Source of the DNA: Lentisphaerae bacterium WC36
GTDB taxonomy: Bacteria > Verrucomicrobiota > Lentisphaeria > Victivallales > SZUA-371
Assembly: GCA_020683205.1 (NCBI GenBank)
Contig: CP085689.1
Span: 496,001 to 560,000, forward strand
Direction of reading: 5' to 3'
DNA: 64,000 nt
Shown: positions 1-64,000 of the stretch, one piece after another
Numbering within the stretch: the first letter of the stretch is position 1
Layout of the letters: each line of letters opens with the position of its first letter
Notes under the pieces: generated by a model
Seen by the model: the letters and a program-made list of their open reading frames with translations, nothing else
Databases searched by the model: none
What the model was told of the DNA's origin: nothing
Program-made: the position numbers and the translations under genes

Positions 1-2
1 GC

Positions 3-413
3 CCAAAAGTCAAAATCAGTTTTGTTCCAGATGGGCAGTGGAGTACAGATGAAGATTGGGAAGCTGATGTACACGCAAACCCTACAAAAAAACCTATGCA
101 ATCATCTAATTTAGGAAAATGGGCTGACCTTGACGAAGATGATTTAAGACCACAACCAAAACCATCTTCAGCACCAGGAGTAACACAATTGCCAGCTGTA
201 CATGAATTTGGACACTTTATTGGACTTGATCATCCAGGAGTAGGAGTCGCAGGTGATGAATATAAACATAAAGGAAAAGATAGAAATGGAAATGACGTTG
301 ATGGAGGACATGATTTGATGGGAGGAGGTAATCAAGTTAGACCCTTTTATTTTGATAAATGGAAAAATAAGCTAAATAGTAAAAACTCAGGATGTAGCTA
401 TGAAACAAAGTAA
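3..413 (+). CDS. Rhs-CT toxin, metzincin-like zinc protease (5' partial), cassette 1
   Basis: The reading frame is open from base 3, so the gene begins before the window; an internal ATG lies at 96. Counted from that ATG, residues 36-46 form HEFGHFIGLDH, the HExxHxxGxxH zinc site of metzincins (His36, Glu37, His40, His46), followed by DLMGGG near residue 74 that could be the Met-turn. The upstream in-frame residues (SFVPDGQWSTDEDW) look like toxin domain, not Rhs core. It overlaps the next gene by 14 bp, as expected for a toxin-immunity pair. By analogy with the following cassettes it is the C-terminal toxin of an Rhs protein that would cleave proteins in a competitor. The motif is seen; the Rhs attachment is inferred because the core is outside the window. 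Confidence 0.75.
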   Translation, partial: PKVKISFVPDGQWSTDEDWEADVHANPTKKPMQSSNLGKWADLDEDDLRPQPKPSSAPGVTQLPAVHEFGHFIGLDHPGVGVAGDEYKHKGKDRNGNDVDGGHDLMGGGNQVRPFYFDKWKNKLNSKNSGCSYETK

Positions 414-768
414 AAAAAAAGTTTTTATGAGTTTATTTTTTATAATTTGTTGTTTGATTTTTATCTTTAATTACTTTTTTTTCAAAAGTTCTATTAGGTC
501 TAATATAAATTTTTTTATAATAAAATATAAACTGACAACGATTTCAAATATTAAAAATGAAAAAGAAACATTTAAAGAAATTAATAATCTTATGATACGC
601 ACACATTTATGGCTCAGTTTTTATGATAAGAATGGACAAATTGTGAAACCCCAAATATGTGGTCATTGGAATAGAGTTAAGTCAGTTGCTTTTTGCTTAG
701 AAGGCAAAAATGATATATTTTATGAATTGAAATCTAATCAAAACCTTGGTCAATTATTGGGGGAGTAA
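400..768 (+). CDS. putative immunity protein of cassette 1
   Basis: A 122-aa protein whose ATG lies inside the 3' end of the metzincin toxin gene (14-bp overlap), implying translational coupling. One hydrophobic segment at about residues 9-28 suggests an inner-membrane anchor with a small periplasmic domain containing a few Cys and Trp residues. No family is recognised; the immunity role rests on position alone. Confidence 0.6.
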   Translation: MKQSKKKVFMSLFFIICCLIFIFNYFFFKSSIRSNINFFIIKYKLTTISNIKNEKETFKEINNLMIRTHLWLSFYDKNGQIVKPQICGHWNRVKSVAFCLEGKNDIFYELKSNQNLGQLLGE

Positions 769-828
769 CACTGAGAATGATTTTAATTAATTTATAACAA
801 ATATAAGCTAATAAAAACCGTTAATGAA

Positions 829-1842
829 TTGAATAATGGCTCAATTAGTGATAGATTTGTTTGGTTAGGTGATAATTTATTGGCATTAGAAAAAGATGGC
901 GTGGCATTTAATTACATCGCAGATGGCAATAAAAATATCACGCAGTTAATTAATTTAACAACAGGAGAAATCGCTAATAAATACGATTATAGCCCATTTG
1001 GACAATTAGCAAAAACAGATGAGAATGTTGAAAACGTATTCAAATTCAGTTCTGAATATGCTGAAAAAGAAACAGGTTTAATCTATTACAATTACCGTTA
1101 TTATAACCCAACAACTGGCAAATGGCTCAGCCGCGACCCAATCGGTGAAAGAGGCGGAATGAATGTTTACGGTTTTGTTAATAATAATGTTATAAATTAC
1201 TCTGATAGCTATGGATTAAAAAAAGAATATTGTTGTAAAGAAAAAGATATAAATAAAATTGCAGCACAAAAATCGTTACAAGCTTTTAATGAAGCGAAGA
1301 AAAAAATGCATAGAGCCAAACAGCATAGGGAAAAGGAAAAGCAACAAAATGGACATCCAAAAAAAATATATATTATTACTCAATATCCAGAGAAATGTGG
1401 TCAAATTTGTTGTAGTAAAAAAGGGAACGTAAGTGCAACGGGACCTAAGTCAACACATAAGCAAATTAATATCAAATACCTAGGAACTGACAAGAAAACT
1501 AAAAGTAAAATCTACCTAGTGGAAGTGAAGCCAATGTGCAAGACTACGCATCACAAATTAAAGTGCCCTAAAGGAACTAAAACTGTTGCTGATTATCACT
1601 CTCATAGCGCATCACCAAACTTTAGTCGAGATGATTTAGCCATTGCAAATAGACTTGGTAGACCTATTTATTTAGGATATGATGGTACTGTAAAAAAAGG
1701 AACTCCTAAAGGAAATAAAGAATATGAACTTAATGATGGAAGTGGAACAGCAAAAGGTCCAGTTTTTGATGAACATGAAATAGACCCTAAAACAGGTGAA
1801 CAATCATTAATTAGAGAAGATGTTGGGCTTGCTAATTTATAA
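829..1842 (+). CDS. Rhs core fragment with DUF4329/JAB-like toxin, cassette 2
   Basis: Residues 1-130 are Rhs core end (FNYIADGNKNI, YDYSPFGQL, YYNYRYYNP, RDPIGERGG); homology runs upstream in frame to about 790 with no good start, so the TTG at 829 is nominal. The C-terminal domain (131-337) is Lys/Cys-rich and contains YHSHSASPNFSRDDL (His257, His259, Asp268/269) followed by GRPIYLGYDGTVKK. This HxH...S..D arrangement plus the YLG..GTVK strand matches my recollection of DUF4329, a JAB/MPN-like domain common at Rhs C-termini; a peptidase or deamidase activity is inferred. Two exported or envelope-type candidate immunity genes follow. A second toxin of this type is at 23568-24431. Confidence 0.75.
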   Translation: MNNGSISDRFVWLGDNLLALEKDGVAFNYIADGNKNITQLINLTTGEIANKYDYSPFGQLAKTDENVENVFKFSSEYAEKETGLIYYNYRYYNPTTGKWLSRDPIGERGGMNVYGFVNNNVINYSDSYGLKKEYCCKEKDINKIAAQKSLQAFNEAKKKMHRAKQHREKEKQQNGHPKKIYIITQYPEKCGQICCSKKGNVSATGPKSTHKQINIKYLGTDKKTKSKIYLVEVKPMCKTTHHKLKCPKGTKTVADYHSHSASPNFSRDDLAIANRLGRPIYLGYDGTVKKGTPKGNKEYELNDGSGTAKGPVFDEHEIDPKTGEQSLIREDVGLANL

Positions 1843-1856
1843 GAAAAGGTTATAAT

Positions 1857-2600
1857 ATGAAAAAAATATTTATTACATTATTTTATTTATTAATTTTAAG
1901 CTATGTGAATTTAAATGCTAAAAGTAATGATAAATTTATTTTTAATTTAGAATACATCTTGATGAAAGGAAGTTATAAAAATCATTCTCTCAAAAAAATA
2001 TTTAAAATTGATAGTAAAATTAATTTATCTGTTAAGAAAAATAGTATATTTGAAACATTAAAAAATATGTGTGCTAATAATATAAACACACAATTTTTCA
2101 ATAAAAGAATTTTACTATCTTATGTTGAAGGTCCATATATTGATAAATATTCTCGTTTTGATTTTAATGGAATTACAATGAAGGAATTTATTGATACTCT
2201 TAATTTCAATAAATTTTTAATTTTTAAATTTTTTAAATGTAATGAAAATTATTATTTCTTTTTTAAACATGAACAACCTATTCTTGTAAGTGAAACTATT
2301 ACTCCTGTTTTTAATGTAAAGAAAATTATGGAAAAAATTAGTAGCAAGGATAGTCATAAAGTTAATTTGAATAATTATTTAGAACAATTTGGAATAAGGC
2401 GCAGAAATGATAAATTTTTTACAGTTGATTTTTTTAAAAATTATTCTTTTATATCTGATCCAAATAAAAGTTTTAATGACGTGATAATAATAAAAGCTTC
2501 AAAAGAAAACTCCTGTGAAGCTTTAAAAGTAATGCACATTTTAGATTTTTTAAATAAAGGAATCAATATAGTAAAATTAGAAAAAAATCAAAAATTATAA
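1857..2600 (+). CDS. putative exported immunity protein A of cassette 2, STN-like
   Basis: A 247-aa protein with an N-terminal signal peptide (hydrophobic residues 5-21, likely cleavage after NAK). The mature part has the rhythm of short secretin/TonB N-terminal (STN) domains: a strand, then xxxxIFETLKNMC and FNGITMKEFIDTL helices. Its start lies 14 bp after the toxin stop. Periplasmic location fits protection against a peptidase acting on the envelope. The STN resemblance is by eye and weak; the pairing is by position. Confidence 0.55.
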   Translation: MKKIFITLFYLLILSYVNLNAKSNDKFIFNLEYILMKGSYKNHSLKKIFKIDSKINLSVKKNSIFETLKNMCANNINTQFFNKRILLSYVEGPYIDKYSRFDFNGITMKEFIDTLNFNKFLIFKFFKCNENYYFFFKHEQPILVSETITPVFNVKKIMEKISSKDSHKVNLNNYLEQFGIRRRNDKFFTVDFFKNYSFISDPNKSFNDVIIIKASKENSCEALKVMHILDFLNKGINIVKLEKNQKL

Positions 2601-2611
2601 AAGAAGGTGAT

Positions 2612-3244
2612 ATGTTGACATCAGGTCAAATTTCACAACGGTTTGATTTTTCATTAATTGATTATAATGAATCAGATTTGATAGACTCTAATATCAAGTT
2701 TGATTTAGAATATGATGCGATTTCTGTTGGTGAGGCTTTAGAACTAGCTTTTGAAAAATATTTGTCTCATTATGATATGGAAGATACTTTTTTTGATGAA
2801 TCTATTATCAAAATTATTAAAAATCATGATTTATTAAAAAAATATATATCCCTTTCACTAAAAGAGATAACTTTAGCTGAGGCTTTAAATATAATACTAC
2901 ACTCCACTAACTATGATTATTTTATAAATGATATTGATAATAAAAAAACATTGTGTATTTTTGATGACTCTATTAGTAACTCATTGAGTATACCTTATAT
3001 CAAATCTTATCAAATTTCAGAGCAAATTCTGAATAACTTGGGATATATTTTAAAAAGTGGTTTTTTTGACATTACAGATTATTTCAAAAGTAAGAAATTA
3101 ATATCAAATGGTAAAATTTTATATTTTTATAAAGAACAATATCAAAATCCGTTTATTATTTTTATTAATTTGAATAGTGGAGATATAAAAAAGTTAAAAA
3201 CAGTTCTTTTTTTGAGTGCCAATGGGTTCGAATTAAGGTTATAG
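2612..3244 (+). CDS. putative second immunity or accessory protein of cassette 2, STN-like
   Basis: A 210-aa protein preceded by GAAGGTG upstream of its ATG. It lacks a signal peptide, unlike nearly every other immunity candidate here. Two segments, ISVGEALELAFEKY and ISLSLKEITLAEALNIIL, resemble the helix of STN domains and echo the protein encoded just upstream, so the two may be diverged duplicates or two parts of one immunity. It could have lost its leader by recombination. Function unassigned. Confidence 0.45.
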   Translation: MLTSGQISQRFDFSLIDYNESDLIDSNIKFDLEYDAISVGEALELAFEKYLSHYDMEDTFFDESIIKIIKNHDLLKKYISLSLKEITLAEALNIILHSTNYDYFINDIDNKKTLCIFDDSISNSLSIPYIKSYQISEQILNNLGYILKSGFFDITDYFKSKKLISNGKILYFYKEQYQNPFIIFINLNSGDIKKLKTVLFLSANGFELRL

Positions 3245-3335
3245 TAGAACCATTATTTACCGCTAAAATAATTTTTATTTTACATTAATATTATATTGCA
3301 CCCATCTAAGAATGTGTTAAATTAAGGTAGTCTTT

Positions 3336-3346
3336 GGAGGTGAATT
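3336..3346 (+). promoter_or_regulatory. strong ribosome binding site before a truncated Rhs core
   Basis: GGAGG at 3336-3340 sits 6 nt before ATG 3347. This is unusual for the array, where most core fragments begin without any Shine-Dalgarno sequence, and it shows that cassette 3 could be translated as a short protein starting MKRKLLGDN. Confidence 0.6.
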
Positions 3347-4393
3347 ATGAAACGTAAATTGTTAGGTGATAATTTATTGGCATTAGAAAAAGATGGTGTA
3401 GCATTTAATTACATCGCCGATGGTAATAAAAATATTACGCAGTTAATTAATTTAACAACAGGAGAAATCGCTAATAAATACGATTATAGCCCGTTTGGAC
3501 AATTAGCAAAAACTGATGAGAATGTTGAAAACGTATTCAAATTCAGTAGTGAATATGCCGAAAAAGAAACAGGTCTAGTTTACTATAATTACCGTTATTA
3601 TAACCCAACAACAGGAAAATGGCTCAGCAGAGACCCAATCCAAGAAAAAGGAGGATATAATCTATATCATTTTGTTTACAATAGACCTATTAATTATTAT
3701 GATCGTCATGGACTAAAAGCAGCTTCCGGAGAAAGCAGTGAAGAAAAATGTACTGTTGTAGTTATGTGGGGACATGGTTTTAACTTTCCTGAAAAATTAA
3801 ATGAGTTTAATAAAAATGATAAGGGCTGTGCAGTTGCATCAGGTTTAGGATGTGATAGAAATGGTCTTAATAATAGTAATGGAATAGGTAATGATTTTCC
3901 TAATACTGATGGTCATTCTATTGGAATGTATGACCCTAGCCGACCTTTTGCTAGTGGTGATGTTGATTCCGATGAAGCAAATGGAGGAAGAAATAAAATA
4001 TATAAAGATATTGATGACCCTAAACTGAAGTCAGCAAAAGGTTTTACACGTTTAATCTATGATGCATGGGGCAGTGCATTAAGAAAAGCGTCTGAAATGG
4101 CTGAAGATTGTAAATGCGAATGTGACTTCATTAAAGTTGAATTTAGAGCAGTTGGAGGTCATGATTCAGATAAAGGAAAAAGCACACTGAACAATAGATA
4201 TGATACTGCCTATTCAGATAAAAAGAAAAATAAGAAAAATAAAAGATATATAGATAAATATCAAGGATATAAAATTGAAAAATATGATGAAAATGGTATC
4301 TCAGGAAAAAAAGCAACGCCTCAAAATGCTCCATTACTACCACAAGTTGGAGAAAAACATTACATTAAATGTAAATCTAATTCAAAAAATTAA
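3347..4393 (+). CDS. Rhs core fragment with possible clan CD-like peptidase toxin, cassette 3
   Basis: Residues 1-123 are Rhs core end, joined to a leader with a good RBS. The C-terminal domain (124-348) begins CTVVVMWGHGFN (His143) and has ASGLGCD (Cys169), then FTRLIYDAWGSALRKA and DCKCECDFIKVEFR. The same order occurs in the cassettes at 6523 and 18137. A hydrophobic strand ending in GHG, then one ending in GC about 25 residues later, is the His/Cys dyad layout of clan CD (caspase/gingipain/C80) peptidases; that assignment is inference from motif spacing. The lipoprotein gene that follows is its likely immunity. Confidence 0.65.
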   Translation: MKRKLLGDNLLALEKDGVAFNYIADGNKNITQLINLTTGEIANKYDYSPFGQLAKTDENVENVFKFSSEYAEKETGLVYYNYRYYNPTTGKWLSRDPIQEKGGYNLYHFVYNRPINYYDRHGLKAASGESSEEKCTVVVMWGHGFNFPEKLNEFNKNDKGCAVASGLGCDRNGLNNSNGIGNDFPNTDGHSIGMYDPSRPFASGDVDSDEANGGRNKIYKDIDDPKLKSAKGFTRLIYDAWGSALRKASEMAEDCKCECDFIKVEFRAVGGHDSDKGKSTLNNRYDTAYSDKKKNKKNKRYIDKYQGYKIEKYDENGISGKKATPQNAPLLPQVGEKHYIKCKSNSKN

Positions 4394-4411
4394 AACAATA
4401 TGGAGAATAGA

Positions 4412-4990
4412 ATGAAAAAGCTGATACCCCTCTTTATTTTAGTTAATTCACTCTTTTTAGTGTTACTAACTAATTGTCAAAATCAAGATCAACAACATAC
4501 TGTCAAAAAATCAGATTTCTTAGATGTTTCCAAGTTAAAAGAAATCTCTAGAGTAGATTTTTATAATAAAATTAAAAATGCTGATCGTGCAGTATTTGTT
4601 TTAATGAAAGTAAAAACTCCTAGCAAAGGTAAGTTTTTACTTAATAAACAGGGTTTAGTTCACAAGCAGTGGGTACATAGCCGCACACCCGTAAAAACAA
4701 GTATTTTTAAAAGGGCAAAAAAATTGATTTTAAATAATACTGTAGAATCCGTTTATCTTAGTGATCATTGGTTTAATATGTACGCTTTTGAATTTTACCA
4801 AGAAAATAAATTTATTTTTACTGTTTTTGTTGATTTTTATAGCTCTGAATTGTATTGCTATGACAGCAGAACTAAAATTCATTTGAATCCCAAAAAAGGG
4901 TCTGTCCTAAATTTTTTAATTAACGGCTATTGTTTTCCGTCTATAGATCCAAAAGCCTCTGAGCAATTAGATAAATTAAGATGGAATTAA
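4412..4990 (+). CDS. putative immunity lipoprotein of cassette 3
   Basis: A 192-aa protein starting MKKLIPLFILVNS with lipobox LLTNC, so probably a lipoprotein. ATG 4412 is preferred over ATG 4400 because GGAG at 4402-4405 is correctly placed for it. The mature domain is rich in Phe, Tyr and Trp with no recognised family. The next Rhs core fragment continues in the same reading frame right after this TAA, so a recombination junction sits at this stop codon. Confidence 0.6.
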   Translation: MKKLIPLFILVNSLFLVLLTNCQNQDQQHTVKKSDFLDVSKLKEISRVDFYNKIKNADRAVFVLMKVKTPSKGKFLLNKQGLVHKQWVHSRTPVKTSIFKRAKKLILNNTVESVYLSDHWFNMYAFEFYQENKFIFTVFVDFYSSELYCYDSRTKIHLNPKKGSVLNFLINGYCFPSIDPKASEQLDKLRWN

Positions 4991-5014
4991 GCTGTATATG
5001 GCAAATTAGATGGT

Positions 5015-5956
5015 GTGGTATTTAATTACATCGCTGATGGCAATAAAAATATTACGCAGTTAATTAATTTAACAACAGGAGAAATCGCTAATAAATACGA
5101 TTATAGCCCATTTGGACAATTAGCAAAAACAGATGAGAATGTTGAAAACGTATTCAAATTCAGTTCTGAATGTGCTGAAAAAGAAACAGGTTTAATCTAT
5201 TACAATTACCGTTATTATAACCCAACAACTGGAAAATGGACAAAAAGAGATACTGTTCAAGAACTTGGTGGAGAAAATTTGTATGGATTTACTTTTGGTG
5301 ATTCAATTAATTATTTTGATTTCTTAGGTTTAACAAGTAGTACTTACTTTCCAGGTATTGGGAATCGACCGCAATCACAATTGGAACATAGTGATGAAGA
5401 GTTTGAAAGTGATTATAATGATGACGATAAAATAGGTGTAAACAATTGTTATACTTATGCTTGTGGATTTGATTATTCAACAGATCCTAAAAAAGGAAAC
5501 AAGCCACCTTTAAATAACGATGGTAATACTAATGGAATGTTAGAGCCTGGATCTGCGTCCAGAAAAGGATCATCAATTGACCCTAATAGTGATACTTGGA
5601 AAACCGCTTGCGAAAAATTAAAGGACGGTGCGGTTAGTGATAAAAGGGCCAAGCGTATGGAAGAGGGGCAAACTTCTTGTCCTAAGTGTTGGCATAGAGT
5701 TGCTCTTGTTATTACGGATGTTAAAGGTCAAGATAATAGAGATATTGATTACCATTGGTATCGTGAACATTCTGATGGATCGTGGTCTCATAAACGTGGA
5801 AAAGGAAAAGTTACAGATAAAGATGCGTCTAAAAATAAAATTAAAAATCCAAAAAAAGCTGACAGAGATTATACTGAAAATGGAAAATATATCTATAGAC
5901 CTAATTATAAACATTTCTGTGGTTATATGTGTGCTAAAGATGAACATGTAAAGTAG
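5015..5956 (+). CDS. Rhs core fragment with NCYxYA/DYHWYR papain-like toxin, cassette 4
   Basis: Core homology starts at about 5006 (LDGVVFNYIADG); the GTG at 5015 is nominal. After the core comes a linker, LTSSTYFPGIGNRPQSQL, also found in cassette 8. The toxin domain carries NNCYTYA (Cys145), CPKCWHR, DIDYHWYREHSDGSWSHK (His247), VTDKDAS and HFCGYMC. Cys in an NC(Y)xYA helix followed by His on a strand is a papain-like cysteine peptidase/amidase arrangement. Cassette 6 has the same family with a different immunity gene. Motifs are seen; the fold is inferred. Confidence 0.65.
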   Translation: MVFNYIADGNKNITQLINLTTGEIANKYDYSPFGQLAKTDENVENVFKFSSECAEKETGLIYYNYRYYNPTTGKWTKRDTVQELGGENLYGFTFGDSINYFDFLGLTSSTYFPGIGNRPQSQLEHSDEEFESDYNDDDKIGVNNCYTYACGFDYSTDPKKGNKPPLNNDGNTNGMLEPGSASRKGSSIDPNSDTWKTACEKLKDGAVSDKRAKRMEEGQTSCPKCWHRVALVITDVKGQDNRDIDYHWYREHSDGSWSHKRGKGKVTDKDASKNKIKNPKKADRDYTENGKYIYRPNYKHFCGYMCAKDEHVK

Positions 5957-5965
5957 GAGTTTTGT

Positions 5966-6463
5966 ATGAAAAAAAATTTAATAATTGTAGTATTGGCAAC
6001 TATCATAATTCTTTTAGGAATTTTACTATTAATTCTTTTACATAGAAATCAAAAAAAATATTCAACAGAGACAAGTTCAAAATCTAACTATAGAACGGAA
6101 ATTATTTCAAAATCTTACTTGGCTAGGAAAGGACCGTATAAATCATTTGAGCAATTTTTCAAGGAAATTTATAATAAAGATACAAAATATGAAAGTTATT
6201 ATATATGCCATGAAATCGATGAGCTTAAATTCTATGTGGTTTATACCGCACTTAATTCAAAAAATTATTATACTCCAGATATAGATTTATATTGTTTTTA
6301 TAAAAATGAGGTAAAGATTATTTATCAACCTAAATATTATGTTGGAACTATCGTAAAGAGGGAAAACGATAATTTGATTTTTTGTGATATAGATGATGAA
6401 AAGGCGTATATAATTTTTGAAAATAAATTTCTCACTAGCAAGGCATTTATTCATAGTTTTTAA
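5966..6463 (+). CDS. putative membrane-anchored immunity protein of cassette 4
   Basis: A 165-aa protein with one N-terminal membrane helix (about residues 5-26) and a Tyr-rich soluble part (YESYYICHEIDELKFYVVYT). It follows the toxin by 9 bp with AGGAG at 5956-5960 upstream of its ATG. No family recognised and no evident similarity to the immunity of cassette 6, although the two toxins are related. Confidence 0.55.
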   Translation: MKKNLIIVVLATIIILLGILLLILLHRNQKKYSTETSSKSNYRTEIISKSYLARKGPYKSFEQFFKEIYNKDTKYESYYICHEIDELKFYVVYTALNSKNYYTPDIDLYCFYKNEVKIIYQPKYYVGTIVKRENDNLIFCDIDDEKAYIIFENKFLTSKAFIHSF

Positions 6464-6522
6464 TTAATAAATAATTTTCTATATGAGAATTTTTATAAAA
6501 ATGCATATAATGCTATAAAAGC

Positions 6523-7500
6523 ATGACTCTGTTAGTAAGATTAACGAATAGTGCTATAATAAATAAGTATGATTATGGCCCATTTGGACAATTAGCAAAA
6601 ACAGATGAGAATGTTGAAAACGCATTCAAATTCAGTAGCGAATACGCCGAAAAAGAAACAGGCTTAATTTATTACAATTACCGTTATTACAACCCAAGCA
6701 CAGGAAAATGGTTAAAACGTGACCCAATCCAAGAAAAAGGAGGGGTAAATCTTTATGTAATACTTGGAGCAGATCCACTTAATTATTCCGATTTATACGG
6801 ATTGAAAGAAGTTTCAGAAGAAAAAAATAAAGAAAAGTGTAAAGTCGTTCTATTATGGGGGCATAATGGTGATGTTCAGGATGGAATTGAAAAATTTGAT
6901 AAAAATAAAGATAAGTGTAGTTGCGTTGGAGGTGTGGCTTGTTATACTGATGGTAGAAATGGTATAAAAGGTATGCCTAATTGTGCTGGAGGTCTTGTAG
7001 GAACTGATCCTGGTTGTTCAAATGGAGGTTATTATGAAAAATACAAAAAACAATACCCTAATGATAGTGAAGCTAAAGCGTTACATAGCTCTTTTACTCG
7101 CTTAATGATGCAGGCGTGGTTTGCTACATTAAATAAAGCTTATAAAATGTCCCAAAACTGTGATTGTGATTGTAAAAATATAAGCGTGGAATTTAGGGTT
7201 TCATCAAAATATAAGGGCGTAGCATTAGATTATAGATACAGGGGTGATAGACCAAAATCTGACAAAAATGGTAAAATTGTTGAAGGAGAGTATGAGTATC
7301 AAGGGCAGAACAGGTATAAAAAATATTATTATAATGAAGAAGGTAAGCGTGCGGAGTGGGATGGGAAAACGCCATGTGGTAAACACAAGCCTTCATTTCC
7401 ATCGCCTTATTATGATAAGAAAGGGCAACAAAAGAATAAATATCCTAAAATATTGCCTTTAAATAATGATAAATTTAGTTTTCCATGTAAAAATAAGTAA
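6523..7500 (+). CDS. Rhs core fragment with possible clan CD-like peptidase toxin, cassette 5
   Basis: The core is short and enters through a variant, LTNSAIINKYDYGPFGQL, shared in type with the cassette at 18137. The toxin domain (about 95-325) has CKVVLLWGHNGD (His114), CVGGVACYTDG (Cys140), FTRLMMQAWFATLNKA and NCDCDCKNISVEFR. His-Cys spacing is 26 residues, identical to cassette 3. It extends further with a charged Tyr-rich tail. Function as a cysteine peptidase is a motif-based inference. Confidence 0.6.
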   Translation: MTLLVRLTNSAIINKYDYGPFGQLAKTDENVENAFKFSSEYAEKETGLIYYNYRYYNPSTGKWLKRDPIQEKGGVNLYVILGADPLNYSDLYGLKEVSEEKNKEKCKVVLLWGHNGDVQDGIEKFDKNKDKCSCVGGVACYTDGRNGIKGMPNCAGGLVGTDPGCSNGGYYEKYKKQYPNDSEAKALHSSFTRLMMQAWFATLNKAYKMSQNCDCDCKNISVEFRVSSKYKGVALDYRYRGDRPKSDKNGKIVEGEYEYQGQNRYKKYYYNEEGKRAEWDGKTPCGKHKPSFPSPYYDKKGQQKNKYPKILPLNNDKFSFPCKNK

Positions 7501-7518
7501 TTAAAAGAGATTCGTAAT

Positions 7519-8133
7519 ATGATTAATACAGTACTAACAATTCCCATTGTTTTTTCGATAGCCATTGAGCTTAATCAAATTCAAACTAAGCCTGTAAAAA
7601 GAATTTTAGAAAAATCTTGTAAAAATGGCGATATTAATTATGTGATAAATAATTGTGATCAACTTACAGTGGTTGTGCTAAAAGAAGAAGAGCTCTACAA
7701 AAAGTATATTCGAAATTTGCCACAAAGTATAGTTAAAAATTGTAGAATAAAAGATGAGTTTATCCGAAAGAAAATTGTTTGTGAAAAAGGTATTCGTAAA
7801 CTATTTTTGGAAACAATGAATAGTGGAGGTCGTACTTATGGTGGGGGAATTGATGCCTTATTTCTTTACTATGCTTTTGAACTTTCATATCAAAACACCC
7901 CTATGCTGGCTATTATTCCAAATGTTGTTGGGTATGATATTTACACTTTTCCTAGAAATAGTAAAATGATTTATGGAGGAATGGATGAAATCTTAACTCA
8001 TAAGCTTAATCATGTTTTTTTTATGGCGTTATGGTTAAATAAATATAGAAAATTGCATCTTAGAAAAAATAAGAATGAGCCTTGTAAAGAGGAGACTTGT
8101 TTAGAATTACCGTTTGAAGATAACTTGTTATGA
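7519..8133 (+). CDS. putative immunity protein of cassette 5
   Basis: A 204-aa protein directly after the toxin. The first 17 residues are moderately hydrophobic (INTVLTIPIVFSIAIE) but not a clear signal peptide, so location is uncertain; a second nonpolar stretch lies near PMLAIIPNVVGYDIY. No family recognised; assigned by position. Confidence 0.5.
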   Translation: MINTVLTIPIVFSIAIELNQIQTKPVKRILEKSCKNGDINYVINNCDQLTVVVLKEEELYKKYIRNLPQSIVKNCRIKDEFIRKKIVCEKGIRKLFLETMNSGGRTYGGGIDALFLYYAFELSYQNTPMLAIIPNVVGYDIYTFPRNSKMIYGGMDEILTHKLNHVFFMALWLNKYRKLHLRKNKNEPCKEETCLELPFEDNLL

Positions 8134-8185
8134 GTAGTAAATTTCTAAGTCATTAGCATATAAGCTAATAAAAACCGTTGATGAG

Positions 8186-9133
8186 TTGAATAATGGCTCA
8201 ATAAGTGATAGATTTGTTTGGTTAGGTGATAATTTATTGGCATTAGAAAAAGATGGCGTGGCATTTAATTACATCGCAGATGGCAATAAAAATATCACAC
8301 AGTTGATTGATATGAGTTCGGGTTCGGTTGCGAATCTTTATGATTATTCGCCATTCGGTCAGTTATCAAAAAATACCGAAACTGTGGCGAATGTATTCAA
8401 ATTTTCAAGCGAATACGCTGAAAAAGAAACAGGTCTAATCTATTACAATTACCGTTATTACAACCCAACCGTCGGAAAATGGACAAAACGCGACCCAATA
8501 GAAGAACAAGGAGGATTAAATGTTTATGCTTTCGTTGATAATGATAGTGTTATATACACTGATAGTCTTGGATTACATTTTACTAGTGATCCTACGATGA
8601 ATCAACACTCTCATGATACACCTAGAAAATCTGAAAAAAATTATAATGGGTGGAGTAATGACAAAAATAGCGATGATAGAAAGTATAATAATTGCTATGG
8701 TTATGCAATTAATCGTAAAGCTCCTAAAGGTTCTTATGGATCGCGTCCGGGTCAAAAAGGAGGAACTGCTACTGAACCAATTGATGATAACACTGATAAT
8801 TTAGAAAATCCTCAAAACTATTGTGCCGAATTGCGGAGAAGAGCAAAAAGTGATGGTTTAAAAATGAGTTCTATGCATAAAAAATGTCCTGCTTGCTATC
8901 ATAAAGTTGTCGCGTTCGCCTCAGAAAGGTACGGTCGTAATAAAGCGTATAGAGATTATCATTGGTATCGTAAAGATGATGATGGAACCTGGTCTAGTAA
9001 GGAAGGCCATGGTGGCAAGATTAGCAATAAAGATAAAGATGGAAAAATAATAACTGATCCTGTTACCGCTAATAGAGGAGATTATACATATTTCTGTGCA
9101 TACATGTGTGCTCCTGATAAATGGGAAAATTAA
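8186..9133 (+). CDS. Rhs core fragment with NCYxYA/DYHWYR papain-like toxin, cassette 6
   Basis: Core homology runs from about 8158; the TTG at 8186 is nominal. The core is of the IDMSSGSVAN haplotype, unlike cassettes 2-5. The toxin domain (131-315) has NNCYGYA (Cys170), CPACYHK, DYHWYRKDDDGTWSSK (His259), NKDKDGKIITDP and YFCAYMC, matching cassette 4 motif by motif. It lacks the LTSSTY linker. Predicted papain-like peptidase or amidase. Confidence 0.65.
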   Translation: MNNGSISDRFVWLGDNLLALEKDGVAFNYIADGNKNITQLIDMSSGSVANLYDYSPFGQLSKNTETVANVFKFSSEYAEKETGLIYYNYRYYNPTVGKWTKRDPIEEQGGLNVYAFVDNDSVIYTDSLGLHFTSDPTMNQHSHDTPRKSEKNYNGWSNDKNSDDRKYNNCYGYAINRKAPKGSYGSRPGQKGGTATEPIDDNTDNLENPQNYCAELRRRAKSDGLKMSSMHKKCPACYHKVVAFASERYGRNKAYRDYHWYRKDDDGTWSSKEGHGGKISNKDKDGKIITDPVTANRGDYTYFCAYMCAPDKWEN

Positions 9134-9147
9134 TGGAATTCTGATAA

Positions 9148-10041
9148 ATGAAAAACTTACATAAAAATATTATATGTGGAGCAACAATTTTTTTGGCGGG
9201 AGTATTTATTCTCGCCAAATTTTATTCACAGAAAAGATTACAGGTTGACAAAAAAAGTTTAAGCATTAGAGATATAAAAAGAAATGAAAATAGAAACTTA
9301 GACAAAATTTATTATGATGCTAATCAAGAAAATATGAAACGTTTGAAAAAATATTATTTTTTGTTGCCCCAAAAAGATTTCTTTGTAGCTTATGTACAGC
9401 TACCTTATGACTTTATTGAAGGAAGGTCTACACTTGGAAGATCCTCAAAAATAACTCTATATAAAAAGTTTTTAAACAATCATCAAGAAGCTTGGCGTCG
9501 ATGTTATGACTTTATTTGCCGAAACGATTTTATGTCTAACGCAATAAGTGCAGAACGACATACCCAAGGAGTTTTATTTTTAAAACATAAAAAGCCTTTA
9601 ATTTTACTAAGTGACTATTACATCAATAAATATACTGAGATTGACAACGATGATTATCTAATAAAACAACGACGAAAATTTCCTGAATACAGTGATATAC
9701 CTAATAACCAAGAATGGCTCTTCTATGATAAAAAGTTTCAATATCTGTCAAAAAAAGGAAAGCCTTCTTCTACTAAAGATGATGAGTTTGGGATTGTTTA
9801 CGATACAATAAAATGTGAATCAAAAAAATATAATCGTATTCGAATCTTTAGAAAGTCTATTAATTATGAGGAAAATCATAAAATATACTGGCATAATCAC
9901 TACTCTTCTATGTGGTTCCCTGTTAATATATATGTAGAAAAAATTAATAACAATCTAGTAATTCACGATGAAGATAATAAAAAAACATTAGTTACGATAT
10001 ATTCAATAATAATGAAGTCAAAATACCCAATAACAAGATAA
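9148..10041 (+). CDS. putative membrane-anchored immunity protein of cassette 6
   Basis: A 297-aa protein with one N-terminal hydrophobic segment (about 9-26, IICGATIFLAGVFILAKF) and a basic, Tyr-rich mature part. It is much larger than the 165-aa immunity of the related toxin in cassette 4 and has no visible similarity to it, so the family appears to have acquired immunities independently. No recognised domain. Confidence 0.5.
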   Translation: MKNLHKNIICGATIFLAGVFILAKFYSQKRLQVDKKSLSIRDIKRNENRNLDKIYYDANQENMKRLKKYYFLLPQKDFFVAYVQLPYDFIEGRSTLGRSSKITLYKKFLNNHQEAWRRCYDFICRNDFMSNAISAERHTQGVLFLKHKKPLILLSDYYINKYTEIDNDDYLIKQRRKFPEYSDIPNNQEWLFYDKKFQYLSKKGKPSSTKDDEFGIVYDTIKCESKKYNRIRIFRKSINYEENHKIYWHNHYSSMWFPVNIYVEKINNNLVIHDEDNKKTLVTIYSIIMKSKYPITR

Positions 10042-10147
10042 CAAGTCAAAGGTTTTTTGTTTTGATTTGTTTTTAATGTTGTTATATATTAAGCTAATAG
10101 TTTATAAATTATGGAAGGTGAAGATATTAAGTAAATCATGCCTGTCC

Positions 10148-10507
10148 AAGGTAGGCATGTGGTTAGGTGATAATTTATTGGCATTAGAAAAAGATGGCGT
10201 AGCATTTAATTATATCGCTGACGGCAATAAAAACATCACTCAATTAATTAATTTAACAACAGGAGAAATCGCTAACAAATACGATTACACCCCCATTTGG
10301 AAAATTAGCAAAAACAGATGAAAACGTAACAAACCCATTCAAATTCAGTAGTGAATACGCTGAAAAAGAAACAGGCTTAATATACTCTATAACTATAGAT
10401 ATTATAACCCAATTAACGGCAAATGGCTCAGCAGAGACCCAATCCAAGAAAAAGGCGGACAAAACCTTTATGGATTTGTTAATAATAGGCCTATAATTTA
10501 TTATGAT
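10148..10507 (+). pseudogene. frameshifted Rhs core fragment, cassette 7
   Basis: The core is intact to KYDYTP, where an extra C (GATTACACCCCCATTTGG) shifts the frame and ends translation at 10321. Around 10382 there is a 2-bp insertion (ATATACTCTATAAC against ATATACTATAAC elsewhere). The two indels sum to +3, so the frame is restored for GKWLSRDPIQEKGG and the toxin domain. The fragment starts after a leader TATGGAAGGTGAAGATATTAA resembling that before the cassette at 26286. Confidence 0.8.
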
Positions 10508-10510
10508 AAC

Positions 10511-11038
10511 TTGGGAGCATGGGCTAGTAATGGAGGATTTGAAAATGGAACTGAAGAAATGGCTTTTTGTGAACAGAATTTTTTAGGTGAAGTTAGCGAC
10601 CAAACGGAAGAGATGTTGAGAGATCAAGGTCGTGGAGAAATTCCATATTCTGATGCAAATGAAATAAGTGAAGTTGCATATGGAGCCGCAGTCATATATT
10701 TATTTACAGCCTTTGAGTATTTTGTGAAAGATAACGGCTGTGAATATTTTTGTTTGTCATGGACTCCTATGCCTTTTGGAATTGAAGGATCAATAACTGC
10801 TAATCATAGAAATTCTACCCCATCTCCATGTTCTATTGGAATAGGCGCTATGGGAGTGGGGCAAAGCATAAGCGGTAGAGGATCTGTAACAACAACGATA
10901 GGATTGTCAGAAAATACTATTTCTCCCCTATCAATAAGCATTAGGCTTTCTTGCTCTAATTTGAATGATAAAGACAAAAGTGGTTGTCCTTGTGAAAAGG
11001 GAAATAAATTTAAAGATACAATTGAAGGGGCAAGTTAA
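10511..11038 (+). CDS. Rhs-CT toxin domain of cassette 7, beta-rich, GCPC tail
   Basis: The open frame continues from the repaired core (NLYGFVNNRPIIYYDNLG); the TTG at 10511 is nominal. The domain is Gly/Ser/Thr-rich and looks beta-structured, with CEYFCLSWTPMPFG, IGIGAMGVGQS, SPLSISIRLSC and a closing KSGCPCEKGNKF. The tail closely matches the cassette at 16795 (SPIGVTIRLGC ... DGCPC). No catalytic motif is visible; a membrane-acting or pore-forming role is speculative. Confidence 0.55.
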   Translation: MGAWASNGGFENGTEEMAFCEQNFLGEVSDQTEEMLRDQGRGEIPYSDANEISEVAYGAAVIYLFTAFEYFVKDNGCEYFCLSWTPMPFGIEGSITANHRNSTPSPCSIGIGAMGVGQSISGRGSVTTTIGLSENTISPLSISIRLSCSNLNDKDKSGCPCEKGNKFKDTIEGAS

Positions 11039-11040
11039 TA

Positions 11041-11859
11041 ATGAAATTATTTTTATATTTTATAATAATGTTGTTAATGTGTAATAATTTAATAAGTAAG
11101 CATGAAGAAAAAGCAATTGGTGTTGAAGAATTTTTTCAGTCAGCAATAAATAAATACAAAAATAAACAAATATTCTCTTTTTTAACATTTAGTACTTTAA
11201 AAGGTATTATTTATGGAAAAGGAATAAAAAAAGTAGAAAGTTCTTGTTGTTATATTTTCACTTCTGAAAAATCTTTACTTTGTTTATCGACAACTGGTAA
11301 AAAAAATTTATATAAAGGCAATAATGGCATTCAAAAATGGAGTTTACTAGCTTCTAAAATATTAAAGCAAGATTTAAATATTGCTAAAACTATAAACTAC
11401 CCAGATGTTGTATTTTTTAAAAAATTTAAAGATTTTAGAACATTTTTTAAAACAATTACAATTGATAACAAAATATCAAAGGTAAATGATTTAGATTGTT
11501 ATAAATTAGTATGTATGACGAAAAATGAGAAAAGTCCTAGACAACTTGTTTTTTTCTTTGCAAAAAGAACTTTTTTATTACAGAAATCAATTGTTCCATT
11601 TAATATCAAAGGAAAGAATTGTATTTCAGAGACAACATATTTTTATGACCTAAATGATAAATCTTCACTCAAAAGAAAATATTCTGAAACTAAAAATATT
11701 AATGATAAAAAAATAATCTTTACCTTAGACGTCGTATATAATAAAATTTTTTTAAATGTTCCTTTAAAAGCTGAATTACTCAATTCCCCGCTAAATAAAG
11801 ATGATTTTTTAAAACTTAAAGAATATTTCACATTTTTAAGAAAAAAATATATAAAGTAA
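11041..11859 (+). CDS. putative exported immunity protein of cassette 7
   Basis: A 272-aa protein starting 3 bp after the toxin stop, with a signal peptide (about residues 2-18). The mature protein has a Cys pair and a pattern of alternating strands reminiscent of periplasmic LolA-like folds (for example YKGNNGIQKWS), but that resemblance is weak. Assigned as immunity by position and export signal. Confidence 0.5.
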   Translation: MKLFLYFIIMLLMCNNLISKHEEKAIGVEEFFQSAINKYKNKQIFSFLTFSTLKGIIYGKGIKKVESSCCYIFTSEKSLLCLSTTGKKNLYKGNNGIQKWSLLASKILKQDLNIAKTINYPDVVFFKKFKDFRTFFKTITIDNKISKVNDLDCYKLVCMTKNEKSPRQLVFFFAKRTFLLQKSIVPFNIKGKNCISETTYFYDLNDKSSLKRKYSETKNINDKKIIFTLDVVYNKIFLNVPLKAELLNSPLNKDDFLKLKEYFTFLRKKYIK

Positions 11860-11898
11860 AAATTATTTTTAAAATTTGTTTGGTTAGGTGATAATTTA

Positions 11899-12801
11899 TT
11901 GGCATTAGAAAAAGATGGTGTGGTATTTAATTACATCGCCGATGGTAATAAAAATATTACACAGTTGATTGATATGAGTTCGGGTTCGGTTGCGAATCGT
12001 TATGATTATTCGCCTTTTGGTCAGCTAATTGCGGACGTAGAAACGGTTGAAAATCCATTCAAATTTTCAAGCGAATACGCCGAAAAAGAAACAGGCTTGA
12101 TTTATTACAATTACCGTTATTACAACCCAAGCACAGGCAAATGGATCAACAGAGACCCAATCCAAGAAAAAGGCGGAATAAATTTGTATGGATTTGCCTT
12201 AAATAGTGCAATAAATTATTGGGATAATTTAGGTTTAACAAGTAGTACTTATATTCCAGGTATTGGAAATCGACCAACATCACAATTAGGCCCTGACAAA
12301 CCTAAACCTAGAACTCATTGTAGAGATTGCGAAAAAGAGTATGGAAATTGTAGAAAAGTTGCTAAAATTAAATATAAAGCAGCGTTAAAAACAGATGAAT
12401 CTTTTTTGAGAATGGAATATGACGAAACTATGGAAAGAGAAAAAAAGATTAGAGATAATGCTATAAAATGGCAACTTAAAAAATTGAATAAAGCTATAGC
12501 ATTGTGTAAAAATAAACATAGTAAAAAAAATTTAAGTGCGCAGTTATTACAAGACCAATGCATTGATAGTGCAAAGATTATTTTTGATAATTTTGTTGGT
12601 GTCCAAAATAATATCTATTATGCTGCAAGAACTGCAGCAAGAGCTGCTTTTAGGGAAGGGTTAGACAAATTGCAAAAATTAAGACTTTTTGAATTTATGA
12701 GTGATTTAGATGATTGCAGAGTTAAAAGGAATAGATGTCTATCTACAAGGCGTCTTGATTGTGATAAAAATGATGATTGTGAAAACAAAGAGGAAAATTA
12801 A
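11899..12801 (+). CDS. Rhs core fragment with helical Cys-rich toxin, cassette 8
   Basis: Core homology starts at about 11875 (FVWLGDNLLALEK); it is the IDMSSGSVANRYDYSPFGQLIADVETVENPF haplotype. After the core the linker LTSSTYIPGIGNRPTSQL is almost identical to that of cassette 4, but the domain beyond differs: long amphipathic helices rich in Lys, Ala and Glu (YAARTAARAAFREGLDKLQ) with Cys pairs HCRDCEKEYGNC and CDKNDDCE. No known family; helical, possibly membrane-interacting. Confidence 0.6.
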   Translation: MALEKDGVVFNYIADGNKNITQLIDMSSGSVANRYDYSPFGQLIADVETVENPFKFSSEYAEKETGLIYYNYRYYNPSTGKWINRDPIQEKGGINLYGFALNSAINYWDNLGLTSSTYIPGIGNRPTSQLGPDKPKPRTHCRDCEKEYGNCRKVAKIKYKAALKTDESFLRMEYDETMEREKKIRDNAIKWQLKKLNKAIALCKNKHSKKNLSAQLLQDQCIDSAKIIFDNFVGVQNNIYYAARTAARAAFREGLDKLQKLRLFEFMSDLDDCRVKRNRCLSTRRLDCDKNDDCENKEEN

Positions 12802-12804
12802 AAA

Positions 12805-13851
12805 ATGAAAATCAAGATAAGAATTCTTTCTTTTCTATTGTTGGTAAGTTTAAACTTAGTTGGAGCTGAGTCAAAAGTTACTATTGAAAAGGATGATGCA
12901 AAGAAAATTAGAGCAATTAATGAAACTGTACAAAGTGGAGCTAATTTATCCTTAGAAAAATTTAAAGCACTTAAAATAAAAATTGACAAAAGTAAAGATC
13001 CTTTGAATTTAAACGATAAAATTCGATTTATGGCCTATTGTAACAATGAAGGGATTTATCAAGAACGAGTTGATAAATTATTATTTGAAATGATTAATAA
13101 AAATCCTAAAAATGATTTTTTTATGTTCAATAAAACTAGTATATATGATTATCCTTCTATTGATAATTTAAAATCTAAAGCCACTAATTTGTGGCTTGAT
13201 AAAGTTAATAATTCTCCTAAAGATTATGATTTATTGTGGTGTGCTGCAAATTTTTTTAAAACAGTTGACCCGAAATCTAGTGTAAAGTTTTTGGAAAAAG
13301 GTAAAAAACTAGATAAAAATAATTTAAAGTGGTACAAGGCGCTTGGGGAGTGTTATTATATCGTAAATAATGGTAAGTTGGCATACGAAAATTTTAAGTT
13401 TGTTTATGATAATGAAGATAAAAATTCGTTACAAAAGATTATGTTATTAGGGGACTTGACAAGGACAGCTTATATTAGTAAAAATTATTTTGCTGCAAAA
13501 AAATACGCAATGTTGGCTATAAAAAATAGTTACATTAAAACAAGTTATGGAGTTATTAATAACACTGATTTATATTTTATAGGAAATACTGTTTTAGGAC
13601 TTATTGCTTTGAAAAATAATGACATTGAAGAGGCTTCTAAATATTTAATAAAATCTGTAGACAAAACTGTTTTCCCTAAAATGAATTTAGCAAAAGAATT
13701 ATTTAACAAGGGAGAAAAAAAAGTTGTAATTAGTTTTCTTAAAAAATGTTCCTTATTTTGGGATAAGAAAATGTGTGAAAAATGGATAAAAAAAATTAAA
13801 AGTAATAAAACACCAGATTTTAAATATTACGTTGAACCATATTTAAATTGA
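12805..13851 (+). CDS. putative exported TPR-like immunity protein of cassette 8
   Basis: A 348-aa protein with a signal peptide (about 1-21, ending VGAES). The mature part is all-helical with tetratricopeptide-like repeats (SVKFLEKGKKLDKNNLKWYKALGECYYIVNNGKLAYENF is read as two helix pairs around 165-200). It starts 3 bp after the toxin stop. A periplasmic TPR solenoid could bind and block the toxin. A hairpin terminator follows. Confidence 0.55.
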   Translation: MKIKIRILSFLLLVSLNLVGAESKVTIEKDDAKKIRAINETVQSGANLSLEKFKALKIKIDKSKDPLNLNDKIRFMAYCNNEGIYQERVDKLLFEMINKNPKNDFFMFNKTSIYDYPSIDNLKSKATNLWLDKVNNSPKDYDLLWCAANFFKTVDPKSSVKFLEKGKKLDKNNLKWYKALGECYYIVNNGKLAYENFKFVYDNEDKNSLQKIMLLGDLTRTAYISKNYFAAKKYAMLAIKNSYIKTSYGVINNTDLYFIGNTVLGLIALKNNDIEEASKYLIKSVDKTVFPKMNLAKELFNKGEKKVVISFLKKCSLFWDKKMCEKWIKKIKSNKTPDFKYYVEPYLN

Positions 13852-13874
13852 TTAGCAGACATCTTACGAGATGA

Positions 13875-13906
13875 AACACCATAGTTGAAAAATTGTGGTG
13901 TTTTTT
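13875..13906 (+). terminator. recurrent ACACCAT hairpin terminator, copy 1
   Basis: AACACCATAGTT / AATTGTGGTGTT stem with a GAAA loop followed by six T. It closes the immunity gene ending at 13851. Near-identical hairpins occur at 16689, 26200, 29142 and 37245. Confidence 0.85.
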
Positions 13907-13943
13907 ATTTAACAAATATAAGCTAATAAAAACCGTTAATGAG

Positions 13944-14888
13944 TTGAATAGTGGGTCAATAAGTGATAGATTTGTTTGGTTAGGTGATAATTTATTGGCA
14001 TTAGAAAAAGATGGCGTGGCATTTAATTACATCGCAGATGGCAATAAAAATATCACGCAGTTGATTAATTTAACAACAGGAGAAATCGCTAATAAATACG
14101 ATTATAGCCCATTTGGGCAATTAGCAAAAACAGATGAGAATGTTGAAAACGTATTCAAATTCAGTAGTGAATATGCCGAAAAAGAAACAGGCTTAATATA
14201 CTATAACTATAGATATTACAACCCAAAAGATGGAAAATGGCTATCCCGCGACCCAATCGAAGAAAAAGGCGGATTTAATTTATATGGTTTTGTAAATAAT
14301 AGAATTAATCAATACGTTGATTCTTTGGGATTATCTAAGGCTATCGAAGCTACAACAGAAGTTGATAGCGTTGATGATTTATGGAGAGGTGGAAACAAAA
14401 ATGGCTATAATGGAACAAATAATAGAAATTTGGCAGAATCCGAAGATAAAATGCGCAAATCGTGCAATAAAGCTTGCGGAAAAGCTGGGGCAAATCCTAA
14501 AAAGGTAGGAAATGGAAAAGAGATTGAAATTTGGACTTTACTTAAAAAAGGGAATGGTCAAAGAAGACTAGCAGTAAGGAAAGAGGGAAAACTTTGGACT
14601 TATATAATTTATCAATATGTACAGAAATTTAAATATGCAAGATATTTATTGCAAACTTACTCTAGCGAAAGATGGAATTGTAATTGTTGTGAAAAAGGTT
14701 TTTTGGGGATGAATAATTATTACTTTAATGTTTTAAAAGAAAAACTTTATGAAACAACTGAGCTATTGATTTATATTACTAAGCAATATGAAATTAAAAG
14801 TTTAAGAAATAGAAATTTTGATTGGGATAAATTCAAAGGTGAAGTAATAGAAGCGGGAACAAAAGTCATTTCTCAAAAATTTAATTAA
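13944..14888 (+). CDS. Rhs core fragment with Cys-rich helical toxin, cassette 9
   Basis: Core homology begins at about 13912, directly after the terminator; the longest possible frame reads back into the hairpin, so TTG 13944 is a nominal start. The toxin domain (about 130-314) has a short Cys motif KSCNKACGKAG, a basic strand section (RRLAVRKEGKLWTYIIYQY), RWNCNCCEKGF and a helical tail. No recognised family. The following small membrane protein is its presumed immunity. Confidence 0.6.
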   Translation: MNSGSISDRFVWLGDNLLALEKDGVAFNYIADGNKNITQLINLTTGEIANKYDYSPFGQLAKTDENVENVFKFSSEYAEKETGLIYYNYRYYNPKDGKWLSRDPIEEKGGFNLYGFVNNRINQYVDSLGLSKAIEATTEVDSVDDLWRGGNKNGYNGTNNRNLAESEDKMRKSCNKACGKAGANPKKVGNGKEIEIWTLLKKGNGQRRLAVRKEGKLWTYIIYQYVQKFKYARYLLQTYSSERWNCNCCEKGFLGMNNYYFNVLKEKLYETTELLIYITKQYEIKSLRNRNFDWDKFKGEVIEAGTKVISQKFN

Positions 14889-14900
14889 TAGGATGTTACA

Positions 14901-15308
14901 ATGAAAAAAATATTAATAACAGGTGCAATATCTTGCTTTTTTATAGCATTAATTATTTTTTATATTATTCTAAATAGACGTGAGCAAATAATTATAAATA
15001 GATTAATACCTGTCGAGAAATTCACATATAATCAATTTAAGTCTCATATAATGTTTGCGGTGTATATAAAAGAGTCCGAAAATTCTAAAAGTCCTTTTCT
15101 AAAAAAAATAGTAAAAAAAGCAGAAATAATACCTTTATCTGAAGGTTATTATTTGAAAAAATATTTTCAGAACAAAAAAGAATATTGCTATCAAATTTTT
15201 AAAAAAAATAATACAGAAGGTTTTAATTTTTGTAGAATTGTACCAGGCAAAGGTTGTTTGTTATTTTTTATAAATAGAAAAGCTTTGACATCTTTTACAA
15301 TATTTTGA
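14901..15308 (+). CDS. putative membrane-anchored immunity protein of cassette 9
   Basis: A 135-aa protein, one N-terminal helix (about 4-24), basic soluble part. It follows the toxin by 12 bp, with AGGATG at 14889-14894. No family recognised. Confidence 0.5.
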   Translation: MKKILITGAISCFFIALIIFYIILNRREQIIINRLIPVEKFTYNQFKSHIMFAVYIKESENSKSPFLKKIVKKAEIIPLSEGYYLKKYFQNKKEYCYQIFKKNNTEGFNFCRIVPGKGCLLFFINRKALTSFTIF

Positions 15309-15377
15309 TCAATACTAATAATATATTGTAATGTAATAGATTGTTTACGTCACAACTATAATAAGAATATCACGCAG

Positions 15378-16139
15378 TTGATTGATATGAGTTCGGGTTC
15401 GATTACGAATCGTTATGATTATTCGCCATTCGGTCAGTTATCAAAAAATAACGAAACCGTGGCGAATGTTTTCAAATTCAGTAGCGAATACGCCGAAAAA
15501 GAAACAGGTCTAGTTTACTATAATTACCGTTATTATAACCCAACAACAGGAAAATGGTTAAAACGTGACCCAATCCAAGAAGCTGGCGGATTAAATTTAT
15601 ATGCTTTCATAGGTAATAGTGTAATAAATAAAGTTGATAAAAATGGATTAGAACAAGAGAAAAAAGAAGGACAACGTTTTTTTAAAGATGGTAAAGAAAA
15701 AGTTGTAGGAATGCCAAGTTCAATACCAGGGGTGAATATTGGAGCATATTGGCGTGATACTATTCGTGCGTTAGAATATTCTCTTGTTGTAAACAAAAGA
15801 TGTGTTAACAAAATGGCTGAGATAGAATTAGTAGAGTCTAAATTTAATGTTGTGAACTATATTGATACAGTTAATATAGGTATTGGAATAATGTCTTTTG
15901 GACATTCTCTTTCTACAATTCATATCCCAAAAACTAGAGCTAAAACATGTCCTAAAGGACAAGATGGAGCTATTTCTAAATTAATTGTATCAATAGCGGT
16001 AATTCAAATTTTTTCTGCTTCTGTTAGTCCATCTATAGGACCATTTTCAGCCGATAATGGTTATCAAATGGAGAGAGGAATGAATGTAAAACTGTTTTTT
16101 GAAGTGGAATTTGAGAAAAGATGCTGTTGCGATGAATAA
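15378..16139 (+). CDS. Rhs core fragment with beta-rich toxin, cassette 10
   Basis: A very short core entry (homology from about 15358, AATAAGAATATCACGCAG), IDMSSGSITNRYDYSPFGQLSKNNET haplotype. The toxin domain (about 92-253) has KDGKEKVVGMPSSIPGVNIGAYW, hydrophobic strands (IDTVNIGIGIMSFG, SKLIVSIAVIQIFSASV) and a terminal CCCDE. It resembles the beta-rich, Cys-tailed toxins of cassettes 7 and 11 in style rather than in clear motif. Function unassigned. Confidence 0.55.
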   Translation: MIDMSSGSITNRYDYSPFGQLSKNNETVANVFKFSSEYAEKETGLVYYNYRYYNPTTGKWLKRDPIQEAGGLNLYAFIGNSVINKVDKNGLEQEKKEGQRFFKDGKEKVVGMPSSIPGVNIGAYWRDTIRALEYSLVVNKRCVNKMAEIELVESKFNVVNYIDTVNIGIGIMSFGHSLSTIHIPKTRAKTCPKGQDGAISKLIVSIAVIQIFSASVSPSIGPFSADNGYQMERGMNVKLFFEVEFEKRCCCDE

Positions 16140-16161
16140 ACTAAATAAGGAGAAGATAAAA

Positions 16162-16611
16162 GTGAATTTTATTATAAAACTTTTTGTTTTATGTTTGATA
16201 GTTAATTTTAATATTTGCTGTGATAATATAGATAAAAAAAACGTACCTGAAAGAAAAGCCGACATGATCAAAATGACTTTTTTTTGCAGTGTAAAAAAAA
16301 TTAAAAATAAAGAAATTTTTATATCAGGTTTTTCTCAAAAACAAAAAGTCTATGCTACCTGTATTTATTATGATGAAAATATTACTTTTGAATATGATAT
16401 TTTACTAAAAAAGTATTGTTTTATAAAAAATGAAAAGAATGGTTTTAAGGAGGCACTGCAAAAAAATTATATCTATTTTTTTGATGGGCAAAAAATGCAA
16501 AAAAGTAAAATAAAAGAATTAACTAGGAAAGAATTAAGAAAATTTGTCGATAGCGATGTTAATAATTTTGATAATTTTGAAAGTATTAAGTCTTTTTTTA
16601 TTCATAATTAG
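16162..16611 (+). CDS. putative immunity lipoprotein of cassette 10
   Basis: GTG 16162 is chosen because AAGGAG (16147-16152) precedes it by 9 nt; ATG 16132 in the same frame is the alternative. The product (about 149 aa) starts with a hydrophobic stretch ending in FNICC, which can serve as a lipobox. It contains IYFFDGQKMQKSKIKE, similar in style to the YFDGQKI segment of the immunity lipoproteins at 35961 and 36635. Function by position. Confidence 0.5.
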   Translation: MNFIIKLFVLCLIVNFNICCDNIDKKNVPERKADMIKMTFFCSVKKIKNKEIFISGFSQKQKVYATCIYYDENITFEYDILLKKYCFIKNEKNGFKEALQKNYIYFFDGQKMQKSKIKELTRKELRKFVDSDVNNFDNFESIKSFFIHN

Positions 16612-16688
16612 CTTTTTTAGCAGGCTAATTAATGAAACTGAAAGCGTGAATAGCTCATTCTGTTTTTAAATAAATATTTTAACAAAAA

Positions 16689-16720
16689 AAACACCATGAT
16701 GTGAAAATTGTGGTGTTTTT
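16689..16720 (+). terminator. recurrent ACACCAT hairpin terminator, copy 2
   Basis: AACACCAT...GTGGTGTT stem (one mispaired region in the middle) followed by T-rich TTTTTTATTTTT. It lies 78 bp after the immunity gene and just before a leader with a usable start. Confidence 0.8.
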
Positions 16721-16794
16721 TATTTTTATTGATTTGTTTTGATGAATTGGTTAAGATATATTACTTTGTATTGAATAACTTTCGGAAGGTGAAA

Positions 16795-17751
16795 ATGTTA
16801 AATGAATGTTTAAAATTAGATTGGTTAGGTGATAATTTATTGGCATTAGAAAAAGATGGTGTGGTATTTAATTACATCGCAGATGGCAATAAAAATATCA
16901 CGCAGTTGATTGATATGAGTTCGGGTTCAATAGCGAATCGTTATGATTATTCGCCATTCGGTCAGTTATCAAAAAATAACGAAACCGTGGCGAATCCGTT
17001 TAGGTTTTCAAGCGAATATGCCGAAAAAGAAACAGGTCTAGTTTATTATAATTATAGATATTATAATCCTGTCAACGGCAAATGGTTAAAACGTGACCCT
17101 ATAGAAGAAGACGGAGGAATGAATGTTTACGGTTTTGTTAATAACAATTCAGTAAGTTATTATGATAATTTAGGTAATAGTATGGCATTAGGACAAAGCG
17201 GACCATATAGTGTGGGCGGCAATAGTACTGATGCTAGACCAAATAGTTCTGGTAATCATTCAGGTGGCAGTTCTGGAGGACATGGAGGAACTACAAGTAG
17301 CCCATATATGCCAGGAATTACAGGACCAAGAAATACGCCTCAAGATAATACGAGCTCTAATGCAGGAGTGGCTTGTAGTTTTTTACTTGGAGAATTTTCA
17401 ATGTCAACAGATAATAAAGGTTGCACTACTGCTTGTATAAGTATTACTTCTAGTCTAGCTGGAGCAGGTGCATCAGCCGGAGTTGGAGATTCTAAAACTC
17501 CAATATCTATTTATGCTGGAATTTGTAAATATGCTGGGGCTTCAGGAGTAACTGATGGCACTATAAATATAAGTGGAGGTATATCTCTATCATCTCCTAT
17601 TGGAGTGACTATAAGGCTTGGTTGTTTTAAAGTTAATGAAAAAGATAATGATGGGTGCCCATGTCCTGACCCTCTTCATTCAAATTCAAATATCGCTGGA
17701 GTGATGTTTATTATTATGGAAAAATTACAAAATCAAAAAAAAGGAAAATAA
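16795..17751 (+). CDS. Rhs core fragment with Gly-rich, GCPC-tailed toxin, cassette 11
   Basis: ATG 16795 is preceded by GGAAGGT (16784-16790), so this fragment could be expressed as MLNECLKLDWLGDN plus core. The region after the core is a Gly/Ser/His linker (GNHSGGSSGGHGGTTSSPYMPGITG), then a beta-rich domain (SITSSLAGAGASAGVGDS, GISLSSPIGVTIRLGC) ending DNDGCPCPDP. The tail matches cassette 7. SSPYMPGI also echoes the SSTYFPGI linker of cassettes 4 and 8. No catalytic motif is seen. Confidence 0.6.
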   Translation: MLNECLKLDWLGDNLLALEKDGVVFNYIADGNKNITQLIDMSSGSIANRYDYSPFGQLSKNNETVANPFRFSSEYAEKETGLVYYNYRYYNPVNGKWLKRDPIEEDGGMNVYGFVNNNSVSYYDNLGNSMALGQSGPYSVGGNSTDARPNSSGNHSGGSSGGHGGTTSSPYMPGITGPRNTPQDNTSSNAGVACSFLLGEFSMSTDNKGCTTACISITSSLAGAGASAGVGDSKTPISIYAGICKYAGASGVTDGTINISGGISLSSPIGVTIRLGCFKVNEKDNDGCPCPDPLHSNSNIAGVMFIIMEKLQNQKKGK

Positions 17752-17755
17752 TGAA

Positions 17756-18067
17756 ATGCGTAAAAATTATGTTTTAATAAGTGTCTTTTTTTTACTAAAT
17801 ATATTTACATTATGTGCTCATCTAATAAAAATAGTCCCTCTAGCATTTAGTCCTGTAAGTATAATTTATTTGCTTTTTTGTTTAGTTTTAACGTTTATAG
17901 CTTTTGCTCCATGGTCTATTCAGTTACATAAAATGGTAATGAAAATTAATTGGAACATTTCAGAGGATAAAGTGAAGGAAAATGAAGAGATTATTATTTT
18001 TTTTATAATTCTAGGAAATATTTTCATTTTTCTTCTATCGTTTTATTTTGTAAATATAAAGCATTAA
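17756..18067 (+). CDS. putative three-helix membrane immunity protein of cassette 11
   Basis: A 103-aa protein with three predicted membrane helices (about 5-25, 30-50, 80-100). It begins 5 bp after the toxin stop. A purely membrane-embedded immunity suggests the toxin acts at or in the inner membrane. Confidence 0.55.
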   Translation: MRKNYVLISVFFLLNIFTLCAHLIKIVPLAFSPVSIIYLLFCLVLTFIAFAPWSIQLHKMVMKINWNISEDKVKENEEIIIFFIILGNIFIFLLSFYFVNIKH

Positions 18068-18136
18068 TTTAGAAAATTTGGGGCAATATTAAGTTTTTAT
18101 ATTATCATCGCCGATGGCAATAAAAATATCACGCAG

Positions 18137-19021
18137 TTGATAAGCTTAACGAATGGTGCTATAATAAATAAGTATGATTATAGCCCATTTGGACAATTAG
18201 CAAAAACAGATGAGAATGTTGAAAACGTATTCAAATTCAGTAGTGAATATGCCGAAAAAGAAACAGGTTTAATCTATTACAATTACCGTTATTATAACCC
18301 AACAACAGGAAAATGGCTAAAGCGTGACCCAATCCAAGAAGCTGGCGGATTAAATTTGTATGGCTTTGCCTTAAATAGTGCAATAAATTACTGGGATAAT
18401 TTAGGTTTGAAAGAATATTGTCTCTGGGAACCAACGGGGTCTAAGATTGCTAAATCTATTTCAAGCGGAGCGCCTAAGTCTTTCTCTAATAATGAAAAAT
18501 GGCTCAAGGGTAAAGGCGTTAAAGGACAGCCAAACTATATATATTGGGAAAAATATGTTAGAAATTGTTATTATAATCCGTTTGAAGAAGATGGTTCAGT
18601 TGAGAATTGTGCTGTTATTATTATGATTGGTCATGCTGGTTATGTTAGTAATATTCATAACTACAAAATACCTAAATGTTCTAGAGTTGGAACATTAGGG
18701 TGTTATAGCGGAAAAAATGCTCAACCTCCAAAAGAAAATCAAATCAAAGATTTTCCAAAACCAGAAGGGAAAATAGGTTGGAGTAAAGATTCTACTAGCG
18801 CTGGATATGAAAGTTTTGGTAAATTAGTTAAAGCATCCATTGAATTTGCTGAAGCAGAAGCTGAAACAATGTCACAAGATTGTAAATGTAAGTGTGAAAA
18901 AATAACAATATATATAAATTGTCAAAGAGGTAAAGACAGTGCCACAAAAAGATTAAATAAATGGAAACATTGTAATAAAGCTTATAAGACTTATAATTGT
19001 CAGAAAAATAAAAAGAAATAG
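18137..19021 (+). CDS. Rhs core fragment with possible clan CD-like peptidase toxin, cassette 12
   Basis: Core homology from about 18106 (IADGNKNITQL) entering the ISLTNGAIINKYDYSPF haplotype. The toxin domain has NCAVIIMIGHAGYV (His166), SRVGTLGCYSGKN (Cys189), then a helix FGKLVKASIEFAEAEAETMSQ and DCKCKCEKITIYINC. It is the third member of the family in cassettes 3 and 5 (His-Cys spacing 23 against 26). The GTLGCYSG block is the most clan CD-like of the three. Inference from motifs. Confidence 0.6.
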   Translation: MISLTNGAIINKYDYSPFGQLAKTDENVENVFKFSSEYAEKETGLIYYNYRYYNPTTGKWLKRDPIQEAGGLNLYGFALNSAINYWDNLGLKEYCLWEPTGSKIAKSISSGAPKSFSNNEKWLKGKGVKGQPNYIYWEKYVRNCYYNPFEEDGSVENCAVIIMIGHAGYVSNIHNYKIPKCSRVGTLGCYSGKNAQPPKENQIKDFPKPEGKIGWSKDSTSAGYESFGKLVKASIEFAEAEAETMSQDCKCKCEKITIYINCQRGKDSATKRLNKWKHCNKAYKTYNCQKNKKK

Positions 19022-19543
19022 GTGAAAACTTTGAAATTATTAGTTAAAATAAAACTATGCTTGATTATTTTAGTTTATACGTTGATGAATGGATGTAATA
19101 ACGGGATGAAAATTAGTGAAAAACCATATAATTTTAATTCTTTTGAAATTGAAAAGAAATCACATAAAAATGGTAAAGAAAAGGTGATTTACTGTCTTAA
19201 TGATGCGAATGAAGTAATGAAAATATTTACACTTTTAACAAATTATAGCGATAATTCTAAAGGTCTTGAAATGTGTTTTTGTGGAAATATGCCAAAGGTT
19301 ATTTTTAAAAATACAAAAACGGGGGAACAAATAAGAGTAAATATTGAATTTAATAATTATCAAATTTCAATTTATCATAAAAAAAATGAAATTTTATGGA
19401 CAAAAAATAAAGAGTTTGTTACTAAATATCTTAATATAATGAAAAATAATTGCAAAAAAGAATATAAGCATTGGAATGATTTTTCTAAAAGCCTTGGAGC
19501 TAGTGGGATTGATGATTATTTAGCGAATGGAGTGAAAAAATGA
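19022..19543 (+). CDS. putative immunity lipoprotein of cassette 12
   Basis: A 173-aa product from GTG 19022; TTG 19031, better spaced from AGG at 19020, is an alternative. The N-terminus is a signal peptide with lipobox LMNGC. The mature part has CFCGNMPKVIF and alternating strands. Its stop overlaps the next ATG (ATGA), so the next gene is translationally coupled to it. Confidence 0.55.
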   Translation: MKTLKLLVKIKLCLIILVYTLMNGCNNGMKISEKPYNFNSFEIEKKSHKNGKEKVIYCLNDANEVMKIFTLLTNYSDNSKGLEMCFCGNMPKVIFKNTKTGEQIRVNIEFNNYQISIYHKKNEILWTKNKEFVTKYLNIMKNNCKKEYKHWNDFSKSLGASGIDDYLANGVKK

Positions 19544-19977
19544 ATACTTTTTTAATTTTTTTATGTTTTGGAATTTTAGTTTTTTTTGTAAATTGTAATA
19601 ATCAAGTTACAAAATTGGGTATAAAGGCAAAAAAAAATCCTAGTATTCAAGAGTTTGAAATATTTGATAATATTAACAAATTGCAGTTAACTAGCAGTAA
19701 ATGTTCTAAAAAATTATGTATTACAGACAAAAACATTACTATGAATTTTCTTAGTTTACTTGAAAAAACCGCTGCTGTTATTATTTCATTAAGTGTAGGA
19801 TATGCCGCTGGTTTAGCATCATGTGGTTTGGCTGCAGCTGCAGCATGGCCTTTTTATACCGCGACAGTTTATAATATCTGTATGTCTGGAGTTGTCCCAG
19901 TATATGCTACTGGTATGATCTTATTAAATGCTGCAATTGATGAATGCAAGCAAAGTTGCAATGAGCTTAAAGAATAA
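19540..19977 (+). CDS. lipoprotein leader fused to a hydrophobic Cys-rich toxin-like domain, no Rhs core
   Basis: A 145-aa protein. Residues 1-19 look like a lipoprotein signal peptide (FFVNC), residues 20-70 are polar, and residues 72-145 form a hydrophobic, Ala/Gly-rich segment with Cys pairs (KTAAVIISLSVGYAAGLASC ... DECKQSCNELKE). That C-terminal part resembles the toxin domains of cassettes 13, 14 and 17, all of which end in C...C(K/E)xxC(E/A)KLK-like tails. It looks like a chimera between an immunity-type lipoprotein and a toxin tail, or a toxin delivered without Rhs. The gene after it encodes a two-helix immunity-like protein. Confidence 0.55.
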   Translation: MNTFLIFLCFGILVFFVNCNNQVTKLGIKAKKNPSIQEFEIFDNINKLQLTSSKCSKKLCITDKNITMNFLSLLEKTAAVIISLSVGYAAGLASCGLAAAAAWPFYTATVYNICMSGVVPVYATGMILLNAAIDECKQSCNELKE

Positions 19978-19990
19978 AAAAGGCATAAAC

Positions 19991-20188
19991 ATGGATTATA
20001 TAAATTTAAAAAAACTTATATTAATATTAATTTTTATTAACTTTATACCACTAATAATTTTTGCTTTTATTTTACCTAAAATTATAAGTGACAAATACAG
20101 AAATTCTATTAAATGGGCTTTTTATATATTTAATGCAAGCTTATTATTAGTTAATGGAATTATTATTTATATGCTTTTTTGTGCATAA
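19991..20188 (+). CDS. small two-helix membrane immunity protein (for 19540-19977)
   Basis: A 65-aa protein with two membrane helices (about 7-30 and 40-63). ATG 19991 is preceded by AAAAAGG. It matches in size and topology the immunity proteins of cassettes 13, 14 and 17, supporting the view that the preceding protein carries a toxin of that family. Confidence 0.55.
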   Translation: MDYINLKKLILILIFINFIPLIIFAFILPKIISDKYRNSIKWAFYIFNASLLLVNGIIIYMLFCA

Positions 20189-20232
20189 GATTATGAGACT
20201 GCTTGTCTTAAAGTTAATAAAAGAAGCATTTT

Positions 20233-20325
20233 ATGAAAGATAAATTAAGTTATCGGCTCTTTTGTTAACCCTTGGAGTTATTCTTTTACAATAGGTTAAT
20301 TTCAAATATTTATTTTTTGTTCCTA
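20233..20325 (+). pseudogene. degraded copy of the immunity gene at 34674
   Basis: From ATG 20233 the DNA (ATGAAAGATAAATTAAGTTA ... AATTTCAAATATTTATTTTT) follows the 34674-34922 gene closely but has a small deletion, a frameshift and an early stop, and is cut off where the next Rhs core fragment begins. It is a scar of a former cassette. Confidence 0.75.
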
Positions 20326-20358
20326 ATTAAATATAAGCTAGTAAAAAATGTTTGTGAG

Positions 20359-21111
20359 TTGAATAATGGCTCAATTAGTGATAGATTTGTTTGGTTAGGT
20401 GATAATTTATTGGCATTAGAAAAAAATGGTGTGGCATTTAATTACATCGCAGATGGCAATAAAAATATCACGCAGTTAGTTAATTTAACAACAGGAGAAA
20501 TCGCTAATAAATACGATTATAGCCCATTTGGACAATTAGCGAAAACAGATGAGAATGTTGAAAACTCATTCAAATTCAGTAGTGAATATGCCGAAAAAGA
20601 AACTGGTTTAATATACTATAACTACAGATATTATAATCCTGTAAACGGAAAATGGCTCAGCAGAGACCCAATCCAAGAAAAAGGCGGAATGAATGTTTAC
20701 GGTTTTGTTAATAATAATATTATAAATAAATGGGATAAATTAGGCCAAATTCCACAAGCTTATTTAGGATTAATTGCAGCTATAACTGGAGCTTTAGCTA
20801 ATGAATTGTCTGTCTTGGCAAATTCATATATTAATAAAATGGGAAAATGTGATAAAGGGTGCCCAACACAAAAAGATTGTAAAAGCTGCTGTGATAAACT
20901 CGCTACAAAGGCAGCTTTTGCAATTTCAGCTGCATATGCATCAGGTATTACAGCTTGTACTCTTGGCGCTGCGGCAGGATTCCCTTTTTTATCAAAAACA
21001 CTTTTTAGCATTTGTTTTGCTACAGTCACACACTTGCATATATCTAGTTCAAATGGACTAACAAATGCTTATAGAGATTGTAAAGAATCGTGTGAGCAAC
21101 TTAAATCATGA
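20359..21111 (+). CDS. Rhs core fragment with hydrophobic Cys-rich toxin, cassette 13
   Basis: Core homology from about 20328; TTG 20359 is nominal, since a longer frame reads into the immunity remnant upstream. The toxin domain (about 131-250) is short: an Ala/Leu-rich helix, CDKGCPTQKDCKSCCDKLATK, then two hydrophobic helices (AAFAISAAYASGITACTLGAAAG and LFSICFATVTHL) and CKESCEQLKS. No catalytic motif; a membrane-inserting toxin is likely. Members also occur in cassettes 14 and 17 and in the 19540 chimera. Confidence 0.65.
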   Translation: MNNGSISDRFVWLGDNLLALEKNGVAFNYIADGNKNITQLVNLTTGEIANKYDYSPFGQLAKTDENVENSFKFSSEYAEKETGLIYYNYRYYNPVNGKWLSRDPIQEKGGMNVYGFVNNNIINKWDKLGQIPQAYLGLIAAITGALANELSVLANSYINKMGKCDKGCPTQKDCKSCCDKLATKAAFAISAAYASGITACTLGAAAGFPFLSKTLFSICFATVTHLHISSSNGLTNAYRDCKESCEQLKS

Positions 21112-21128
21112 TAGGAGTTATTTAGAAT

Positions 21129-21287
21129 ATGAGAGCTATATTAATGTTGTTATATATTTTTTTATTAAATTTTTTTATATTGCGCTTGATTATTGTTGAA
21201 ACTAATCGAAAGAATAAAATTATTATAGCTATTGGATTTCTTTTTTTGATTATTACACAAATCCATTTGATTATTACTATATTTTAA
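21129..21287 (+). CDS. small two-helix membrane immunity protein of cassette 13
   Basis: A 52-aa protein from ATG 21129 to TAA 21287, with TAGGAG about 12 nt upstream. Two hydrophobic helices (about 3-22 and 30-51) joined by a basic turn (ETNRKNK). Position and topology match the immunity genes of cassettes 14 and 17. Confidence 0.55.
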   Translation: MRAILMLLYIFLLNFFILRLIIVETNRKNKIIIAIGFLFLIITQIHLIITIF

Positions 21288-21481
21288 AATTATATAACTC
21301 AAATGTTTTAGTATCCTAATTGATGTTAATAATTAGATATTTTTTTGATTAGTCAAAAAAATAAGTTCTTGTGGAAGAAAATTGTAAAATCAATAATAAT
21401 TGTTAATTTTACAAATCATAACTTTAAAATTATAGTGTTTTTGTCTATAACAAATATAAGCTAATAAAAACCGTTGATGAG

Positions 21482-22186
21482 TTGAATAGTGGTTCAATAA
21501 GTGATAGATTTGTATGGTTAGGTGATAATTTATTGGCATTAGAAAAAGATGGTGTGGTATTTAATTACATCGCAGATGGGAATAAAAATATCACGCAGTT
21601 GATTGATATGAGTTCGGGTTCGGTTGCGAATCGTTATGATTATTCGCCATTCGGTCAGTTATCGTTAGATAATGAAACCGTGGCGAATCCATTCAAATTT
21701 TCAAGCGAATACGCCGAGAAAGAAACAGGTCTAGTTTACTATAATTACCGTTATTATAATCCAAGCACAGGAAAATGGCTCAGCAGAGACCCAATCGAAG
21801 AAAAAGGCGGAATAAATGTGTATGGTTTTGTTAATAACCAACCTATATCAAACACAGACCATTTAGGTAAACATGCTTTGAGTGTAGGAGGAATATTTGA
21901 CGGTATTTCTATGGCGATAGTTCTTAGTATGAAAAATTGTCCTGATAATTGTCCTGATGCTTGTTATTCTTGTTGTGAAAACCGTTATAACGCGGCCATG
22001 ATTGCATCATTAGTGGCATTTGCTGCAGAGTTAGTTTCATGTACTCAACTTATTCCGATACCTATTGTTGGAGCTGCTTTATATACAACTTGTGTTGCCG
22101 TTGTTACCGCTAAAGGAATTATGGCCGCTGTAGCTATAAACGATGCATATGGAGCATGTAGGGAAAGTTGTTCTAAAGAAAATTAA
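21482..22186 (+). CDS. Rhs core fragment with hydrophobic Cys-rich toxin, cassette 14
   Basis: Core homology from about 21450; TTG 21482 is nominal. Haplotype IDMSSGSVANRYDYSPFGQLSLDNETVANPF. The toxin domain (about 131-234) has CPDNCPDACYSCCENRYN, then hydrophobic helices (AAMIASLVAFAAELVSC, IPIVGAALYTTCVAVVTAKG) and ACRESCSKEN. It aligns in layout with cassettes 13 and 17. Predicted membrane-active. Confidence 0.65.
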   Translation: MNSGSISDRFVWLGDNLLALEKDGVVFNYIADGNKNITQLIDMSSGSVANRYDYSPFGQLSLDNETVANPFKFSSEYAEKETGLVYYNYRYYNPSTGKWLSRDPIEEKGGINVYGFVNNQPISNTDHLGKHALSVGGIFDGISMAIVLSMKNCPDNCPDACYSCCENRYNAAMIASLVAFAAELVSCTQLIPIPIVGAALYTTCVAVVTAKGIMAAVAINDAYGACRESCSKEN

Positions 22187-22208
22187 AATTGCACATGAGG
22201 AACAAATC

Positions 22209-22394
22209 ATGCCTATTTATATTTACTTAAATTTATTGCTTTACTATATTGTAATGACTTTTATGTTTATCATAGAGCTTAGAAAAAGTGATAAAAAAGG
22301 AAAAATTTACGCCACAATTGCCTATGTTTTATTAATATTATTTTACAGTTTGTTATATTTTGCAAATTATTATGAGTTAATTATAGATTCATAA
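22209..22394 (+). CDS. small two-helix membrane immunity protein of cassette 14
   Basis: A 61-aa protein; ATG 22209 follows TGAGGA. Two membrane helices (about 3-22 and 35-55) separated by a basic loop RKSDKKGK. Topology matches the other immunities of the hydrophobic toxin family. Confidence 0.6.
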   Translation: MPIYIYLNLLLYYIVMTFMFIIELRKSDKKGKIYATIAYVLLILFYSLLYFANYYELIIDS

Positions 22395-22444
22395 GTAGTA
22401 AAATGTAGAGTAGTTCTAAATTTAAAGATGATAATTTGTAGTCG

Positions 22445-23296
22445 TTGTATAAGGGTAATAAAAGTTACCTTTATGTGGCCGACGGCAATAAAAATATCAC
22501 GCAGTTAATTAATTTAACAACAGGAGAAATCGCTAATAAATACGATTATAGCCCGTTTGGACAATTAGCAAAAACAGATGAGAATGTAACAAACCCATTC
22601 AAATTCAGTAGCGAATATGCCGAAAAAGAAACAGGTTTAATCTATTACAATTACCGTTATTACAACCCAAGCACAGGAAAATGGTTAAAACGTGACCCAA
22701 TCGGTGAAAAAGGCGGAACAAATTTGTATGTCATTGTTTACAATAATATAATTGCATATGTAGATTCTTTAGGGTTAGAACAAGTAGAATTGGAAGATGA
22801 CCTTCCTATTGGTTCATGTGTAGATTGCCATGTAAATGGAGCTATTCCAATGCTTTTACCAACGCTAACAGGTCCTGGCCCATATGATAAGTACTTTGAT
22901 TATTATCAGGATATGGTAGATGCTAATACAATAGGCGCCGATAAGTATTTTCATTGTTTAGCTCACTGTCAATTGGCTCGAGACACTTCTAGCGCAGAAG
23001 CCGAAATAGCGGGAATAGTACGTGAGATAATTGACAATATTACAAGAGCATTTAGAGCTGCACCTAATGGAGTACAAACTGGTTTACAAGCCTATTTGGA
23101 TGAATTGAGGGAACAGTTATTAGACTCAAAAGAAGATTATGCCGCAAATAAAGCAGGTATTAAGTGTGCCTGTAATAAAGATAAAAGTTGTAAAGATTGC
23201 TGTACAGAGTATGCCAATTCTGATGATCCCAATAATCCAGGTAATCCTGTTGTGCCTAGGGGGTCTATGGATAGATTAAAAGGACTAGGTTATTGA
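22445..23296 (+). CDS. Rhs core fragment with DKYFHC-type toxin, cassette 15
   Basis: The core enters at about 22455 through a variant (NKSYLYVADGNKNITQL) not seen elsewhere in the array. The toxin domain has ADKYFHCLAHCQLARDTSSAEAE, a REIIDNITRAFRA helix, YAANKAGIKCAC and DKSCKDCC. DKYFHCxAxC...D.AAN..G...C...C is a pattern I recall from many proteobacterial Rhs and WapA C-termini, although I cannot name its activity. A small membrane protein follows. Confidence 0.65.
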   Translation: MYKGNKSYLYVADGNKNITQLINLTTGEIANKYDYSPFGQLAKTDENVTNPFKFSSEYAEKETGLIYYNYRYYNPSTGKWLKRDPIGEKGGTNLYVIVYNNIIAYVDSLGLEQVELEDDLPIGSCVDCHVNGAIPMLLPTLTGPGPYDKYFDYYQDMVDANTIGADKYFHCLAHCQLARDTSSAEAEIAGIVREIIDNITRAFRAAPNGVQTGLQAYLDELREQLLDSKEDYAANKAGIKCACNKDKSCKDCCTEYANSDDPNNPGNPVVPRGSMDRLKGLGY

Positions 23297-23298
23297 TT

Positions 23299-23553
23299 AT
23301 GAAAAAATTTTTTAAAATTTGTACTTGTAGTATTTTGATATTTTTAATATTAAGCTCAATTATTTGTGCGTTTATTTCTTTTATGTTTGGTGTCATGTGT
23401 ATTTTGGCACCTCCAGAGGGATCACCAGGAAACTTTGATATGACGATATTAGAAGCAATATCGTACAGCTCTTTGAGTGTTGTGTTAATTTCACTTTTTG
23501 GGTTTGCAATATTTGGGTGTGTTATTTGCTTTTCAAGGATAACAAAGCTTTGA
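23299..23553 (+). CDS. putative two-helix membrane immunity protein of cassette 15
   Basis: An 84-aa protein from ATG 23299, right after the toxin stop, with two hydrophobic segments (about 5-35 and 56-80) around a short extracytoplasmic loop (LAPPEGSPGNF). Confidence 0.55.
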   Translation: MKKFFKICTCSILIFLILSSIICAFISFMFGVMCILAPPEGSPGNFDMTILEAISYSSLSVVLISLFGFAIFGCVICFSRITKL

Positions 23554-23567
23554 AAAGAAAATAGCAG

Positions 23568-24431
23568 TTGATTGATTTAACAACAGGAGAAATCGCTAAT
23601 AAATACGATTATAGCCCATTTGGACAATTAGCAAAAACAGATGAGAATGTTGAAAACGTATTCAAATTCAGTAGTGAATATGCCGAAAAAGAAACAGGCT
23701 TAATTTATTACAATTACCGTTATTACAACCCAAGCACAGGTAAATGGCTAAAACGTGACCCTATAAAAGAATATGGTGGATGGAATATTTATGGATTTGC
23801 TTATAATGATGGTATAAATTATGTTGATATTTTGGGCTTAAGTTTTCATGGTATTATTGACAGTAATTCAAGAAATCATAAAGAAAACTACCCCCATGAT
23901 TACGTTCCTAGCAAGCCTAAACCTAAGGGTCCTGATTATTCAGACAGTGAGCTAGATGCTGCACGAAAACAAGGAAAGGAAATGAATCCTAAATCAATAG
24001 AAGAGGATATTGAGTATTGTGGGTATGTTTGTAAAAAGTGTGTGAAAGGTAAATATAAATATTTTACAACGGTGTGTAAAGGGATTGTAGGAATGTGTAA
24101 TCCTAAAAATGCACCTTGTCCTAGTGGTTCTAAGCCTACCGCAATTTGGCATACTCATGGTAATAATGAGCCTGAAACTCCATCAAAAAACTCTATTTGG
24201 TGGGATAAAGAAAATGCTCCTAAAACCAAAGAGGGTTATGAAGAATTTTCAGATGGGAAAAATAAGAAAGGTGAATACGAAGGAGATAAACCATATTCAC
24301 GTAAGGAAAAAATGCCTAATTATCTCTTTACTCCCCAGGGGAATATGAAAAAATTTGATCCGGGTTCAGGCTCTGATGATGGTTCTCCTGTTGATGATGA
24401 AAGCGTCACTGATTATGGTTCTATTAATTAA
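23568..24431 (+). CDS. Rhs core fragment with DUF4329/JAB-like toxin, cassette 16
   Basis: Shortest core of the intact cassettes (entry at IDLTTGEIANKYDYSPF). The toxin domain has CGYVCKKCVKGKYKY, a CNPKNAPCPSGSKP loop, IWHTHGNNEP (His195, His197), an acidic-Trp segment and NYLFTPQGNMKKFDPG. HTHG...YLFTPxGxxxxFDP is the DUF4329 layout; cassette 2 is the other copy. Tail is acidic. Metal-dependent JAB-like peptidase activity is inferred. Confidence 0.7.
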   Translation: MIDLTTGEIANKYDYSPFGQLAKTDENVENVFKFSSEYAEKETGLIYYNYRYYNPSTGKWLKRDPIKEYGGWNIYGFAYNDGINYVDILGLSFHGIIDSNSRNHKENYPHDYVPSKPKPKGPDYSDSELDAARKQGKEMNPKSIEEDIEYCGYVCKKCVKGKYKYFTTVCKGIVGMCNPKNAPCPSGSKPTAIWHTHGNNEPETPSKNSIWWDKENAPKTKEGYEEFSDGKNKKGEYEGDKPYSRKEKMPNYLFTPQGNMKKFDPGSGSDDGSPVDDESVTDYGSIN

Positions 24432-24447
24432 GAGGAGGTACTATAAA

Positions 24448-25197
24448 ATGAAAAAAAAATTTGTAATAATCACAATATTAATTGTTTTTTTATTAACTAT
24501 TTGTTCTTACTTTATGTGTGGAAAAAATAAACTAAAAAATTTTTCCTACAAAAATTTAAGAATAGCTCCATATTTAAATTTAGTAGATGAATATGCGAGA
24601 AAAAACAAATTAATTGAGAAAAAGTATATTTTAACAAACATCGAACTTCTACGTAACAAAAGTGTCGAAAAAATGCTTTTAGAAGGTTATGGTTATAATT
24701 TTAATAAAAAAGATGGTATTCTTGGTTTTATTTTAATTAGATTATGCTCGACTCAAGCAGAATATGGAGATATCATTTTGTTGGCAGACTATAAAAAATA
24801 CCGGATAATAAAAGAATTATCATTTAAACCCGAACAAAATTGTTTAAAAATTAGGAATGAAAAATTTCAAAAAACAGTAAAAATAACTACTTCTTTTAGA
24901 AAAATGCTCAGCTTTTTAATAAATAAAGAGAAAAAAAAACTCACTGAAGAAAACTATAATAAGCTTGTAAATTCTGTAAAAGGGATAGTTCTTTATGATA
25001 GGAGAAATCAAAATTTTCACTGTGATTTTGTTGATAATTATTTGAAATTGGGAGATTATAATGGGAATTTTATTTTAGTAGATGTAAGTGGGAAGCCAAC
25101 TTGGAAAGATCTTAATGACTCAATGCTTGGAGGAATTTTTTATTTGTGTTATGATGCGTCAACGCGTAAATTTATAAAAAGTTATGTTCTTAGATAA
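24448..25197 (+). CDS. putative membrane-anchored immunity protein of cassette 16
   Basis: A 249-aa protein; GAGGAGGT lies just upstream of ATG 24448. The N-terminus has a hydrophobic stretch ending SYFMCGKNK, either a signal anchor or a lipobox-like site. The mature part is basic, with YDRRNQNFHCDFVDNYL. No similarity is evident to the two candidate immunities of the related cassette 2 toxin. Confidence 0.5.
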   Translation: MKKKFVIITILIVFLLTICSYFMCGKNKLKNFSYKNLRIAPYLNLVDEYARKNKLIEKKYILTNIELLRNKSVEKMLLEGYGYNFNKKDGILGFILIRLCSTQAEYGDIILLADYKKYRIIKELSFKPEQNCLKIRNEKFQKTVKITTSFRKMLSFLINKEKKKLTEENYNKLVNSVKGIVLYDRRNQNFHCDFVDNYLKLGDYNGNFILVDVSGKPTWKDLNDSMLGGIFYLCYDASTRKFIKSYVLR

Positions 25198-25248
25198 ATC
25201 TAGACAATAATATTCAATAAATATAAACTAATAAAAATAGTTGATGAA

Positions 25249-25980
25249 TTGAATAATGGCTCAATAAGTGATAGATTTGTATGGTTAGGTGATAATTTAC
25301 TGGCATTAGAAAAAGATGGTGTGGTATTTAATTACATCGCCGATGGTAATAAAAATATCACGCAGTTGATTGATATGAGTTCGGGTTCAATAGCGAATCG
25401 TTATGATTATTCGCCATTCGGTCAGTTATCGTTAGATAACGAGACCGTGGCGAATCCATTCAAATTTTCAAGCGAATACGCTGAAAAAGAAACAGGTCTA
25501 ATCTATTACAACTATAGATATTACAACCCAACAACAGGAAAATGGCTTAGCAGAGACCCAATCCAAGAAAAAGGCGGAGAAAACATTTATGGATTTGTAA
25601 ACAACCAACCTATATCAAACACAGATAATTTAGGACAAGCATTCGTAGCAATGCCATTACTAGGGATGCTTGCCACATTAGCATCAGAAGCTATGTTTTT
25701 AGCCATAGGTATTTCTGCTGGTGGGTTAGCGGACGGATGTACAGATTGTAAAAAAAGTAAGTGCCAACAATGTTGTTCTGATGGAGCCGCAATATTAACA
25801 GCGTCGGCAGGTGTAGCGTATGCGCTAGGAATAGGAGGATGTTTTGCTGGTGGCATTAAAACGTTATGGAAGGTATGGGGTTGTGTGGCAAGTGTAGATT
25901 TAGGACTTGGTGGAGCACTGTATAGCATAGCTAAAGGTTTAACAGCTTGTAACATGAAATGTGCAAAACTTAAAGATTAA
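25249..25980 (+). CDS. Rhs core fragment with hydrophobic Cys-rich toxin, cassette 17
   Basis: Core homology from about 25219; TTG 25249 is nominal. Its core DNA is close to cassette 14 and both use NNQPISNTD at the core end. The toxin domain (about 131-243) has an N-terminal hydrophobic helix, DCKKSKCQQCCSDGAAI, Gly/Ala-rich helices (ASAGVAYALGIGGCFAGG) and ACNMKCAKLKD. Third clear member of the hydrophobic family. Confidence 0.65.
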   Translation: MNNGSISDRFVWLGDNLLALEKDGVVFNYIADGNKNITQLIDMSSGSIANRYDYSPFGQLSLDNETVANPFKFSSEYAEKETGLIYYNYRYYNPTTGKWLSRDPIQEKGGENIYGFVNNQPISNTDNLGQAFVAMPLLGMLATLASEAMFLAIGISAGGLADGCTDCKKSKCQQCCSDGAAILTASAGVAYALGIGGCFAGGIKTLWKVWGCVASVDLGLGGALYSIAKGLTACNMKCAKLKD

Positions 25981-25996
25981 AAATTAAGGGTATATT

Positions 25997-26173
25997 ATGT
26001 TAGAAGCAAATCCTATTGGTATTTTACTTTGTTTAATATCTTTTATTATTGTTGGTATATGTCAAATGCCAGAAGAAAAAAAAAGTAAGAGAAAAACTAT
26101 TTACCTTGTTATTTACTTTTTACTTGTTTCTATTTATTTTGTCTATTTTTTGTGTTTATTACTAAAAAAATAA
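25997..26173 (+). CDS. small two-helix membrane immunity protein of cassette 17
   Basis: A 58-aa protein from ATG 25997 to TAA 26173. AAGGG lies upstream. Two hydrophobic helices (about 6-22 and 34-56) flank a basic loop PEEKKSKRK, the same topology as the proteins at 19991, 21129 and 22209. Confidence 0.6.
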   Translation: MLEANPIGILLCLISFIIVGICQMPEEKKSKRKTIYLVIYFLLVSIYFVYFLCLLLKK

Positions 26174-26199
26174 TTTAATATAGTGAACTCTTTAATAAG

Positions 26200-26231
26200 A
26201 CACCATAGTTTTAAAATTATGGTGTTTTTTT
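26200..26231 (+). terminator. recurrent ACACCAT hairpin terminator, copy 3
   Basis: ACACCATAGTTTTAAAATTATGGTGT is almost fully self-complementary and is followed by seven T. It lies between the immunity of cassette 17 and the leader of cassette 18. Confidence 0.85.
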
Positions 26232-26285
26232 GTTAATTTTTGGGGAGTGTTATATATTAAAATAATTGTTTATAAATTATGAAAG

Positions 26286-27464
26286 GTGAAAATATTAAAC
26301 ACTACTCAAAAATTAGAGTTTAAATATGATTATAAGGGCAGACGTCGTGAGAAGAAAGTTTTCGAGAAAATTAATGACGAATGGGTACTAAAATCACATA
26401 AATCATTCATATACAATAAATATAAGCTAATAAAAACCGTTAATGAGTTGAATAATGGCTCAATAAGTGATAGATTTGTTTGGTTAGGTGATAATTTATT
26501 GGCATTAGAAAAAGATGGTGTGGCATTTAATTACATCGCAGATGGCAATAAAAATATCACTCAATTAATTAATTTAACAACAGGAGAAATCGCTAATAAA
26601 TACGATTATAGCCCATTTGGACAATTAGCAAAAACAGATGAGAATGTTGAAAACGTATTCAAGTTTTCAAGTGAATATGCCGAAACAGAAACAGGTTTAA
26701 TCTATTACAATTATAGATATTACAACCCAACAACAGGCAAATGGCTCAGCAGAGACCCAATCGGTGAAGTTGGTGGGTTTAATCTTTATGCTATAAGTGA
26801 AAATAATTTAATAGATTATGTTGACATGTTAGGGCTTCAGAAAAAGGGCAGAGGTAAAACTGGTTCTAAAAGAGGTAAAGCTGGAACTCCAAGTAAATTT
26901 AGAAAAGGCAAAAAAGGAGGTAATACATATAATAAAAATTATAAGGTAAAGCCTAAAGCTAAAGTTAGGCCTCCAAAGAAAAATATGCCAGGAACAAAAG
27001 GTGGACTTACTCCATTGGATGCTATTGATGCAGTATTTGGTATTATTAATGGAATAATTGATATGGAAGATAAAATCAGAAAAACATCTTCTATTGACAT
27101 TAATGAACCAGCAACGCTGACAGTCTCTTGTGGTTGTGAAAAGGATAAAAAGATGTGGGGAAAAAACTTTCCTGTGTCAATTAAATTAATGCATTATGTT
27201 TCATATAATTTTTGGGGATCTAAACTAATAGATTTAAAAGCGGAATGGTATGGCATTTATAGTGTTTCTAGTTCAGGAGAATCAACACTTACTGCTACTG
27301 TCATATGGAACGTTTATACGGCAGCAAGTGTAAAAGTCTCTACATCAGTAACTTTAACTGGTATAGATGGCGATAACTGTTTTATTATGGCAGTGGGAAA
27401 AGCCGATATGAAATTTACATGGTCGAAAACCTCAAAAGGTTTTACATATGCACAAGGGAGATAA
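26286..27464 (+). CDS. longest Rhs core fragment with basic linker and TCxC-type toxin, cassette 18
   Basis: This copy extends furthest into the core (EFKYDYKGRRREKKVFEKIN, WVLKSHKSFIYNKYKLIK). GTG 26286 is the nominal start. After the core is a very basic Lys/Gly linker (KKGRGKTGSKRGKAG ... KKNMPGTKGG), then a beta-rich domain: NEPATLTVSCGCEKDKKMW, repeated Thr/Val strands and MKFTWSKTSKGF. Related in layout to cassettes 19 and 23 (VSCYC ... TFTWxC), although the closing Cys is missing here. Confidence 0.6.
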   Translation: MKILNTTQKLEFKYDYKGRRREKKVFEKINDEWVLKSHKSFIYNKYKLIKTVNELNNGSISDRFVWLGDNLLALEKDGVAFNYIADGNKNITQLINLTTGEIANKYDYSPFGQLAKTDENVENVFKFSSEYAETETGLIYYNYRYYNPTTGKWLSRDPIGEVGGFNLYAISENNLIDYVDMLGLQKKGRGKTGSKRGKAGTPSKFRKGKKGGNTYNKNYKVKPKAKVRPPKKNMPGTKGGLTPLDAIDAVFGIINGIIDMEDKIRKTSSIDINEPATLTVSCGCEKDKKMWGKNFPVSIKLMHYVSYNFWGSKLIDLKAEWYGIYSVSSSGESTLTATVIWNVYTAASVKVSTSVTLTGIDGDNCFIMAVGKADMKFTWSKTSKGFTYAQGR

Positions 27465-27466
27465 TT

Positions 27467-27766
27467 ATGACGTTAAATAAATGGAATATTGTAATGCTGT
27501 TGCATTGTGTTAATATTTTAATATTAGGATTACCTCTAGTAATATTTGGTAATATAGTTGTTGCTGGTAAAATTTTTATTATGAGTAATCTGTGTTTGTT
27601 AATTTTTTCATTGTTACAAATTTCAAAAAATAAAAAATTTATATTCCATTTAATTTATTTATTTTTTGTTTCTTTGATATTTATATTATTAACTTGTCGA
27701 GGACAAGAATCAGAATATATTATTCCGCAAAAATATATTAAATTAAATGAAGCATTTGAAATATAA
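27467..27766 (+). CDS. putative three-helix membrane immunity protein of cassette 18
   Basis: A 99-aa protein; AAGGGAG precedes ATG 27467. Three membrane helices (about 8-30, 33-50, 57-77) and a polar tail. Topology is comparable with the immunities of cassettes 19 and 23, whose toxins are related. Confidence 0.55.
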   Translation: MTLNKWNIVMLLHCVNILILGLPLVIFGNIVVAGKIFIMSNLCLLIFSLLQISKNKKFIFHLIYLFFVSLIFILLTCRGQESEYIIPQKYIKLNEAFEI

Positions 27767-27908
27767 AAAAGAACCTATTAATGTTATATAAAATAGAGTA
27801 AACTATGATAATAAGAATATTTGTAAATTAATAAATCTAACTGATGGAAGTATTTCAAATAAATATGAATATTCACCTTTCGGTCAGCTGAAAAGCGATA
27901 CCGAAATA

Positions 27909-28622
27909 GTGAATAACCCATTCAAATTCTCAAGTGAATATTTTGACAATGAAACAAATTTGGTGTACTATAATTATAGATATTATAATCCTGTAAACGG
28001 AAAATGGCTCTCAAGAGACCCAATCGCTGAAGACGGTGGATTTAATATTTATGAAATTGTACAAAATAATCCAATAAATTATCATGATAATTTAGGACAA
28101 AAATGTGTTCCAAAACTTGTTGCAGGTGCACCTAAAACCGTCAAACCATATTACTATAGCAAAATAAAGCGTTGGGCTAAAGATATTTTCTCTATGAGAG
28201 GGATTGTTTATGCTAGAAATGCAGGGTTATCTGCGACAATGGAAAGTGTAGGATTAGATTATTGGATCAAGATGGAAGGTGGATATGCTGAATCAACTCT
28301 TGAAGTTTCGGTGTCATGTTATTGTAATAAAAATGACGGAAAATGTTACGCTGATATCAGTAAAACAGGTTTTCCTGATGATGAGGATTATCCTGTATCA
28401 ACAAAATTAGCAATTTCTTTAACCAAGTCAGGAGATACAGCCTCCGCTACTGTTAGTGGAGCTGCTGCATTTCAAGCAGATGGTAAAGGGAAGGTGGTTG
28501 GACAAATTGGAAAAGATGGTGTTGCTAGCTTAGGCCTTGAAATCGAATTTGGCGGAACCAAATATCAAAAAAGTATAGAGTTAGGAAACTTTACTTGGGT
28601 TTGTGAGAAACAAGAGGATTGA
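27909..28622 (+). CDS. divergent Rhs core fragment with VSCYC/TWVC toxin, cassette 19
   Basis: Core homology begins in frame at about 27805 (DNKNICKLINLTDGSISNKYEYSPFGQL is the divergent entry, read in pieces); GTG 27909 is nominal. This core is the most diverged in the array (SSEYFDNETNLVYYNYRYYNP). The toxin domain has STLEVSVSCYCNKNDGKCYADI, a Thr/Ser/Ala strand section (SGDTASATVSGAAAF), GKDGVASLGLEIEFG and NFTWVCEK. It is clearly homologous to cassette 23. Beta-rich, no catalytic motif. Confidence 0.65.
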   Translation: MNNPFKFSSEYFDNETNLVYYNYRYYNPVNGKWLSRDPIAEDGGFNIYEIVQNNPINYHDNLGQKCVPKLVAGAPKTVKPYYYSKIKRWAKDIFSMRGIVYARNAGLSATMESVGLDYWIKMEGGYAESTLEVSVSCYCNKNDGKCYADISKTGFPDDEDYPVSTKLAISLTKSGDTASATVSGAAAFQADGKGKVVGQIGKDGVASLGLEIEFGGTKYQKSIELGNFTWVCEKQED

Positions 28623-28626
28623 TAAA

Positions 28627-28974
28627 ATGAGACATAAAAAGATGAGTAAGAATAAAATTTTAAGTATAAAAACTGTTACAATTATTTATTGGACATCTTT
28701 TTTAATGACTGGGTTACTTATTCCCTTATACATTTGGCCTACCATTTCAATACTTCCCTTTATGATTTTGTTGATTTATTTATGCCTTATTTTTAATAAT
28801 ATTTCAAAAAAAAATAAAAAGTATAAATTTTTGTTTTTTTATTCAATTATTTCTATCGTTTTGGGTTGCTTGGTAATTGGTTTTAGGGTTTATCAATTGC
28901 AGAAAAAAAGTGAACAGATTAAGATTGAAATGAAGAACATGTATGAGAAAATAGAGAAAAAATCACGAAATTAG
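28627..28974 (+). CDS. putative three-helix membrane immunity protein of cassette 19
   Basis: A 115-aa protein from ATG 28627 (an earlier in-frame start at 28603 would overlap the toxin). Three hydrophobic helices (about 15-35, 38-58, 68-90) and a basic C-terminal amphipathic tail. Confidence 0.55.
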   Translation: MRHKKMSKNKILSIKTVTIIYWTSFLMTGLLIPLYIWPTISILPFMILLIYLCLIFNNISKKNKKYKFLFFYSIISIVLGCLVIGFRVYQLQKKSEQIKIEMKNMYEKIEKKSRN

Positions 28975-29141
28975 CGAATTTTGATATTTATTTTGTGGTT
29001 GATTTAAGTTATAACATTTTGATATAATGGATGATGATCTTGTAAAAGATAAATTTTTAGAGGAAATAAATTGTATAAAATTAGGTTATAATTTGTCAGT
29101 GATAAAAAAGAACGTACGCTAATTAATCATTAAATTACTGA

Positions 29142-29175
29142 AACACCATAACTTAAAAAATTATGGTGTTTTGTT
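29142..29175 (+). terminator. recurrent ACACCAT hairpin terminator, copy 4
   Basis: AACACCATAA...TTATGGTGTT stem followed by TTGTTT. It ends about 167 bp after the immunity gene, and the next core fragment starts at about 29180. The 29000-29140 stretch before it holds no supportable gene. Confidence 0.8.
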
Positions 29176-29211
29176 TACAACAAATATAAGCTAATAAAAA
29201 CCGTTGATGAG

Positions 29212-30183
29212 TTGAATAATGGCTCAATAAGTGATAGATTTGTATGGTTAGGTGATAATTTGTTGGCATTAGAAAAAGATGGTGTGGTATTTAATTACAT
29301 CGCTGATGGCAATAAAAATATCACGCAGTTGATTGATTTAACAACAGGAGAAATCGCTAATAAATACGATTATAGCCCGTTTGGACAATTAGCAAAAACA
29401 GATGAGAATGTTGAAAACGTATTCAAATTCAGTAGTGAATATGCCGAAAAAGAAACAGGCTTAATTTATTACAATTACCGTTATTACAACCCAAGCACAG
29501 GTAAATGGATCAACAGAGACCCAATCCAAGAAAAAGGCGGAACAAATTTGTATGGCTTTGTTGTTAACAAACCCGTGAATTATTCAGATGATTTAGGGTT
29601 ATCTTCATATTTATCATGGAAAGCACGACGTGAATTAGAGGAGCTAGAAAAAGAAGAAAAACAAAAGAAAAAAGATGAAAAAGATACTAAAAGCGGTTGC
29701 TGTGGGAGTGAAAAGATAAATAGACTAAAACAATGTTGTAAAGGAGGCAAGGCTAAAGATAAATTTATTATATGTATAATGGTGCAACCAGCAGCTACAT
29801 CTGGAAGCGTTGGTCATGCATGGATATATGTTGTGAATTTAAGGACAAAAGAAAAACACACACATGCAAATTATCGAAACGGTCTTAAAGATGATTTAGA
29901 CTTAAACTCTAAAAAAACTGGAAAAATAATTAAAAAATGTGCTACAATTTGTGACTTTAAAAAAACAACTCCACCTCCATATGACGGTGTAACAAGTAAT
30001 TGCGCAACTTATGCCATAAATGAATGGAATAAACATACAGGAGAAAATATATCTGGGACAGGGACTCCAGAATATGACTCAACAGGGAAAGATAATTTAC
30101 CACCAGATAATCTCATGCATTTTGGACGACACTTCACTCCCAATCCTAGTTCATTATCTAGAAATATAACAAATCAAAATTAG
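29212..30183 (+). CDS. Rhs core fragment with permuted papain/NlpC-like toxin, cassette 20
   Basis: Core 1-130, TTG start nominal (homology from about 29180). A charged helical linker (EELEKEEKQKKKDEKD) leads to a domain with GCCGSEK and QCCKGG, then GSVGHAWIYVVN (His202), an HTHANYRNG segment and GVTSNCATYAINEWNKHTG (Cys264). His before Cys in GHAW...NCATYA is the permuted papain order of LRAT/NlpC-P60-like enzymes, which act on lipids, peptidoglycan or thioesters. The motif is seen; substrate unknown. Confidence 0.65.
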   Translation: MNNGSISDRFVWLGDNLLALEKDGVVFNYIADGNKNITQLIDLTTGEIANKYDYSPFGQLAKTDENVENVFKFSSEYAEKETGLIYYNYRYYNPSTGKWINRDPIQEKGGTNLYGFVVNKPVNYSDDLGLSSYLSWKARRELEELEKEEKQKKKDEKDTKSGCCGSEKINRLKQCCKGGKAKDKFIICIMVQPAATSGSVGHAWIYVVNLRTKEKHTHANYRNGLKDDLDLNSKKTGKIIKKCATICDFKKTTPPPYDGVTSNCATYAINEWNKHTGENISGTGTPEYDSTGKDNLPPDNLMHFGRHFTPNPSSLSRNITNQN

Positions 30184-30200
30184 AAAAAAAGGACTTTAAA

Positions 30201-30665
30201 ATGAAAAAAAAATTAATTATTACACTTTTATTTCTTTTTATTTTAATATATGGAAATATATGGTTTTTTGGAGAAATAAGAAAATTAAGTTCTCCTAGAG
30301 TAAAAAGTATAACTGTAGATAATATAACAGCAGTTAAAATTTTTGAAAAAAAATACATAGCATTGGAGGTTTCATCATTCCATGACTCAATGGATCAAAT
30401 CAATCTTTATGGAATTAGTAATCATAAAAATAAAATAATTATTGCTAATATTATGGATGGACTATTAAGTAAGGTTAACTCCAATTTATGTTTTAACTTT
30501 CCTAAATTAGTTCTTATACCTCTTGAGGAACTTGATGAAGGCATAACGAAAGTTGAAACAATGAATTACCCTACACCAAGTTTATTGTTTTCCATTTTGA
30601 AAAAAGGAAATAATTTTGAAATAATTAATTATAACCGTGAAAGAGTCACTATTAAAGAAAAGTAA
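30201..30665 (+). CDS. putative membrane-anchored immunity protein of cassette 20
   Basis: A 154-aa protein with one N-terminal helix (about 5-22) after AAAGGA. The longest frame of the next cassette starts inside its last codons, and Rhs core homology begins 5 bp after its stop, so the junction here is very tight. Confidence 0.5.
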   Translation: MKKKLIITLLFLFILIYGNIWFFGEIRKLSSPRVKSITVDNITAVKIFEKKYIALEVSSFHDSMDQINLYGISNHKNKIIIANIMDGLLSKVNSNLCFNFPKLVLIPLEELDEGITKVETMNYPTPSLLFSILKKGNNFEIINYNRERVTIKEK

Positions 30666-31572
30666 GTTATTTTGCTACATCGCTGATGGCAATAAAAATA
30701 TTACACAGTTGATTGATATGAGTTCGGGTTCGGTTGCGAATCGTTATGATTATTCGCCATTCGGTCAGTTATCGTTAGATAACGAGACCGTGGCGAATCC
30801 ATTCAAATTTTCAAGCGAATACGCCGAAAAAGAAACAGGTCTAGTTTACTATAATTACCGTTATTACGACCCAACAACAGGCAAATGGCTCAGCAGAGAC
30901 CCAATAGAAGAAGACGGAGGAGTTAGCTTATACAATTTTGTAGGCAATGAACCTAACAATTACTTTGATCTATTTGGGCTAGTAAGTTGTAGTAAGCTTG
31001 AAAAAATTGTACAAAAAGCTTTTAATGTAATGGAAAAGGCAAAGAAAAAAAGGGGGTTGTTTACAGGCGGGTATACAGATGCTAGGGCTGAGATTATAGA
31101 TATATTTGGAAACACATTGGAACATTGGGGCGATGATGCTATGAAAGTAGTTAGAGCAAAACTTAGAGGTGATTATGGACCTACAAGTATTGGTAGTATT
31201 ATTGCAAGCATTGTAGACAATGCACTTTCTGATCCTTTGGAAACTGATTTAGATGGTATTCAAGAAGAAAGTGGTTTTTCAAAATACCCTAATGATCAGT
31301 GTAAAACTGCTTTAGATAATTTAAAAAATGCTATTGATATCTTAAGAAAAACGGCAAAAATGGTTAAATGGCTTCGTCGAACAAAACTAGATTCACATAA
31401 AACAAAATGTCCTAGAGTGTATAAAAAATATATTAAAAAATTAAATAGCTGGAGAAATCATTGGGATTATAATCTTTTAAAAGTAAAAGATGAGGTAAAA
31501 AGAATAATGAAAAGAGTTGAAAAATACTGTAAATGTCCAGATGATGATAGTAGTGATTCAGAATTAGATTAG
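30637..31572 (+). CDS. Rhs core fragment with all-helical toxin, cassette 21
   Basis: The frame opens at GTG 30637 inside the previous gene; core homology starts at about 30671 (YIADGNKNITQL). The toxin domain (about 105-311) is predicted all-helical: KIVQKAFNVMEKAKKKRG, ALDNLKNAIDILRKTAKMVK, RVYKKYIKKLNSWRNHW, and a CKCPDDDSSDSELD tail. No recognised family or catalytic motif. Confidence 0.55.
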   Translation: MKESLLKKSKLFCYIADGNKNITQLIDMSSGSVANRYDYSPFGQLSLDNETVANPFKFSSEYAEKETGLVYYNYRYYDPTTGKWLSRDPIEEDGGVSLYNFVGNEPNNYFDLFGLVSCSKLEKIVQKAFNVMEKAKKKRGLFTGGYTDARAEIIDIFGNTLEHWGDDAMKVVRAKLRGDYGPTSIGSIIASIVDNALSDPLETDLDGIQEESGFSKYPNDQCKTALDNLKNAIDILRKTAKMVKWLRRTKLDSHKTKCPRVYKKYIKKLNSWRNHWDYNLLKVKDEVKRIMKRVEKYCKCPDDDSSDSELD

Positions 31573-31609
31573 CCTTGGCTTAAATTTTACAATATTACTT
31601 TAAAAGTTA

Positions 31610-31640
31610 GGTAATCATCTTTTTTTAAAAGATGATTACC
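31610..31640. repeat. perfect 14-bp inverted repeat
   Basis: GGTAATCATCTTTT and AAAAGATGATTACC separated by TTT form a perfect hairpin between the toxin and immunity genes of cassette 21. No T-run follows, so it could be an attenuating hairpin, a regulator site or an mRNA stabiliser rather than a simple terminator. Confidence 0.7.
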
Positions 31641-31659
31641 AAGATAAAAAGGGTAGTTT

Positions 31660-32481
31660 ATGAAAAAAAAACTTAAATATATTTCAATTAGTGTAACGAT
31701 TTTAGCAATGATACTGGTTCTTTATTATAAAAGCAGTCACATAATTAAAGAAAAGGATAGTGTAATAGAAATTTTTCGAAATCTCTGTGCAATGGATAAT
31801 AAAGAACTTGTTCAAAAAATTAATACAAATCCTGAAGTTTTTAAATTGAAAGATAAGTATGGTAGTGATTATTTAGATTTTTGTATTACCCATAATATGT
31901 TCGATCATTTTAAATGCTTAATTGAAAATAATTTTCAATTTAGATATAAGCAACAACATTATTTGAACAGGACCATTTTTTTAAAAAGAAAAAAGATGAC
32001 GCAAACATTATTGAAAAATGGAGTGAAAAAAACTATTGCGTATGAAATTAGTGTCGATAACCTTCAGGCTTTAAAACAATGGATTGCTAATAAAGAAAAA
32101 AATAATCTTTCTTACTCTCAGAGTAATATTTATGCTTTGGCATTGAAATATAAAAGTATGAAATGTTTAAAGTTTATTTTAACAGGAATCAAAAAGAAAA
32201 CGGAATCATTTTTTTTATTTAGAAAAGCTATTGTTGAAGAAAATGTTGAAGTTTTAAAATTGCTATGTCAAGAGGGATTTGATATCAACTCAACAAGTTG
32301 GTATGATAAAAATAACAACGTTTTAAATTGTGCTTATTCATATGGATCCAATGATAAAATTATTAATTGCTTAAAAGAGTTAGGAGCTGTTGAAAATAAG
32401 GCTACAAAAGAATATAAAAATAAATATAAGAAAGATAGAAATCGTAGTAAAATTATTGAAAATTTCAGTGAAGTAAATTAG
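31660..32481 (+). CDS. putative membrane-anchored ankyrin-like immunity protein of cassette 21
   Basis: A 273-aa protein with one N-terminal membrane helix (about 7-23). The rest has ankyrin-like repeats (YLDFCITHNMFDHFKCLIENNF, FRKAIVEENVEVLKLLCQEGFDINS, LNCAYSYGSNDKIINCLKELGA read as repeat units). It is separated from its toxin by 87 bp, more than in other cassettes, with the inverted repeat between. Ankyrin and TPR solenoids are common toxin-binding scaffolds. Confidence 0.55.
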   Translation: MKKKLKYISISVTILAMILVLYYKSSHIIKEKDSVIEIFRNLCAMDNKELVQKINTNPEVFKLKDKYGSDYLDFCITHNMFDHFKCLIENNFQFRYKQQHYLNRTIFLKRKKMTQTLLKNGVKKTIAYEISVDNLQALKQWIANKEKNNLSYSQSNIYALALKYKSMKCLKFILTGIKKKTESFFLFRKAIVEENVEVLKLLCQEGFDINSTSWYDKNNNVLNCAYSYGSNDKIINCLKELGAVENKATKEYKNKYKKDRNRSKIIENFSEVN

Positions 32482-32513
32482 CGCCTGTTTTTGTATGGTT
32501 AGGTGATAATTTA

Positions 32514-33209
32514 TTGGCATTAGAAAAAGATGGCGTGGTATTTAATTACATCGCAGATGGCAATAAAAATATCACACAGTTGATTGATATGAGTTCGGGT
32601 TCAATAGCGAATCGTTATGATTATTCGCCATTCGGTCAGCTAATTGCGGACGTAGAAACGGTTGAAAATCCATTCAAATTCAGTTCGGAATTTCATGACG
32701 AAGAAAGCGGCTTAGTATATTATAATTATAGATACTATAATCCAACAACAGGCAAATGGCTCAACAGAGACCCAATCCAAGAAAAAGGCGGTTTAAATAT
32801 ATACGGTTTTGTAAATAATCAACCAATAACAAAGGTAGACAATTTAGGACATGACGCTAAAAGTGTGAAACATGTTTACAATAAATATATTAAATATGAG
32901 GGGAGAATTGAATACTCTTGTGAAGAGGGCAAGGAATATATAAAATTAGTTGATTTTCCAGGGTGGGATGTCCTTATTCAATACACTATTTCTTACAACG
33001 ATTTTGGAACATATTATAGACCAAGTATAAAACAATATGGCTATACAATGGACGATTATACTTGTAATGGTTTTTGTTATAAAAGAAAAGTTCTAATACT
33101 TGAGTATGTCGGTATTTGGGAGGCTAATGTTATGGGAATTTATACAAAAATAGACCTTTTCAAAAATTTTGTGTCGGTGGATTGCCCTTGTAGAAAAATA
33201 AAAAAATGA
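32514..33209 (+). CDS. Rhs core fragment with short unassigned toxin, cassette 22
   Basis: Core homology from about 32490 (VWLGDNLLALEK), of the mosaic type IDMSSGSIANRY + IADVETVENPF + SSEFHDEESGL. The toxin domain (about 118-231) is Tyr-rich and probably beta: RIEYSCEEGKEYIKLVDFPGW, YTCNGFCYKRKVLILEYVGIW and a closing VDCPCRKIKK. The CPC tail recalls cassettes 7 and 11. No catalytic motif. Confidence 0.55.
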   Translation: MALEKDGVVFNYIADGNKNITQLIDMSSGSIANRYDYSPFGQLIADVETVENPFKFSSEFHDEESGLVYYNYRYYNPTTGKWLNRDPIQEKGGLNIYGFVNNQPITKVDNLGHDAKSVKHVYNKYIKYEGRIEYSCEEGKEYIKLVDFPGWDVLIQYTISYNDFGTYYRPSIKQYGYTMDDYTCNGFCYKRKVLILEYVGIWEANVMGIYTKIDLFKNFVSVDCPCRKIKK

Positions 33210-33223
33210 GGTTATATTATAAC

Positions 33224-33673
33224 ATGAATAAAAAAATACTATTATTTATCACCCTGGTTATTGGATTACTAATATTGAATGGGTGTAAAAAAAGATATTG
33301 TGGCAATTCTGGGGGAGTTAAAAATGTGGAGGTAAATAATAACTCATATGAAATCGGTGAAGCTATACAATTTGGTCAAACTCCTAAAGATGTATTGTGG
33401 ATTATTCTATGGAAAGCAAAAAATGGTGTAGCAAGTTCGGCTTCATCTGGGCTTATTGATACCATACATGGAATAAAGGTAAATCCACCAAAAAAATATT
33501 GCCTTTATACACTGGATAGTACAAAAATATTGCGTGAAATTACTTTAACTAAAAAAGAATTTTTTATTATTACTGATTATTTGGTAAATAATAAAGACTT
33601 ATCAAAATGTAAATTGTTTTCAGAAAAAGTAATAGGTAAATTAGGTTCTTTAAATAAGAAAAGTTATAAATAA
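33224..33673 (+). CDS. putative immunity lipoprotein of cassette 22
   Basis: About 149 aa from ATG 33224 (an in-frame ATG at 33206 overlaps the toxin stop). Signal peptide MNKKILLFITLVIGLLILNGC with a clear lipobox ILNGC at its end. Soluble part with a GQTPKDVLWIILWKAKNG segment; no family recognised. Confidence 0.6.
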   Translation: MNKKILLFITLVIGLLILNGCKKRYCGNSGGVKNVEVNNNSYEIGEAIQFGQTPKDVLWIILWKAKNGVASSASSGLIDTIHGIKVNPPKKYCLYTLDSTKILREITLTKKEFFIITDYLVNNKDLSKCKLFSEKVIGKLGSLNKKSYK

Positions 33674-33734
33674 TTTAGCAACTCATCAAACGGTCATTTT
33701 TAACAAATATAAGCTAATAAAAACAGTTGATGAG

Positions 33735-34655
33735 TTGAATACTGGTTCAATAAGTGATAGATTTGTATGGTTAGGTGATAATTTATTGGCATTAGAAAAA
33801 GATGGCGTGGTATTTAATTACATCGCCGATGGCAATAAAAATATCACTCAGTTAGTTAATTTAACAACAGGAGAAATCGCTAATAAATACGATTACACTC
33901 CATTTGGACAATTAGCAAAAACAGATGAAAATGTTGAAAACCCATTCAAATTCAGTTCTGAATTTCATGACGAAGAAAGTGGCTTAGTATATTATAACTA
34001 TAGATACTATAATCCTGTAAACGGCAAATGGCTCAGCAGAGATATAATAGGTGATTTTACAGAGAAAAAAAACTTTAATTTATTATATGGATTTGTGGGT
34101 AATGACGCTATTAATAAAAATGATGAATTAGGTTTAGAAGAAATAAATTGTGAACCAACATTGCGAGCTGGAGGTTCGGGAGACGTTTTTAAAGAGGAGA
34201 TTGGTACTGATGTGCCGATGGAAGGATTTGGTTATTATGGACATGTTTCAACTAGTAATAGAGGTTTAACTGCATTTATGTCTGTAAAAACTTTAGCGTT
34301 TGGATTTATGGGATTTCCTCGACTTGGAATGGCAAATGTGACTGTGAAAGTTAAAGTTTCTTGTTATTGCCACAAAGGAGAGTGCAAGGCTAGTATAGGA
34401 CAAAAAGGACGTACAGTCGATAGACACTCATATGCATTAGCAGGAATCTATATAAAACTTTCTTCCAGTGGTGATACTGCAACTGCCACAGTAGTAGGAC
34501 TTGCGGGCTTTAATGGTACCGCTAAAATCGAAGTTGGTGGAAGTGTAGGTAAAGATGGAATAGCAAGCGGAGGAATTACAGCAAAATTTCCTGATGCGGA
34601 TATATCATATCCTGTTGAAATGGGAACGTTTACATGGACTTGTGATAAGAAATAA
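33735..34655 (+). CDS. Rhs core fragment with VSCYC/TWTC toxin, cassette 23
   Basis: Core homology from about 33702; mosaic haplotype VNLTTGEIANKYDYTPF + ENPFKFSSEFHDEESGL, ending in an unusual RDIIGDFTEKKNFN. The toxin domain (about 140-306) has VTVKVKVSCYCHKGECKASI, SSSGDTATATVVGLAGF, GSVGKDGIASGGI and GTFTWTCDKK. It aligns with cassette 19 along its length. Likely a beta-structured envelope-targeting toxin; mechanism unknown. Confidence 0.65.
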   Translation: MNTGSISDRFVWLGDNLLALEKDGVVFNYIADGNKNITQLVNLTTGEIANKYDYTPFGQLAKTDENVENPFKFSSEFHDEESGLVYYNYRYYNPVNGKWLSRDIIGDFTEKKNFNLLYGFVGNDAINKNDELGLEEINCEPTLRAGGSGDVFKEEIGTDVPMEGFGYYGHVSTSNRGLTAFMSVKTLAFGFMGFPRLGMANVTVKVKVSCYCHKGECKASIGQKGRTVDRHSYALAGIYIKLSSSGDTATATVVGLAGFNGTAKIEVGGSVGKDGIASGGITAKFPDADISYPVEMGTFTWTCDKK

Positions 34656-34673
34656 TTGAGAGGAACATTTTTT

Positions 34674-34922
34674 ATGAAAGATAAATTAATTTATTGGAGC
34701 CTTTTATTGGCTCCTTTATTAACACTTGGGTTGTTTTTTTGTGACCGAATAATTTCAAATATTTATTTTTTTTTAGTAATAGCTGTAGGGAATATAGTTA
34801 GTATTAAAAAAAAAGAAAATCCATCTTTCAAAATTATTCGAATTGAATATAAAATGCTTTTAGTTTTGATTATTTTTATTTTACTTCTTTATATTCCTGC
34901 CTTTTTGTTATTTAATAATTAG
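34674..34922 (+). CDS. putative two- to three-helix membrane immunity protein of cassette 23
   Basis: An 82-aa protein; GAGAGGA precedes ATG 34674. Hydrophobic helices at about 6-22, 26-42 and 60-80. A broken copy of this gene lies at 20233-20325, so this cassette, or a relative, once also sat upstream. Confidence 0.6.
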   Translation: MKDKLIYWSLLLAPLLTLGLFFCDRIISNIYFFLVIAVGNIVSIKKKENPSFKIIRIEYKMLLVLIIFILLLYIPAFLLFNN

Positions 34923-35021
34923 CAGGTCATGATTAAATGTTAATGGTATTAAAAAAAATGATATTTTTTTGTTTTTTATATTATTTATATTTACACACAT
35001 GAAAAAAAGTTAAAAGGGTGA

Positions 35022-35410
35022 TTTGTATGGTTAGGTGATAATTTATTGGCATTAGAAAAAGATGGTGTAGCATTTAATTACATCGCAGACTGCAACAAAA
35101 ATATCACGCAGTTAGTTAATTTAACAACAGGAGAAATCGCTAACAACCATTTGGACAATTAGCAAAAACAGATGAGAATGTTGAAAACGCATTTAAATTC
35201 AGTAGCGAATATGCAGAAAGTGAAACAGGTTTAATATACTATAACTATAGATATTATAACCCAACAACTGGCAAATGGCTAAATAGAGACCCAATCCAAG
35301 AAAAAGGCGGAAATAATTTATATGGAATAGCAGGGAATAGTCCTGTAAATTATGCAGATTCGTTAGGTTTAGCATGGAGCTGGGATGAGCCAGAGGGAGA
35401 GACAAAGACT
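35022..35410 (+). pseudogene. Rhs core fragment with 13-bp deletion, cassette 24
   Basis: Core DNA starts at about 35022 (TTTGTATGGTTAGGTGATAA). Compared with other copies, 13 bp are missing between GCTAACAA and CCATTTGG at about 35147, shifting the frame; ADGN also reads ADCN. Downstream the frame PFGQLAKTDENVENAFKFSS ... RDPIQEKGG is intact and continues into the toxin. The core cannot be read through as one protein. Confidence 0.8.
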
Positions 35411-35950
35411 TTGAAAGTAAACGACGTAGTTTCAAGTTATGATAAATGGGGTTATTTTGGACCAGTTCCATGGAAAATGAAAGCATATGTGTTTTTAAAA
35501 GGGGCAGCGGGGGCATTTTCTAATTCAGTCGAGGCCTTTATTAGAGGACAGTTTTTAAAACCAGCTAGATTTCTAGGGGTTCATGTTGGATATACTTTTT
35601 ACAAGGTAAATAACAGACTAGATTTAAACTTTAAATGTGACTCTAATACTGGGAAAATTACAAAGGGACCACAACGAAATGGTGAAACCACTAAAGAACA
35701 AGATGGACCTTTAAAGACAAAAATTATAATGGAACATAAAATAGAAGCTATAGGGGAAAATAAGAATACTGTTACTGTCGATGTAATAGTAATAGCAAAA
35801 GTTGGAGGGAAAATTACTAGTACGGATATTGCTGGAGTTGGTAATGGTGATTATGGTGGAGCTTCTAGTGAATCTAGTATATCTCATGACGCTGGCTCAA
35901 CTTGGCGTATAGATAGGACTTTTATTTTAACATGTTCATGTAAAAAATAG
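35411..35950 (+). CDS. Rhs-CT toxin domain of cassette 24, TCSC tail
   Basis: The frame is open from about 35148; TTG 35411 is only the first usable start. The domain contains WGYFGPVPWKMKAYVFLKG, a hydrophobic Ala/Gly section, a LNFKCDSNTGKITKGP strand, repeated Val/Thr strands and FILTCSCKK. The closing TCSCK is repeated in the fragment at 36432, whose immunity gene is also homologous. Beta-rich; function unassigned. Confidence 0.55.
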   Translation: MKVNDVVSSYDKWGYFGPVPWKMKAYVFLKGAAGAFSNSVEAFIRGQFLKPARFLGVHVGYTFYKVNNRLDLNFKCDSNTGKITKGPQRNGETTKEQDGPLKTKIIMEHKIEAIGENKNTVTVDVIVIAKVGGKITSTDIAGVGNGDYGGASSESSISHDAGSTWRIDRTFILTCSCKK

Positions 35951-35960
35951 GAATATAGTG

Positions 35961-36431
35961 ATGAAAAGAGTTGTTTTATTATTTAGTTTATTTTGTAGCA
36001 TATCTTTATTTTTTGGCTGTGAACCTTCTATGGATGATTTTAGTGTTATTGGACAATATTATTATAATGAAAATAGCGATTATAATATGTACGCAATATG
36101 TTACAAAGAAAAAGTGCAATACATAATGTTCATAAAAAAAGGAGTAAGTTGTAAAGAAATTAGTTACATAAAGTTTGATAAAAAACTCATAGCTAGTAAA
36201 GGGTTAACATATTTTTCTAGCTATAAAAATAAAGTTTATTTTGATGGGCAAAAAATTAATGTGTTAGGAAAATTTTTAATTGTTGACAAAAGTGAGGTTC
36301 ATGAAATAAAACTTCCTGAAATTGAACTAGATAAATTAAAATATAAAGAAGATGGTAAGACTTGGATTACTAAAAAAATGTGGGATGAAGAAATCATCCC
36401 ATCATTTAATAAAACAAAAAAGAAGAAATAA
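35961..36431 (+). CDS. putative immunity lipoprotein of cassette 24
   Basis: A 156-aa protein from ATG 35961 with lipobox LFFGC. It has KGLTYFSSYKNKVYFDGQKI, a DKSEVHEIKLP strand and a C-terminal TWITKKMWDEEIIPSFNK. The protein at 36635 shares these blocks (KGLTYFSSCDNQVYYDGQKI, EFKLPGVNL, TWKDVIVPAFDK), so the two are paralogous immunities. Confidence 0.65.
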   Translation: MKRVVLLFSLFCSISLFFGCEPSMDDFSVIGQYYYNENSDYNMYAICYKEKVQYIMFIKKGVSCKEISYIKFDKKLIASKGLTYFSSYKNKVYFDGQKINVLGKFLIVDKSEVHEIKLPEIELDKLKYKEDGKTWITKKMWDEEIIPSFNKTKKKK

Positions 36432-36625
36432 AATTATATTTTACTGTTAATATTGTTATTTCTGGAGGCGTTAACGGAACTAAAGGACATGGCGAATCAA
36501 TTCAAATAGGAGGAGGACCTGTATTTATAGAGGGTTCTATTGGAGCTGATGAATCATTATCATATCCTGGTGGTCTAGGAGCAAAAAAAAGTTCAACTGT
36601 CAAATTAACTTGTTCATGTAAATAA
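36432..36625 (+). pseudogene. orphan 3' remnant of a TCSC-type toxin, cassette 25
   Basis: With no Rhs core or start, the frame reads KLYFTVNIVISGGVNGTKGH ... GSIGADESLSYPGG ... KLTCSCK-stop. It matches the tail of the cassette 24 toxin in layout and ends the same way. It sits between two homologous immunity genes, so a deletion appears to have removed the core and most of the toxin of a duplicated cassette. Confidence 0.7.
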
Positions 36626-36634
36626 GGAGAGAAA

Positions 36635-37207
36635 ATGTATTGTTTCAGAAATATTTTATTGTGTTTATTTGTAACTATTTTACTATTTTTAATTGGTTGT
36701 GAAAAAAATAATGCTAAAATTAATTTACCCAAAAAAACACAAGATAATGATGCAAGTACTTTAATAGAGTTTGGAAAAGAAAAGGATAAAGATTTTTTTT
36801 CTGGAAGAGAACACTATTATGGTATGAATACTAATAGATATAGTTGTGTTGGCATATACTATAAAAATACAATACAGTATGTCATGATTTTAAAAACAAG
36901 TTATTTAATAAATAAATCCAAGGATGATTTGCATTGGAGAAGCTTAAATTATCAAGATCCAGATAAAACAAAAGTATTAAAGAAAGGTTTAACTTATTTT
37001 TCAAGTTGTGATAATCAGGTTTATTATGATGGACAAAAAATTGATGTTTATAAGAAAATCATGTTAGTAGATAAAAACGGTATCAGAGAATTTAAACTTC
37101 CCGGTGTTAATCTTAATGATTTCAAAAAAGATCAAATATTTTTTATTGATCAAAAAACTTGGAAGGACGTTATTGTGCCAGCATTTGATAAACCATTTAA
37201 AAAGTAA
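36635..37207 (+). CDS. putative immunity lipoprotein of cassette 25 (toxin lost)
   Basis: A 190-aa protein with lipobox LIGC after a 20-residue hydrophobic leader; AAGGAGAG precedes ATG 36635. Paralogue of the 35961 gene. Retention of an intact immunity beside a deleted toxin fits selection for protection against siblings that still deploy it. Confidence 0.65.
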   Translation: MYCFRNILLCLFVTILLFLIGCEKNNAKINLPKKTQDNDASTLIEFGKEKDKDFFSGREHYYGMNTNRYSCVGIYYKNTIQYVMILKTSYLINKSKDDLHWRSLNYQDPDKTKVLKKGLTYFSSCDNQVYYDGQKIDVYKKIMLVDKNGIREFKLPGVNLNDFKKDQIFFIDQKTWKDVIVPAFDKPFKK

Positions 37208-37216
37208 AATTTAATC

Positions 37217-37277
37217 CTTCAATTTGTGAATTGAAGAATTTTTGAACACCATAGTTAAAAAATTATGGTGTTTTTTT
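37217..37277 (+). terminator. tandem terminators closing the Rhs array, including ACACCAT copy 5
   Basis: A first hairpin CTTCAATT/AATTGAAG (37217-37236) is followed by AATTTTT. A second, AACACCATAGTT/AATTATGGTGTT (37245-37272), is followed by seven T. The second is the fifth copy of the array's recurrent terminator and marks its downstream end. Confidence 0.8.
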
Positions 37278-37344
37278 ATACTAAAAATTGTTTTCTTAAG
37301 TGCTGAATATATATTAAATTATAAAGAGTAATTGAGAGGTAATT

Positions 37345-38031
37345 ATGAAAATTAAAATAGTATTAATTGTATTGCTAAGCTGCCTTATTGGAATTCATAA
37401 CATTAGTGCAACCAGTGATAAACCAAGTAATAATAAAAAGATATCTGTAGAAAATAGTATTGTCTTATGGGTGTTGAAAAACTTTCCCGAAAAAACTAAA
37501 AAAATTAAATATAATGCGCAAATTAAATTAATGGATTTGCTTGTAAAAAATAAAATAAACGATTATCGCATTCAAGAATTGATTGATCAATCTCAAAACT
37601 TAAAAAGTAAGTTTTATAAAAATGTAACTGCTATTTTGAGTGAAAAAATTTCTACAGAACAAAAAATGATAAAAAGTCATAATCTTATAAAAAAATATTT
37701 GGCAAATTTTGAAACAAAAGTCAAAGTTTTCAATACTCAGAAAGATGAATTTACAGTTGGATCCTTCAAACGCAATGAAATTAGAATTGTTAATTTTACG
37801 CTCAAAAATAATTCAAAAAAAGCAATAAAAATCTCACAATTAAGAAAAACTTGCGGTTGCGCAAAAGTTTCGTCATCTAACAACGAAATAAAACCAAACG
37901 AATCTGCGATTGTAACTGTAAAATTAATTGCTAACAAAGAACTTTCAGGTCCATTTATCAAGTCTATTTATGTAGTCACTGAAGCAAAAAAATTATATAA
38001 GTTTACAGTTATTGGTAATGCGGGGCATTAG
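37345..38031 (+). CDS. exported DUF1573 domain protein
   Basis: A 228-aa protein; GAGAGGT precedes the ATG. Signal peptide at about 1-22. Residues 123-228 form a DUF1573 immunoglobulin-like domain: VFNTQKDEFTVGSF, VNFTLKNNSKKAIKI, RKTCGCAKVS (the conserved CGC at 170-172) and VTVKLIANKELSGPFIKSIYV. DUF1573 proteins are periplasmic or surface proteins common in Bacteroidota and PVC bacteria; their role is not well defined. The downstream gene starts 2 bp after the stop, so the two form an operon, possibly linked to periplasmic thiol chemistry. Confidence 0.8.
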   Translation: MKIKIVLIVLLSCLIGIHNISATSDKPSNNKKISVENSIVLWVLKNFPEKTKKIKYNAQIKLMDLLVKNKINDYRIQELIDQSQNLKSKFYKNVTAILSEKISTEQKMIKSHNLIKKYLANFETKVKVFNTQKDEFTVGSFKRNEIRIVNFTLKNNSKKAIKISQLRKTCGCAKVSSSNNEIKPNESAIVTVKLIANKELSGPFIKSIYVVTEAKKLYKFTVIGNAGH

Positions 38032-38033
38032 AG

Positions 38034-39173
38034 ATGCGAAGTAAAATTTTATTAGTGATTTTTAGCTTCTTTTTGCTATTAAACTTATCGGCAAAAGAGT
38101 TAAAGATTGTTCTTTTTGGCTCAAATAATTGTCCGAAATGTGAGCGTATTGAAAAAGGAATTTTACAGGAAGCTAAAGATTTGCACTCTGACTTAAAAAT
38201 TGAGAAGTTTGTCATTGATGAAACAGTTAATTTTGAAAAATTGCTCGAATTTGAACAACGTTATGGCGATGATAATAATGCAAACGCTGCCGTAAAATTT
38301 TTTATTGGTTATTTTCCCGACAACGTGATTTGTTTGGCTGGAGTTGATCGAATTGAAAAAGAATTATTGACGAAAATTATTAAATATAAAAATAATCGAA
38401 TCGCTGTTACATCAGAAAAAAAAGCTAATATTACTAAAAATTTAGTGGATGAAAAATTTAAACAATTTACAATCCCAGCTATTATTGTTGCGGGTCTAAT
38501 TGATGGCGTAAATCCATGTGTTTTTTCAACGATTGTTTTCTTAATGGGATTGCTGTCAACGATTGGTGTTAAGAATAAAAAAATGCTGTTTACTGGACTG
38601 GCTTTTTGTTCTGGATCATTTATTACTTATACGTTGATGGGGTTAGGTATTTTTAACTTTTTGTATGAGTTAAGTTATTTTAAATTGATACAATATATAC
38701 TCAAATATACGATTATTGTCGTGCTGATGTATTTCGCTTTTAGCTCATTTAAAGATGCCTTAAAGCTAAAAAAATTAGGTTACGTCCCAGGTGAAACGTG
38801 CAATTTACCGCTGAGTCTAATAGGTAAAATTCGTAACTCAATTCAGAAAGGGGTCACCACAAAATTTTTGATTGGCGGCGCGCTTTTTAGTGGCATGACG
38901 GTGACGATTTTTGAATCAGTTTGCACTGGTCAAGTTTATATTCCAGTACTCGCGTATTTGATTAAAAATAATCTCTCACGTTACACCGCAACAGGATATA
39001 TTTTAATTTATAACTTAGCATGTGTTTTACCATTAGTATTAATTTTCTTATTAGTCTACAAAGGGTTGAAGTTTTCAATAATTGAAAACTTTTTCACAAA
39101 AAATCAACTAAAAGAAAAATTACTGCTCGGTTTTTTCTTCTTAATTCTAACAGCCCTAATGCTAATTTATTAA
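38034..39173 (+). CDS. thioredoxin-like domain fused to CcdA/DsbD-type membrane domain
   Basis: A 379-aa protein. After a leader (about 5-20) comes a thioredoxin-like segment, KIVLFGSNNCPKCERI, with the redox CxxC at Cys33/Cys36. From about residue 145 there are at least six membrane helices. The first holds GLIDGVNPCVFSTIVFLMG, the characteristic NPC motif of CcdA/DsbD electron-transfer proteins, and a later one has FESVCTGQVYIPVL. It probably passes electrons from the cytoplasm to periplasmic disulfides. The neighbouring Rhs toxins are Cys-rich, but a functional tie is speculative. Confidence 0.8.
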   Translation: MRSKILLVIFSFFLLLNLSAKELKIVLFGSNNCPKCERIEKGILQEAKDLHSDLKIEKFVIDETVNFEKLLEFEQRYGDDNNANAAVKFFIGYFPDNVICLAGVDRIEKELLTKIIKYKNNRIAVTSEKKANITKNLVDEKFKQFTIPAIIVAGLIDGVNPCVFSTIVFLMGLLSTIGVKNKKMLFTGLAFCSGSFITYTLMGLGIFNFLYELSYFKLIQYILKYTIIVVLMYFAFSSFKDALKLKKLGYVPGETCNLPLSLIGKIRNSIQKGVTTKFLIGGALFSGMTVTIFESVCTGQVYIPVLAYLIKNNLSRYTATGYILIYNLACVLPLVLIFLLVYKGLKFSIIENFFTKNQLKEKLLLGFFFLILTALMLIY

Positions 39174-39443
39174 AAATGGATCTTGCCTTGATTACATTTA
39201 TATATTGCCTCTTTGATTAATGAAAAATGTGTAGAATTTTAGTCAAATTTTCAACATTTTAACAAGCATTATTCAGAAATAGAATTAGATCAAATTATGA
39301 AAGTTTTTATTGAGATTTTTTAATTTTTAAGTTATTGGCAACATTTTTGTTGTTGATGTTTTAAACAATGAAAAATATCTTAAAAAATAATTAATTTTAT
39401 TAATAAATATTTCCGAATGATGCGCTATCAAGGAGGTAATTTC

Positions 39444-39815
39444 ATGATTATTGATCCCAATAAATATGATAAACACTACTCTGAAAAAAAATTCTTTAGC
39501 AAATTAAAGAAAATTCTTAAATCTTTAATTTCAAAGGCATTGGAACAAATCATCACATTGTATGTTCTACTCAAAAGTGATGACGTGCCGCTTTACGCTA
39601 AAACTCTGATTATTGCGACACTTGGCTATCTGATTTGTCCAATTGACATTATTCCAGATTTTATTCCTGGAGGGCTTGTCGATGACCTGATGGCTATTGG
39701 CTGTGTGCTTGCTGAACTCAATTTTTACAACACCAAAGAAACTCAAGCCGAAGTTGATGAAATAATCAAATCAATTTTTGGTGACGAAAAGTTTCACTAC
39801 GAACGCAAAGAATAA
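39444..39815 (+). CDS. DUF1232 (YkvA-like) protein
   Basis: A 123-aa protein; AAGGAGGT directly before ATG 39444 decides this start over ATG 39417. The DUF1232 signature LYAKTLIIATLGYLICPIDIIPDFIPG and VDDLMAIG is present in the middle. DUF1232 proteins are small membrane-associated proteins of unknown function. It opens the mobile-element-like gene set; the preceding 270 bp (39174-39443) is AT-rich and holds nothing recognisable. Confidence 0.8.
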   Translation: MIIDPNKYDKHYSEKKFFSKLKKILKSLISKALEQIITLYVLLKSDDVPLYAKTLIIATLGYLICPIDIIPDFIPGGLVDDLMAIGCVLAELNFYNTKETQAEVDEIIKSIFGDEKFHYERKE

Positions 39816-39902
39816 ACAAAATCCACGACTAAAATTCTACAACATTAATCACCTCCTATTACCACAAAATTACTTAAATTCAAAATATATGGAGACAAGA
39901 TT

Positions 39903-40313
39903 ATGTTAAAATTACATGCTTCTTATTCGAAAAAAGTTCCTGCAGAGGAAAAGTATTCAAGTCATAGCTTTCACGCTTCAGTTGAGGTTGAATTGCCTGA
40001 TGGTTTAGCTGAAAATGAACTGCAAAATCGCATTCATCAAACCTTCAAAATGGTGCGAAATTCAGTTGAAAATGAAATCAGAAATCCTAATTATTCTCAG
40101 CAGAACAATTCACAAAATCAAATTAATAATCAAAATCCACCGCAACAAAATGCTTCAAACGATGTTGCAAGTCCAAAGCAAATTAAATATTTACTGGATT
40201 TGTTAAACCAAAGCAACACCCCAATTCAAAACGTCATTAATCGTTTCAATGTCAATAGCCTACAAGAATTAACCCGCAAGCAGTGTAGTCAATTAATCGA
40301 TGAAAGTCAGTAG
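39903..40313 (+). CDS. small protein with Gln/Asn linker and SPKQ C-terminal motif
   Basis: A 136-aa protein, ATGGAGAC upstream. N-terminal strand-rich part (SFHASVEVELPDGLAENELQ), an Asn/Gln-rich linker (about 60-90), and a C-terminal helical motif SPKQIKYLLDLL ... LTRKQCSQLIDE. The last motif occurs at the ends of some phage and integrative-element recombination proteins, from memory. No firm function; its place in front of a PD-(D/E)XK nuclease suggests DNA processing. Confidence 0.5.
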   Translation: MLKLHASYSKKVPAEEKYSSHSFHASVEVELPDGLAENELQNRIHQTFKMVRNSVENEIRNPNYSQQNNSQNQINNQNPPQQNASNDVASPKQIKYLLDLLNQSNTPIQNVINRFNVNSLQELTRKQCSQLIDESQ

Positions 40314-40321
40314 CACTGACA

Positions 40322-40352
40322 GGCATTGTAATTCGCTTCGCTCATGGCAAAG
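40322..40352. repeat. 31-bp dispersed repeat, copy 1
   Basis: GGCATTGTAATTCGCTTCGC plus TCATGGCAAAG is identical to 47056-47086. Both copies lie just after a stop codon in the same gene set. Confidence 0.8.
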
Positions 40353-40523
40353 TAGCCTTAAAGTTTAAAGTGAAACTCTAACATTGGCGTGAGCTAATTG
40401 CGTAATCATTTTAAAAGTTGAAATAAAAATAGTTTTTTATGAAAATTTTAAAATATAAATCTACAAAACAATCAAACAAGAAAAACACGTCTCCATCACA
40501 AATGCAGACAAAACTGCGAACCC

Positions 40524-40566
40524 CGTTCCGAATCGTATTCGGGCGGGATCGAACGTCGAAACGTTC
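40524..40566. promoter_or_regulatory. two adjacent GC-rich hairpins upstream of the nuclease gene
   Basis: CCGAAT/ATTCGG (40528-40533 and 40537-40542) and GAACGT/ACGTTC with a CGAA loop (40551-40566) form two neat stems in otherwise AT-rich DNA, 30-60 bp before the RBS of the nuclease gene. They could be a structured leader or an operator; the longer frame reading through them is not protein-like. Confidence 0.45.
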
Positions 40567-40594
40567 GCCGTCGGAGACAAATAGAGGAAAAGCT

Positions 40595-41716
40595 ATGAAT
40601 ATTATAAAAAATCTGGAGTCAGCTCTCGTTAAACATGGTGCTGAACATACGGCATCAACGCTGGGTGACCGCACAAAATATATTGGGATGTCCGATATCG
40701 CAAAAGGTGCTGAATGTTTGCGTTCGGCGGTTGCTGGCAAGTTGGGTGTAAAAGGTAAAAATAATTGCCTAAATAAACAATTAATTTTACAGCGTGGTCA
40801 TTGGTTCGAAGGTGGATTGGTTGAAGCGTTGAGAGGTAACAGTCAGCCGTTTTTTGAGCAACTTGAGATTGCAGTCAATGTTGATGGCGTACCGATTAAA
40901 GGACATCTTGATATGGTGTTTTTAAGTGCGGATGAAATTCATGTTGTTGAGGTTAAAAGCATGGAAGTGATTCCAAATGAAATCTATCAATCGTATAAAA
41001 TGCAGCTTTATGCTCAGCTGGGATTTTTAGAAAAGTACTTTAACGAACCATGTTTTAGTTTGCAGGATTCGCACGTTGAAATTTTGCATCAGAGTTTAAC
41101 GTTATCTGAAATTGTAGAGCAAACTTTCAACATGAAATTAAGTTCAAATCCAAGTATCAAAGGATCGATATTAGCAGTTTCAATGACTGAAGCGAAATCA
41201 TTCGATGGCTTTGAGCCAGATGCTAATCGCACACTTCAAGCTGAGTTAATTGCTAAAGAAATTTGGCAGAACTCTCAAGAGCTTCTCAATGGCCATAAAA
41301 CGCTAAATGATGTTGAATATTGCCTCAAGTTTTATCCATTATGCGATTGGTGTGAAGTACAAAATAATTGTCCGAAATTTACCGCAGTAAAATTAGCTAA
41401 TGATAATTTTGACAGCTTCATTGCTGATTTGGAGCAGATGAAAAGTGATAAGAAAAAATTAGCTGAATTGATTAAGATTAAGGAAAGTAATTTAATTAAA
41501 TTTTATCAAAATAGTAATCTAATCAACGAATGGCTAGAGACCACAAATTATCGCTTCAAAGTGTCCGAAATCAACGGCAGAAACACCATCAACATCAAGG
41601 AACTTTGCAAAGAAATCAAGCTAATAATTGGCGAATCACAAGTAGAGACGTTAATCCAAAAGCACATCAGACAAGGCAGACCTTACAGCAGATTGCAAGT
41701 GAGTAAAATTAAATAA
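40595..41716 (+). CDS. Cas4-like PD-(D/E)XK nuclease with C-terminal Cys cluster
   Basis: A 373-aa protein from ATG 40595 after AGAGGA; the in-frame extension to 40439 crosses two hairpins and is rejected. RGHWFEGGLVEAL is the RecB-family Q/H helix region, GHLDMVF supplies the Asp, HVVEVKS the ExK, and YKMQLYAQLGF the QxxxY helix. CLKFYPLCDWCEVQNNCPKF carries the cysteines that hold an Fe-S cluster in Cas4/AddB. Such exonucleases act in recombination and in phages and integrative elements. It lies 17 bp before the AAA+ gene. Confidence 0.8.
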   Translation: MNIIKNLESALVKHGAEHTASTLGDRTKYIGMSDIAKGAECLRSAVAGKLGVKGKNNCLNKQLILQRGHWFEGGLVEALRGNSQPFFEQLEIAVNVDGVPIKGHLDMVFLSADEIHVVEVKSMEVIPNEIYQSYKMQLYAQLGFLEKYFNEPCFSLQDSHVEILHQSLTLSEIVEQTFNMKLSSNPSIKGSILAVSMTEAKSFDGFEPDANRTLQAELIAKEIWQNSQELLNGHKTLNDVEYCLKFYPLCDWCEVQNNCPKFTAVKLANDNFDSFIADLEQMKSDKKKLAELIKIKESNLIKFYQNSNLINEWLETTNYRFKVSEINGRNTINIKELCKEIKLIIGESQVETLIQKHIRQGRPYSRLQVSKIK

Positions 41717-41733
41717 AATAAGGAATAATTATC

Positions 41734-42711
41734 ATGATACATAAAGAATTAGAAACGCTAAAAATGGTTGAAATGGACGCTGGTGAGGTGTTCAGTGGGA
41801 AGAAAAGTAATACGAAGATTATGGGATATGAGGCGAAGAATAGCTTTACTCCAATTAAGGATGAACACTACGTTTTTCACGAACTTAGCCGTGACGTGAT
41901 TGTGTGGTTTATGCATAATATTTCACCACTTTATCTGTTTGGTCCAAGCGGTTCAGGCAAGACTTCAGTCATTAAACAATTGGCTGCAAAATTGAATTAC
42001 CCTGTGTTTGAAATTAATGGGCATTCGCGCCTTGAGTATCTCGATATGGTGGGTCATTTATCGTTGCAAAATGGTTCGATGAATTTTGAATATGGCCCAT
42101 TAGCACTCGCAATGAAATATGGTGGGATTTTCCTGATAAACGAGATGGATTTGCTTGACCCAGCAACAGCGGCAGGATTAAATTCTGTGCTTGATGGGGC
42201 TCCATTGTGCATTCCTGAGAATGGCGGTGAATTAATTAAACCGCATGAAAATTTCAGATTTGCAGCGACGGCTAACACAAACGGTGGAAGCGATGAAACT
42301 TCTTCATATAACGGCACTTTAAAGCAAAATATGGCGTTAATGGACCGCTTTTTCCTATGCGAAGCACCATATCCAACAGCCGATATTGAGCTGAAATTAT
42401 TAGCAAAAGTTCAGCCAAATTTACCTGAAATGGTTCGTAATAAAATGGTTGAATTTGCTAACGAAGTTCGCAATTTATTCATGGGTAACATCAAAGATGA
42501 ATTTGAATGCACCCAACGAATTGACGTAACATTTTCAACTCGCACGCTACTTCGTTGGGCTGAATTGACAATGCTATTTCAACCCTTAGCTAAACAGAAA
42601 ATCAACGTCGTAAATTATGCACTTGATCGTGCGTTAAGTTATCGAGCATCAACTGAAGGACGCATATTATTAACCGAATTATCGCAAAGAATTTTTGCGG
42701 AGGAGAAATAA
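41734..42711 (+). CDS. CobS/MoxR-like AAA+ ATPase
   Basis: A 325-aa protein. Walker A GPSGSGKTS near residue 70, an AAA_5-type GHSRLEYLDMVGHL insert, Walker B GIFLINEMDLL, sensor FRFAATANT and arginine-finger region ALMDRFFLCEAPYP. It corresponds to the CobS/CbbQ group that works with VWA partners. The CobT-like VWA gene downstream (exons 47313-47508 and 50226-51553) is the natural partner. CobS/CobT-like pairs beside a nuclease also occur in integrative elements of the SXT/R391 type, as I recall. Confidence 0.8.
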   Translation: MIHKELETLKMVEMDAGEVFSGKKSNTKIMGYEAKNSFTPIKDEHYVFHELSRDVIVWFMHNISPLYLFGPSGSGKTSVIKQLAAKLNYPVFEINGHSRLEYLDMVGHLSLQNGSMNFEYGPLALAMKYGGIFLINEMDLLDPATAAGLNSVLDGAPLCIPENGGELIKPHENFRFAATANTNGGSDETSSYNGTLKQNMALMDRFFLCEAPYPTADIELKLLAKVQPNLPEMVRNKMVEFANEVRNLFMGNIKDEFECTQRIDVTFSTRTLLRWAELTMLFQPLAKQKINVVNYALDRALSYRASTEGRILLTELSQRIFAEEK

Positions 42712-43005
42712 CTACAAAGCAACTTGGTATTGTTCAATTGATGCTAATTCTCTAGCAATTTGCTTTTGAGTCTCTCTTACATCGTATTCGTCTTGTAAGC
42801 CTAGCCAAAAATTGGTGCTAGTGCCAAAGAATTTGCTCAAACGCAGTGCTGTGTCGGCAGTGATACGACGTTTGCCTTTGACAATTTCATTGATACGGTG
42901 TGCAGGGACTCTTAGGCCAATTGCTAACTTGTTTTGGCTTAAGTTCATCGGCTTCAAAAATTCTTCTAAAAGAATCTCGCCTGGGTGAATATTTAATGGT
43001 TCCAT
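42712..43005 (-). CDS. higA: HigA-type antitoxin
   Basis: A 97-aa XRE-family protein of the HigA/VapI group: MEPLNIHPGEILLEEFLKPM, then the helix-turn-helix NLSQNKLAIGLRVPAHRINEIV, KGKRRITADTALRLSKFFG and FWLGLQDEYDVR. It is downstream of higB on the - strand (gap 12 bp), the usual higBA order. Its end abuts the stop of the AAA+ gene with no gap, so the pair is wedged into a + strand operon. HigA normally represses its own promoter and neutralises HigB. Confidence 0.9.
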   Translation of the reverse strand: MEPLNIHPGEILLEEFLKPMNLSQNKLAIGLRVPAHRINEIVKGKRRITADTALRLSKFFGTSTNFWLGLQDEYDVRETQKQIARELASIEQYQVAL

Positions 43006-43017
43006 TTTAGTACTCCT

Positions 43018-43296
43018 TTAATGGTAATCAACGATTTCTACGTTATAAACATGGCCGTCATCAAAAGTAAAACAGATACGCCACTGCTTATTTATTCGAA
43101 TGCTGTACTGACCTTGACGAGTGCCTTTTAAAGCCTCAAGATGATTACTTGGAGGAATCAATAAATCCTCAATAATTTCTGCGTGCGAAAGCATAAATAA
43201 CTTACGTAATGCTTGACGCTCAAAGGCTTTGAAATGGCGACTACGCCCTTTATTGAACAGTTCAGCGGTCTTTTTACACTTAAAATTTTTAATCAT
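43018..43296 (-). CDS. higB: HigB-type mRNA-interferase toxin
   Basis: A 92-aa RelE/HigB-family protein with the typical blocks KKTAELFNKGRS, FERQALRKLFMLSHA, DLLIPPSNHLEALKGTRQGQYSIRINKQWRICF and VEIVDYH. It would cleave mRNA at the ribosome when free of HigA. The promoter and a pair of direct repeats lie just upstream (43306-43355). Confidence 0.9.
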   Translation of the reverse strand: MIKNFKCKKTAELFNKGRSRHFKAFERQALRKLFMLSHAEIIEDLLIPPSNHLEALKGTRQGQYSIRINKQWRICFTFDDGHVYNVEIVDYH

Positions 43297-43305
43297 TAGT
43301 TAAAC

Positions 43306-43355
43306 CTTTATAACTTATCTTTCTATACTTTATAACCTTTAACATACAATGTCAA
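43306..43355 (-). promoter_or_regulatory. higBA promoter and candidate operator
   Basis: On the - strand, TTGACA (43350-43355) and TATAAA (43329-43334) can act as -35 and -10 boxes with a slightly short 15-bp spacer. GTTATAAAG occurs twice (43306-43314 and 43328-43336), 22 bp apart, two helical turns, and overlaps the -10 box. Direct repeats so placed suit HigA autorepression. Confidence 0.5.
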
Positions 43356-43387
43356 GCATTTAACTAAAAACATAAGGAAAATAAATC

Positions 43388-43553
43388 ATGAAAAATCAAA
43401 ATAAATGTAATACTCAAATTTTGAAAAATATTATTGCTGTGAACCTGGATGTTAGAATCTGGTCGGCACGCAAAAAATTGCACGAAAATGACTTTGAACA
43501 TTCACAGTTGCCACCTGAAAGTTTGGCTTCATTGGGTCATAAACGAGTATGTG
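43388..43553 (+). CDS. DUF3150 protein, exon 1 (interrupted by group II intron 1)
   Basis: Exon 1 encodes the first 55 residues plus one base, ending SLASLGHKRVC. Without splicing the frame would stop soon after inside the intron (GATCC is not native). Joining base 43553 to base 46252 creates Asp and continues DPNKLKIFSTLKSRAVKLL, the expected DUF3150 sequence. Total spliced product 317 aa. An A-rich leader with AAGGAAAAT precedes the ATG. Confidence 0.85.
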
Positions 43554-46251
43554 GTGCGACTTGTTGTTAATTGAAAAGATTAACTATAGCAATTTATTTG
43601 CTATAAACTAATAATCTGAGAAGATGGAATGATGGAGTAACGCCCTGAAACGTCTCCTTTAATACTCCGATATGCGTTCAGTTATGTTATCAACTGAAGG
43701 TGTAAAGCTCGGTGAAGTCGGCTGAGAAGATACCCTAACGAGTAATGTCGAGGAATAGCGAACCAGAGGTGGTCGAGTATCTGATAGGCCGGAAGTCTAT
43801 AAATTATCTATGGTGAGAATGTCCATTGAGGACTGACGAACTTCTGAATGTACAGGTCTAAACTTTTAAAATACAGAAATGTATTTATCACAATTGTGAT
43901 GTAAGTGTGGTTGAGTAGGATTCGCATATACGAAAATCCATGTATTGTTACAGGCAATATCAAGCTTACAGGTTTATAGGAAGCATCTAAGGATAAATGC
44001 ATAGATAAGATTATTGGAACAAGGAAAGGTCAGAACGTGGAGTGATAACACACTGAGAAGCGGAATGCTATATAAAACCATTAGGTATTAAAAGCAATTT
44101 GTCTGACTGAGAGCGGAGGCATGAGCTATGAATTTGTTGTAATGGCAAAGGAGCAACAGCCTCTAGTCAATTATAACTATAATCAAAAACACATATCCAT
44201 TCGTAGGTTTCGGGTATGACTAAGAGAGGTCAAATCAATTCAATAGAAAATGAGGAGACCGACTATGAGTAAAACAAAAGAAAACTTAAAGAGGCAAAAT
44301 TTGCGAAATAACGAATACTATAATTTTCAAGAAACTTTTGATAAACTGTATGAACAAAGTTACAATGGTAAAAAATTCCAAAATTTATTAAAATTTATAA
44401 TTCGGGAAGAAAACATATTGTTAGCCTACAGAAATATTAAAAGAAACAAAGGGAGTCAAACGCAAGGAGTCGATTCGAAAGACATCAGATTTCTTGCAAA
44501 TATGACTACGAATGAATTAGTATCATTTATACGCAAAAAATTGCAAAATTATTTTCCTAAAAAAGTTAGACGTGTAGAAATTCCTAAAGCAAATGGAAAA
44601 ACTAGGCCTTTAGGGATTCCAACAATAGAAGATAGATTAATACAACAATGTATTATGCAGGTATTAGATCCTATTTGCGAAGCCAAATTCTATAAGCATA
44701 GCTATGGTTTTAGACCTTTACGATCTGCAAAACATGCAATTGCAAGATGTAACTTTAATATAAATAGAACAAAGCTACACTATGTAGTAGATGTTGATAT
44801 TAAAGGATTTTTCGATAATATAGACCATGCAAAACTATTAAAACAATTATGGGCATTGGGAATACAAGATAAATCTTTATTGAAGGTAATATCTAAAATG
44901 CTTAAGGCAGAAATTGCTGGGGTGGGAGTTCCTACAAAAGGGACTCCACAGGGCGGTATTTTATCACCTTTGTTAGCAAATGTAGCTTTAAATGAATTTG
45001 ATTGGTGGATAGCGAGTCAATGGGATCAATATAAAAGTCATCATCAATATACAGGAAGCCATAAATTTCGAGCCTTAAAAACAACAAGGCTCAAAGAAAT
45101 GCATATTGTACGCTATGCTGATGACTTTAAAATCTTCTGTAGAAACTATACCGATGCAAAAAAGATTTTCACTGCGGTCAAAAACTGGCTTGAAACGCGA
45201 TTGAAGCTAGAAATCAGTCCAGAAAAATCTAGAATAACGAATTTAAAAAAGAATTATTCAGAATTTCTTGGAATAAAGATTAAAGTGAAAAAAAAAGGAA
45301 AAAGAGTCTTAAAAGGACAGTTTGAAGATAAATATGTGACAGATTCACATATTGCAGATAAAGCAAAGAAAAGAATATTATTACAAGTTAAAGTCTTTAT
45401 TAAAAGAATCCAACGCTCTACAGGTATAGAGGTACTTATAAATATTGATAAGTATAATGCCTATGTGATTGGAGTTCATAATTACTACAACATCGCAACA
45501 TGTTGTAATTTAGACTTTCACAAAATAGCCTTTCTTAGTCTTCGGGCACGGGAAAACAGACTTACTTTAAGAAGAAGAAAGCACGACGAAAAATTGCCAC
45601 GATATATACAGGACAGATATGGTAAATCAAAATGCCTACGGTTTATATATAATAAACCGTTCCTACCTGTAAGCTATGTACAATTTAAGATGCAGCCCTC
45701 ATATAGTGGCTGGTCCCCTTATGTTGAAAATGACAGGAAAAATTTTCATAGCAATCAAAAATCCGTTAGTTCAATTTTTATACAAGAACTTCTTAAGCGT
45801 CCAACGCCAAGGAAAAGTGTAGAATTTAATGATAATCGGATTGCTTTATTCGTAGCACAGTATGGAAAATGTGCCATTACTGGTGAAAAATTAGATATTG
45901 ATGATATTCACTGTCACCATAAAAAACCGATAAAACACGGTGGAGGCGATGAATATAGGAATCTCATAATTATACATGAGAAAGTTCATAAACTGATTCA
46001 TGCCAGTAAAACTAACACAATCCAAAAGATTATACGTCAACTCAATCTTAGTGCAAAAATGATTGAGAAGCTGAATTCTTTGAGAATACAAGCTCAACAA
46101 GTGCCTATACTTTAAGAACCTATATGTTTTACGAGATATGATTGTATTGAGTAGTTATAAATGATGGAACGCCGTGTGCGGTGAAAGTCGCACGCACGGT
46201 GTGGATGGAGGGAAAACTTGGAGATAACTTCAAAGGGTTACCTATCCATAT
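43554..46251 (+). mobile_element. group II intron 1 (2,698 bp) in the DUF3150 gene
   Basis: The 5' end is GTGCGACTTG, the GUGYG consensus; the 3' end is ...CCTATCCATAT. Domain V is at about 46166-46205 (GAACGCCGTGTGCGG, GAAA loop, TCGCACGCACGGT), followed by a domain VI stem. About 700 nt of structured RNA precedes the ORF (domains I-IV). The boundaries are fixed by exact restoration of the host reading frame, and the sister intron at 47509 has the same ends. Confidence 0.9.
44265..46115 (+). CDS. ltrA: group II intron reverse transcriptase/maturase with HNH endonuclease (intron 1)
   Basis: A 616-aa protein; GAGGAG before ATG 44265 decides this start over ATG 44250. RT blocks run from RRVEIPKANGKTRPLGIPTIEDRL through YGFRPLRSAKHAI, VVDVDIKGFFDNID, TPQGGILSPLLANVALNEFD and the catalytic VRYADDFKIF. 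A maturase X/thumb region follows, and the C-terminus is an HNH nuclease (CAITGEKLD, HCHHKKPIKHGGGD, NLIIIHEKVHKLIH). It should splice and mobilise the intron. All catalytic residues look intact. Confidence 0.92.
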   Translation: MSKTKENLKRQNLRNNEYYNFQETFDKLYEQSYNGKKFQNLLKFIIREENILLAYRNIKRNKGSQTQGVDSKDIRFLANMTTNELVSFIRKKLQNYFPKKVRRVEIPKANGKTRPLGIPTIEDRLIQQCIMQVLDPICEAKFYKHSYGFRPLRSAKHAIARCNFNINRTKLHYVVDVDIKGFFDNIDHAKLLKQLWALGIQDKSLLKVISKMLKAEIAGVGVPTKGTPQGGILSPLLANVALNEFDWWIASQWDQYKSHHQYTGSHKFRALKTTRLKEMHIVRYADDFKIFCRNYTDAKKIFTAVKNWLETRLKLEISPEKSRITNLKKNYSEFLGIKIKVKKKGKRVLKGQFEDKYVTDSHIADKAKKRILLQVKVFIKRIQRSTGIEVLINIDKYNAYVIGVHNYYNIATCCNLDFHKIAFLSLRARENRLTLRRRKHDEKLPRYIQDRYGKSKCLRFIYNKPFLPVSYVQFKMQPSYSGWSPYVENDRKNFHSNQKSVSSIFIQELLKRPTPRKSVEFNDNRIALFVAQYGKCAITGEKLDIDDIHCHHKKPIKHGGGDEYRNLIIIHEKVHKLIHASKTNTIQKIIRQLNLSAKMIEKLNSLRIQAQQVPIL

Positions 46252-47039
46252 ATCCAAATAAATTGAAAATCTTCAGTACTCTTAAATCACGGGCTGTGAA
46301 ATTGTTGGATAAATTCGGAGTACGATTCTTAGGTGGCTGGGGTGTACCAATGGCGAAGGCAGATAAAATCGTCGCTGAGCTTAAAAATATCCAAACTGAG
46401 TTCATGACGGCAAAATCAGAGTTCATAAAAAATTATGATAAAGCAGTCAAAAATTGGATCAAAAATAATGCCGAATGGGAAAATATGATTAAAAATTCGG
46501 TGGTGAGTGCGAATTATGTCGCAGGCAAAATTGACTTTATATTTCAGTTATTTGAGGTCAAAAATAGTACAGTTGATAACCTCAATTCTGGATTAAATTA
46601 TGAAGTTTCCAGCCTCGGCAATCGCCTTTTTGATGAAGTCGCTAAGCAAGCACAACAGGCCTATGATAAAAGCTTCAAAGGTAAATCAAACGTCACTCGA
46701 AAAGCATTATCGCCAATTAAATTAATCAAAGACAAATTGAATGGTTTGAGTTTCACTGAGCCACATATTTGTGCAGTGGTTAGTTTAATTGACAACGCCT
46801 TAACGTGCATCCCAAAGCGCGGCGCAATCGAAGGTGAAAATCTTGAAATGCTTAAAAAGTTACTAGAATTAATCGCCGAAAAGAAAACGCTTTTAGACAT
46901 GGCTGAAAAAGTTCTTAATGGCACTTCTGAGCAGGAAATAATTCAGAAGTTAATGGTAGTATCAACAAGAACTAAACCTAAAAAGACCAAGAAGAAATCC
47001 ACAACCAATAACCATATCGACAGTTGCGGCCTATGGTAA
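46252..47039 (+). CDS. DUF3150 protein, exon 2
   Basis: Exon 2 encodes about 262 residues: KIFSTLKSRAVKLLDKFGV, RFLGGWGVPMAKADKIVAEL, then long helices (NIQTEFMTAKSEFIKNYDKA) and a basic tail (TRTKPKKTKKKSTTNNH). DUF3150 proteins are found next to CobS- and CobT-like genes in mobile elements; the role is unknown. A frame extended back to 46218 is intron sequence and not native protein. Confidence 0.85.
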
Positions 47040-47055
47040 ACCCGTAGCACGGGTG

Positions 47056-47086
47056 GGCATTGTAATTCGCTTCGCTCATGGCAAAG
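47056..47086. repeat. 31-bp dispersed repeat, copy 2
   Basis: Identical to 40322-40352 (GGCATTGTAATTCGCTTCGC ...). It starts 17 bp after the DUF3150 stop. Confidence 0.8.
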
Positions 47087-47312
47087 CACGACTTAATATT
47101 TAATAAAATTTTAAGGGATGCAAGGGATTTTTGTAAAAATCCCTGCCAAGCGGAGCGCAGTAAAAACAATTCAAAATTTATTAAGCATTAATAAATCGTC
47201 AGTCAAGAGCTTTGCTCTTGCTCCGTCCGAGTAGGACGCAAAGGGAGCTTGAGGGATAAAAGAATCCCTCAATAATGAACAACCAATAAACTTAAAATAG
47301 AGGAAAATAATC
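47087..47312. promoter_or_regulatory. intergenic region with several perfect hairpins
   Basis: AGGGATTTTT/AAAAATCCCT (47123-47144) and GAGGGAT/ATCCCTC (47251-47270) are perfect inverted repeats, with AGAGC-TTT-GCTCT between them at about 47207. The two larger stems carry the same GGGAT core. No gene is seen. It may be a structured leader or attenuator between the DUF3150 and CobT-like genes. Confidence 0.5.
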
Positions 47313-47508
47313 ATGAAAGATTTTTCAATAGCACAAATATGCCAGGCACTTCCACTTGTGGGGGGAGTGCTGGGGAAGCGTTATGGAGTCGAAGTAACGA
47401 TTGGTGGGAAGAATGCTTATACGGATGGTAAAAGGATTAATTTGCCGTCATTACCTGTTGAATGCGATAAAGTTTTGATGCATCTGATACGCGGTCTCTT
47501 GGATCATG
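47313..47508 (+). CDS. CobT-like VWA protein, exon 1 (interrupted by group II intron 2)
   Basis: Exon 1 encodes 65 residues plus one base: GKRYGVEVTIGGKNAYTDGKRINLPSLPVE, LMHLIRGLLDH. This is the N-terminal region of CobT-like proteins, in which LDHExxHxRHT follows. Joining base 47508 to 50226 yields LDHESAHIRHTNFE, matching expectation exactly. AGAGGAAA precedes the ATG. Confidence 0.88.
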
Positions 47509-50225
47509 GTGCGACTTGTTGTTAATTGAAAAGATTAACTACAGCGAAATTATTTTGCTGTAAACTGATAATTTGAAAGATGGAATGATGGAGTAACGTC
47601 CTGAAACGTCTTCTCTAATACTCCGATATGCGTTCAGTTATGTTATTAATTGTGGGTGTAAAGCTCGGTGAAGTCGACTGAGAGGATACCCTAACGAGTA
47701 AAGTCGAGGAATAGCGAACCAGAGGTGGTCGAGTATCTGATAGGTCGGGAGTCTAAAAATTAGCTATGGTAAGAATGTTCATTGAGAACTGACGAACTTC
47801 TGAATGTAAGGGTCTAAACGGTGCAAAATTTGCAGAAATGCTTTTATCACAAATGTGAGGTAAGTGTGGGTGAGTAAGAATCGTGGTTATGAAAATCCAT
47901 ATATTGTTACAGGCAATATCAAGCTTACAGGCTTATAGGAAGTACCTAATGCTAAGTGCATAGATAAAATTATCGGAACAAGGAAAGGTCAGAACATGGA
48001 GTGATAACACACTATGAAGTGGAATGCTAAATAAAGCTTTCAAAGTATTAAAAGCATATTATCTGGCTGAGAGTGGAGGCACGAGCGATGAAGTTGTTGT
48101 AATGGCAATGGAGCAACAGCCTCTAGTCAATTATAAATAATAACAAAAACACATACCTAATTATAGGTTACGAGTATGACTAAGAGAGGTCGAATCTAGT
48201 AAAATGAGGAGACCAACTATGACTAAAACAACAATTAACTTAAAGAAACAAAGGCTAAGAAATAATGAATATTACAACATTCAAAAAACTTTGGATAAAT
48301 TATATCAGCAAAGCCAAAATGGTAACACTTTTAGGGGACTTATGAAAATAATAACTCAAAGAGATAATATTTTGTTAGCGTATAGAAATATCAAAAGAAA
48401 TAAAGGGAGTCAAACCCAAGGAGTTGATGCTAAAAATATTGCATTCCTTGGCGAGATGACTACTGACGAATTAGTAATATTTATTCAGAAAAAGCTGAAA
48501 AATTATTTTCCGAAAAAAGTACGACGTGTTGAAATTCCAAAACCAAACGGCAAAACTAGACCGTTGGGAATACCAACCATTGAAGATAGGCTGATACAAC
48601 AATGTATATTGCAAATTATGGAACCAATTTGTGAAGCAAAATTTTACAAACATAGTTATGGCTTTAGACCATTGCGTTCTGCTAAACATGCAATTGCTAG
48701 AAGCTGCTTTTTGATTAATAACGTAAAACTACACTATGTCGTAGATGTAGATATTAAAGGATTTTTTGATAACATTGACCATGGTAAATTATTAAAACAA
48801 TTATGGACAATTGGAATACAAGATAAATCACTACTAAAAGTTATTTCAAAAATGTTGAAAGCTGAAATTGATGGGATTGGAATTCCTAAGAAAGGCACTC
48901 CACAAGGAGGTATTTTATCGCCTCTTTTGGCTAATATAGCTTTAAATGAATTAGACTGGTGGCTTGATAGTCAATGGTATAATTTTAAAAGTCGTTATAA
49001 TTACGCAACAGATGCTAGAGATGGTAGCAAGTCACACATGTATACTGCACTGAAAAATACAAATCTCAAAGAAATGTATATTGTACGATACGCTGATGAT
49101 TTTAAAATATTCTGCCGTAATTATACTGATGCAAAAAAAGCTTTTATTGCTGTGAAAGACTGGTTAAAGACACGACTTAAGCTTGAAATTAGTACTGAAA
49201 AATCAAAGATAACTAATTTAAAGAAAAATTATTCTGAATTTTTAGGAATAAAATTAAAAGTCGTCAAAAAAAAGAAAATAATGATAAAAAAACGGTTAGT
49301 AAACAGGTATTTGACAAGAAGTCATATAGCTGATAAGGCTAAATTAAAAATTCTGAAACAATCTAAAGAGTTAATTAAGAAAATCCAACATGCAAAGGGC
49401 AAAGAAGTATTTTCATCGATAGATAAATACAATGCCTATGTTATTGGAATTCATAATTACTACAGTATTGCATCAAATTGCAGTCAAGACTTTAGTGAAA
49501 TAGCTTTTCTTAGTCACTCGTTGCGGGAAAATAGACTTGATTTAAGAAGAAAAAAATATGGAGAAAAATTACCACGGTATTTTTACCTGAAATACGGCAA
49601 ATCTAAAAGATTGCGCTTTGTTAACGGTAAAGCGTTGCTACCAATTAGTTATGTTAAATTTAGTAGACAAGCAGGATTCAATGGAATCTCTATTTATGTC
49701 GAAAAAGATAGATTAGTAATTCACAACAAACAAAAATCCGTGAGTAAAGATGCTATACGTTATTTGTTAAAACACCCTTCGCCTGAAAGAAGCGTTGAAT
49801 TTAATGATAATCGTATTTCATTGTTTGTGGCACAGTATGGAAAATGTGCAGTGACGGGCAATAAACTTGACGTAACAGAAATAAATTGTCATCATAAAAT
49901 ACCTATATTTTTAGGTGGAGATGATAAATATAAAAATCTAATTATCGTTGAAGAAAATGTCCATAAACTGATTCATGCCCAAAATTGTGAAACAATTTCA
50001 AAATATTTAAAAATTCTCAATTTAGATTGCAAAAAAATTGAGAAAATAAACTTGTTAAGAAAACAAGTGCAATTGCCCGCAATTCTTTAAGGAACCTAAT
50101 GTTTTAGAGGTATGATTGTATTGAAAAATTATAATTGATGGAACGCCGTGTGCGGTGAAAGTCGCATGCACGGTGTGAACGAGGGGAAAATCTGGAGATA
50201 ATTTCAAAGGATTACCTATTCGTAT
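47509..50225 (+). mobile_element. group II intron 2 (2,717 bp) in the CobT-like gene
   Basis: The 5' end is GTGCGACTTG and the 3' end ...CCTATTCGTAT, as in intron 1. Domain V at about 50141-50180 differs from intron 1 in one base (GCATGCAC for GCACGCAC). The 5' RNA region is alignable with intron 1 through most of its length. Frame restoration of the host gene fixes the boundaries. The exon sequences flanking the two introns differ, so they are separate insertions of one lineage. Confidence 0.9.
48219..50090 (+). CDS. ltrA: group II intron reverse transcriptase/maturase with HNH endonuclease (intron 2)
   Basis: A 623-aa protein from ATG 48219 after GAGGAG. RT blocks RRVEIPKPNGKTRPLGIP, VVDVDIKGFFDNID, GTPQGGILSPLLANIALNELD, VRYADDFKIF, then maturase and a C-terminal HNH (CAVTGNKLD, CHHKIPIFLGGDD, NLIIVEENVHKLIH). 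It is clearly homologous to the intron 1 protein along its full length but diverged at many positions, so the introns are not a recent copy of each other. Compared with intron 1 it has a short insertion near NYATDARDGSKSHMYTA. Confidence 0.92.
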   Translation: MTKTTINLKKQRLRNNEYYNIQKTLDKLYQQSQNGNTFRGLMKIITQRDNILLAYRNIKRNKGSQTQGVDAKNIAFLGEMTTDELVIFIQKKLKNYFPKKVRRVEIPKPNGKTRPLGIPTIEDRLIQQCILQIMEPICEAKFYKHSYGFRPLRSAKHAIARSCFLINNVKLHYVVDVDIKGFFDNIDHGKLLKQLWTIGIQDKSLLKVISKMLKAEIDGIGIPKKGTPQGGILSPLLANIALNELDWWLDSQWYNFKSRYNYATDARDGSKSHMYTALKNTNLKEMYIVRYADDFKIFCRNYTDAKKAFIAVKDWLKTRLKLEISTEKSKITNLKKNYSEFLGIKLKVVKKKKIMIKKRLVNRYLTRSHIADKAKLKILKQSKELIKKIQHAKGKEVFSSIDKYNAYVIGIHNYYSIASNCSQDFSEIAFLSHSLRENRLDLRRKKYGEKLPRYFYLKYGKSKRLRFVNGKALLPISYVKFSRQAGFNGISIYVEKDRLVIHNKQKSVSKDAIRYLLKHPSPERSVEFNDNRISLFVAQYGKCAVTGNKLDVTEINCHHKIPIFLGGDDKYKNLIIVEENVHKLIHAQNCETISKYLKILNLDCKKIEKINLLRKQVQLPAIL

Positions 50226-51553
50226 AATCTGCACATATTCGGCATACAAACTTTGAATTAATTAAGGGTAAACGACTTAGTGATCTTGAGAAGAATATTC
50301 TCAATATTTTTGAAGATTGGCCTGTTGAACGTGAGCTTTCAAAACAATATATTGGCTGCAAAAATAACTTCGCTTGGTTGGTTAATTATTATTTCAATAA
50401 AGACCTTGATTTACGCTCAAAACAGAGTAATGATGCTAAGCTAATCGTCAACTATATTCTGCTGAAAATACGAAGTTTCACGGTCGCTGAAGTTGGTATT
50501 CATGCTGATAATTTACGTTCATTTTTAGAGCCACATTTTGACACAGTTCTAGATGAAATTGATAGAATCATTTTGAGCATGAAAGCAAATACAAAATCAA
50601 CTGAAGATTGTTTGAAGTATGCGAAAAAAGTTTCAGCGTTACTAAGAAAGTTAATCAAAAATGATGCTGAATCCAAGGCTATTAAAAAGCAGTTGGAGAA
50701 GTTACTCAAAGCTAAAAGTGGTGATTTATCAAAAGATTTTGCAGGTGAAATACAAGGTGAATTAGAGGCGAAAGCACCAAATCATAGTAGCAGTTTAGTA
50801 CAATCGTCTCGCACGGTTGAGAATAAAGCAAAGGCATTTGATAGTGAAATGTTAAGCAAAGGCAACGCCACGGCAAATCAGTTGAGAAGGTATTTTTGCA
50901 ATTTGCTTCAAGCTAAAGAGTTGCAGCGAAGTCGAGAGTCAAATTGCGGGCATAAAATTAATGCAAAAAATTTGGCAAAAGCTCCATTCAACTGTAAATT
51001 GTTTCTCAAAAATACGGAGAAAATAAAAGCCAACACGGCAGTGCATTTGTTGCTTGATTGTTCGCTTTCAATGCGTAATGATATTGAGTTGGCGAGCCTT
51101 TCATGTTATTCGATTGCAAAGGCATTACACGGCTTAAATAACATTAGTGTTGGTGTGACTGCGTTTCCTGTGTTCGTGCCTGAAAGCAGTGATAATTACG
51201 TTGTGAATGTGTCACAAATTCTGAAACACGATGAGCGTATGCATAATAATTTCAACATCAAAGTCTGCGGCTCAACACCAATGGGTGCAGCACTCTGGAG
51301 CGTGTTGCAAACGTTTTATCAGCGATGTGAAAATCGTAAGATAATTTTCATTATAACTGACGGCGAACCAGATGAAATCGACAACGTAAAGTTAACACTC
51401 AAAGCTGCTGAAAAACTCAACATTGAAGTCTATGGTATCGGCATCAAAGATACCCATATCAAGGATATTTTAACTCAAAACAGCAAAATAATCCACAACT
51501 TAACTGACTTAACCTCAACCATAAAAACATTGCTAAAAAAGAGTTTAATTTAA
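50226..51553 (+). CDS. CobT-like VWA protein, exon 2
   Basis: Spliced product is 507 aa. Exon 2 opens with SAHIRHTNFELIKG, NILNIFEDWPVERELSKQY and a WLVNYYFNKDLDLRS segment typical of CobT-like proteins, then a charged middle part. A C-terminal VWA domain has a complete MIDAS: LLLDCSLSMRND (DxSxS), CGSTPMGAAL (Thr) and IIFIITDGEPDE (Asp). With the CobS-like ATPase it should form a AAA-VWA chaperone or chelatase-like pair. It cannot be made without removal of intron 2. Confidence 0.88.
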
Positions 51554-51555
51554 TT

Positions 51556-51590
51556 AAAAAGAGAGCTAAATATGCTCTCTTTTTTGTTTT
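51556..51590 (+). terminator. intrinsic terminator after the CobT-like gene
   Basis: AAAAAGAGAGC / GCTCTCTTTTTT stem with a TAAATAT loop and a T-rich tail, directly after the stop. The A-run on the other side lets it also serve the - strand gene ending at 51688. Confidence 0.85.
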
Positions 51591-51687
51591 TGCTTATTTA
51601 TTTTTAGTAAAAAAACTTAAATCTTTTTGATTTTTAAAGTAGCTTTATAATGAAAACTTAAATAACAAACTTCAATCAACCAAATTT

Positions 51688-54582
51688 TTAATTAATTAGC
51701 ATTTCATCTAAATCAAAGTTAAAATGTTGATTTACATCATTGATTGGTACTAATCCATAAAGGTACGCTATATCTTTAAATAAAACCTTACTTTGATTTT
51801 CTTTTTCTTCTTCCATTAAATGATAAAAGTGTTCTTTTATGCCCATTATAGTATTTACAAGAAAAAATATAAATACTTTATTTTCAGTAAATTTCTCTAG
51901 GGATGAGTAATATTCATATAAATCTCCTACAATGATAAATTTTGAATATTCATTATCTTTTATTTCTAGGTGTACTGTTTGTTCAATGTCTGTCAAGGAA
52001 TCCGAAATACTTTGTTTTATCTCATCTAATTCCTCGCTGTTAGGCAATAAAACAATAACACATTTTTGCTCTTTTAATTCATTTGTTTCTAAAAAAAATT
52101 CTTTACATTCATTTAGTACTAGTATTAGTGATAGAGCAAGCTTTTGCGTTAACATGTCATCATTTAAAACGTGAATTTCCAAATTAATATTGTTTCCTAT
52201 AGATGAGAGAATGACTTTTTTGTCACAAATATCTCTTATGTGAATAAAAGGTAATTTACTCTTAAATTTTTCAATAATAGTGCTTAAATCTCTTTCATCA
52301 ATTAAATCTTGAGATTTTTCTACAAGTAGAGATAAAGTGCTGTAACAAAAATTACTGTTATTTAAATTGCCAATTGATATGTTTATTACGTCTAAATATA
52401 ATTTTTTGCCCATACTATCTTTATTTTTTTTGCAAAAAGCAATAAAAGAGTGAAGTAAATTCAAACCAATTGGAGTTTCATTTCTATTATTAAAGTAGTT
52501 GCTAAATATTTTCTCAAAACAATGAGTAGTATTGATTGCACTTAGTTCATTTAAAAGAAAATTCCCTAGATTATAATAATTTACACTAAAGATGTCTGAA
52601 TCTAATAATTCTTCTACAACCCTTAGAGCTTTATCTTTTTGACCCTCTCTTGCTAGTATTTCGGAAGTTTTTAAATAATTCTGATTAGCATCTTCTTTAT
52701 AAAAATCAATATCACCGTAAGTTTTAGCACTTTCGTACAAAAAATTGGCAGCTTCTAAATCATCATTTTTTTCAATTAAAATACTTGCCTTAACCTCTAA
52801 CGACCTTGCTAATCCGTATTTATAATTAGAGTTTTCGTTAAGAGTTATAGCTTTTTCAATATACTCCAGACTTAAAGTAAAGTTTTTTAAATCTCGATTA
52901 ACTTCTGCTAATAACCAATAAACTCTGGCTTCCTCTTTGTCTGAATTAATTTGCCTTGCTTTTTCAAGAGCTTCTTTATAAATTTTTATTGATTGTTCAG
53001 TATCACCGTTGTCTCTGATAACATTTCCGTAATTAATCAAATTCATGACTACTTTGTCTTTTAACTCATATTTTTGAGACAATTCAACAGCTTTAAAACC
53101 AAACTCTTTTGCTTTTTCAAACTTTTCCTGTTTTCTATAAATAGTTGTCAGGGCATTTATGATTGCCAATTGAATTAAACAATTTTGAGTATTTTTACTG
53201 CTCTGGAGTAGCTGCAAAAGCTTTAAACCGTATTCTTCAGCTTTATCTATATACTCATTTATTTGAGCTAAAGATCCAACTAAATTTACAGCGCTATAAA
53301 TAAATCCTCTTGTAAGGTTACTTGTTTTGCTTATTTCAAAAGCTTCTTTACTAGCATTTGCAGCTTTTTTAAACTCTGATAACTCTATATAAATTTTTGA
53401 AAGACTTATAAGTAATGATGCTTTTATTATTGTGGGACATTTTTCTGCAGTTTTAAATGCTAAATCAGCTATATTTTTAGCTTCGTTAATTTCTCCATTA
53501 CTAACGAGATCTATAGCCTTAAAAATTAAAATACCCGATTTAAGTTCTTTCATTATATCATTTTTGCAAAGAAGAAAAGCCTGATCAATGCAGTTTGAAG
53601 CTTCTGTTCGATTTCCTAGTAGTGAATGAATATTGTATAAATGATAATTTGCGTATGCTTTATCATTATCTGTTTTAGCATTTAAAAGGTTAACATTTAA
53701 AACCTTTAATGCAAAATTGAGATCTCCAGAGCTTTCTAAAAAAGGGAAAATATCGTATAGGAATGGTTCAACCTTTTCTGGAGTAATATCTAAAAGTATA
53801 TATGATGCATCTAAAAATTGTTCACTTTCAAGATAAAAATCACCAATTTTCAATTTATAGAAATCTAGTAAAGAATGCTCTTTTAAGTACTCAATAATGA
53901 AATCTTTAAATGAGGAGTGAAAAATTTCAATAGTTTTATCACTCATCTTTAGTAGGTGTGATATCATTTTGATTTCTTCATCCATTTTTAAAGGTGAAAT
54001 TTTCTCGAAAAATGTTCGCAAATTTTCAAAAGAAGTAACAGAATATGATATTGCTGAAAAAATCAATATTTCTTTCTGAGATTCACTTAATCTGTCCCAA
54101 ATAAAACGTTGATACTCAATCAAATTTTTTGGCATTGGAATAATTGTAACAGTCAAATAATAATATAAAAAAAGTGGATTACCTTTTGAATAGTTACATA
54201 GATTGGTGAAATCTAGTGTACTGAGTGTTTTATTTTGGGCTTCTAAAAATTGTTCAATTTCTTTTTGCGAAAATGGTTCACATTCATAGAAATTACTACA
54301 ATTTGCTCGGAATATATTTTTATTTTTTGAAGCAAATATAAAACGAGAATTAAACTTTTCTAATCTCATAATACGAGAAATAGTATCTGAATCGAAGTCA
54401 CAATCATCAATGAAAAAAATACTGTTGCACTGTGCTAAACATCTCTGAAAATAATTCTTCGCTTCAATAGCATCTGCAAACTTTATTAATTGTTCTTCAT
54501 TATCTTTTTTTATCCAATGATTGTTAAATTTAATATTTCTTACAATTTTAGATGAAACAAATAAAACTTTAATTTTTCTCAA
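51688..54582 (-). CDS. large STAND-like TPR protein lacking a P-loop
   Basis: A 964-aa protein. Residues 1-270 resemble the back half of a STAND/AAA ATPase: Walker B-like SIFFIDDCDF (54-63), sensor-like RFIFASKN, and SKGNPLFLYYYL (132-143), which is the GxP motif of STAND proteins, then a winged-helix-like section. No Walker A precedes it and the upstream DNA holds no in-frame extension with one. Residues of about 280-700 are TPR repeats (KAYANYHLYNIHSLLGNRTEA, EEARVYWLLAEVNRDLKNF). The last 250 residues are an alpha/beta region of unknown type. It is divergent from the ABC-3C operon and may be a sensor or regulator in the defence block. Confidence 0.65.
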   Translation of the reverse strand: MRKIKVLFVSSKIVRNIKFNNHWIKKDNEEQLIKFADAIEAKNYFQRCLAQCNSIFFIDDCDFDSDTISRIMRLEKFNSRFIFASKNKNIFRANCSNFYECEPFSQKEIEQFLEAQNKTLSTLDFTNLCNYSKGNPLFLYYYLTVTIIPMPKNLIEYQRFIWDRLSESQKEILIFSAISYSVTSFENLRTFFEKISPLKMDEEIKMISHLLKMSDKTIEIFHSSFKDFIIEYLKEHSLLDFYKLKIGDFYLESEQFLDASYILLDITPEKVEPFLYDIFPFLESSGDLNFALKVLNVNLLNAKTDNDKAYANYHLYNIHSLLGNRTEASNCIDQAFLLCKNDIMKELKSGILIFKAIDLVSNGEINEAKNIADLAFKTAEKCPTIIKASLLISLSKIYIELSEFKKAANASKEAFEISKTSNLTRGFIYSAVNLVGSLAQINEYIDKAEEYGLKLLQLLQSSKNTQNCLIQLAIINALTTIYRKQEKFEKAKEFGFKAVELSQKYELKDKVVMNLINYGNVIRDNGDTEQSIKIYKEALEKARQINSDKEEARVYWLLAEVNRDLKNFTLSLEYIEKAITLNENSNYKYGLARSLEVKASILIEKNDDLEAANFLYESAKTYGDIDFYKEDANQNYLKTSEILAREGQKDKALRVVEELLDSDIFSVNYYNLGNFLLNELSAINTTHCFEKIFSNYFNNRNETPIGLNLLHSFIAFCKKNKDSMGKKLYLDVINISIGNLNNSNFCYSTLSLLVEKSQDLIDERDLSTIIEKFKSKLPFIHIRDICDKKVILSSIGNNINLEIHVLNDDMLTQKLALSLILVLNECKEFFLETNELKEQKCVIVLLPNSEELDEIKQSISDSLTDIEQTVHLEIKDNEYSKFIIVGDLYEYYSSLEKFTENKVFIFFLVNTIMGIKEHFYHLMEEEKENQSKVLFKDIAYLYGLVPINDVNQHFNFDLDEMLIN

Positions 54583-54702
54583 AGAAGTAGTTAATGATAA
54601 ATTAGAAATAATGAAAAAGCAAATTAAATTTGAAATGTGATATTTAAAAAGCTATTTTATATGAGTTGATTGGTGAGTTAATTTTAATTGAGAGTATAGA
54701 TA

Positions 54703-55746
54703 ATGGATAATATAACAAATGCTACAGTTAAATCTGGACCATATGTATCCCCTTTAAATAGACTAAAACTTTATAGTCCTGATGAATGGGAGACGTTTAC
54801 ACTGGAATATGTTCATTCTTTTGTTGATTCAAAGTTTCAAAAAGTTGAAAAGCTTGGAGGGGCTGGAGATATGGGGCGAGATGTTATTGTTTACGACAAG
54901 AATAATCCTGATATATGGGATAATTATCAATGTAAGCATTACCAACATTCGCTAACTCCTTCAAACGTATGGATAGAATTTGGAAAATTAATATATTACA
55001 CCTTCACAAAAGAATTTAGTGCTCCACGTAAATATTTTTTTGTAGCACCTCAAGGCGTTGGGACTAAATTATCAAATCTTTTAAAAAAACCAGACGATAT
55101 TCGAAAAACCTTAATTGAAAAGTGGGATGAAAAATGTAAAGCGTTAATAACTAAAAAAGAAAAGATAAATTTAGACGATTCTTTACTTACTTATATAAAG
55201 AATTTTGATTTCTCAATATTTGATTATATTACTCCTCACGATATTATTGAGCAACATCGCAAGACTCGTTATTTTATAGCACGATTTGGAGGGGGGCTAC
55301 CAGCTCGTCCAGAGCCTGATAATATTACAGAAGAGCATTTACCAATAGAGTCAGAGTATTTAAATAAGTTACTCGAAGCATATATTGATTATACGAAAGA
55401 ACATATAGATACGTTATATCATTTGACTGATGAAGAACTAATAGAGCATTATAAAGATTCTCGTGTAGAATTTTTTAGTGCTGAATCTCTGAAAAATTTT
55501 ACTAGAGATTCTTTACCTGCTGGAGAATTCGAAAAACTTCAAGATGAAATTCATAGTGGCATAAAAAATTTAATAAGGAAAAGTTACCCAAATGGGTATG
55601 ATAGAGTTCTTGATGTTATTGATAGAGCTAAACTTTTACCTCTCGACAATCACCCTGTTTCTTCTAAATTAACTATGCGTGATAAAGGTGGTATATGTCA
55701 TCAATTAGCAAATGATAAAGAATCAATAAGGTGGGTGAAAAAATGA
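54703..55746 (+). CDS. ABC-3C system effector: Mrr-like nuclease domain with C-terminal coupling domain
   Basis: A 347-aa protein. Residues 25-110 look like a restriction endonuclease (Mrr-like PD-(D/E)XK) domain: FTLEYVHSFVD, GGAGDMGRDVIVYD (Asp) and DNYQCKHYQHSL (QxK). The rest (about 180-347) is helical, with RFGGGLPARPEPD and DRAKLLPLDNHPVSS, as in C-terminal domains of ABC three-component effectors. It overlaps the next gene by 4 bp (ATGA). ABC-3C systems are predicted anti-phage systems in which an ATPase plus a middle component control an effector. Confidence 0.75.
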   Translation: MDNITNATVKSGPYVSPLNRLKLYSPDEWETFTLEYVHSFVDSKFQKVEKLGGAGDMGRDVIVYDKNNPDIWDNYQCKHYQHSLTPSNVWIEFGKLIYYTFTKEFSAPRKYFFVAPQGVGTKLSNLLKKPDDIRKTLIEKWDEKCKALITKKEKINLDDSLLTYIKNFDFSIFDYITPHDIIEQHRKTRYFIARFGGGLPARPEPDNITEEHLPIESEYLNKLLEAYIDYTKEHIDTLYHLTDEELIEHYKDSRVEFFSAESLKNFTRDSLPAGEFEKLQDEIHSGIKNLIRKSYPNGYDRVLDVIDRAKLLPLDNHPVSSKLTMRDKGGICHQLANDKESIRWVKK

Positions 55747-56228
55747 ATGGCAATACTTTTAATAGTCCCCTAGAATTTGGGTTAAGAACATTAATAATAC
55801 TTGTCGAAGTATACCCCAAATCCTTAAGTATCCAGAAATTATCTGCATTGGATTACTTATTAACTCACTCCAATGACATAGATGGAGGTCCTGAAGGAGT
55901 GCACCCCAAAACCCCAAGGAGAAGTGAGGAATTTTTTATAAAAAGAAAAATGATACAAGATGGAATTAATTTATTTCAAAGAAAAGGACTTATTGAACAG
56001 CAATTTGAATCAGATGGATTGACTTTTGTGGCTACTGAATTGTCAGGTTGCTTTTTAGATTCTCTTAAAGCGGATTATACAAATTCCCTGAAAAATATTG
56101 CATCTTGGGCTATTGAAACATTTGGAAATATGGATGATACAAAAATCACCCAAATATTAGAAAGTAAATTATCAACTTGGGGGACTGAATTTACTATGGA
56201 ATCTGTATTATGGCAGGAGGAATATTAA
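55743..56228 (+). CDS. ABC-3C system middle component
   Basis: A 161-aa helical protein starting at ATG 55743, within the effector stop (ATGA overlap), with AAGGTG upstream. GLRTLIILVEVYPKSLSIQKLSALDYLLTHS and GPEGVHPKTPRRSEEFFIKRKMIQDGINLF are typical of the small winged-helix-like middle components that sit between effector and ATPase genes. The following gene overlaps its stop (TAATG). Confidence 0.75.
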   Translation: MNGNTFNSPLEFGLRTLIILVEVYPKSLSIQKLSALDYLLTHSNDIDGGPEGVHPKTPRRSEEFFIKRKMIQDGINLFQRKGLIEQQFESDGLTFVATELSGCFLDSLKADYTNSLKNIASWAIETFGNMDDTKITQILESKLSTWGTEFTMESVLWQEEY

Positions 56229-58072
56229 TGAACAAGTTTGGATTTCAATTAAGGTCTTTAAAATTAGTTGGTGATAATGTAGAAGATGCAGAAATTAGAT
56301 TTACATCAGGTTTGAATTTAATTTCTGGTCCTTCAAATACGGGAAAAACATTTATTTTTGATTGTGTTGACTATATGCTTGGCAAAGGCAATATTCCAAC
56401 AGCAATTGAAGAATCTAAAAAATATAACAAAGCTCTTTTAGAAATAGAAGTATTATCGAGCAATGAAATTTATACATTAGAGCGTAGTATAATAAAGAAT
56501 AATCATTTTAATATATTTTGTAAACAAAATTTATTAGGAAAATATAAAAAAGAGAATGATAATGATAATGAAAATAACATATCTTTTTTCCTTCTTAACT
56601 TTTTTAATTTAGTTAATAAAAAGGTTAAAACTAACAAGCGAAATAAAAAGAGAACACTTACGTTTAGGGATATTAAAAGGCTTTTTATGGTATCGGAAGA
56701 AGATATTATAAAAAAAGGAAGCCCAATATTTTCAGGGCATAGAACAAGTGCTACCGCAGAACAATCTGTTTTTAGCTTGTTGCTTTCTGGTATTGATGAC
56801 ACCTTGCTTATCGCATCAGAAGACCCTAAAATATCTAAAGCTAAAAATACTGCGAAAATTGAATTTGCAAAAGAAATTATATCTCAACTAGAAAGTGAAA
56901 TATCTAAAGAAAGCAAACAATTAGAATTTGATAAACTGAAAGATAAATTATCAAGTCATAGCGAGGATAATAATCGTTTGAATGAGAACCTTAAACAACT
57001 ACAAGACAAGGCTACACTTAGAGAACAAGAGCGTTCTGAATATTGGACAGAAATAAGAAGCATAGATTCAAGAAAGAATGTACTATCTGAACTGAATAAA
57101 AGGTTTAAACTTCTTGAAGAGCAGTATATATCAGATCTAAAGAGGCTAGATGCAATATCTGAGGCTAGTGCTATCCTTGATCAAGTTCAACCGTCAAAGT
57201 GTTCAATTTGTGGAGCATCTGCAGAATACCATGATAATGATTGTCAAGATGCTAATACTGAATGTGTAAAAAAATCCTGTGACATAGAAAAAAATAAAAT
57301 AAAATTACTTCAAAAAAAATTAGAAGAAACAAGACAAGATATTGATTTAGAAATAGAAAAATTATCTGAAAAATATACATGTAATGCAGCTATTCTCAAA
57401 GAAATAAATTTAGACATTGAAAAGAATTTAAAACCACAGATTAGTAATATAATAAATGAAATTAACTTGAATTTTGAGCAAAAAGAAAATTTAAAGTTGG
57501 ATATAAGTAATAGTCAAAAAATTCAAGAATACTCTCAGCTAATTGAAAGTCTAAGCAAAACCAAGGTAGTCTCTAAAGAAGCTTTAGGCTCTGATAATAA
57601 ATTAGATGATGAACTAAAAAAATTATGTGATTCAGTCGAAAGAACCCTTGATGGTTGGAAATGCTTTAGTAAAAATAAAATATCTTTTAACGACGACAAT
57701 AAAGTATGGGATATTGTTATTTCAGGGAAAGAGAGAAAAAGTGATGGAAAAGGTTTCAGAGCAATAACACATTCTGCTTTTAATTTAGGTCTATTTAAAT
57801 ATTGTATTTTAAACAACATGCCACATCCTGGTTTTATTATACTTGATTCTCCCCTTACAGTTTATGATGAGCCTGAAGAAAAGAAAAAGTTAGAAACTCA
57901 AAATATCGATAAACTTTTTTATGAAAGTATAGTAAGAGAATTTGGACAGCAACAAGTTATAATATTTGAGAATGAAAAATTACCTGAGACTTTTAATAAT
58001 GATTACCCTATAAATTATATAAGATTTACAAGATTGGAAAATAATGGAAGATATGGGTTTATACCAATTTAA
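56228..58072 (+). CDS. ABC-3C system SMC/Rad50-like ATPase
   Basis: A 614-aa protein; GCAGGAGGA precedes ATG 56228. Walker A SGPSNTGKTFIFDCVD at about 37-45, a coiled coil (about 215-440) broken by CSICGASAEYHDNDC, a Cys hinge resembling a zinc hook, and a C-terminal PGFIILDSPLTVYDEPEE Walker B/D-loop. It ends with a QVIIFENEK strand. This is the DNA- or complex-sensing ATPase of the operon. Confidence 0.8.
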   Translation: MNKFGFQLRSLKLVGDNVEDAEIRFTSGLNLISGPSNTGKTFIFDCVDYMLGKGNIPTAIEESKKYNKALLEIEVLSSNEIYTLERSIIKNNHFNIFCKQNLLGKYKKENDNDNENNISFFLLNFFNLVNKKVKTNKRNKKRTLTFRDIKRLFMVSEEDIIKKGSPIFSGHRTSATAEQSVFSLLLSGIDDTLLIASEDPKISKAKNTAKIEFAKEIISQLESEISKESKQLEFDKLKDKLSSHSEDNNRLNENLKQLQDKATLREQERSEYWTEIRSIDSRKNVLSELNKRFKLLEEQYISDLKRLDAISEASAILDQVQPSKCSICGASAEYHDNDCQDANTECVKKSCDIEKNKIKLLQKKLEETRQDIDLEIEKLSEKYTCNAAILKEINLDIEKNLKPQISNIINEINLNFEQKENLKLDISNSQKIQEYSQLIESLSKTKVVSKEALGSDNKLDDELKKLCDSVERTLDGWKCFSKNKISFNDDNKVWDIVISGKERKSDGKGFRAITHSAFNLGLFKYCILNNMPHPGFIILDSPLTVYDEPEEKKKLETQNIDKLFYESIVREFGQQQVIIFENEKLPETFNNDYPINYIRFTRLENNGRYGFIPI

Positions 58073-58203
58073 AACATATTGTTTTTATTAATTAATTCAA
58101 TTGTTAAACTTGCTTTTAAGTGAAGATTAACACAGTGAGTTTTTGTCTTTTATAAAGAATGTTAAATAAAAATAGCTTTGTTTAATATTAAATAAAGAAT
58201 AAT

Positions 58204-59136
58204 ATGAAAATACCTTTTGCTATAAATGATACTAATGATATTGTTTTTGTTGATGATGTTCCTCGTGGTAAAGCATGTGGCTGCAGGTGCCCATTGTGCA
58301 AAGAACCACTAATGGCACGTAAAGGTGACATTAATGCTCACCATTTTGCACATATAGGCAATTTTAGTTGTAAACAGAAAGCCTTAATTCGTTTTTTTGC
58401 AATTGAATTTATATTAAAAAAATTGCAAAAATCATTGCAATCAGAGGAAAAATTTAAAGTATCTTGGCATTGTGATATTTGTTATGAAACACATGAAGGA
58501 GATATATTAAAAGTAGCGAAAGGTGTTGCTAAAGCTGAAAAAGAATCAAATCATACACCTGACATTCATTTATTAGATGAAAGCAACAGACCTATTATAG
58601 CAATCCAAATAGCAACCTCAAATCGCATTAAAAAAGGTATTATAGATTACTGCAATGAAAATAAATTGCCTTTATTTAAAGTTACTGTTAAAGATATTAA
58701 CACGTTAATAGAAATATATAAAGGTGACATCAATTTAGAATTAATTTCCAATTTTTGTCGAAATAGTAAAAAATGTCCTAAACATTTATCATGTGAAGAA
58801 AAGTGCTCGGGGTATGGTTATAAAAAAGAACTTCTAATTATTGAACGTAATTGTTGGAAGTGTTATGCTAAAGTTAACATAGCCATTTTGAAAATCAAAA
58901 ATGAGTATCATGAAACTAAACTTTTTACCAATCAAGATTTTAATATGGCAAAGGAAAAAGGTGTTAAATTTTACAATTTTTCACATCAAAATTTTTATGT
59001 ATATCGCTGTAATCAATGTGATAATACGTTTAGACCTCGAGAATCTTTTGAATTAGAATTTTATAAGGATTCCTCTGTTTTAGAAAAGATAGTAATGGGA
59101 TATTACTGTGAAAAGAAAGATTTTCATTTCAAATAA
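58204..59136 (+). CDS. CoiA-like nuclease with zinc-binding cysteines
   Basis: A 310-aa protein. The N-terminus has CGCRCPLCKEPLMARKGDINAHHFAH, the Cys-Cys...HFAH entry of the CoiA-like family. A nuclease-like core follows (HTPDIHLLDESNRPIIAIQIATS), where the usual Glu of the ExQ/K motif appears replaced by Ala. Then come several Cys pairs (CPKHLSCEEKC, CWKCYA, CNQCDNTF), probably zinc ribbons. CoiA-like proteins occur in competence and in defence islands. The 130 bp before it holds no gene. Confidence 0.65.
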   Translation: MKIPFAINDTNDIVFVDDVPRGKACGCRCPLCKEPLMARKGDINAHHFAHIGNFSCKQKALIRFFAIEFILKKLQKSLQSEEKFKVSWHCDICYETHEGDILKVAKGVAKAEKESNHTPDIHLLDESNRPIIAIQIATSNRIKKGIIDYCNENKLPLFKVTVKDINTLIEIYKGDINLELISNFCRNSKKCPKHLSCEEKCSGYGYKKELLIIERNCWKCYAKVNIAILKIKNEYHETKLFTNQDFNMAKEKGVKFYNFSHQNFYVYRCNQCDNTFRPRESFELEFYKDSSVLEKIVMGYYCEKKDFHFK

Positions 59137-59420
59137 TTTATTTATATTTGACTCTCGCTAAATTTGCAAGGAAAAATTTAGTGAAAAATTATGGCGAAAC
59201 AGAAAATTAATATCAAAACTCAAAAATAAGCCGCTAAGGAACAAACTTCATTTATAAAGTTTGAAGAGTTATTAATTAGAAAATCTATGGATTCGTAATA
59301 TTTAGAGATAGGTTCATATATATATACATTTTTATCCATGTATTAAAATTGAATGAGCTAATAATTAGTTTTATATTGATTAGGTTGAAAAATTAAATTA
59401 ATATGGAGGTTGAAAAGATT
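59137..59420. other. intergenic region without a gene
   Basis: AT-rich spacer between the CoiA-like gene and the helicase gene. I see no ORF, repeat or strong hairpin; the run TATATATA near 59320 is low-complexity. Confidence 0.6.
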
Positions 59421-60950
59421 ATGAGTCTTAAACCAATTAACCTAACATCTTTAATACACGCAAAAAATACTCTTAGTAGCGATGTAGAAGTAAATAATTA
59501 TCTTGACTTTTTTGGAATCAATACTGATCTAAATGATAGCAATAATAAAATGAAAAGATCTGAATTAGATGATTTAAAAAAATTACATGAAAATTTACTC
59601 AGTAACACAGGTGAAAACTTACGTGATAGTATTAAAATATCTGAAGGTTATTTTTTAGGATATAAAATTCCACAAATAAATGAAGAGTTTGATTTGTTGA
59701 GATTTGGAACTAAGTATATTATTAATATTGAAATAAAAAGTATAAGTACTTACGAAAAAATAAAAAAACAACTTTTGAGAAAGAAGTATTATTTATCTTT
59801 TTTAGAAAAAGAAATACATTTATTTACTTATGTTTCTAGTACAAATAAATTATACCGCTTAGGCAATGATGAAAATATTACTGAAGTTGATTTAGTAATT
59901 TTATATAACATGCTTTTACAGCAACAATTAGATATTATTCTTAACGTTGATAATTTATTTAATCCACTAAATTATTTAGTTTCTCCGTTTAATTCTACCA
60001 AAAAATTTATGGAAGAAAAATATTTTTTAACTCAACAGCAGAATAATATTAAAAGAGATATTATAGGAATCATTAAAAATAGTAATTCAAATTTTATATC
60101 AATTACTGGTTCAGCTGGTACTGGAAAAACTCTTTTGACATATGATATTGCTAAAACACTATTAATGCAAAATATGAGAGTACTTATTCTGCATTGTGCA
60201 AAGCTTAATAGTGGACAATTTTTGTTAAAAAATGATTATCAATGGAATATTCAAATGGCTAGACCTGGTCTCAGTGAAGATTTTAGTAACTACGATTTAA
60301 TTATTATTGACGAAGCTCAAAGAATGACATCTCATCAGCTAAAAACTATATATGACAAAGTCAAACTAATTGTAGTGAATTGCATTTTTTCTTATGATCA
60401 AAAACAATGCTTGCATGACAGTGAATCTTTTCAAAACATATCGGAGCAAGTGAAAGAAATAATACATAATAATAAACCATTCAAGCTCACCAATAAGATA
60501 CGAACTAATGAAGAAATAGCTTCTTTTATAAAATCATTTTTTAATGAGAAGAAACAAAAAAATATAAATGCTAGTTATTCAAATATTGAATTATGTTATT
60601 TTCAAGAGAGAAAACAAGTGATGGCTTTTTTAGAACATATGTCCACTAATAATTGGACAGTCCCTCGCTACACTGATGGTAGAACTACTACATTTCAATA
60701 TGAAGAGTACCAGTTACACTATGGAGAAAACACTCATGAGATTATAGGTCAAGAATATGACAATGTAGTTGCTGTTGTGGACGAACATTATGCATATTGT
60801 ACTAAGGGAAATTTAGCACATATGGGAGGAGGATATTATTCTATGACTAAAATGCTATTTCAAATTATGACTAGAGCAAGAAAAAAACTTTATATTGTGA
60901 TTATAAATAATGAAGAAATGCTCAAAAGATGCCTTGAAATATTAAATTAA
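59421..60950 (+). CDS. nuclease-DUF2075-like helicase fusion
   Basis: A 509-aa protein. ATG 59421 follows GGAGGT; ATG 59403 in frame is an alternative. The N-terminal part has EEFDLLRFGTKYIINIEIKS, a PD-(D/E)XK-like Asp...ExK pattern (NERD-like). From about residue 225 is a superfamily 1 helicase: Walker A ITGSAGTGKTLLTYD, Walker B LIIIDEAQRM, and downstream RTNEEIASFIKSF and a C-terminal EIIGQEYDNVVAVVDE / QIMTRARKKLYIVI block as in DUF2075 proteins. Likely a defence or DNA-processing enzyme. Confidence 0.75.
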   Translation: MSLKPINLTSLIHAKNTLSSDVEVNNYLDFFGINTDLNDSNNKMKRSELDDLKKLHENLLSNTGENLRDSIKISEGYFLGYKIPQINEEFDLLRFGTKYIINIEIKSISTYEKIKKQLLRKKYYLSFLEKEIHLFTYVSSTNKLYRLGNDENITEVDLVILYNMLLQQQLDIILNVDNLFNPLNYLVSPFNSTKKFMEEKYFLTQQQNNIKRDIIGIIKNSNSNFISITGSAGTGKTLLTYDIAKTLLMQNMRVLILHCAKLNSGQFLLKNDYQWNIQMARPGLSEDFSNYDLIIIDEAQRMTSHQLKTIYDKVKLIVVNCIFSYDQKQCLHDSESFQNISEQVKEIIHNNKPFKLTNKIRTNEEIASFIKSFFNEKKQKNINASYSNIELCYFQERKQVMAFLEHMSTNNWTVPRYTDGRTTTFQYEEYQLHYGENTHEIIGQEYDNVVAVVDEHYAYCTKGNLAHMGGGYYSMTKMLFQIMTRARKKLYIVIINNEEMLKRCLEILN

Positions 60951-61687
60951 TTATCTTTAAACTTTTTTATAATTTCCTCAATTTTTTCTAATGGTAATTT
61001 GTCGATGATTTGTTTTAGCTGGGCGCGTTTTTCTTGAAGAAGTTTGTTTTCTTCAGTTTGAGTATTGCAGAAGTCGACATTCATATCTTTGAATGCATTT
61101 TTGATATCTTGTTGATTTGCGTGCATTGAATAATGCTTAGTCATCTCTGGAGACATATGACCGACTACTGCTTGCACTACTGCTAGAGGAACGTTGTGCA
61201 TTCCAGCGTAATAGCAAAATGAATGGCGCAGGCTATGCACATCTTTTACACTCACTGCTCGTGTGCGACCTTTAGGAATTTTGCTGGTTGTAATACTTAT
61301 GCCTTCGAGAAACTTTTTAACTCGATGTGAAATCCCAGAGACGTTTTTTTCGTACATTTCAGCATGTTCTGGGAGGACGTATTCAGATTTATCTTTAGAT
61401 GCTTGTTCTTGCAGAAAAGTTGCTAATGGTTGCATAATCGGTATCATAACTTCTTTTTGCGTTTTACGAGTCGTACGAGTAATTAGTCTCTCCGCTAGGT
61501 TTACTTCATTCCACTTCAATAAGCATATGTCAGCTTCGCGCAATCCAGTGTATAAACCTATAGTAAACAAACCTCTAATAAAGTCGTTTGCTTTTTCAAA
61601 TATAAGGGTTAATTCTTCAGGAGAAAATGCTTCAAGTTCTATGATAAATGCGATTATTGATATTTGTGTTTTGTAGATTGCTATAGA
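60947..61687 (-). pseudogene. 5'-truncated tyrosine recombinase (integrase)
   Basis: The catalytic half is present: GLYTGLREADICLLKW (Arg), the Lys hairpin TRKTQKEVMIPI, HSLRHSF (His-Arg), VVGHMS (His) and TKHYSMH (nucleophile Tyr). The only start-type codon is TTG 61570; the frame is open back to a TAG at 61688-61690 and encodes ELEAFSPEELTLIFEKAN, but the N-terminal arm- and core-binding domains are missing. The element it served is probably immobile unless another integrase acts. It overlaps the helicase gene by 4 bp at the 3' ends. Confidence 0.75.
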
Positions 61688-62656
61688 CTATATTTAACTA
61701 CAAAAGATGTTTTAGAGTTATTCTTGAAATATATTGATTTGGTGATAAATTAATAGTTTGAAGTTATTATGATAAAATGGTGATTTTGGTGCAAATTTAC
61801 AGTGTAATAAATCGTAACCATTTAGTACCATTTAAGAGTCTAAAAATGCCAAAAAGTACCATTTTTTGATAATTTTATTTTTCACATAAATTTAGCTAAA
61901 TCAGATATTTTTAGTTCAATATTTAAAAGTTATGAAAATTTTTGAGGAGAGGGTGTTTTGCTCAAAGTAGCCTAAGCCGCTACCATTTTTGAAATTTCCA
62001 AGCACTTGATATTATATCAAGTGCTTTTTTTTATTGTGATTTGGATTGATATTCATGACTTACTTTTATTTTTAAACCAGATTATATATAGAGTTTGTTT
62101 ATGGTTTAATTAGCCTGATATTTGGACTCTTTATAAGAACGTTGAAAATGGTCATGATTTTTTTATAAGATAAATGATTCACAAAAAACTGTTTGTTCAA
62201 AAATTAAAAAATTATAAAGAAGTATCCGCTAAAATTAATGATATTGTTCCTATGGCAAAAGCTGGGACTGTTGAAGTTATTTCTGCCAATGTCAAGTAGG
62301 TCAAAAGTGTAATGTTTAGCTTCTTTCAATCGCGAGGAAAAGGTGTGAAACTCATCATGAACGAGCACGTTCTTCAACCATGCAGGAACATATTTATATC
62401 GCCTAATAGAATACCATTAATGTTAAAGATTCTAAGCATTTCATCTAATTAGATGTTTGTGAAACTAGACGCAATAACAGCAGTTAAAAGAAAAATATTG
62501 ACATGTTCGAATTCTTTAAATTTAAATCGCGATTTAAAGCATTAAATAAGAAAACGACAGAATAAATTATGTATATGTTATTTATAATTTTTTTACATTA
62601 CCATTAACAATTCTGAGACAACATCAAGGATATTATTTCAGTTATCAGTTCATTTT
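61688..62656. other. about 1 kb mostly non-coding region
   Basis: Between the truncated integrase and the pseudopilin gene. It holds a strong terminator at 62000-62032 and a 41-codon frame at 62174-62299 (MIHKKLFVQKLKNYKEVSAK...) with no good RBS and no known family. GTACCATTT repeats occur at about 61826 and 61855, followed by CTACCATTTTT at 61980. No RNA gene is recognised. Confidence 0.5.
62000..62032 (+). terminator. strong intrinsic terminator
   Basis: AGCACTTGATAT / ATATCAAGTGCT, a perfect 12-bp stem followed by eight T. No intact gene precedes it on the + strand, so the gene it served was probably removed by the element's insertion. Confidence 0.8.
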
Positions 62657-63664
62657 CTAAAAATTTAACACTTCGTATAGTTGGCGTTTTTTTAGCTTTG
62701 CAGCATTTTTTAAATCATTTGATTTTAATGATTCAGTAACAAAATAGGTGCGTGAAACGCTTAAATCATTAGTTACTTTTTTCCATATTTTAATTGTGAA
62801 AATTTCTGAAGGTTTTGTTGTAAAATTTGAACTTAATTTTCCAGCAACATCGGGTGTAAAAGCTCCAGAAAAGCTGTTAAAATTATTACTTTGGTTTTCC
62901 TGAATTTTACGCAAAATTCCAACGCTACGATTTTGCGAAAAGCCGCTCAAATACTGCAATTCAGAGCTACTGGCATTAGCAATATTTCGCTTTGAACTTA
63001 CTCCACGCATTCCTTTTGGGGAAATCATCTTTACCATAGTTAAACGCCCGTCGTTATCTGCTTCAAAATATTGGCGTAATTGTGGAATAAAAAGTACTTC
63101 ACTGCGAAAAATCATGCGTGAATTCCGTGGCAAATTAAGTTCAATTGCTGCATATTTTGCATGTTCAGCGCCATTGATACTGACATAGTCATCAAGGTCA
63201 GTATAATCTTTGACTATTGCTAAAATTTTTGCTGATTCTTGATTTTCTTGCTTATTTTTATGATGAAATTTCGTTAAAATATTAAGAGCCTTGCCTGGTG
63301 TATTGCGTGAAAAATCAAGCCCACCTGTTGCATCAATTACCTTATAGCAAAAAATTTCACCGTTGACATTAATTTCATTGTTTTTTTGTGAAATTATGGC
63401 ATTGGGATTAACATTTACTTGATTGTTAAAATTACTATTTTGATTCGATGAATTATTACAGTTTTTAAGCTCGCTACGAATAGTAAAATTGACTCGGTTA
63501 GCGACGCTTTCTATTTCGTACGCTGACCTCGATAGCATATTATTTGTCATTACCTCTTTTGAAGTAATTTTAGTCACCGAAATCAACCCCAAAATAATCA
63601 CCGACAACAACATTACTGTCATCATAACTGTTATCAAAACAAACCCATTTTCATTATTTTTCAT
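62657..63664 (-). CDS. GspK-like minor pseudopilin
   Basis: A 335-aa protein. The N-terminus NENGFVLITVMMTVMLLSVIILG is a type IV prepilin-like leader with cleavage after Gly and no Glu at position 5 of the mature protein (Thr instead), as in GspK-type minor pseudopilins. The C-terminal part has NIANASSSELQYLSGFSQNR and SVGILRKIQENQ, then SEIFTIKIWKKV, matching the helix-hairpin and last strands of GspK. It would cap the pseudopilus of a type II-like secretion system. It looks like a resident chromosomal gene outside the mobile block. Confidence 0.7.
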   Translation of the reverse strand: MKNNENGFVLITVMMTVMLLSVIILGLISVTKITSKEVMTNNMLSRSAYEIESVANRVNFTIRSELKNCNNSSNQNSNFNNQVNVNPNAIISQKNNEINVNGEIFCYKVIDATGGLDFSRNTPGKALNILTKFHHKNKQENQESAKILAIVKDYTDLDDYVSINGAEHAKYAAIELNLPRNSRMIFRSEVLFIPQLRQYFEADNDGRLTMVKMISPKGMRGVSSKRNIANASSSELQYLSGFSQNRSVGILRKIQENQSNNFNSFSGAFTPDVAGKLSSNFTTKPSEIFTIKIWKKVTNDLSVSRTYFVTESLKSNDLKNAAKLKKRQLYEVLNF

Positions 63665-63683
63665 GTTACAATCCTATATTTGA

Positions 63684-64000
63684 ACAAATAATTTTAAATC
63701 TTTCAAGATCCTTATTTCAAAATGGTGCTTTGCTATGTGCAATTTTGTAAAAGTCATTATTAACATTTTAATTTTGGAACTAACGTTACAACAAAATAGA
63801 TTAGCAAAAACACATTGTATAATTAAAATACAAGTCACTAATTATAACCGTACTTCGTCATACGGCAGTGAGGGCTAATACTTTAGTCGTTCTTCACTAG
63901 AGGTATTCTTTACAATTTATTATCGTTTAAAATTTTTAATTTTTTGCCTGTTATTGGGTTGAGATCACTGCGACCCCAGTTTGAGTAACGGCTTGCACCA
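63684..64000. other. terminal non-coding stretch
   Basis: No supportable gene. It is upstream of the - strand pseudopilin gene and so probably contains its promoter, or is cut by the window edge. Confidence 0.5.

Follow-up and report, generated by a model that had tools for sequence, protein, structure and literature searches.

We found in the window (the whole 64,000-nt stretch of DNA analysed here, to whose positions cassette coordinates refer; genome coordinates are marked C1) 23 copies of the RHS-associated core, each followed by a different tip, and at its start a 24th tip with its immunity gene; the core belonging to that tip lies immediately before base 1. Cassette-by-cassette inspection extended this row, array 1, to 33 cassettes spanning ∼50 kb (C1:482205–532431), with the left end 13.8 kb upstream of the window start. 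Each cassette consists of a partial core, a differing open tip (104–231 aa) and, in most cases, an adjoining immunity-like gene. Array 1 is an orphan rhs-CT/rhsI array of the kind described by Jackson et al. (2009; PMC2935791) and Poole et al. (2011; PMC3150448), an extreme and headless one that starts with 0.76 kb from the 3′ end of an rhs gene. It probably represents an expanded toxin/immunity array of an exported Rhs polymorphic-toxin system and a reservoir whose cassettes are exchanged by recombination in the cores.

An earlier, sequence-only reading had described about 24 recurrences of the Rhs core end with differing C-terminal domains between 787 and 37207. That observation is confirmed, although the array is larger, and the end points fit the first core (786) and the end of the last immunity-like ORF (37207), beyond which a hairpin terminator (37246–37271) closes array 1. 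The interpretation attached to it is partly supported.

Cassettes of array 1 and their coding state

All 33 core-tip cassettes of array 1 share one orientation (+ strand in the window, as are all features listed below), with a median period of 1485 bp and a median gap of 17 nt between an immunity end and the next core. Repeat finding returned 21–23 in-register copies of one 98–300 nt block at 796–35367. An assembly artefact is unlikely: the genome consists of one contig, the cores differ from one another, and most immunity genes and spacers occur only once. Except for the last immunity gene, which stands alone, these genes take turns with core-tip ORFs, unlike in polyimmunity loci, where immunity genes are uninterrupted by toxin cassettes. 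Integron cassette arrays have attC sites and an integrase; here, cassette borders coincide with the homologous core, and no integrase was found among the ORFs examined.

The window opens with the 3′ part of cassette 9 (1–768), whose tip ends at 413 and is accompanied by an immunity-like ORF (400–768); this tip carries a metalloprotease-like motif, HEFGHxxGLDH, and a weak Pfam M10 match (E 0.00066). Cassette 10 (786–3244) has its core at 786–1218, a JAB/DUF4329-like tip to 1842 and two ORFs (1857–2600 and 2612–3244). Cassette 12 (5008–6463) comprises core 5008–5332, tip to 5956 and immunity gene 5966–6463; cassette 16 (11874–13851), core 11874–12237, tip to 12801 and immunity gene 12805–13851; and cassette 18 (15360–16611), core 15360–15650, tip to 16139 and immunity gene 16099–16611. 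Three ORFs (19022–19543, 19540–19977 and 19928–20188) follow the tip of cassette 20 (18093–20188; core 18093–18409, tip to 19021). Cassette 22 (21440–22394) has core 21440–21871, tip to 22186 and immunity gene 22143–22394; cassette 23 (22365–23553), core 22365–22777 with an in-frame stop in its 5′ part, tip to 23296 and immunity gene 23293–23553; and cassette 24 (23554–25197), core 23554–23840, a DUF4329 tip to 24431 and immunity gene 24355–25197. The core of cassette 27 (27805–28974) is divergent (27805–28100; tip to 28622, immunity gene 28603–28974). An ankyrin-repeat immunity protein (31660–32481) is encoded in cassette 29 (30647–32481; core 30647–30981, tip to 31572), a lipoprotein-like one (33206–33673) in cassette 30 (32406–33673; core 32406–32852, tip to 33209) and a membrane one (34656–34922) in cassette 31 (33684–34922; core 33684–34136, tip to 34655).

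Each of the nine cassette ORFs tested, and one full-length Rhs, scored above the cut-off of model TIGR03696 (Rhs_assc_core). The motif at the core/tip border (PxxxxDPxGL type) has a relaxed DxxGL form, with the final L replaced in about a third of the cores. Cores are open in frame with their tips in 25 of the 33 cassettes (18 of the 23 in the window) and broken in eight; their median dN/dS of 0.20 could be a legacy of earlier states in which they were expressed. Every one of the 33 tips is open over at least 104 codons, and a random frame here reaches 100 codons with a probability of 0.0003. Among 44 tips there are just two near-identical pairs, and many tips are without a homologue among the rest. 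An ORF of at least 60 aa follows 30 of the 33 tips; none was found for cassette 0 or behind the hydrophobic tips of cassettes 21 (20328–21111; core 20328–20748, tip to 21111) and 25 (25205–25980; core 25205–25638, tip to 25980).

We infer that the tips are toxins and their neighbours the antidotes, the latter being putative immunity genes by position and length. The tips are cysteine-rich and the immunity proteins mostly exported or membrane-bound, which suggests that the toxins act outside the cytoplasm. Pfam toxin domains gave no match for most of the tips tested, a search for a PDB match to one tip family returned none, and models of two tip families were of low confidence (pLDDT 45–48), too poor for a fold search. 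For the most part, the tips do not appear to resemble known toxin families.

A start codon preceded by a Shine–Dalgarno (SD) sequence was found anywhere before the tip in five of 42 core-tip ORFs, and in only one of these five before the core; 27 of 40 immunity ORFs have such a start. The cassettes are therefore probably silent, that is, untranslated in place, judging by their missing starts. The sequence-only reading had pointed to missing starts and frameshifts: the former hold for most core-tip frames, whereas frame breaks affect a minority of cores. Independent expression of the cassettes as short toxin genes is very improbable. Cassette 11 (3361–4990; core 3361–3715, tip to 4393, immunity gene 4400–4990) is the sole one with GGAGG and ATG directly 5′ of its core, and promoter-like matches slightly exceed those in shuffled sequences (138 versus 112 ± 10.5 and 134 versus 110 ± 9.4), an excess that is uninformative as evidence of expression in AT-rich DNA such as this. 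The other 41 of 42 have no SD-preceded start before the core, the first start codon in most of them is an internal codon of rhs, and the product would have no export signal.

The start signals on immunity ORFs, mostly lacking on core-tip ORFs, would also fit a bank in which selection retains immunity genes against the many toxin types of neighbours while core and tip hitch-hike, a possibility raised by Poole et al. (2011; PMC3150448) too. The right end of the array fits as well: beyond cassette 32 (35020–36431; frame-broken core 35020–35371, tip to 35950, lipoprotein-like immunity gene 35958–36431) it ends in a lone lipoprotein-like ORF (36635–37207), an orphan immunity gene resembling that of cassette 32. 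A pure bank, however, should shed tips, as polyimmunity loci did (PMC3482391), whereas the tips are as intact as the immunity genes and homologous tips differ with a dN/dS of about 0.3–0.8. We consider such a bank rather unlikely.

Recombination in the cores

Linkage inside the cores falls off with distance, and four-gamete incompatibility rises from 0.53 at ≤ 20 nt to ∼0.80 beyond 40 nt (permutation p 0.0005). Additional arrays are present elsewhere in the genome. One of them, array 2, shares two cassettes with array 1 at 99–100% through tip, immunity gene and spacer, the divergence starting inside the flanking cores. Cassette 13 (6491–8133; core 6491–6804, tip to 7500, immunity gene 7519–8133) equals array 2 cassette 34 (tip 99%, immunity gene 100%), and cassette 15 (10160–11859; frame-broken core 10160–10519, tip to 11038, immunity gene 11041–11859) is 100% identical to cassette 35 from the core end onward. 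Between them in array 1 lies cassette 14 (8158–10041; core 8158–8575, tip to 9133, immunity gene 9148–10041), which is precisely missing from the array 2 block, so that the order 13-14-15 becomes 13-15. Core 35 of array 2 is chimeric, resembling core 14 up to alignment column 694 (bar four isolated sites) and core 15 from column 703, the product expected if cassette 14 had been lost by a core–core crossover. Cassette 14 thus appears to have looped out, or in, through the mapped crossover. Copies of one array hairpin also stand ahead of cores with unlike tips. These mosaic cores, shared cassettes and the chimera bear out the proposal of the sequence-only reading that homologous recombination acts in the core, and support a recombination-fed exchange among probably silent cassettes.

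In the mechanism we propose, cassettes would move by ordinary homologous recombination in the 0.25–0.45 kb core. A crossover between neighbouring cores would loop out a [core-tip-immunity] unit; this unit, or incoming DNA, could then insert by crossing into another core, and a full-length rhs gene entered through its 3′ core would gain a new tip together with the matching immunity gene. Array 1 would be the chromosomal reservoir, exchanging with array 2 and two full-length rhs loci.

The same row could instead be a graveyard in which each incoming tip/immunity piece displaces the old tip downstream (Jackson et al., 2009; Kirchberger, 2017), a by-product never drawn on, whose original head was later lost. 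Stepwise accretion would fit the variable core lengths and the array-specific hairpin terminators left within the array. They lie at 13876–13901 (ACACCATAG..TGTGGTGT), immediately 5′ of cassette 17 (13902–15308; core 13902–14333, tip to 14888, immunity gene 14901–15308); at 16691–16716, ahead of cassette 19 (16787–18067; core 16787–17178, tip to 17751, membrane immunity protein 17756–18067), which has its left junction in common with cassette 6 (91% over 98 bp), the two tips being unrelated; at 26200–26225, ahead of cassette 26 (26286–27766), whose core is long (26286–26837, 552 bp; tip to 27464, immunity gene 27419–27766); and at 29143–29169, directly 5′ of cassette 28 (29170–30665; core 29170–29601, tip to 30183, immunity gene 30201–30665). 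The eight broken cores, the lost head of array 1 and the lack of a stored donor for the tips of the full-length genes (see below) are likewise in its favour. Against it, every tip is open and cassettes moved between arrays after storage, the tip of frame-broken core 15 riding on an intact core in array 2. On balance, a graveyard is possible, if unlikely.

Full-length rhs genes

The sequence-only reading had placed an expressed rhs gene upstream, a location that is ruled out: directly upstream of array 1 there is only the 0.76 kb rhs 3′ end. Full-length rhs genes with array 1's core, whose absence from the genome would have spoken against that reading, do exist, at 2.23 and 3.47 Mb, and one of these heads is followed by the nine further cassettes of array 2. 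Array 2, unlike array 1, is thus preceded by a full-length rhs gene that shares its core; such a position is the usual arrangement of orphan modules and no strict requirement of the family. The N-terminus of the full-length Rhs reads as a signal peptide. Pfam found in it RHS repeats and one sub-threshold match, but no N-terminal PAAR or VgrG as in the linked Rhs effectors of type VI secretion systems. A VipA homologue is present in the genome.

The two full-length rhs loci show no differences over 7 kb and align over 10.8 kb at 99.3%, and the heads diverge only in the last few hundred bp and the tip. Short windows of their cores are up to 100% identical to various array cores. By blastp, the 42 stored tips include no homologue of either head tip. 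In a gene-conversion store such as pilS/pilE, the expressed-site sequence is a copy of a donor still in store; here, short core windows do match stored cores, but a stored donor of the head tips was not found. The suggested tip swap of an expressed rhs gene agrees with heads whose differences are confined to the 3′ end, whereas copying from the store is not supported for these two tips. The DNA itself shows the cassettes and how intact their coding frames are, mosaic cores, cassettes shared between arrays with breakpoints in the cores, one loop-out/insertion product and two heads of identical backbone with different tips; that stored tips return to a head is what we infer in addition. It is doubtful, if conceivable, that the cassettes form a dispersed, headless chromosomal library feeding tip switching of two exported Rhs genes within one growing population and specialised for disulfide-rich envelope or extracellular toxins.

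A mobile element rather than core recombination might have produced the loci, three copies of one carrier having arrived separately with their own tips. All three loci have genes for a PIF1 helicase and a replication protein of the YagK/YfjJ type upstream of them, the 3.47 Mb locus also one for an AAA_25 ATPase, and the two head loci have ∼16 kb in common at 97.7–99.8%, in three pieces. Such an element may explain the multiplication of the loci; it leaves the mosaic cores and the internal crossover of chimeric core 35 unexplained, and as a substitute for core recombination it is improbable.

Deployment of the same tips on full-length Rhs of relatives was looked for with three tip families, which were absent from the 147 relatives searched. 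A relative of the same order (G012) has full-length heads followed by cassettes in matching orientation, and viral contigs carry two distant full-length relatives without an array. A search of genome contigs with the Rhs backbone found one distant Rhs, in Pandoraea; close relatives are possibly outside the set.

Comparison with known systems

The storage place of alternative Rhs/CDI tips, and the route by which they get to the expressed gene, have been debated since 2009. In this genome the reservoir is chromosomal, the heads are duplicated and differ in their tips, and the outcome of looping out or inserting one cassette is visible; the mechanism thereby becomes directly testable by long-read sequencing. 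Since the tips appear largely unlike known families and their site of action may be outside the cytoplasm, new toxin/immunity pairs can also be drawn from the array.

In Enterobacteriaceae, Jackson et al. (2009; PMC2935791) described dissociated rhs tips and C-terminal displacement, and proposed that [core-tip] circles are excised and inserted through recombination between cores. Array 1 is likewise a row of core fragments of varying length with unrelated, mostly startless tips, but their strings lie directly downstream of an intact rhs gene and number three in the Serratia example, whereas here there are 33 without a head. Finding no reservoir on the chromosome, they supposed it to be episomal; here it is chromosomal, and a loop-out/insertion product and exchange within the genome are visible. 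The orphan cdiA-CT/cdiI and rhs-CT/rhsI modules of Poole et al. (2011; PMC3150448) are similarly pairs behind a common motif, with a startless toxin and an expressible immunity gene; the largest array named there, eleven pairs in Escherichia coli EC869, lies behind cdiBAI, whereas the 33 cassettes here are detached. The same authors proposed that locus duplication precedes a tip swap to avoid losing immunity, and two near-identical heads with different tips are the predicted state, although dispersed rather than in tandem. In Salmonella Typhimurium LT2, experiments showed that the main rhs gene acquires an orphan tip when recombination takes place within a core of 522 bp and 95% identity (Koskiniemi et al., 2014; PMC3967940); that case involves one orphan beside one main gene, ours dozens in dispersed arrays, as deduced from sequence. 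Silent mafB-CT cassettes of Neisseria also lack initiation codons and are followed by immunity genes (Jamet et al., 2015; PMC4287609), but belong to a non-Rhs toxin family and lie downstream of their own full-length gene. Finally, the system described in 2017 (PMC5361080) resembles array 1 in having arrays grown by repeated arrival of effector/immunity modules; there, old effectors are lost and immunity genes alone remain, whereas here the tips stay intact.

Organization of the headless array

The genome of WC36 is a single 3.66 Mb contig (C1), of which the window spans positions 496001–560000. Between window positions 786 and 36431 we found 23 rhs core fragments of 290–550 bp each, matching the RHS-associated core profile TIGR03696. 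Every core runs into its own tip of 104–231 aa, the tips are all different, and an immunity-like gene follows in most cassettes. The window starts in the tip of one further cassette and, read upstream, the array (array 1) comprises 33 cassettes over ~50 kb (C1:482205–532431), with a median period of 1485 bp and a median gap of 17 nt between the immunity stop and the next core. This bears out the sequence-only reading of a recurring core with differing tips and immunity genes. The array ends with two mutually similar lipoprotein-like genes (window 35958–36431 and 36635–37207); the second has no preceding tip and is a putative orphan immunity gene.

A hairpin terminator at window 37246 closes array 1, and further copies lie inside it at 13876, 16691, 26200 and 29143. 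There are seven copies across two arrays and one more elsewhere in the genome. These hairpins, as well as one 98 bp left junction, are common to cassettes with unrelated tips, which supports exchange between cassettes. The recurring hairpin may show where the array, or a block added to it by accretion, once ended.

A start codon with a Shine–Dalgarno (SD)-like 4-mer is present in 27 of 40 immunity genes and in 5 of 42 core–tip frames, with only one of the latter starts located before the core, suggesting that the cassettes are probably silent. Of the missing starts and frameshifted cores reported earlier, the former thus held up and the latter affect a minority: 25 of the 33 array 1 cassettes have an open core, and the tips are open in all. 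The cores have a median dN/dS of 0.20; values for homologous tips are 0.3–0.8. The open frames and low dN/dS fit a turnover that outpaces decay, but selection during a past period of expression would produce such traces too.

Full-length rhs genes and exchange between cores

The search for a full-length rhs gene with the same core, suggested in the sequence-only reading, yielded two genes that have this core as their 3' end. No cassette was found behind the one at 2.23 Mb (1962 aa), where ~2 kb downstream reads N, whereas the one at 3.47 Mb (1925 aa) is followed by nine cassettes (array 2). The two loci show zero differences over 7 kb, then 2, 3, 6 and 78 per 250 bp toward the tip, and their tips are unrelated.

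Array 2 also contains array 1 cassettes 13 and 15, with 99–100% identity across tip, immunity gene and spacer that breaks down inside the flanking cores. They adjoin in array 2, whereas cassette 14 lies between them in array 1. In array 2, the core that leads into tip 15 resembles core 14 up to alignment column 694 (four isolated sites excepted) and core 15 from column 703. Such a chimera would be expected if a crossover between cores 14 and 15 had looped cassette 14 out, or if the cassette had instead been inserted. Among 36 cores, site-pair incompatibility rises from 0.53 within 20 nt to ~0.80 beyond 40 nt (p 0.0005), and short windows of both heads' cores match different array cores, by up to 100%. 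Thus, the proposed exchange between cores is supported by mosaic cores and the cassette 14 crossover product, but its other part, tip supply to the heads, is not: no donor of either head tip was found among the stored tips, and this speaks against a simple copying mechanism with this library as its source. The array may instead be a graveyard of displaced tips that are never reused, or tips may be imported.

Other rhs arrays, with a different core type, are located at C1 576784–597000, 624–628 kb and 1031–1035 kb (L036–L039), one of them headed by a 1675-aa rhs. The tip family of cassettes 11, 13 and 20 recurs in such an array at 589314; therefore, tip families cross core types. In a first-look count that underestimates fragmented assemblies, WC36 has 74 TIGR03696 candidates, the highest among 288 phylum genomes searched (runners-up 55, 27 and 24).

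Neighbouring elements and possible functions

All three loci are preceded, ~15–18 kb upstream, by genes for a PIF1 helicase and a YagK/YfjJ-type replication protein; the 3.47 Mb locus additionally has an AAA_25 ATPase. A mobile element may have multiplied the loci; given the mosaic cores, homologous exchange is still needed with such a carrier. Beyond the array, two group II introns (window 43603–46251 and 47560–50225), each with Rfam D1-D4-5 and catalytic-domain matches, encode reverse transcriptases (44250–46115, with HNH, and 48204–50090) and are flanked by a MoxR/CbbQ-like AAA gene (41734–42711) and a CobT-like VWA gene (50378–51553).

Known domains were seen in few of the tested tips: DUF4329/JAB in cassettes 10 and 24, and a matrixin-like zinc motif in cassette 9. 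Several tips are short and, judged by eye, hydrophobic. Tips contain 4.1 cysteines per 100 aa versus 1.4 in the region's other ORFs, and an N-terminal hydrophobic segment is found in 37 of 44 immunity ORFs versus 33 of 58 ORFs in a mixed control set, some of which are spurious. The full-length Rhs N-terminus is signal-peptide-like, and no PAAR domain was found on these proteins. From these four features we infer that the tips are putative toxins acting in the envelope or outside the cytoplasm. A homologue of the type VI secretion sheath protein VipA is encoded at C1:256155–256616, although the Rhs heads are without PAAR. In roughly a third of the cassettes the final L of the border motif DxxGL is replaced by Q, K, N or H (before tips 2, 6, 19, 21, 22, 25, 27, 30 and others), often preceding hydrophobic or beta-rich tips.

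Comparison with relatives and known systems

A related genome of the same order (G012) carries full-length heads of 2002–2230 aa, followed by a few cassettes in the same orientation; therefore, the head-plus-cassette layout predates the WC36 genus, represented in this comparison by one genome. The 33 cassettes without a head in WC36 seem to be an elaborated form of this layout. Dissociated rhs tips are of a known kind (PMC2935791), as are orphan CDI/Rhs modules, which reach eleven pairs in the cited example (PMC3150448), fusion of main and orphan rhs through core recombination in Salmonella (PMC3967940) and the mafB cassettes of Neisseria (PMC4287609); genomes having such systems encode a median of three toxin domains (PMC3482391). 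Array 1 shares their kind but is larger and has lost its head, exchange in WC36 is dispersed across the genome, and a single-cassette crossover product has been mapped. Size, head loss, dispersed exchange and the mapped product are what is new in WC36 relative to the compared literature.
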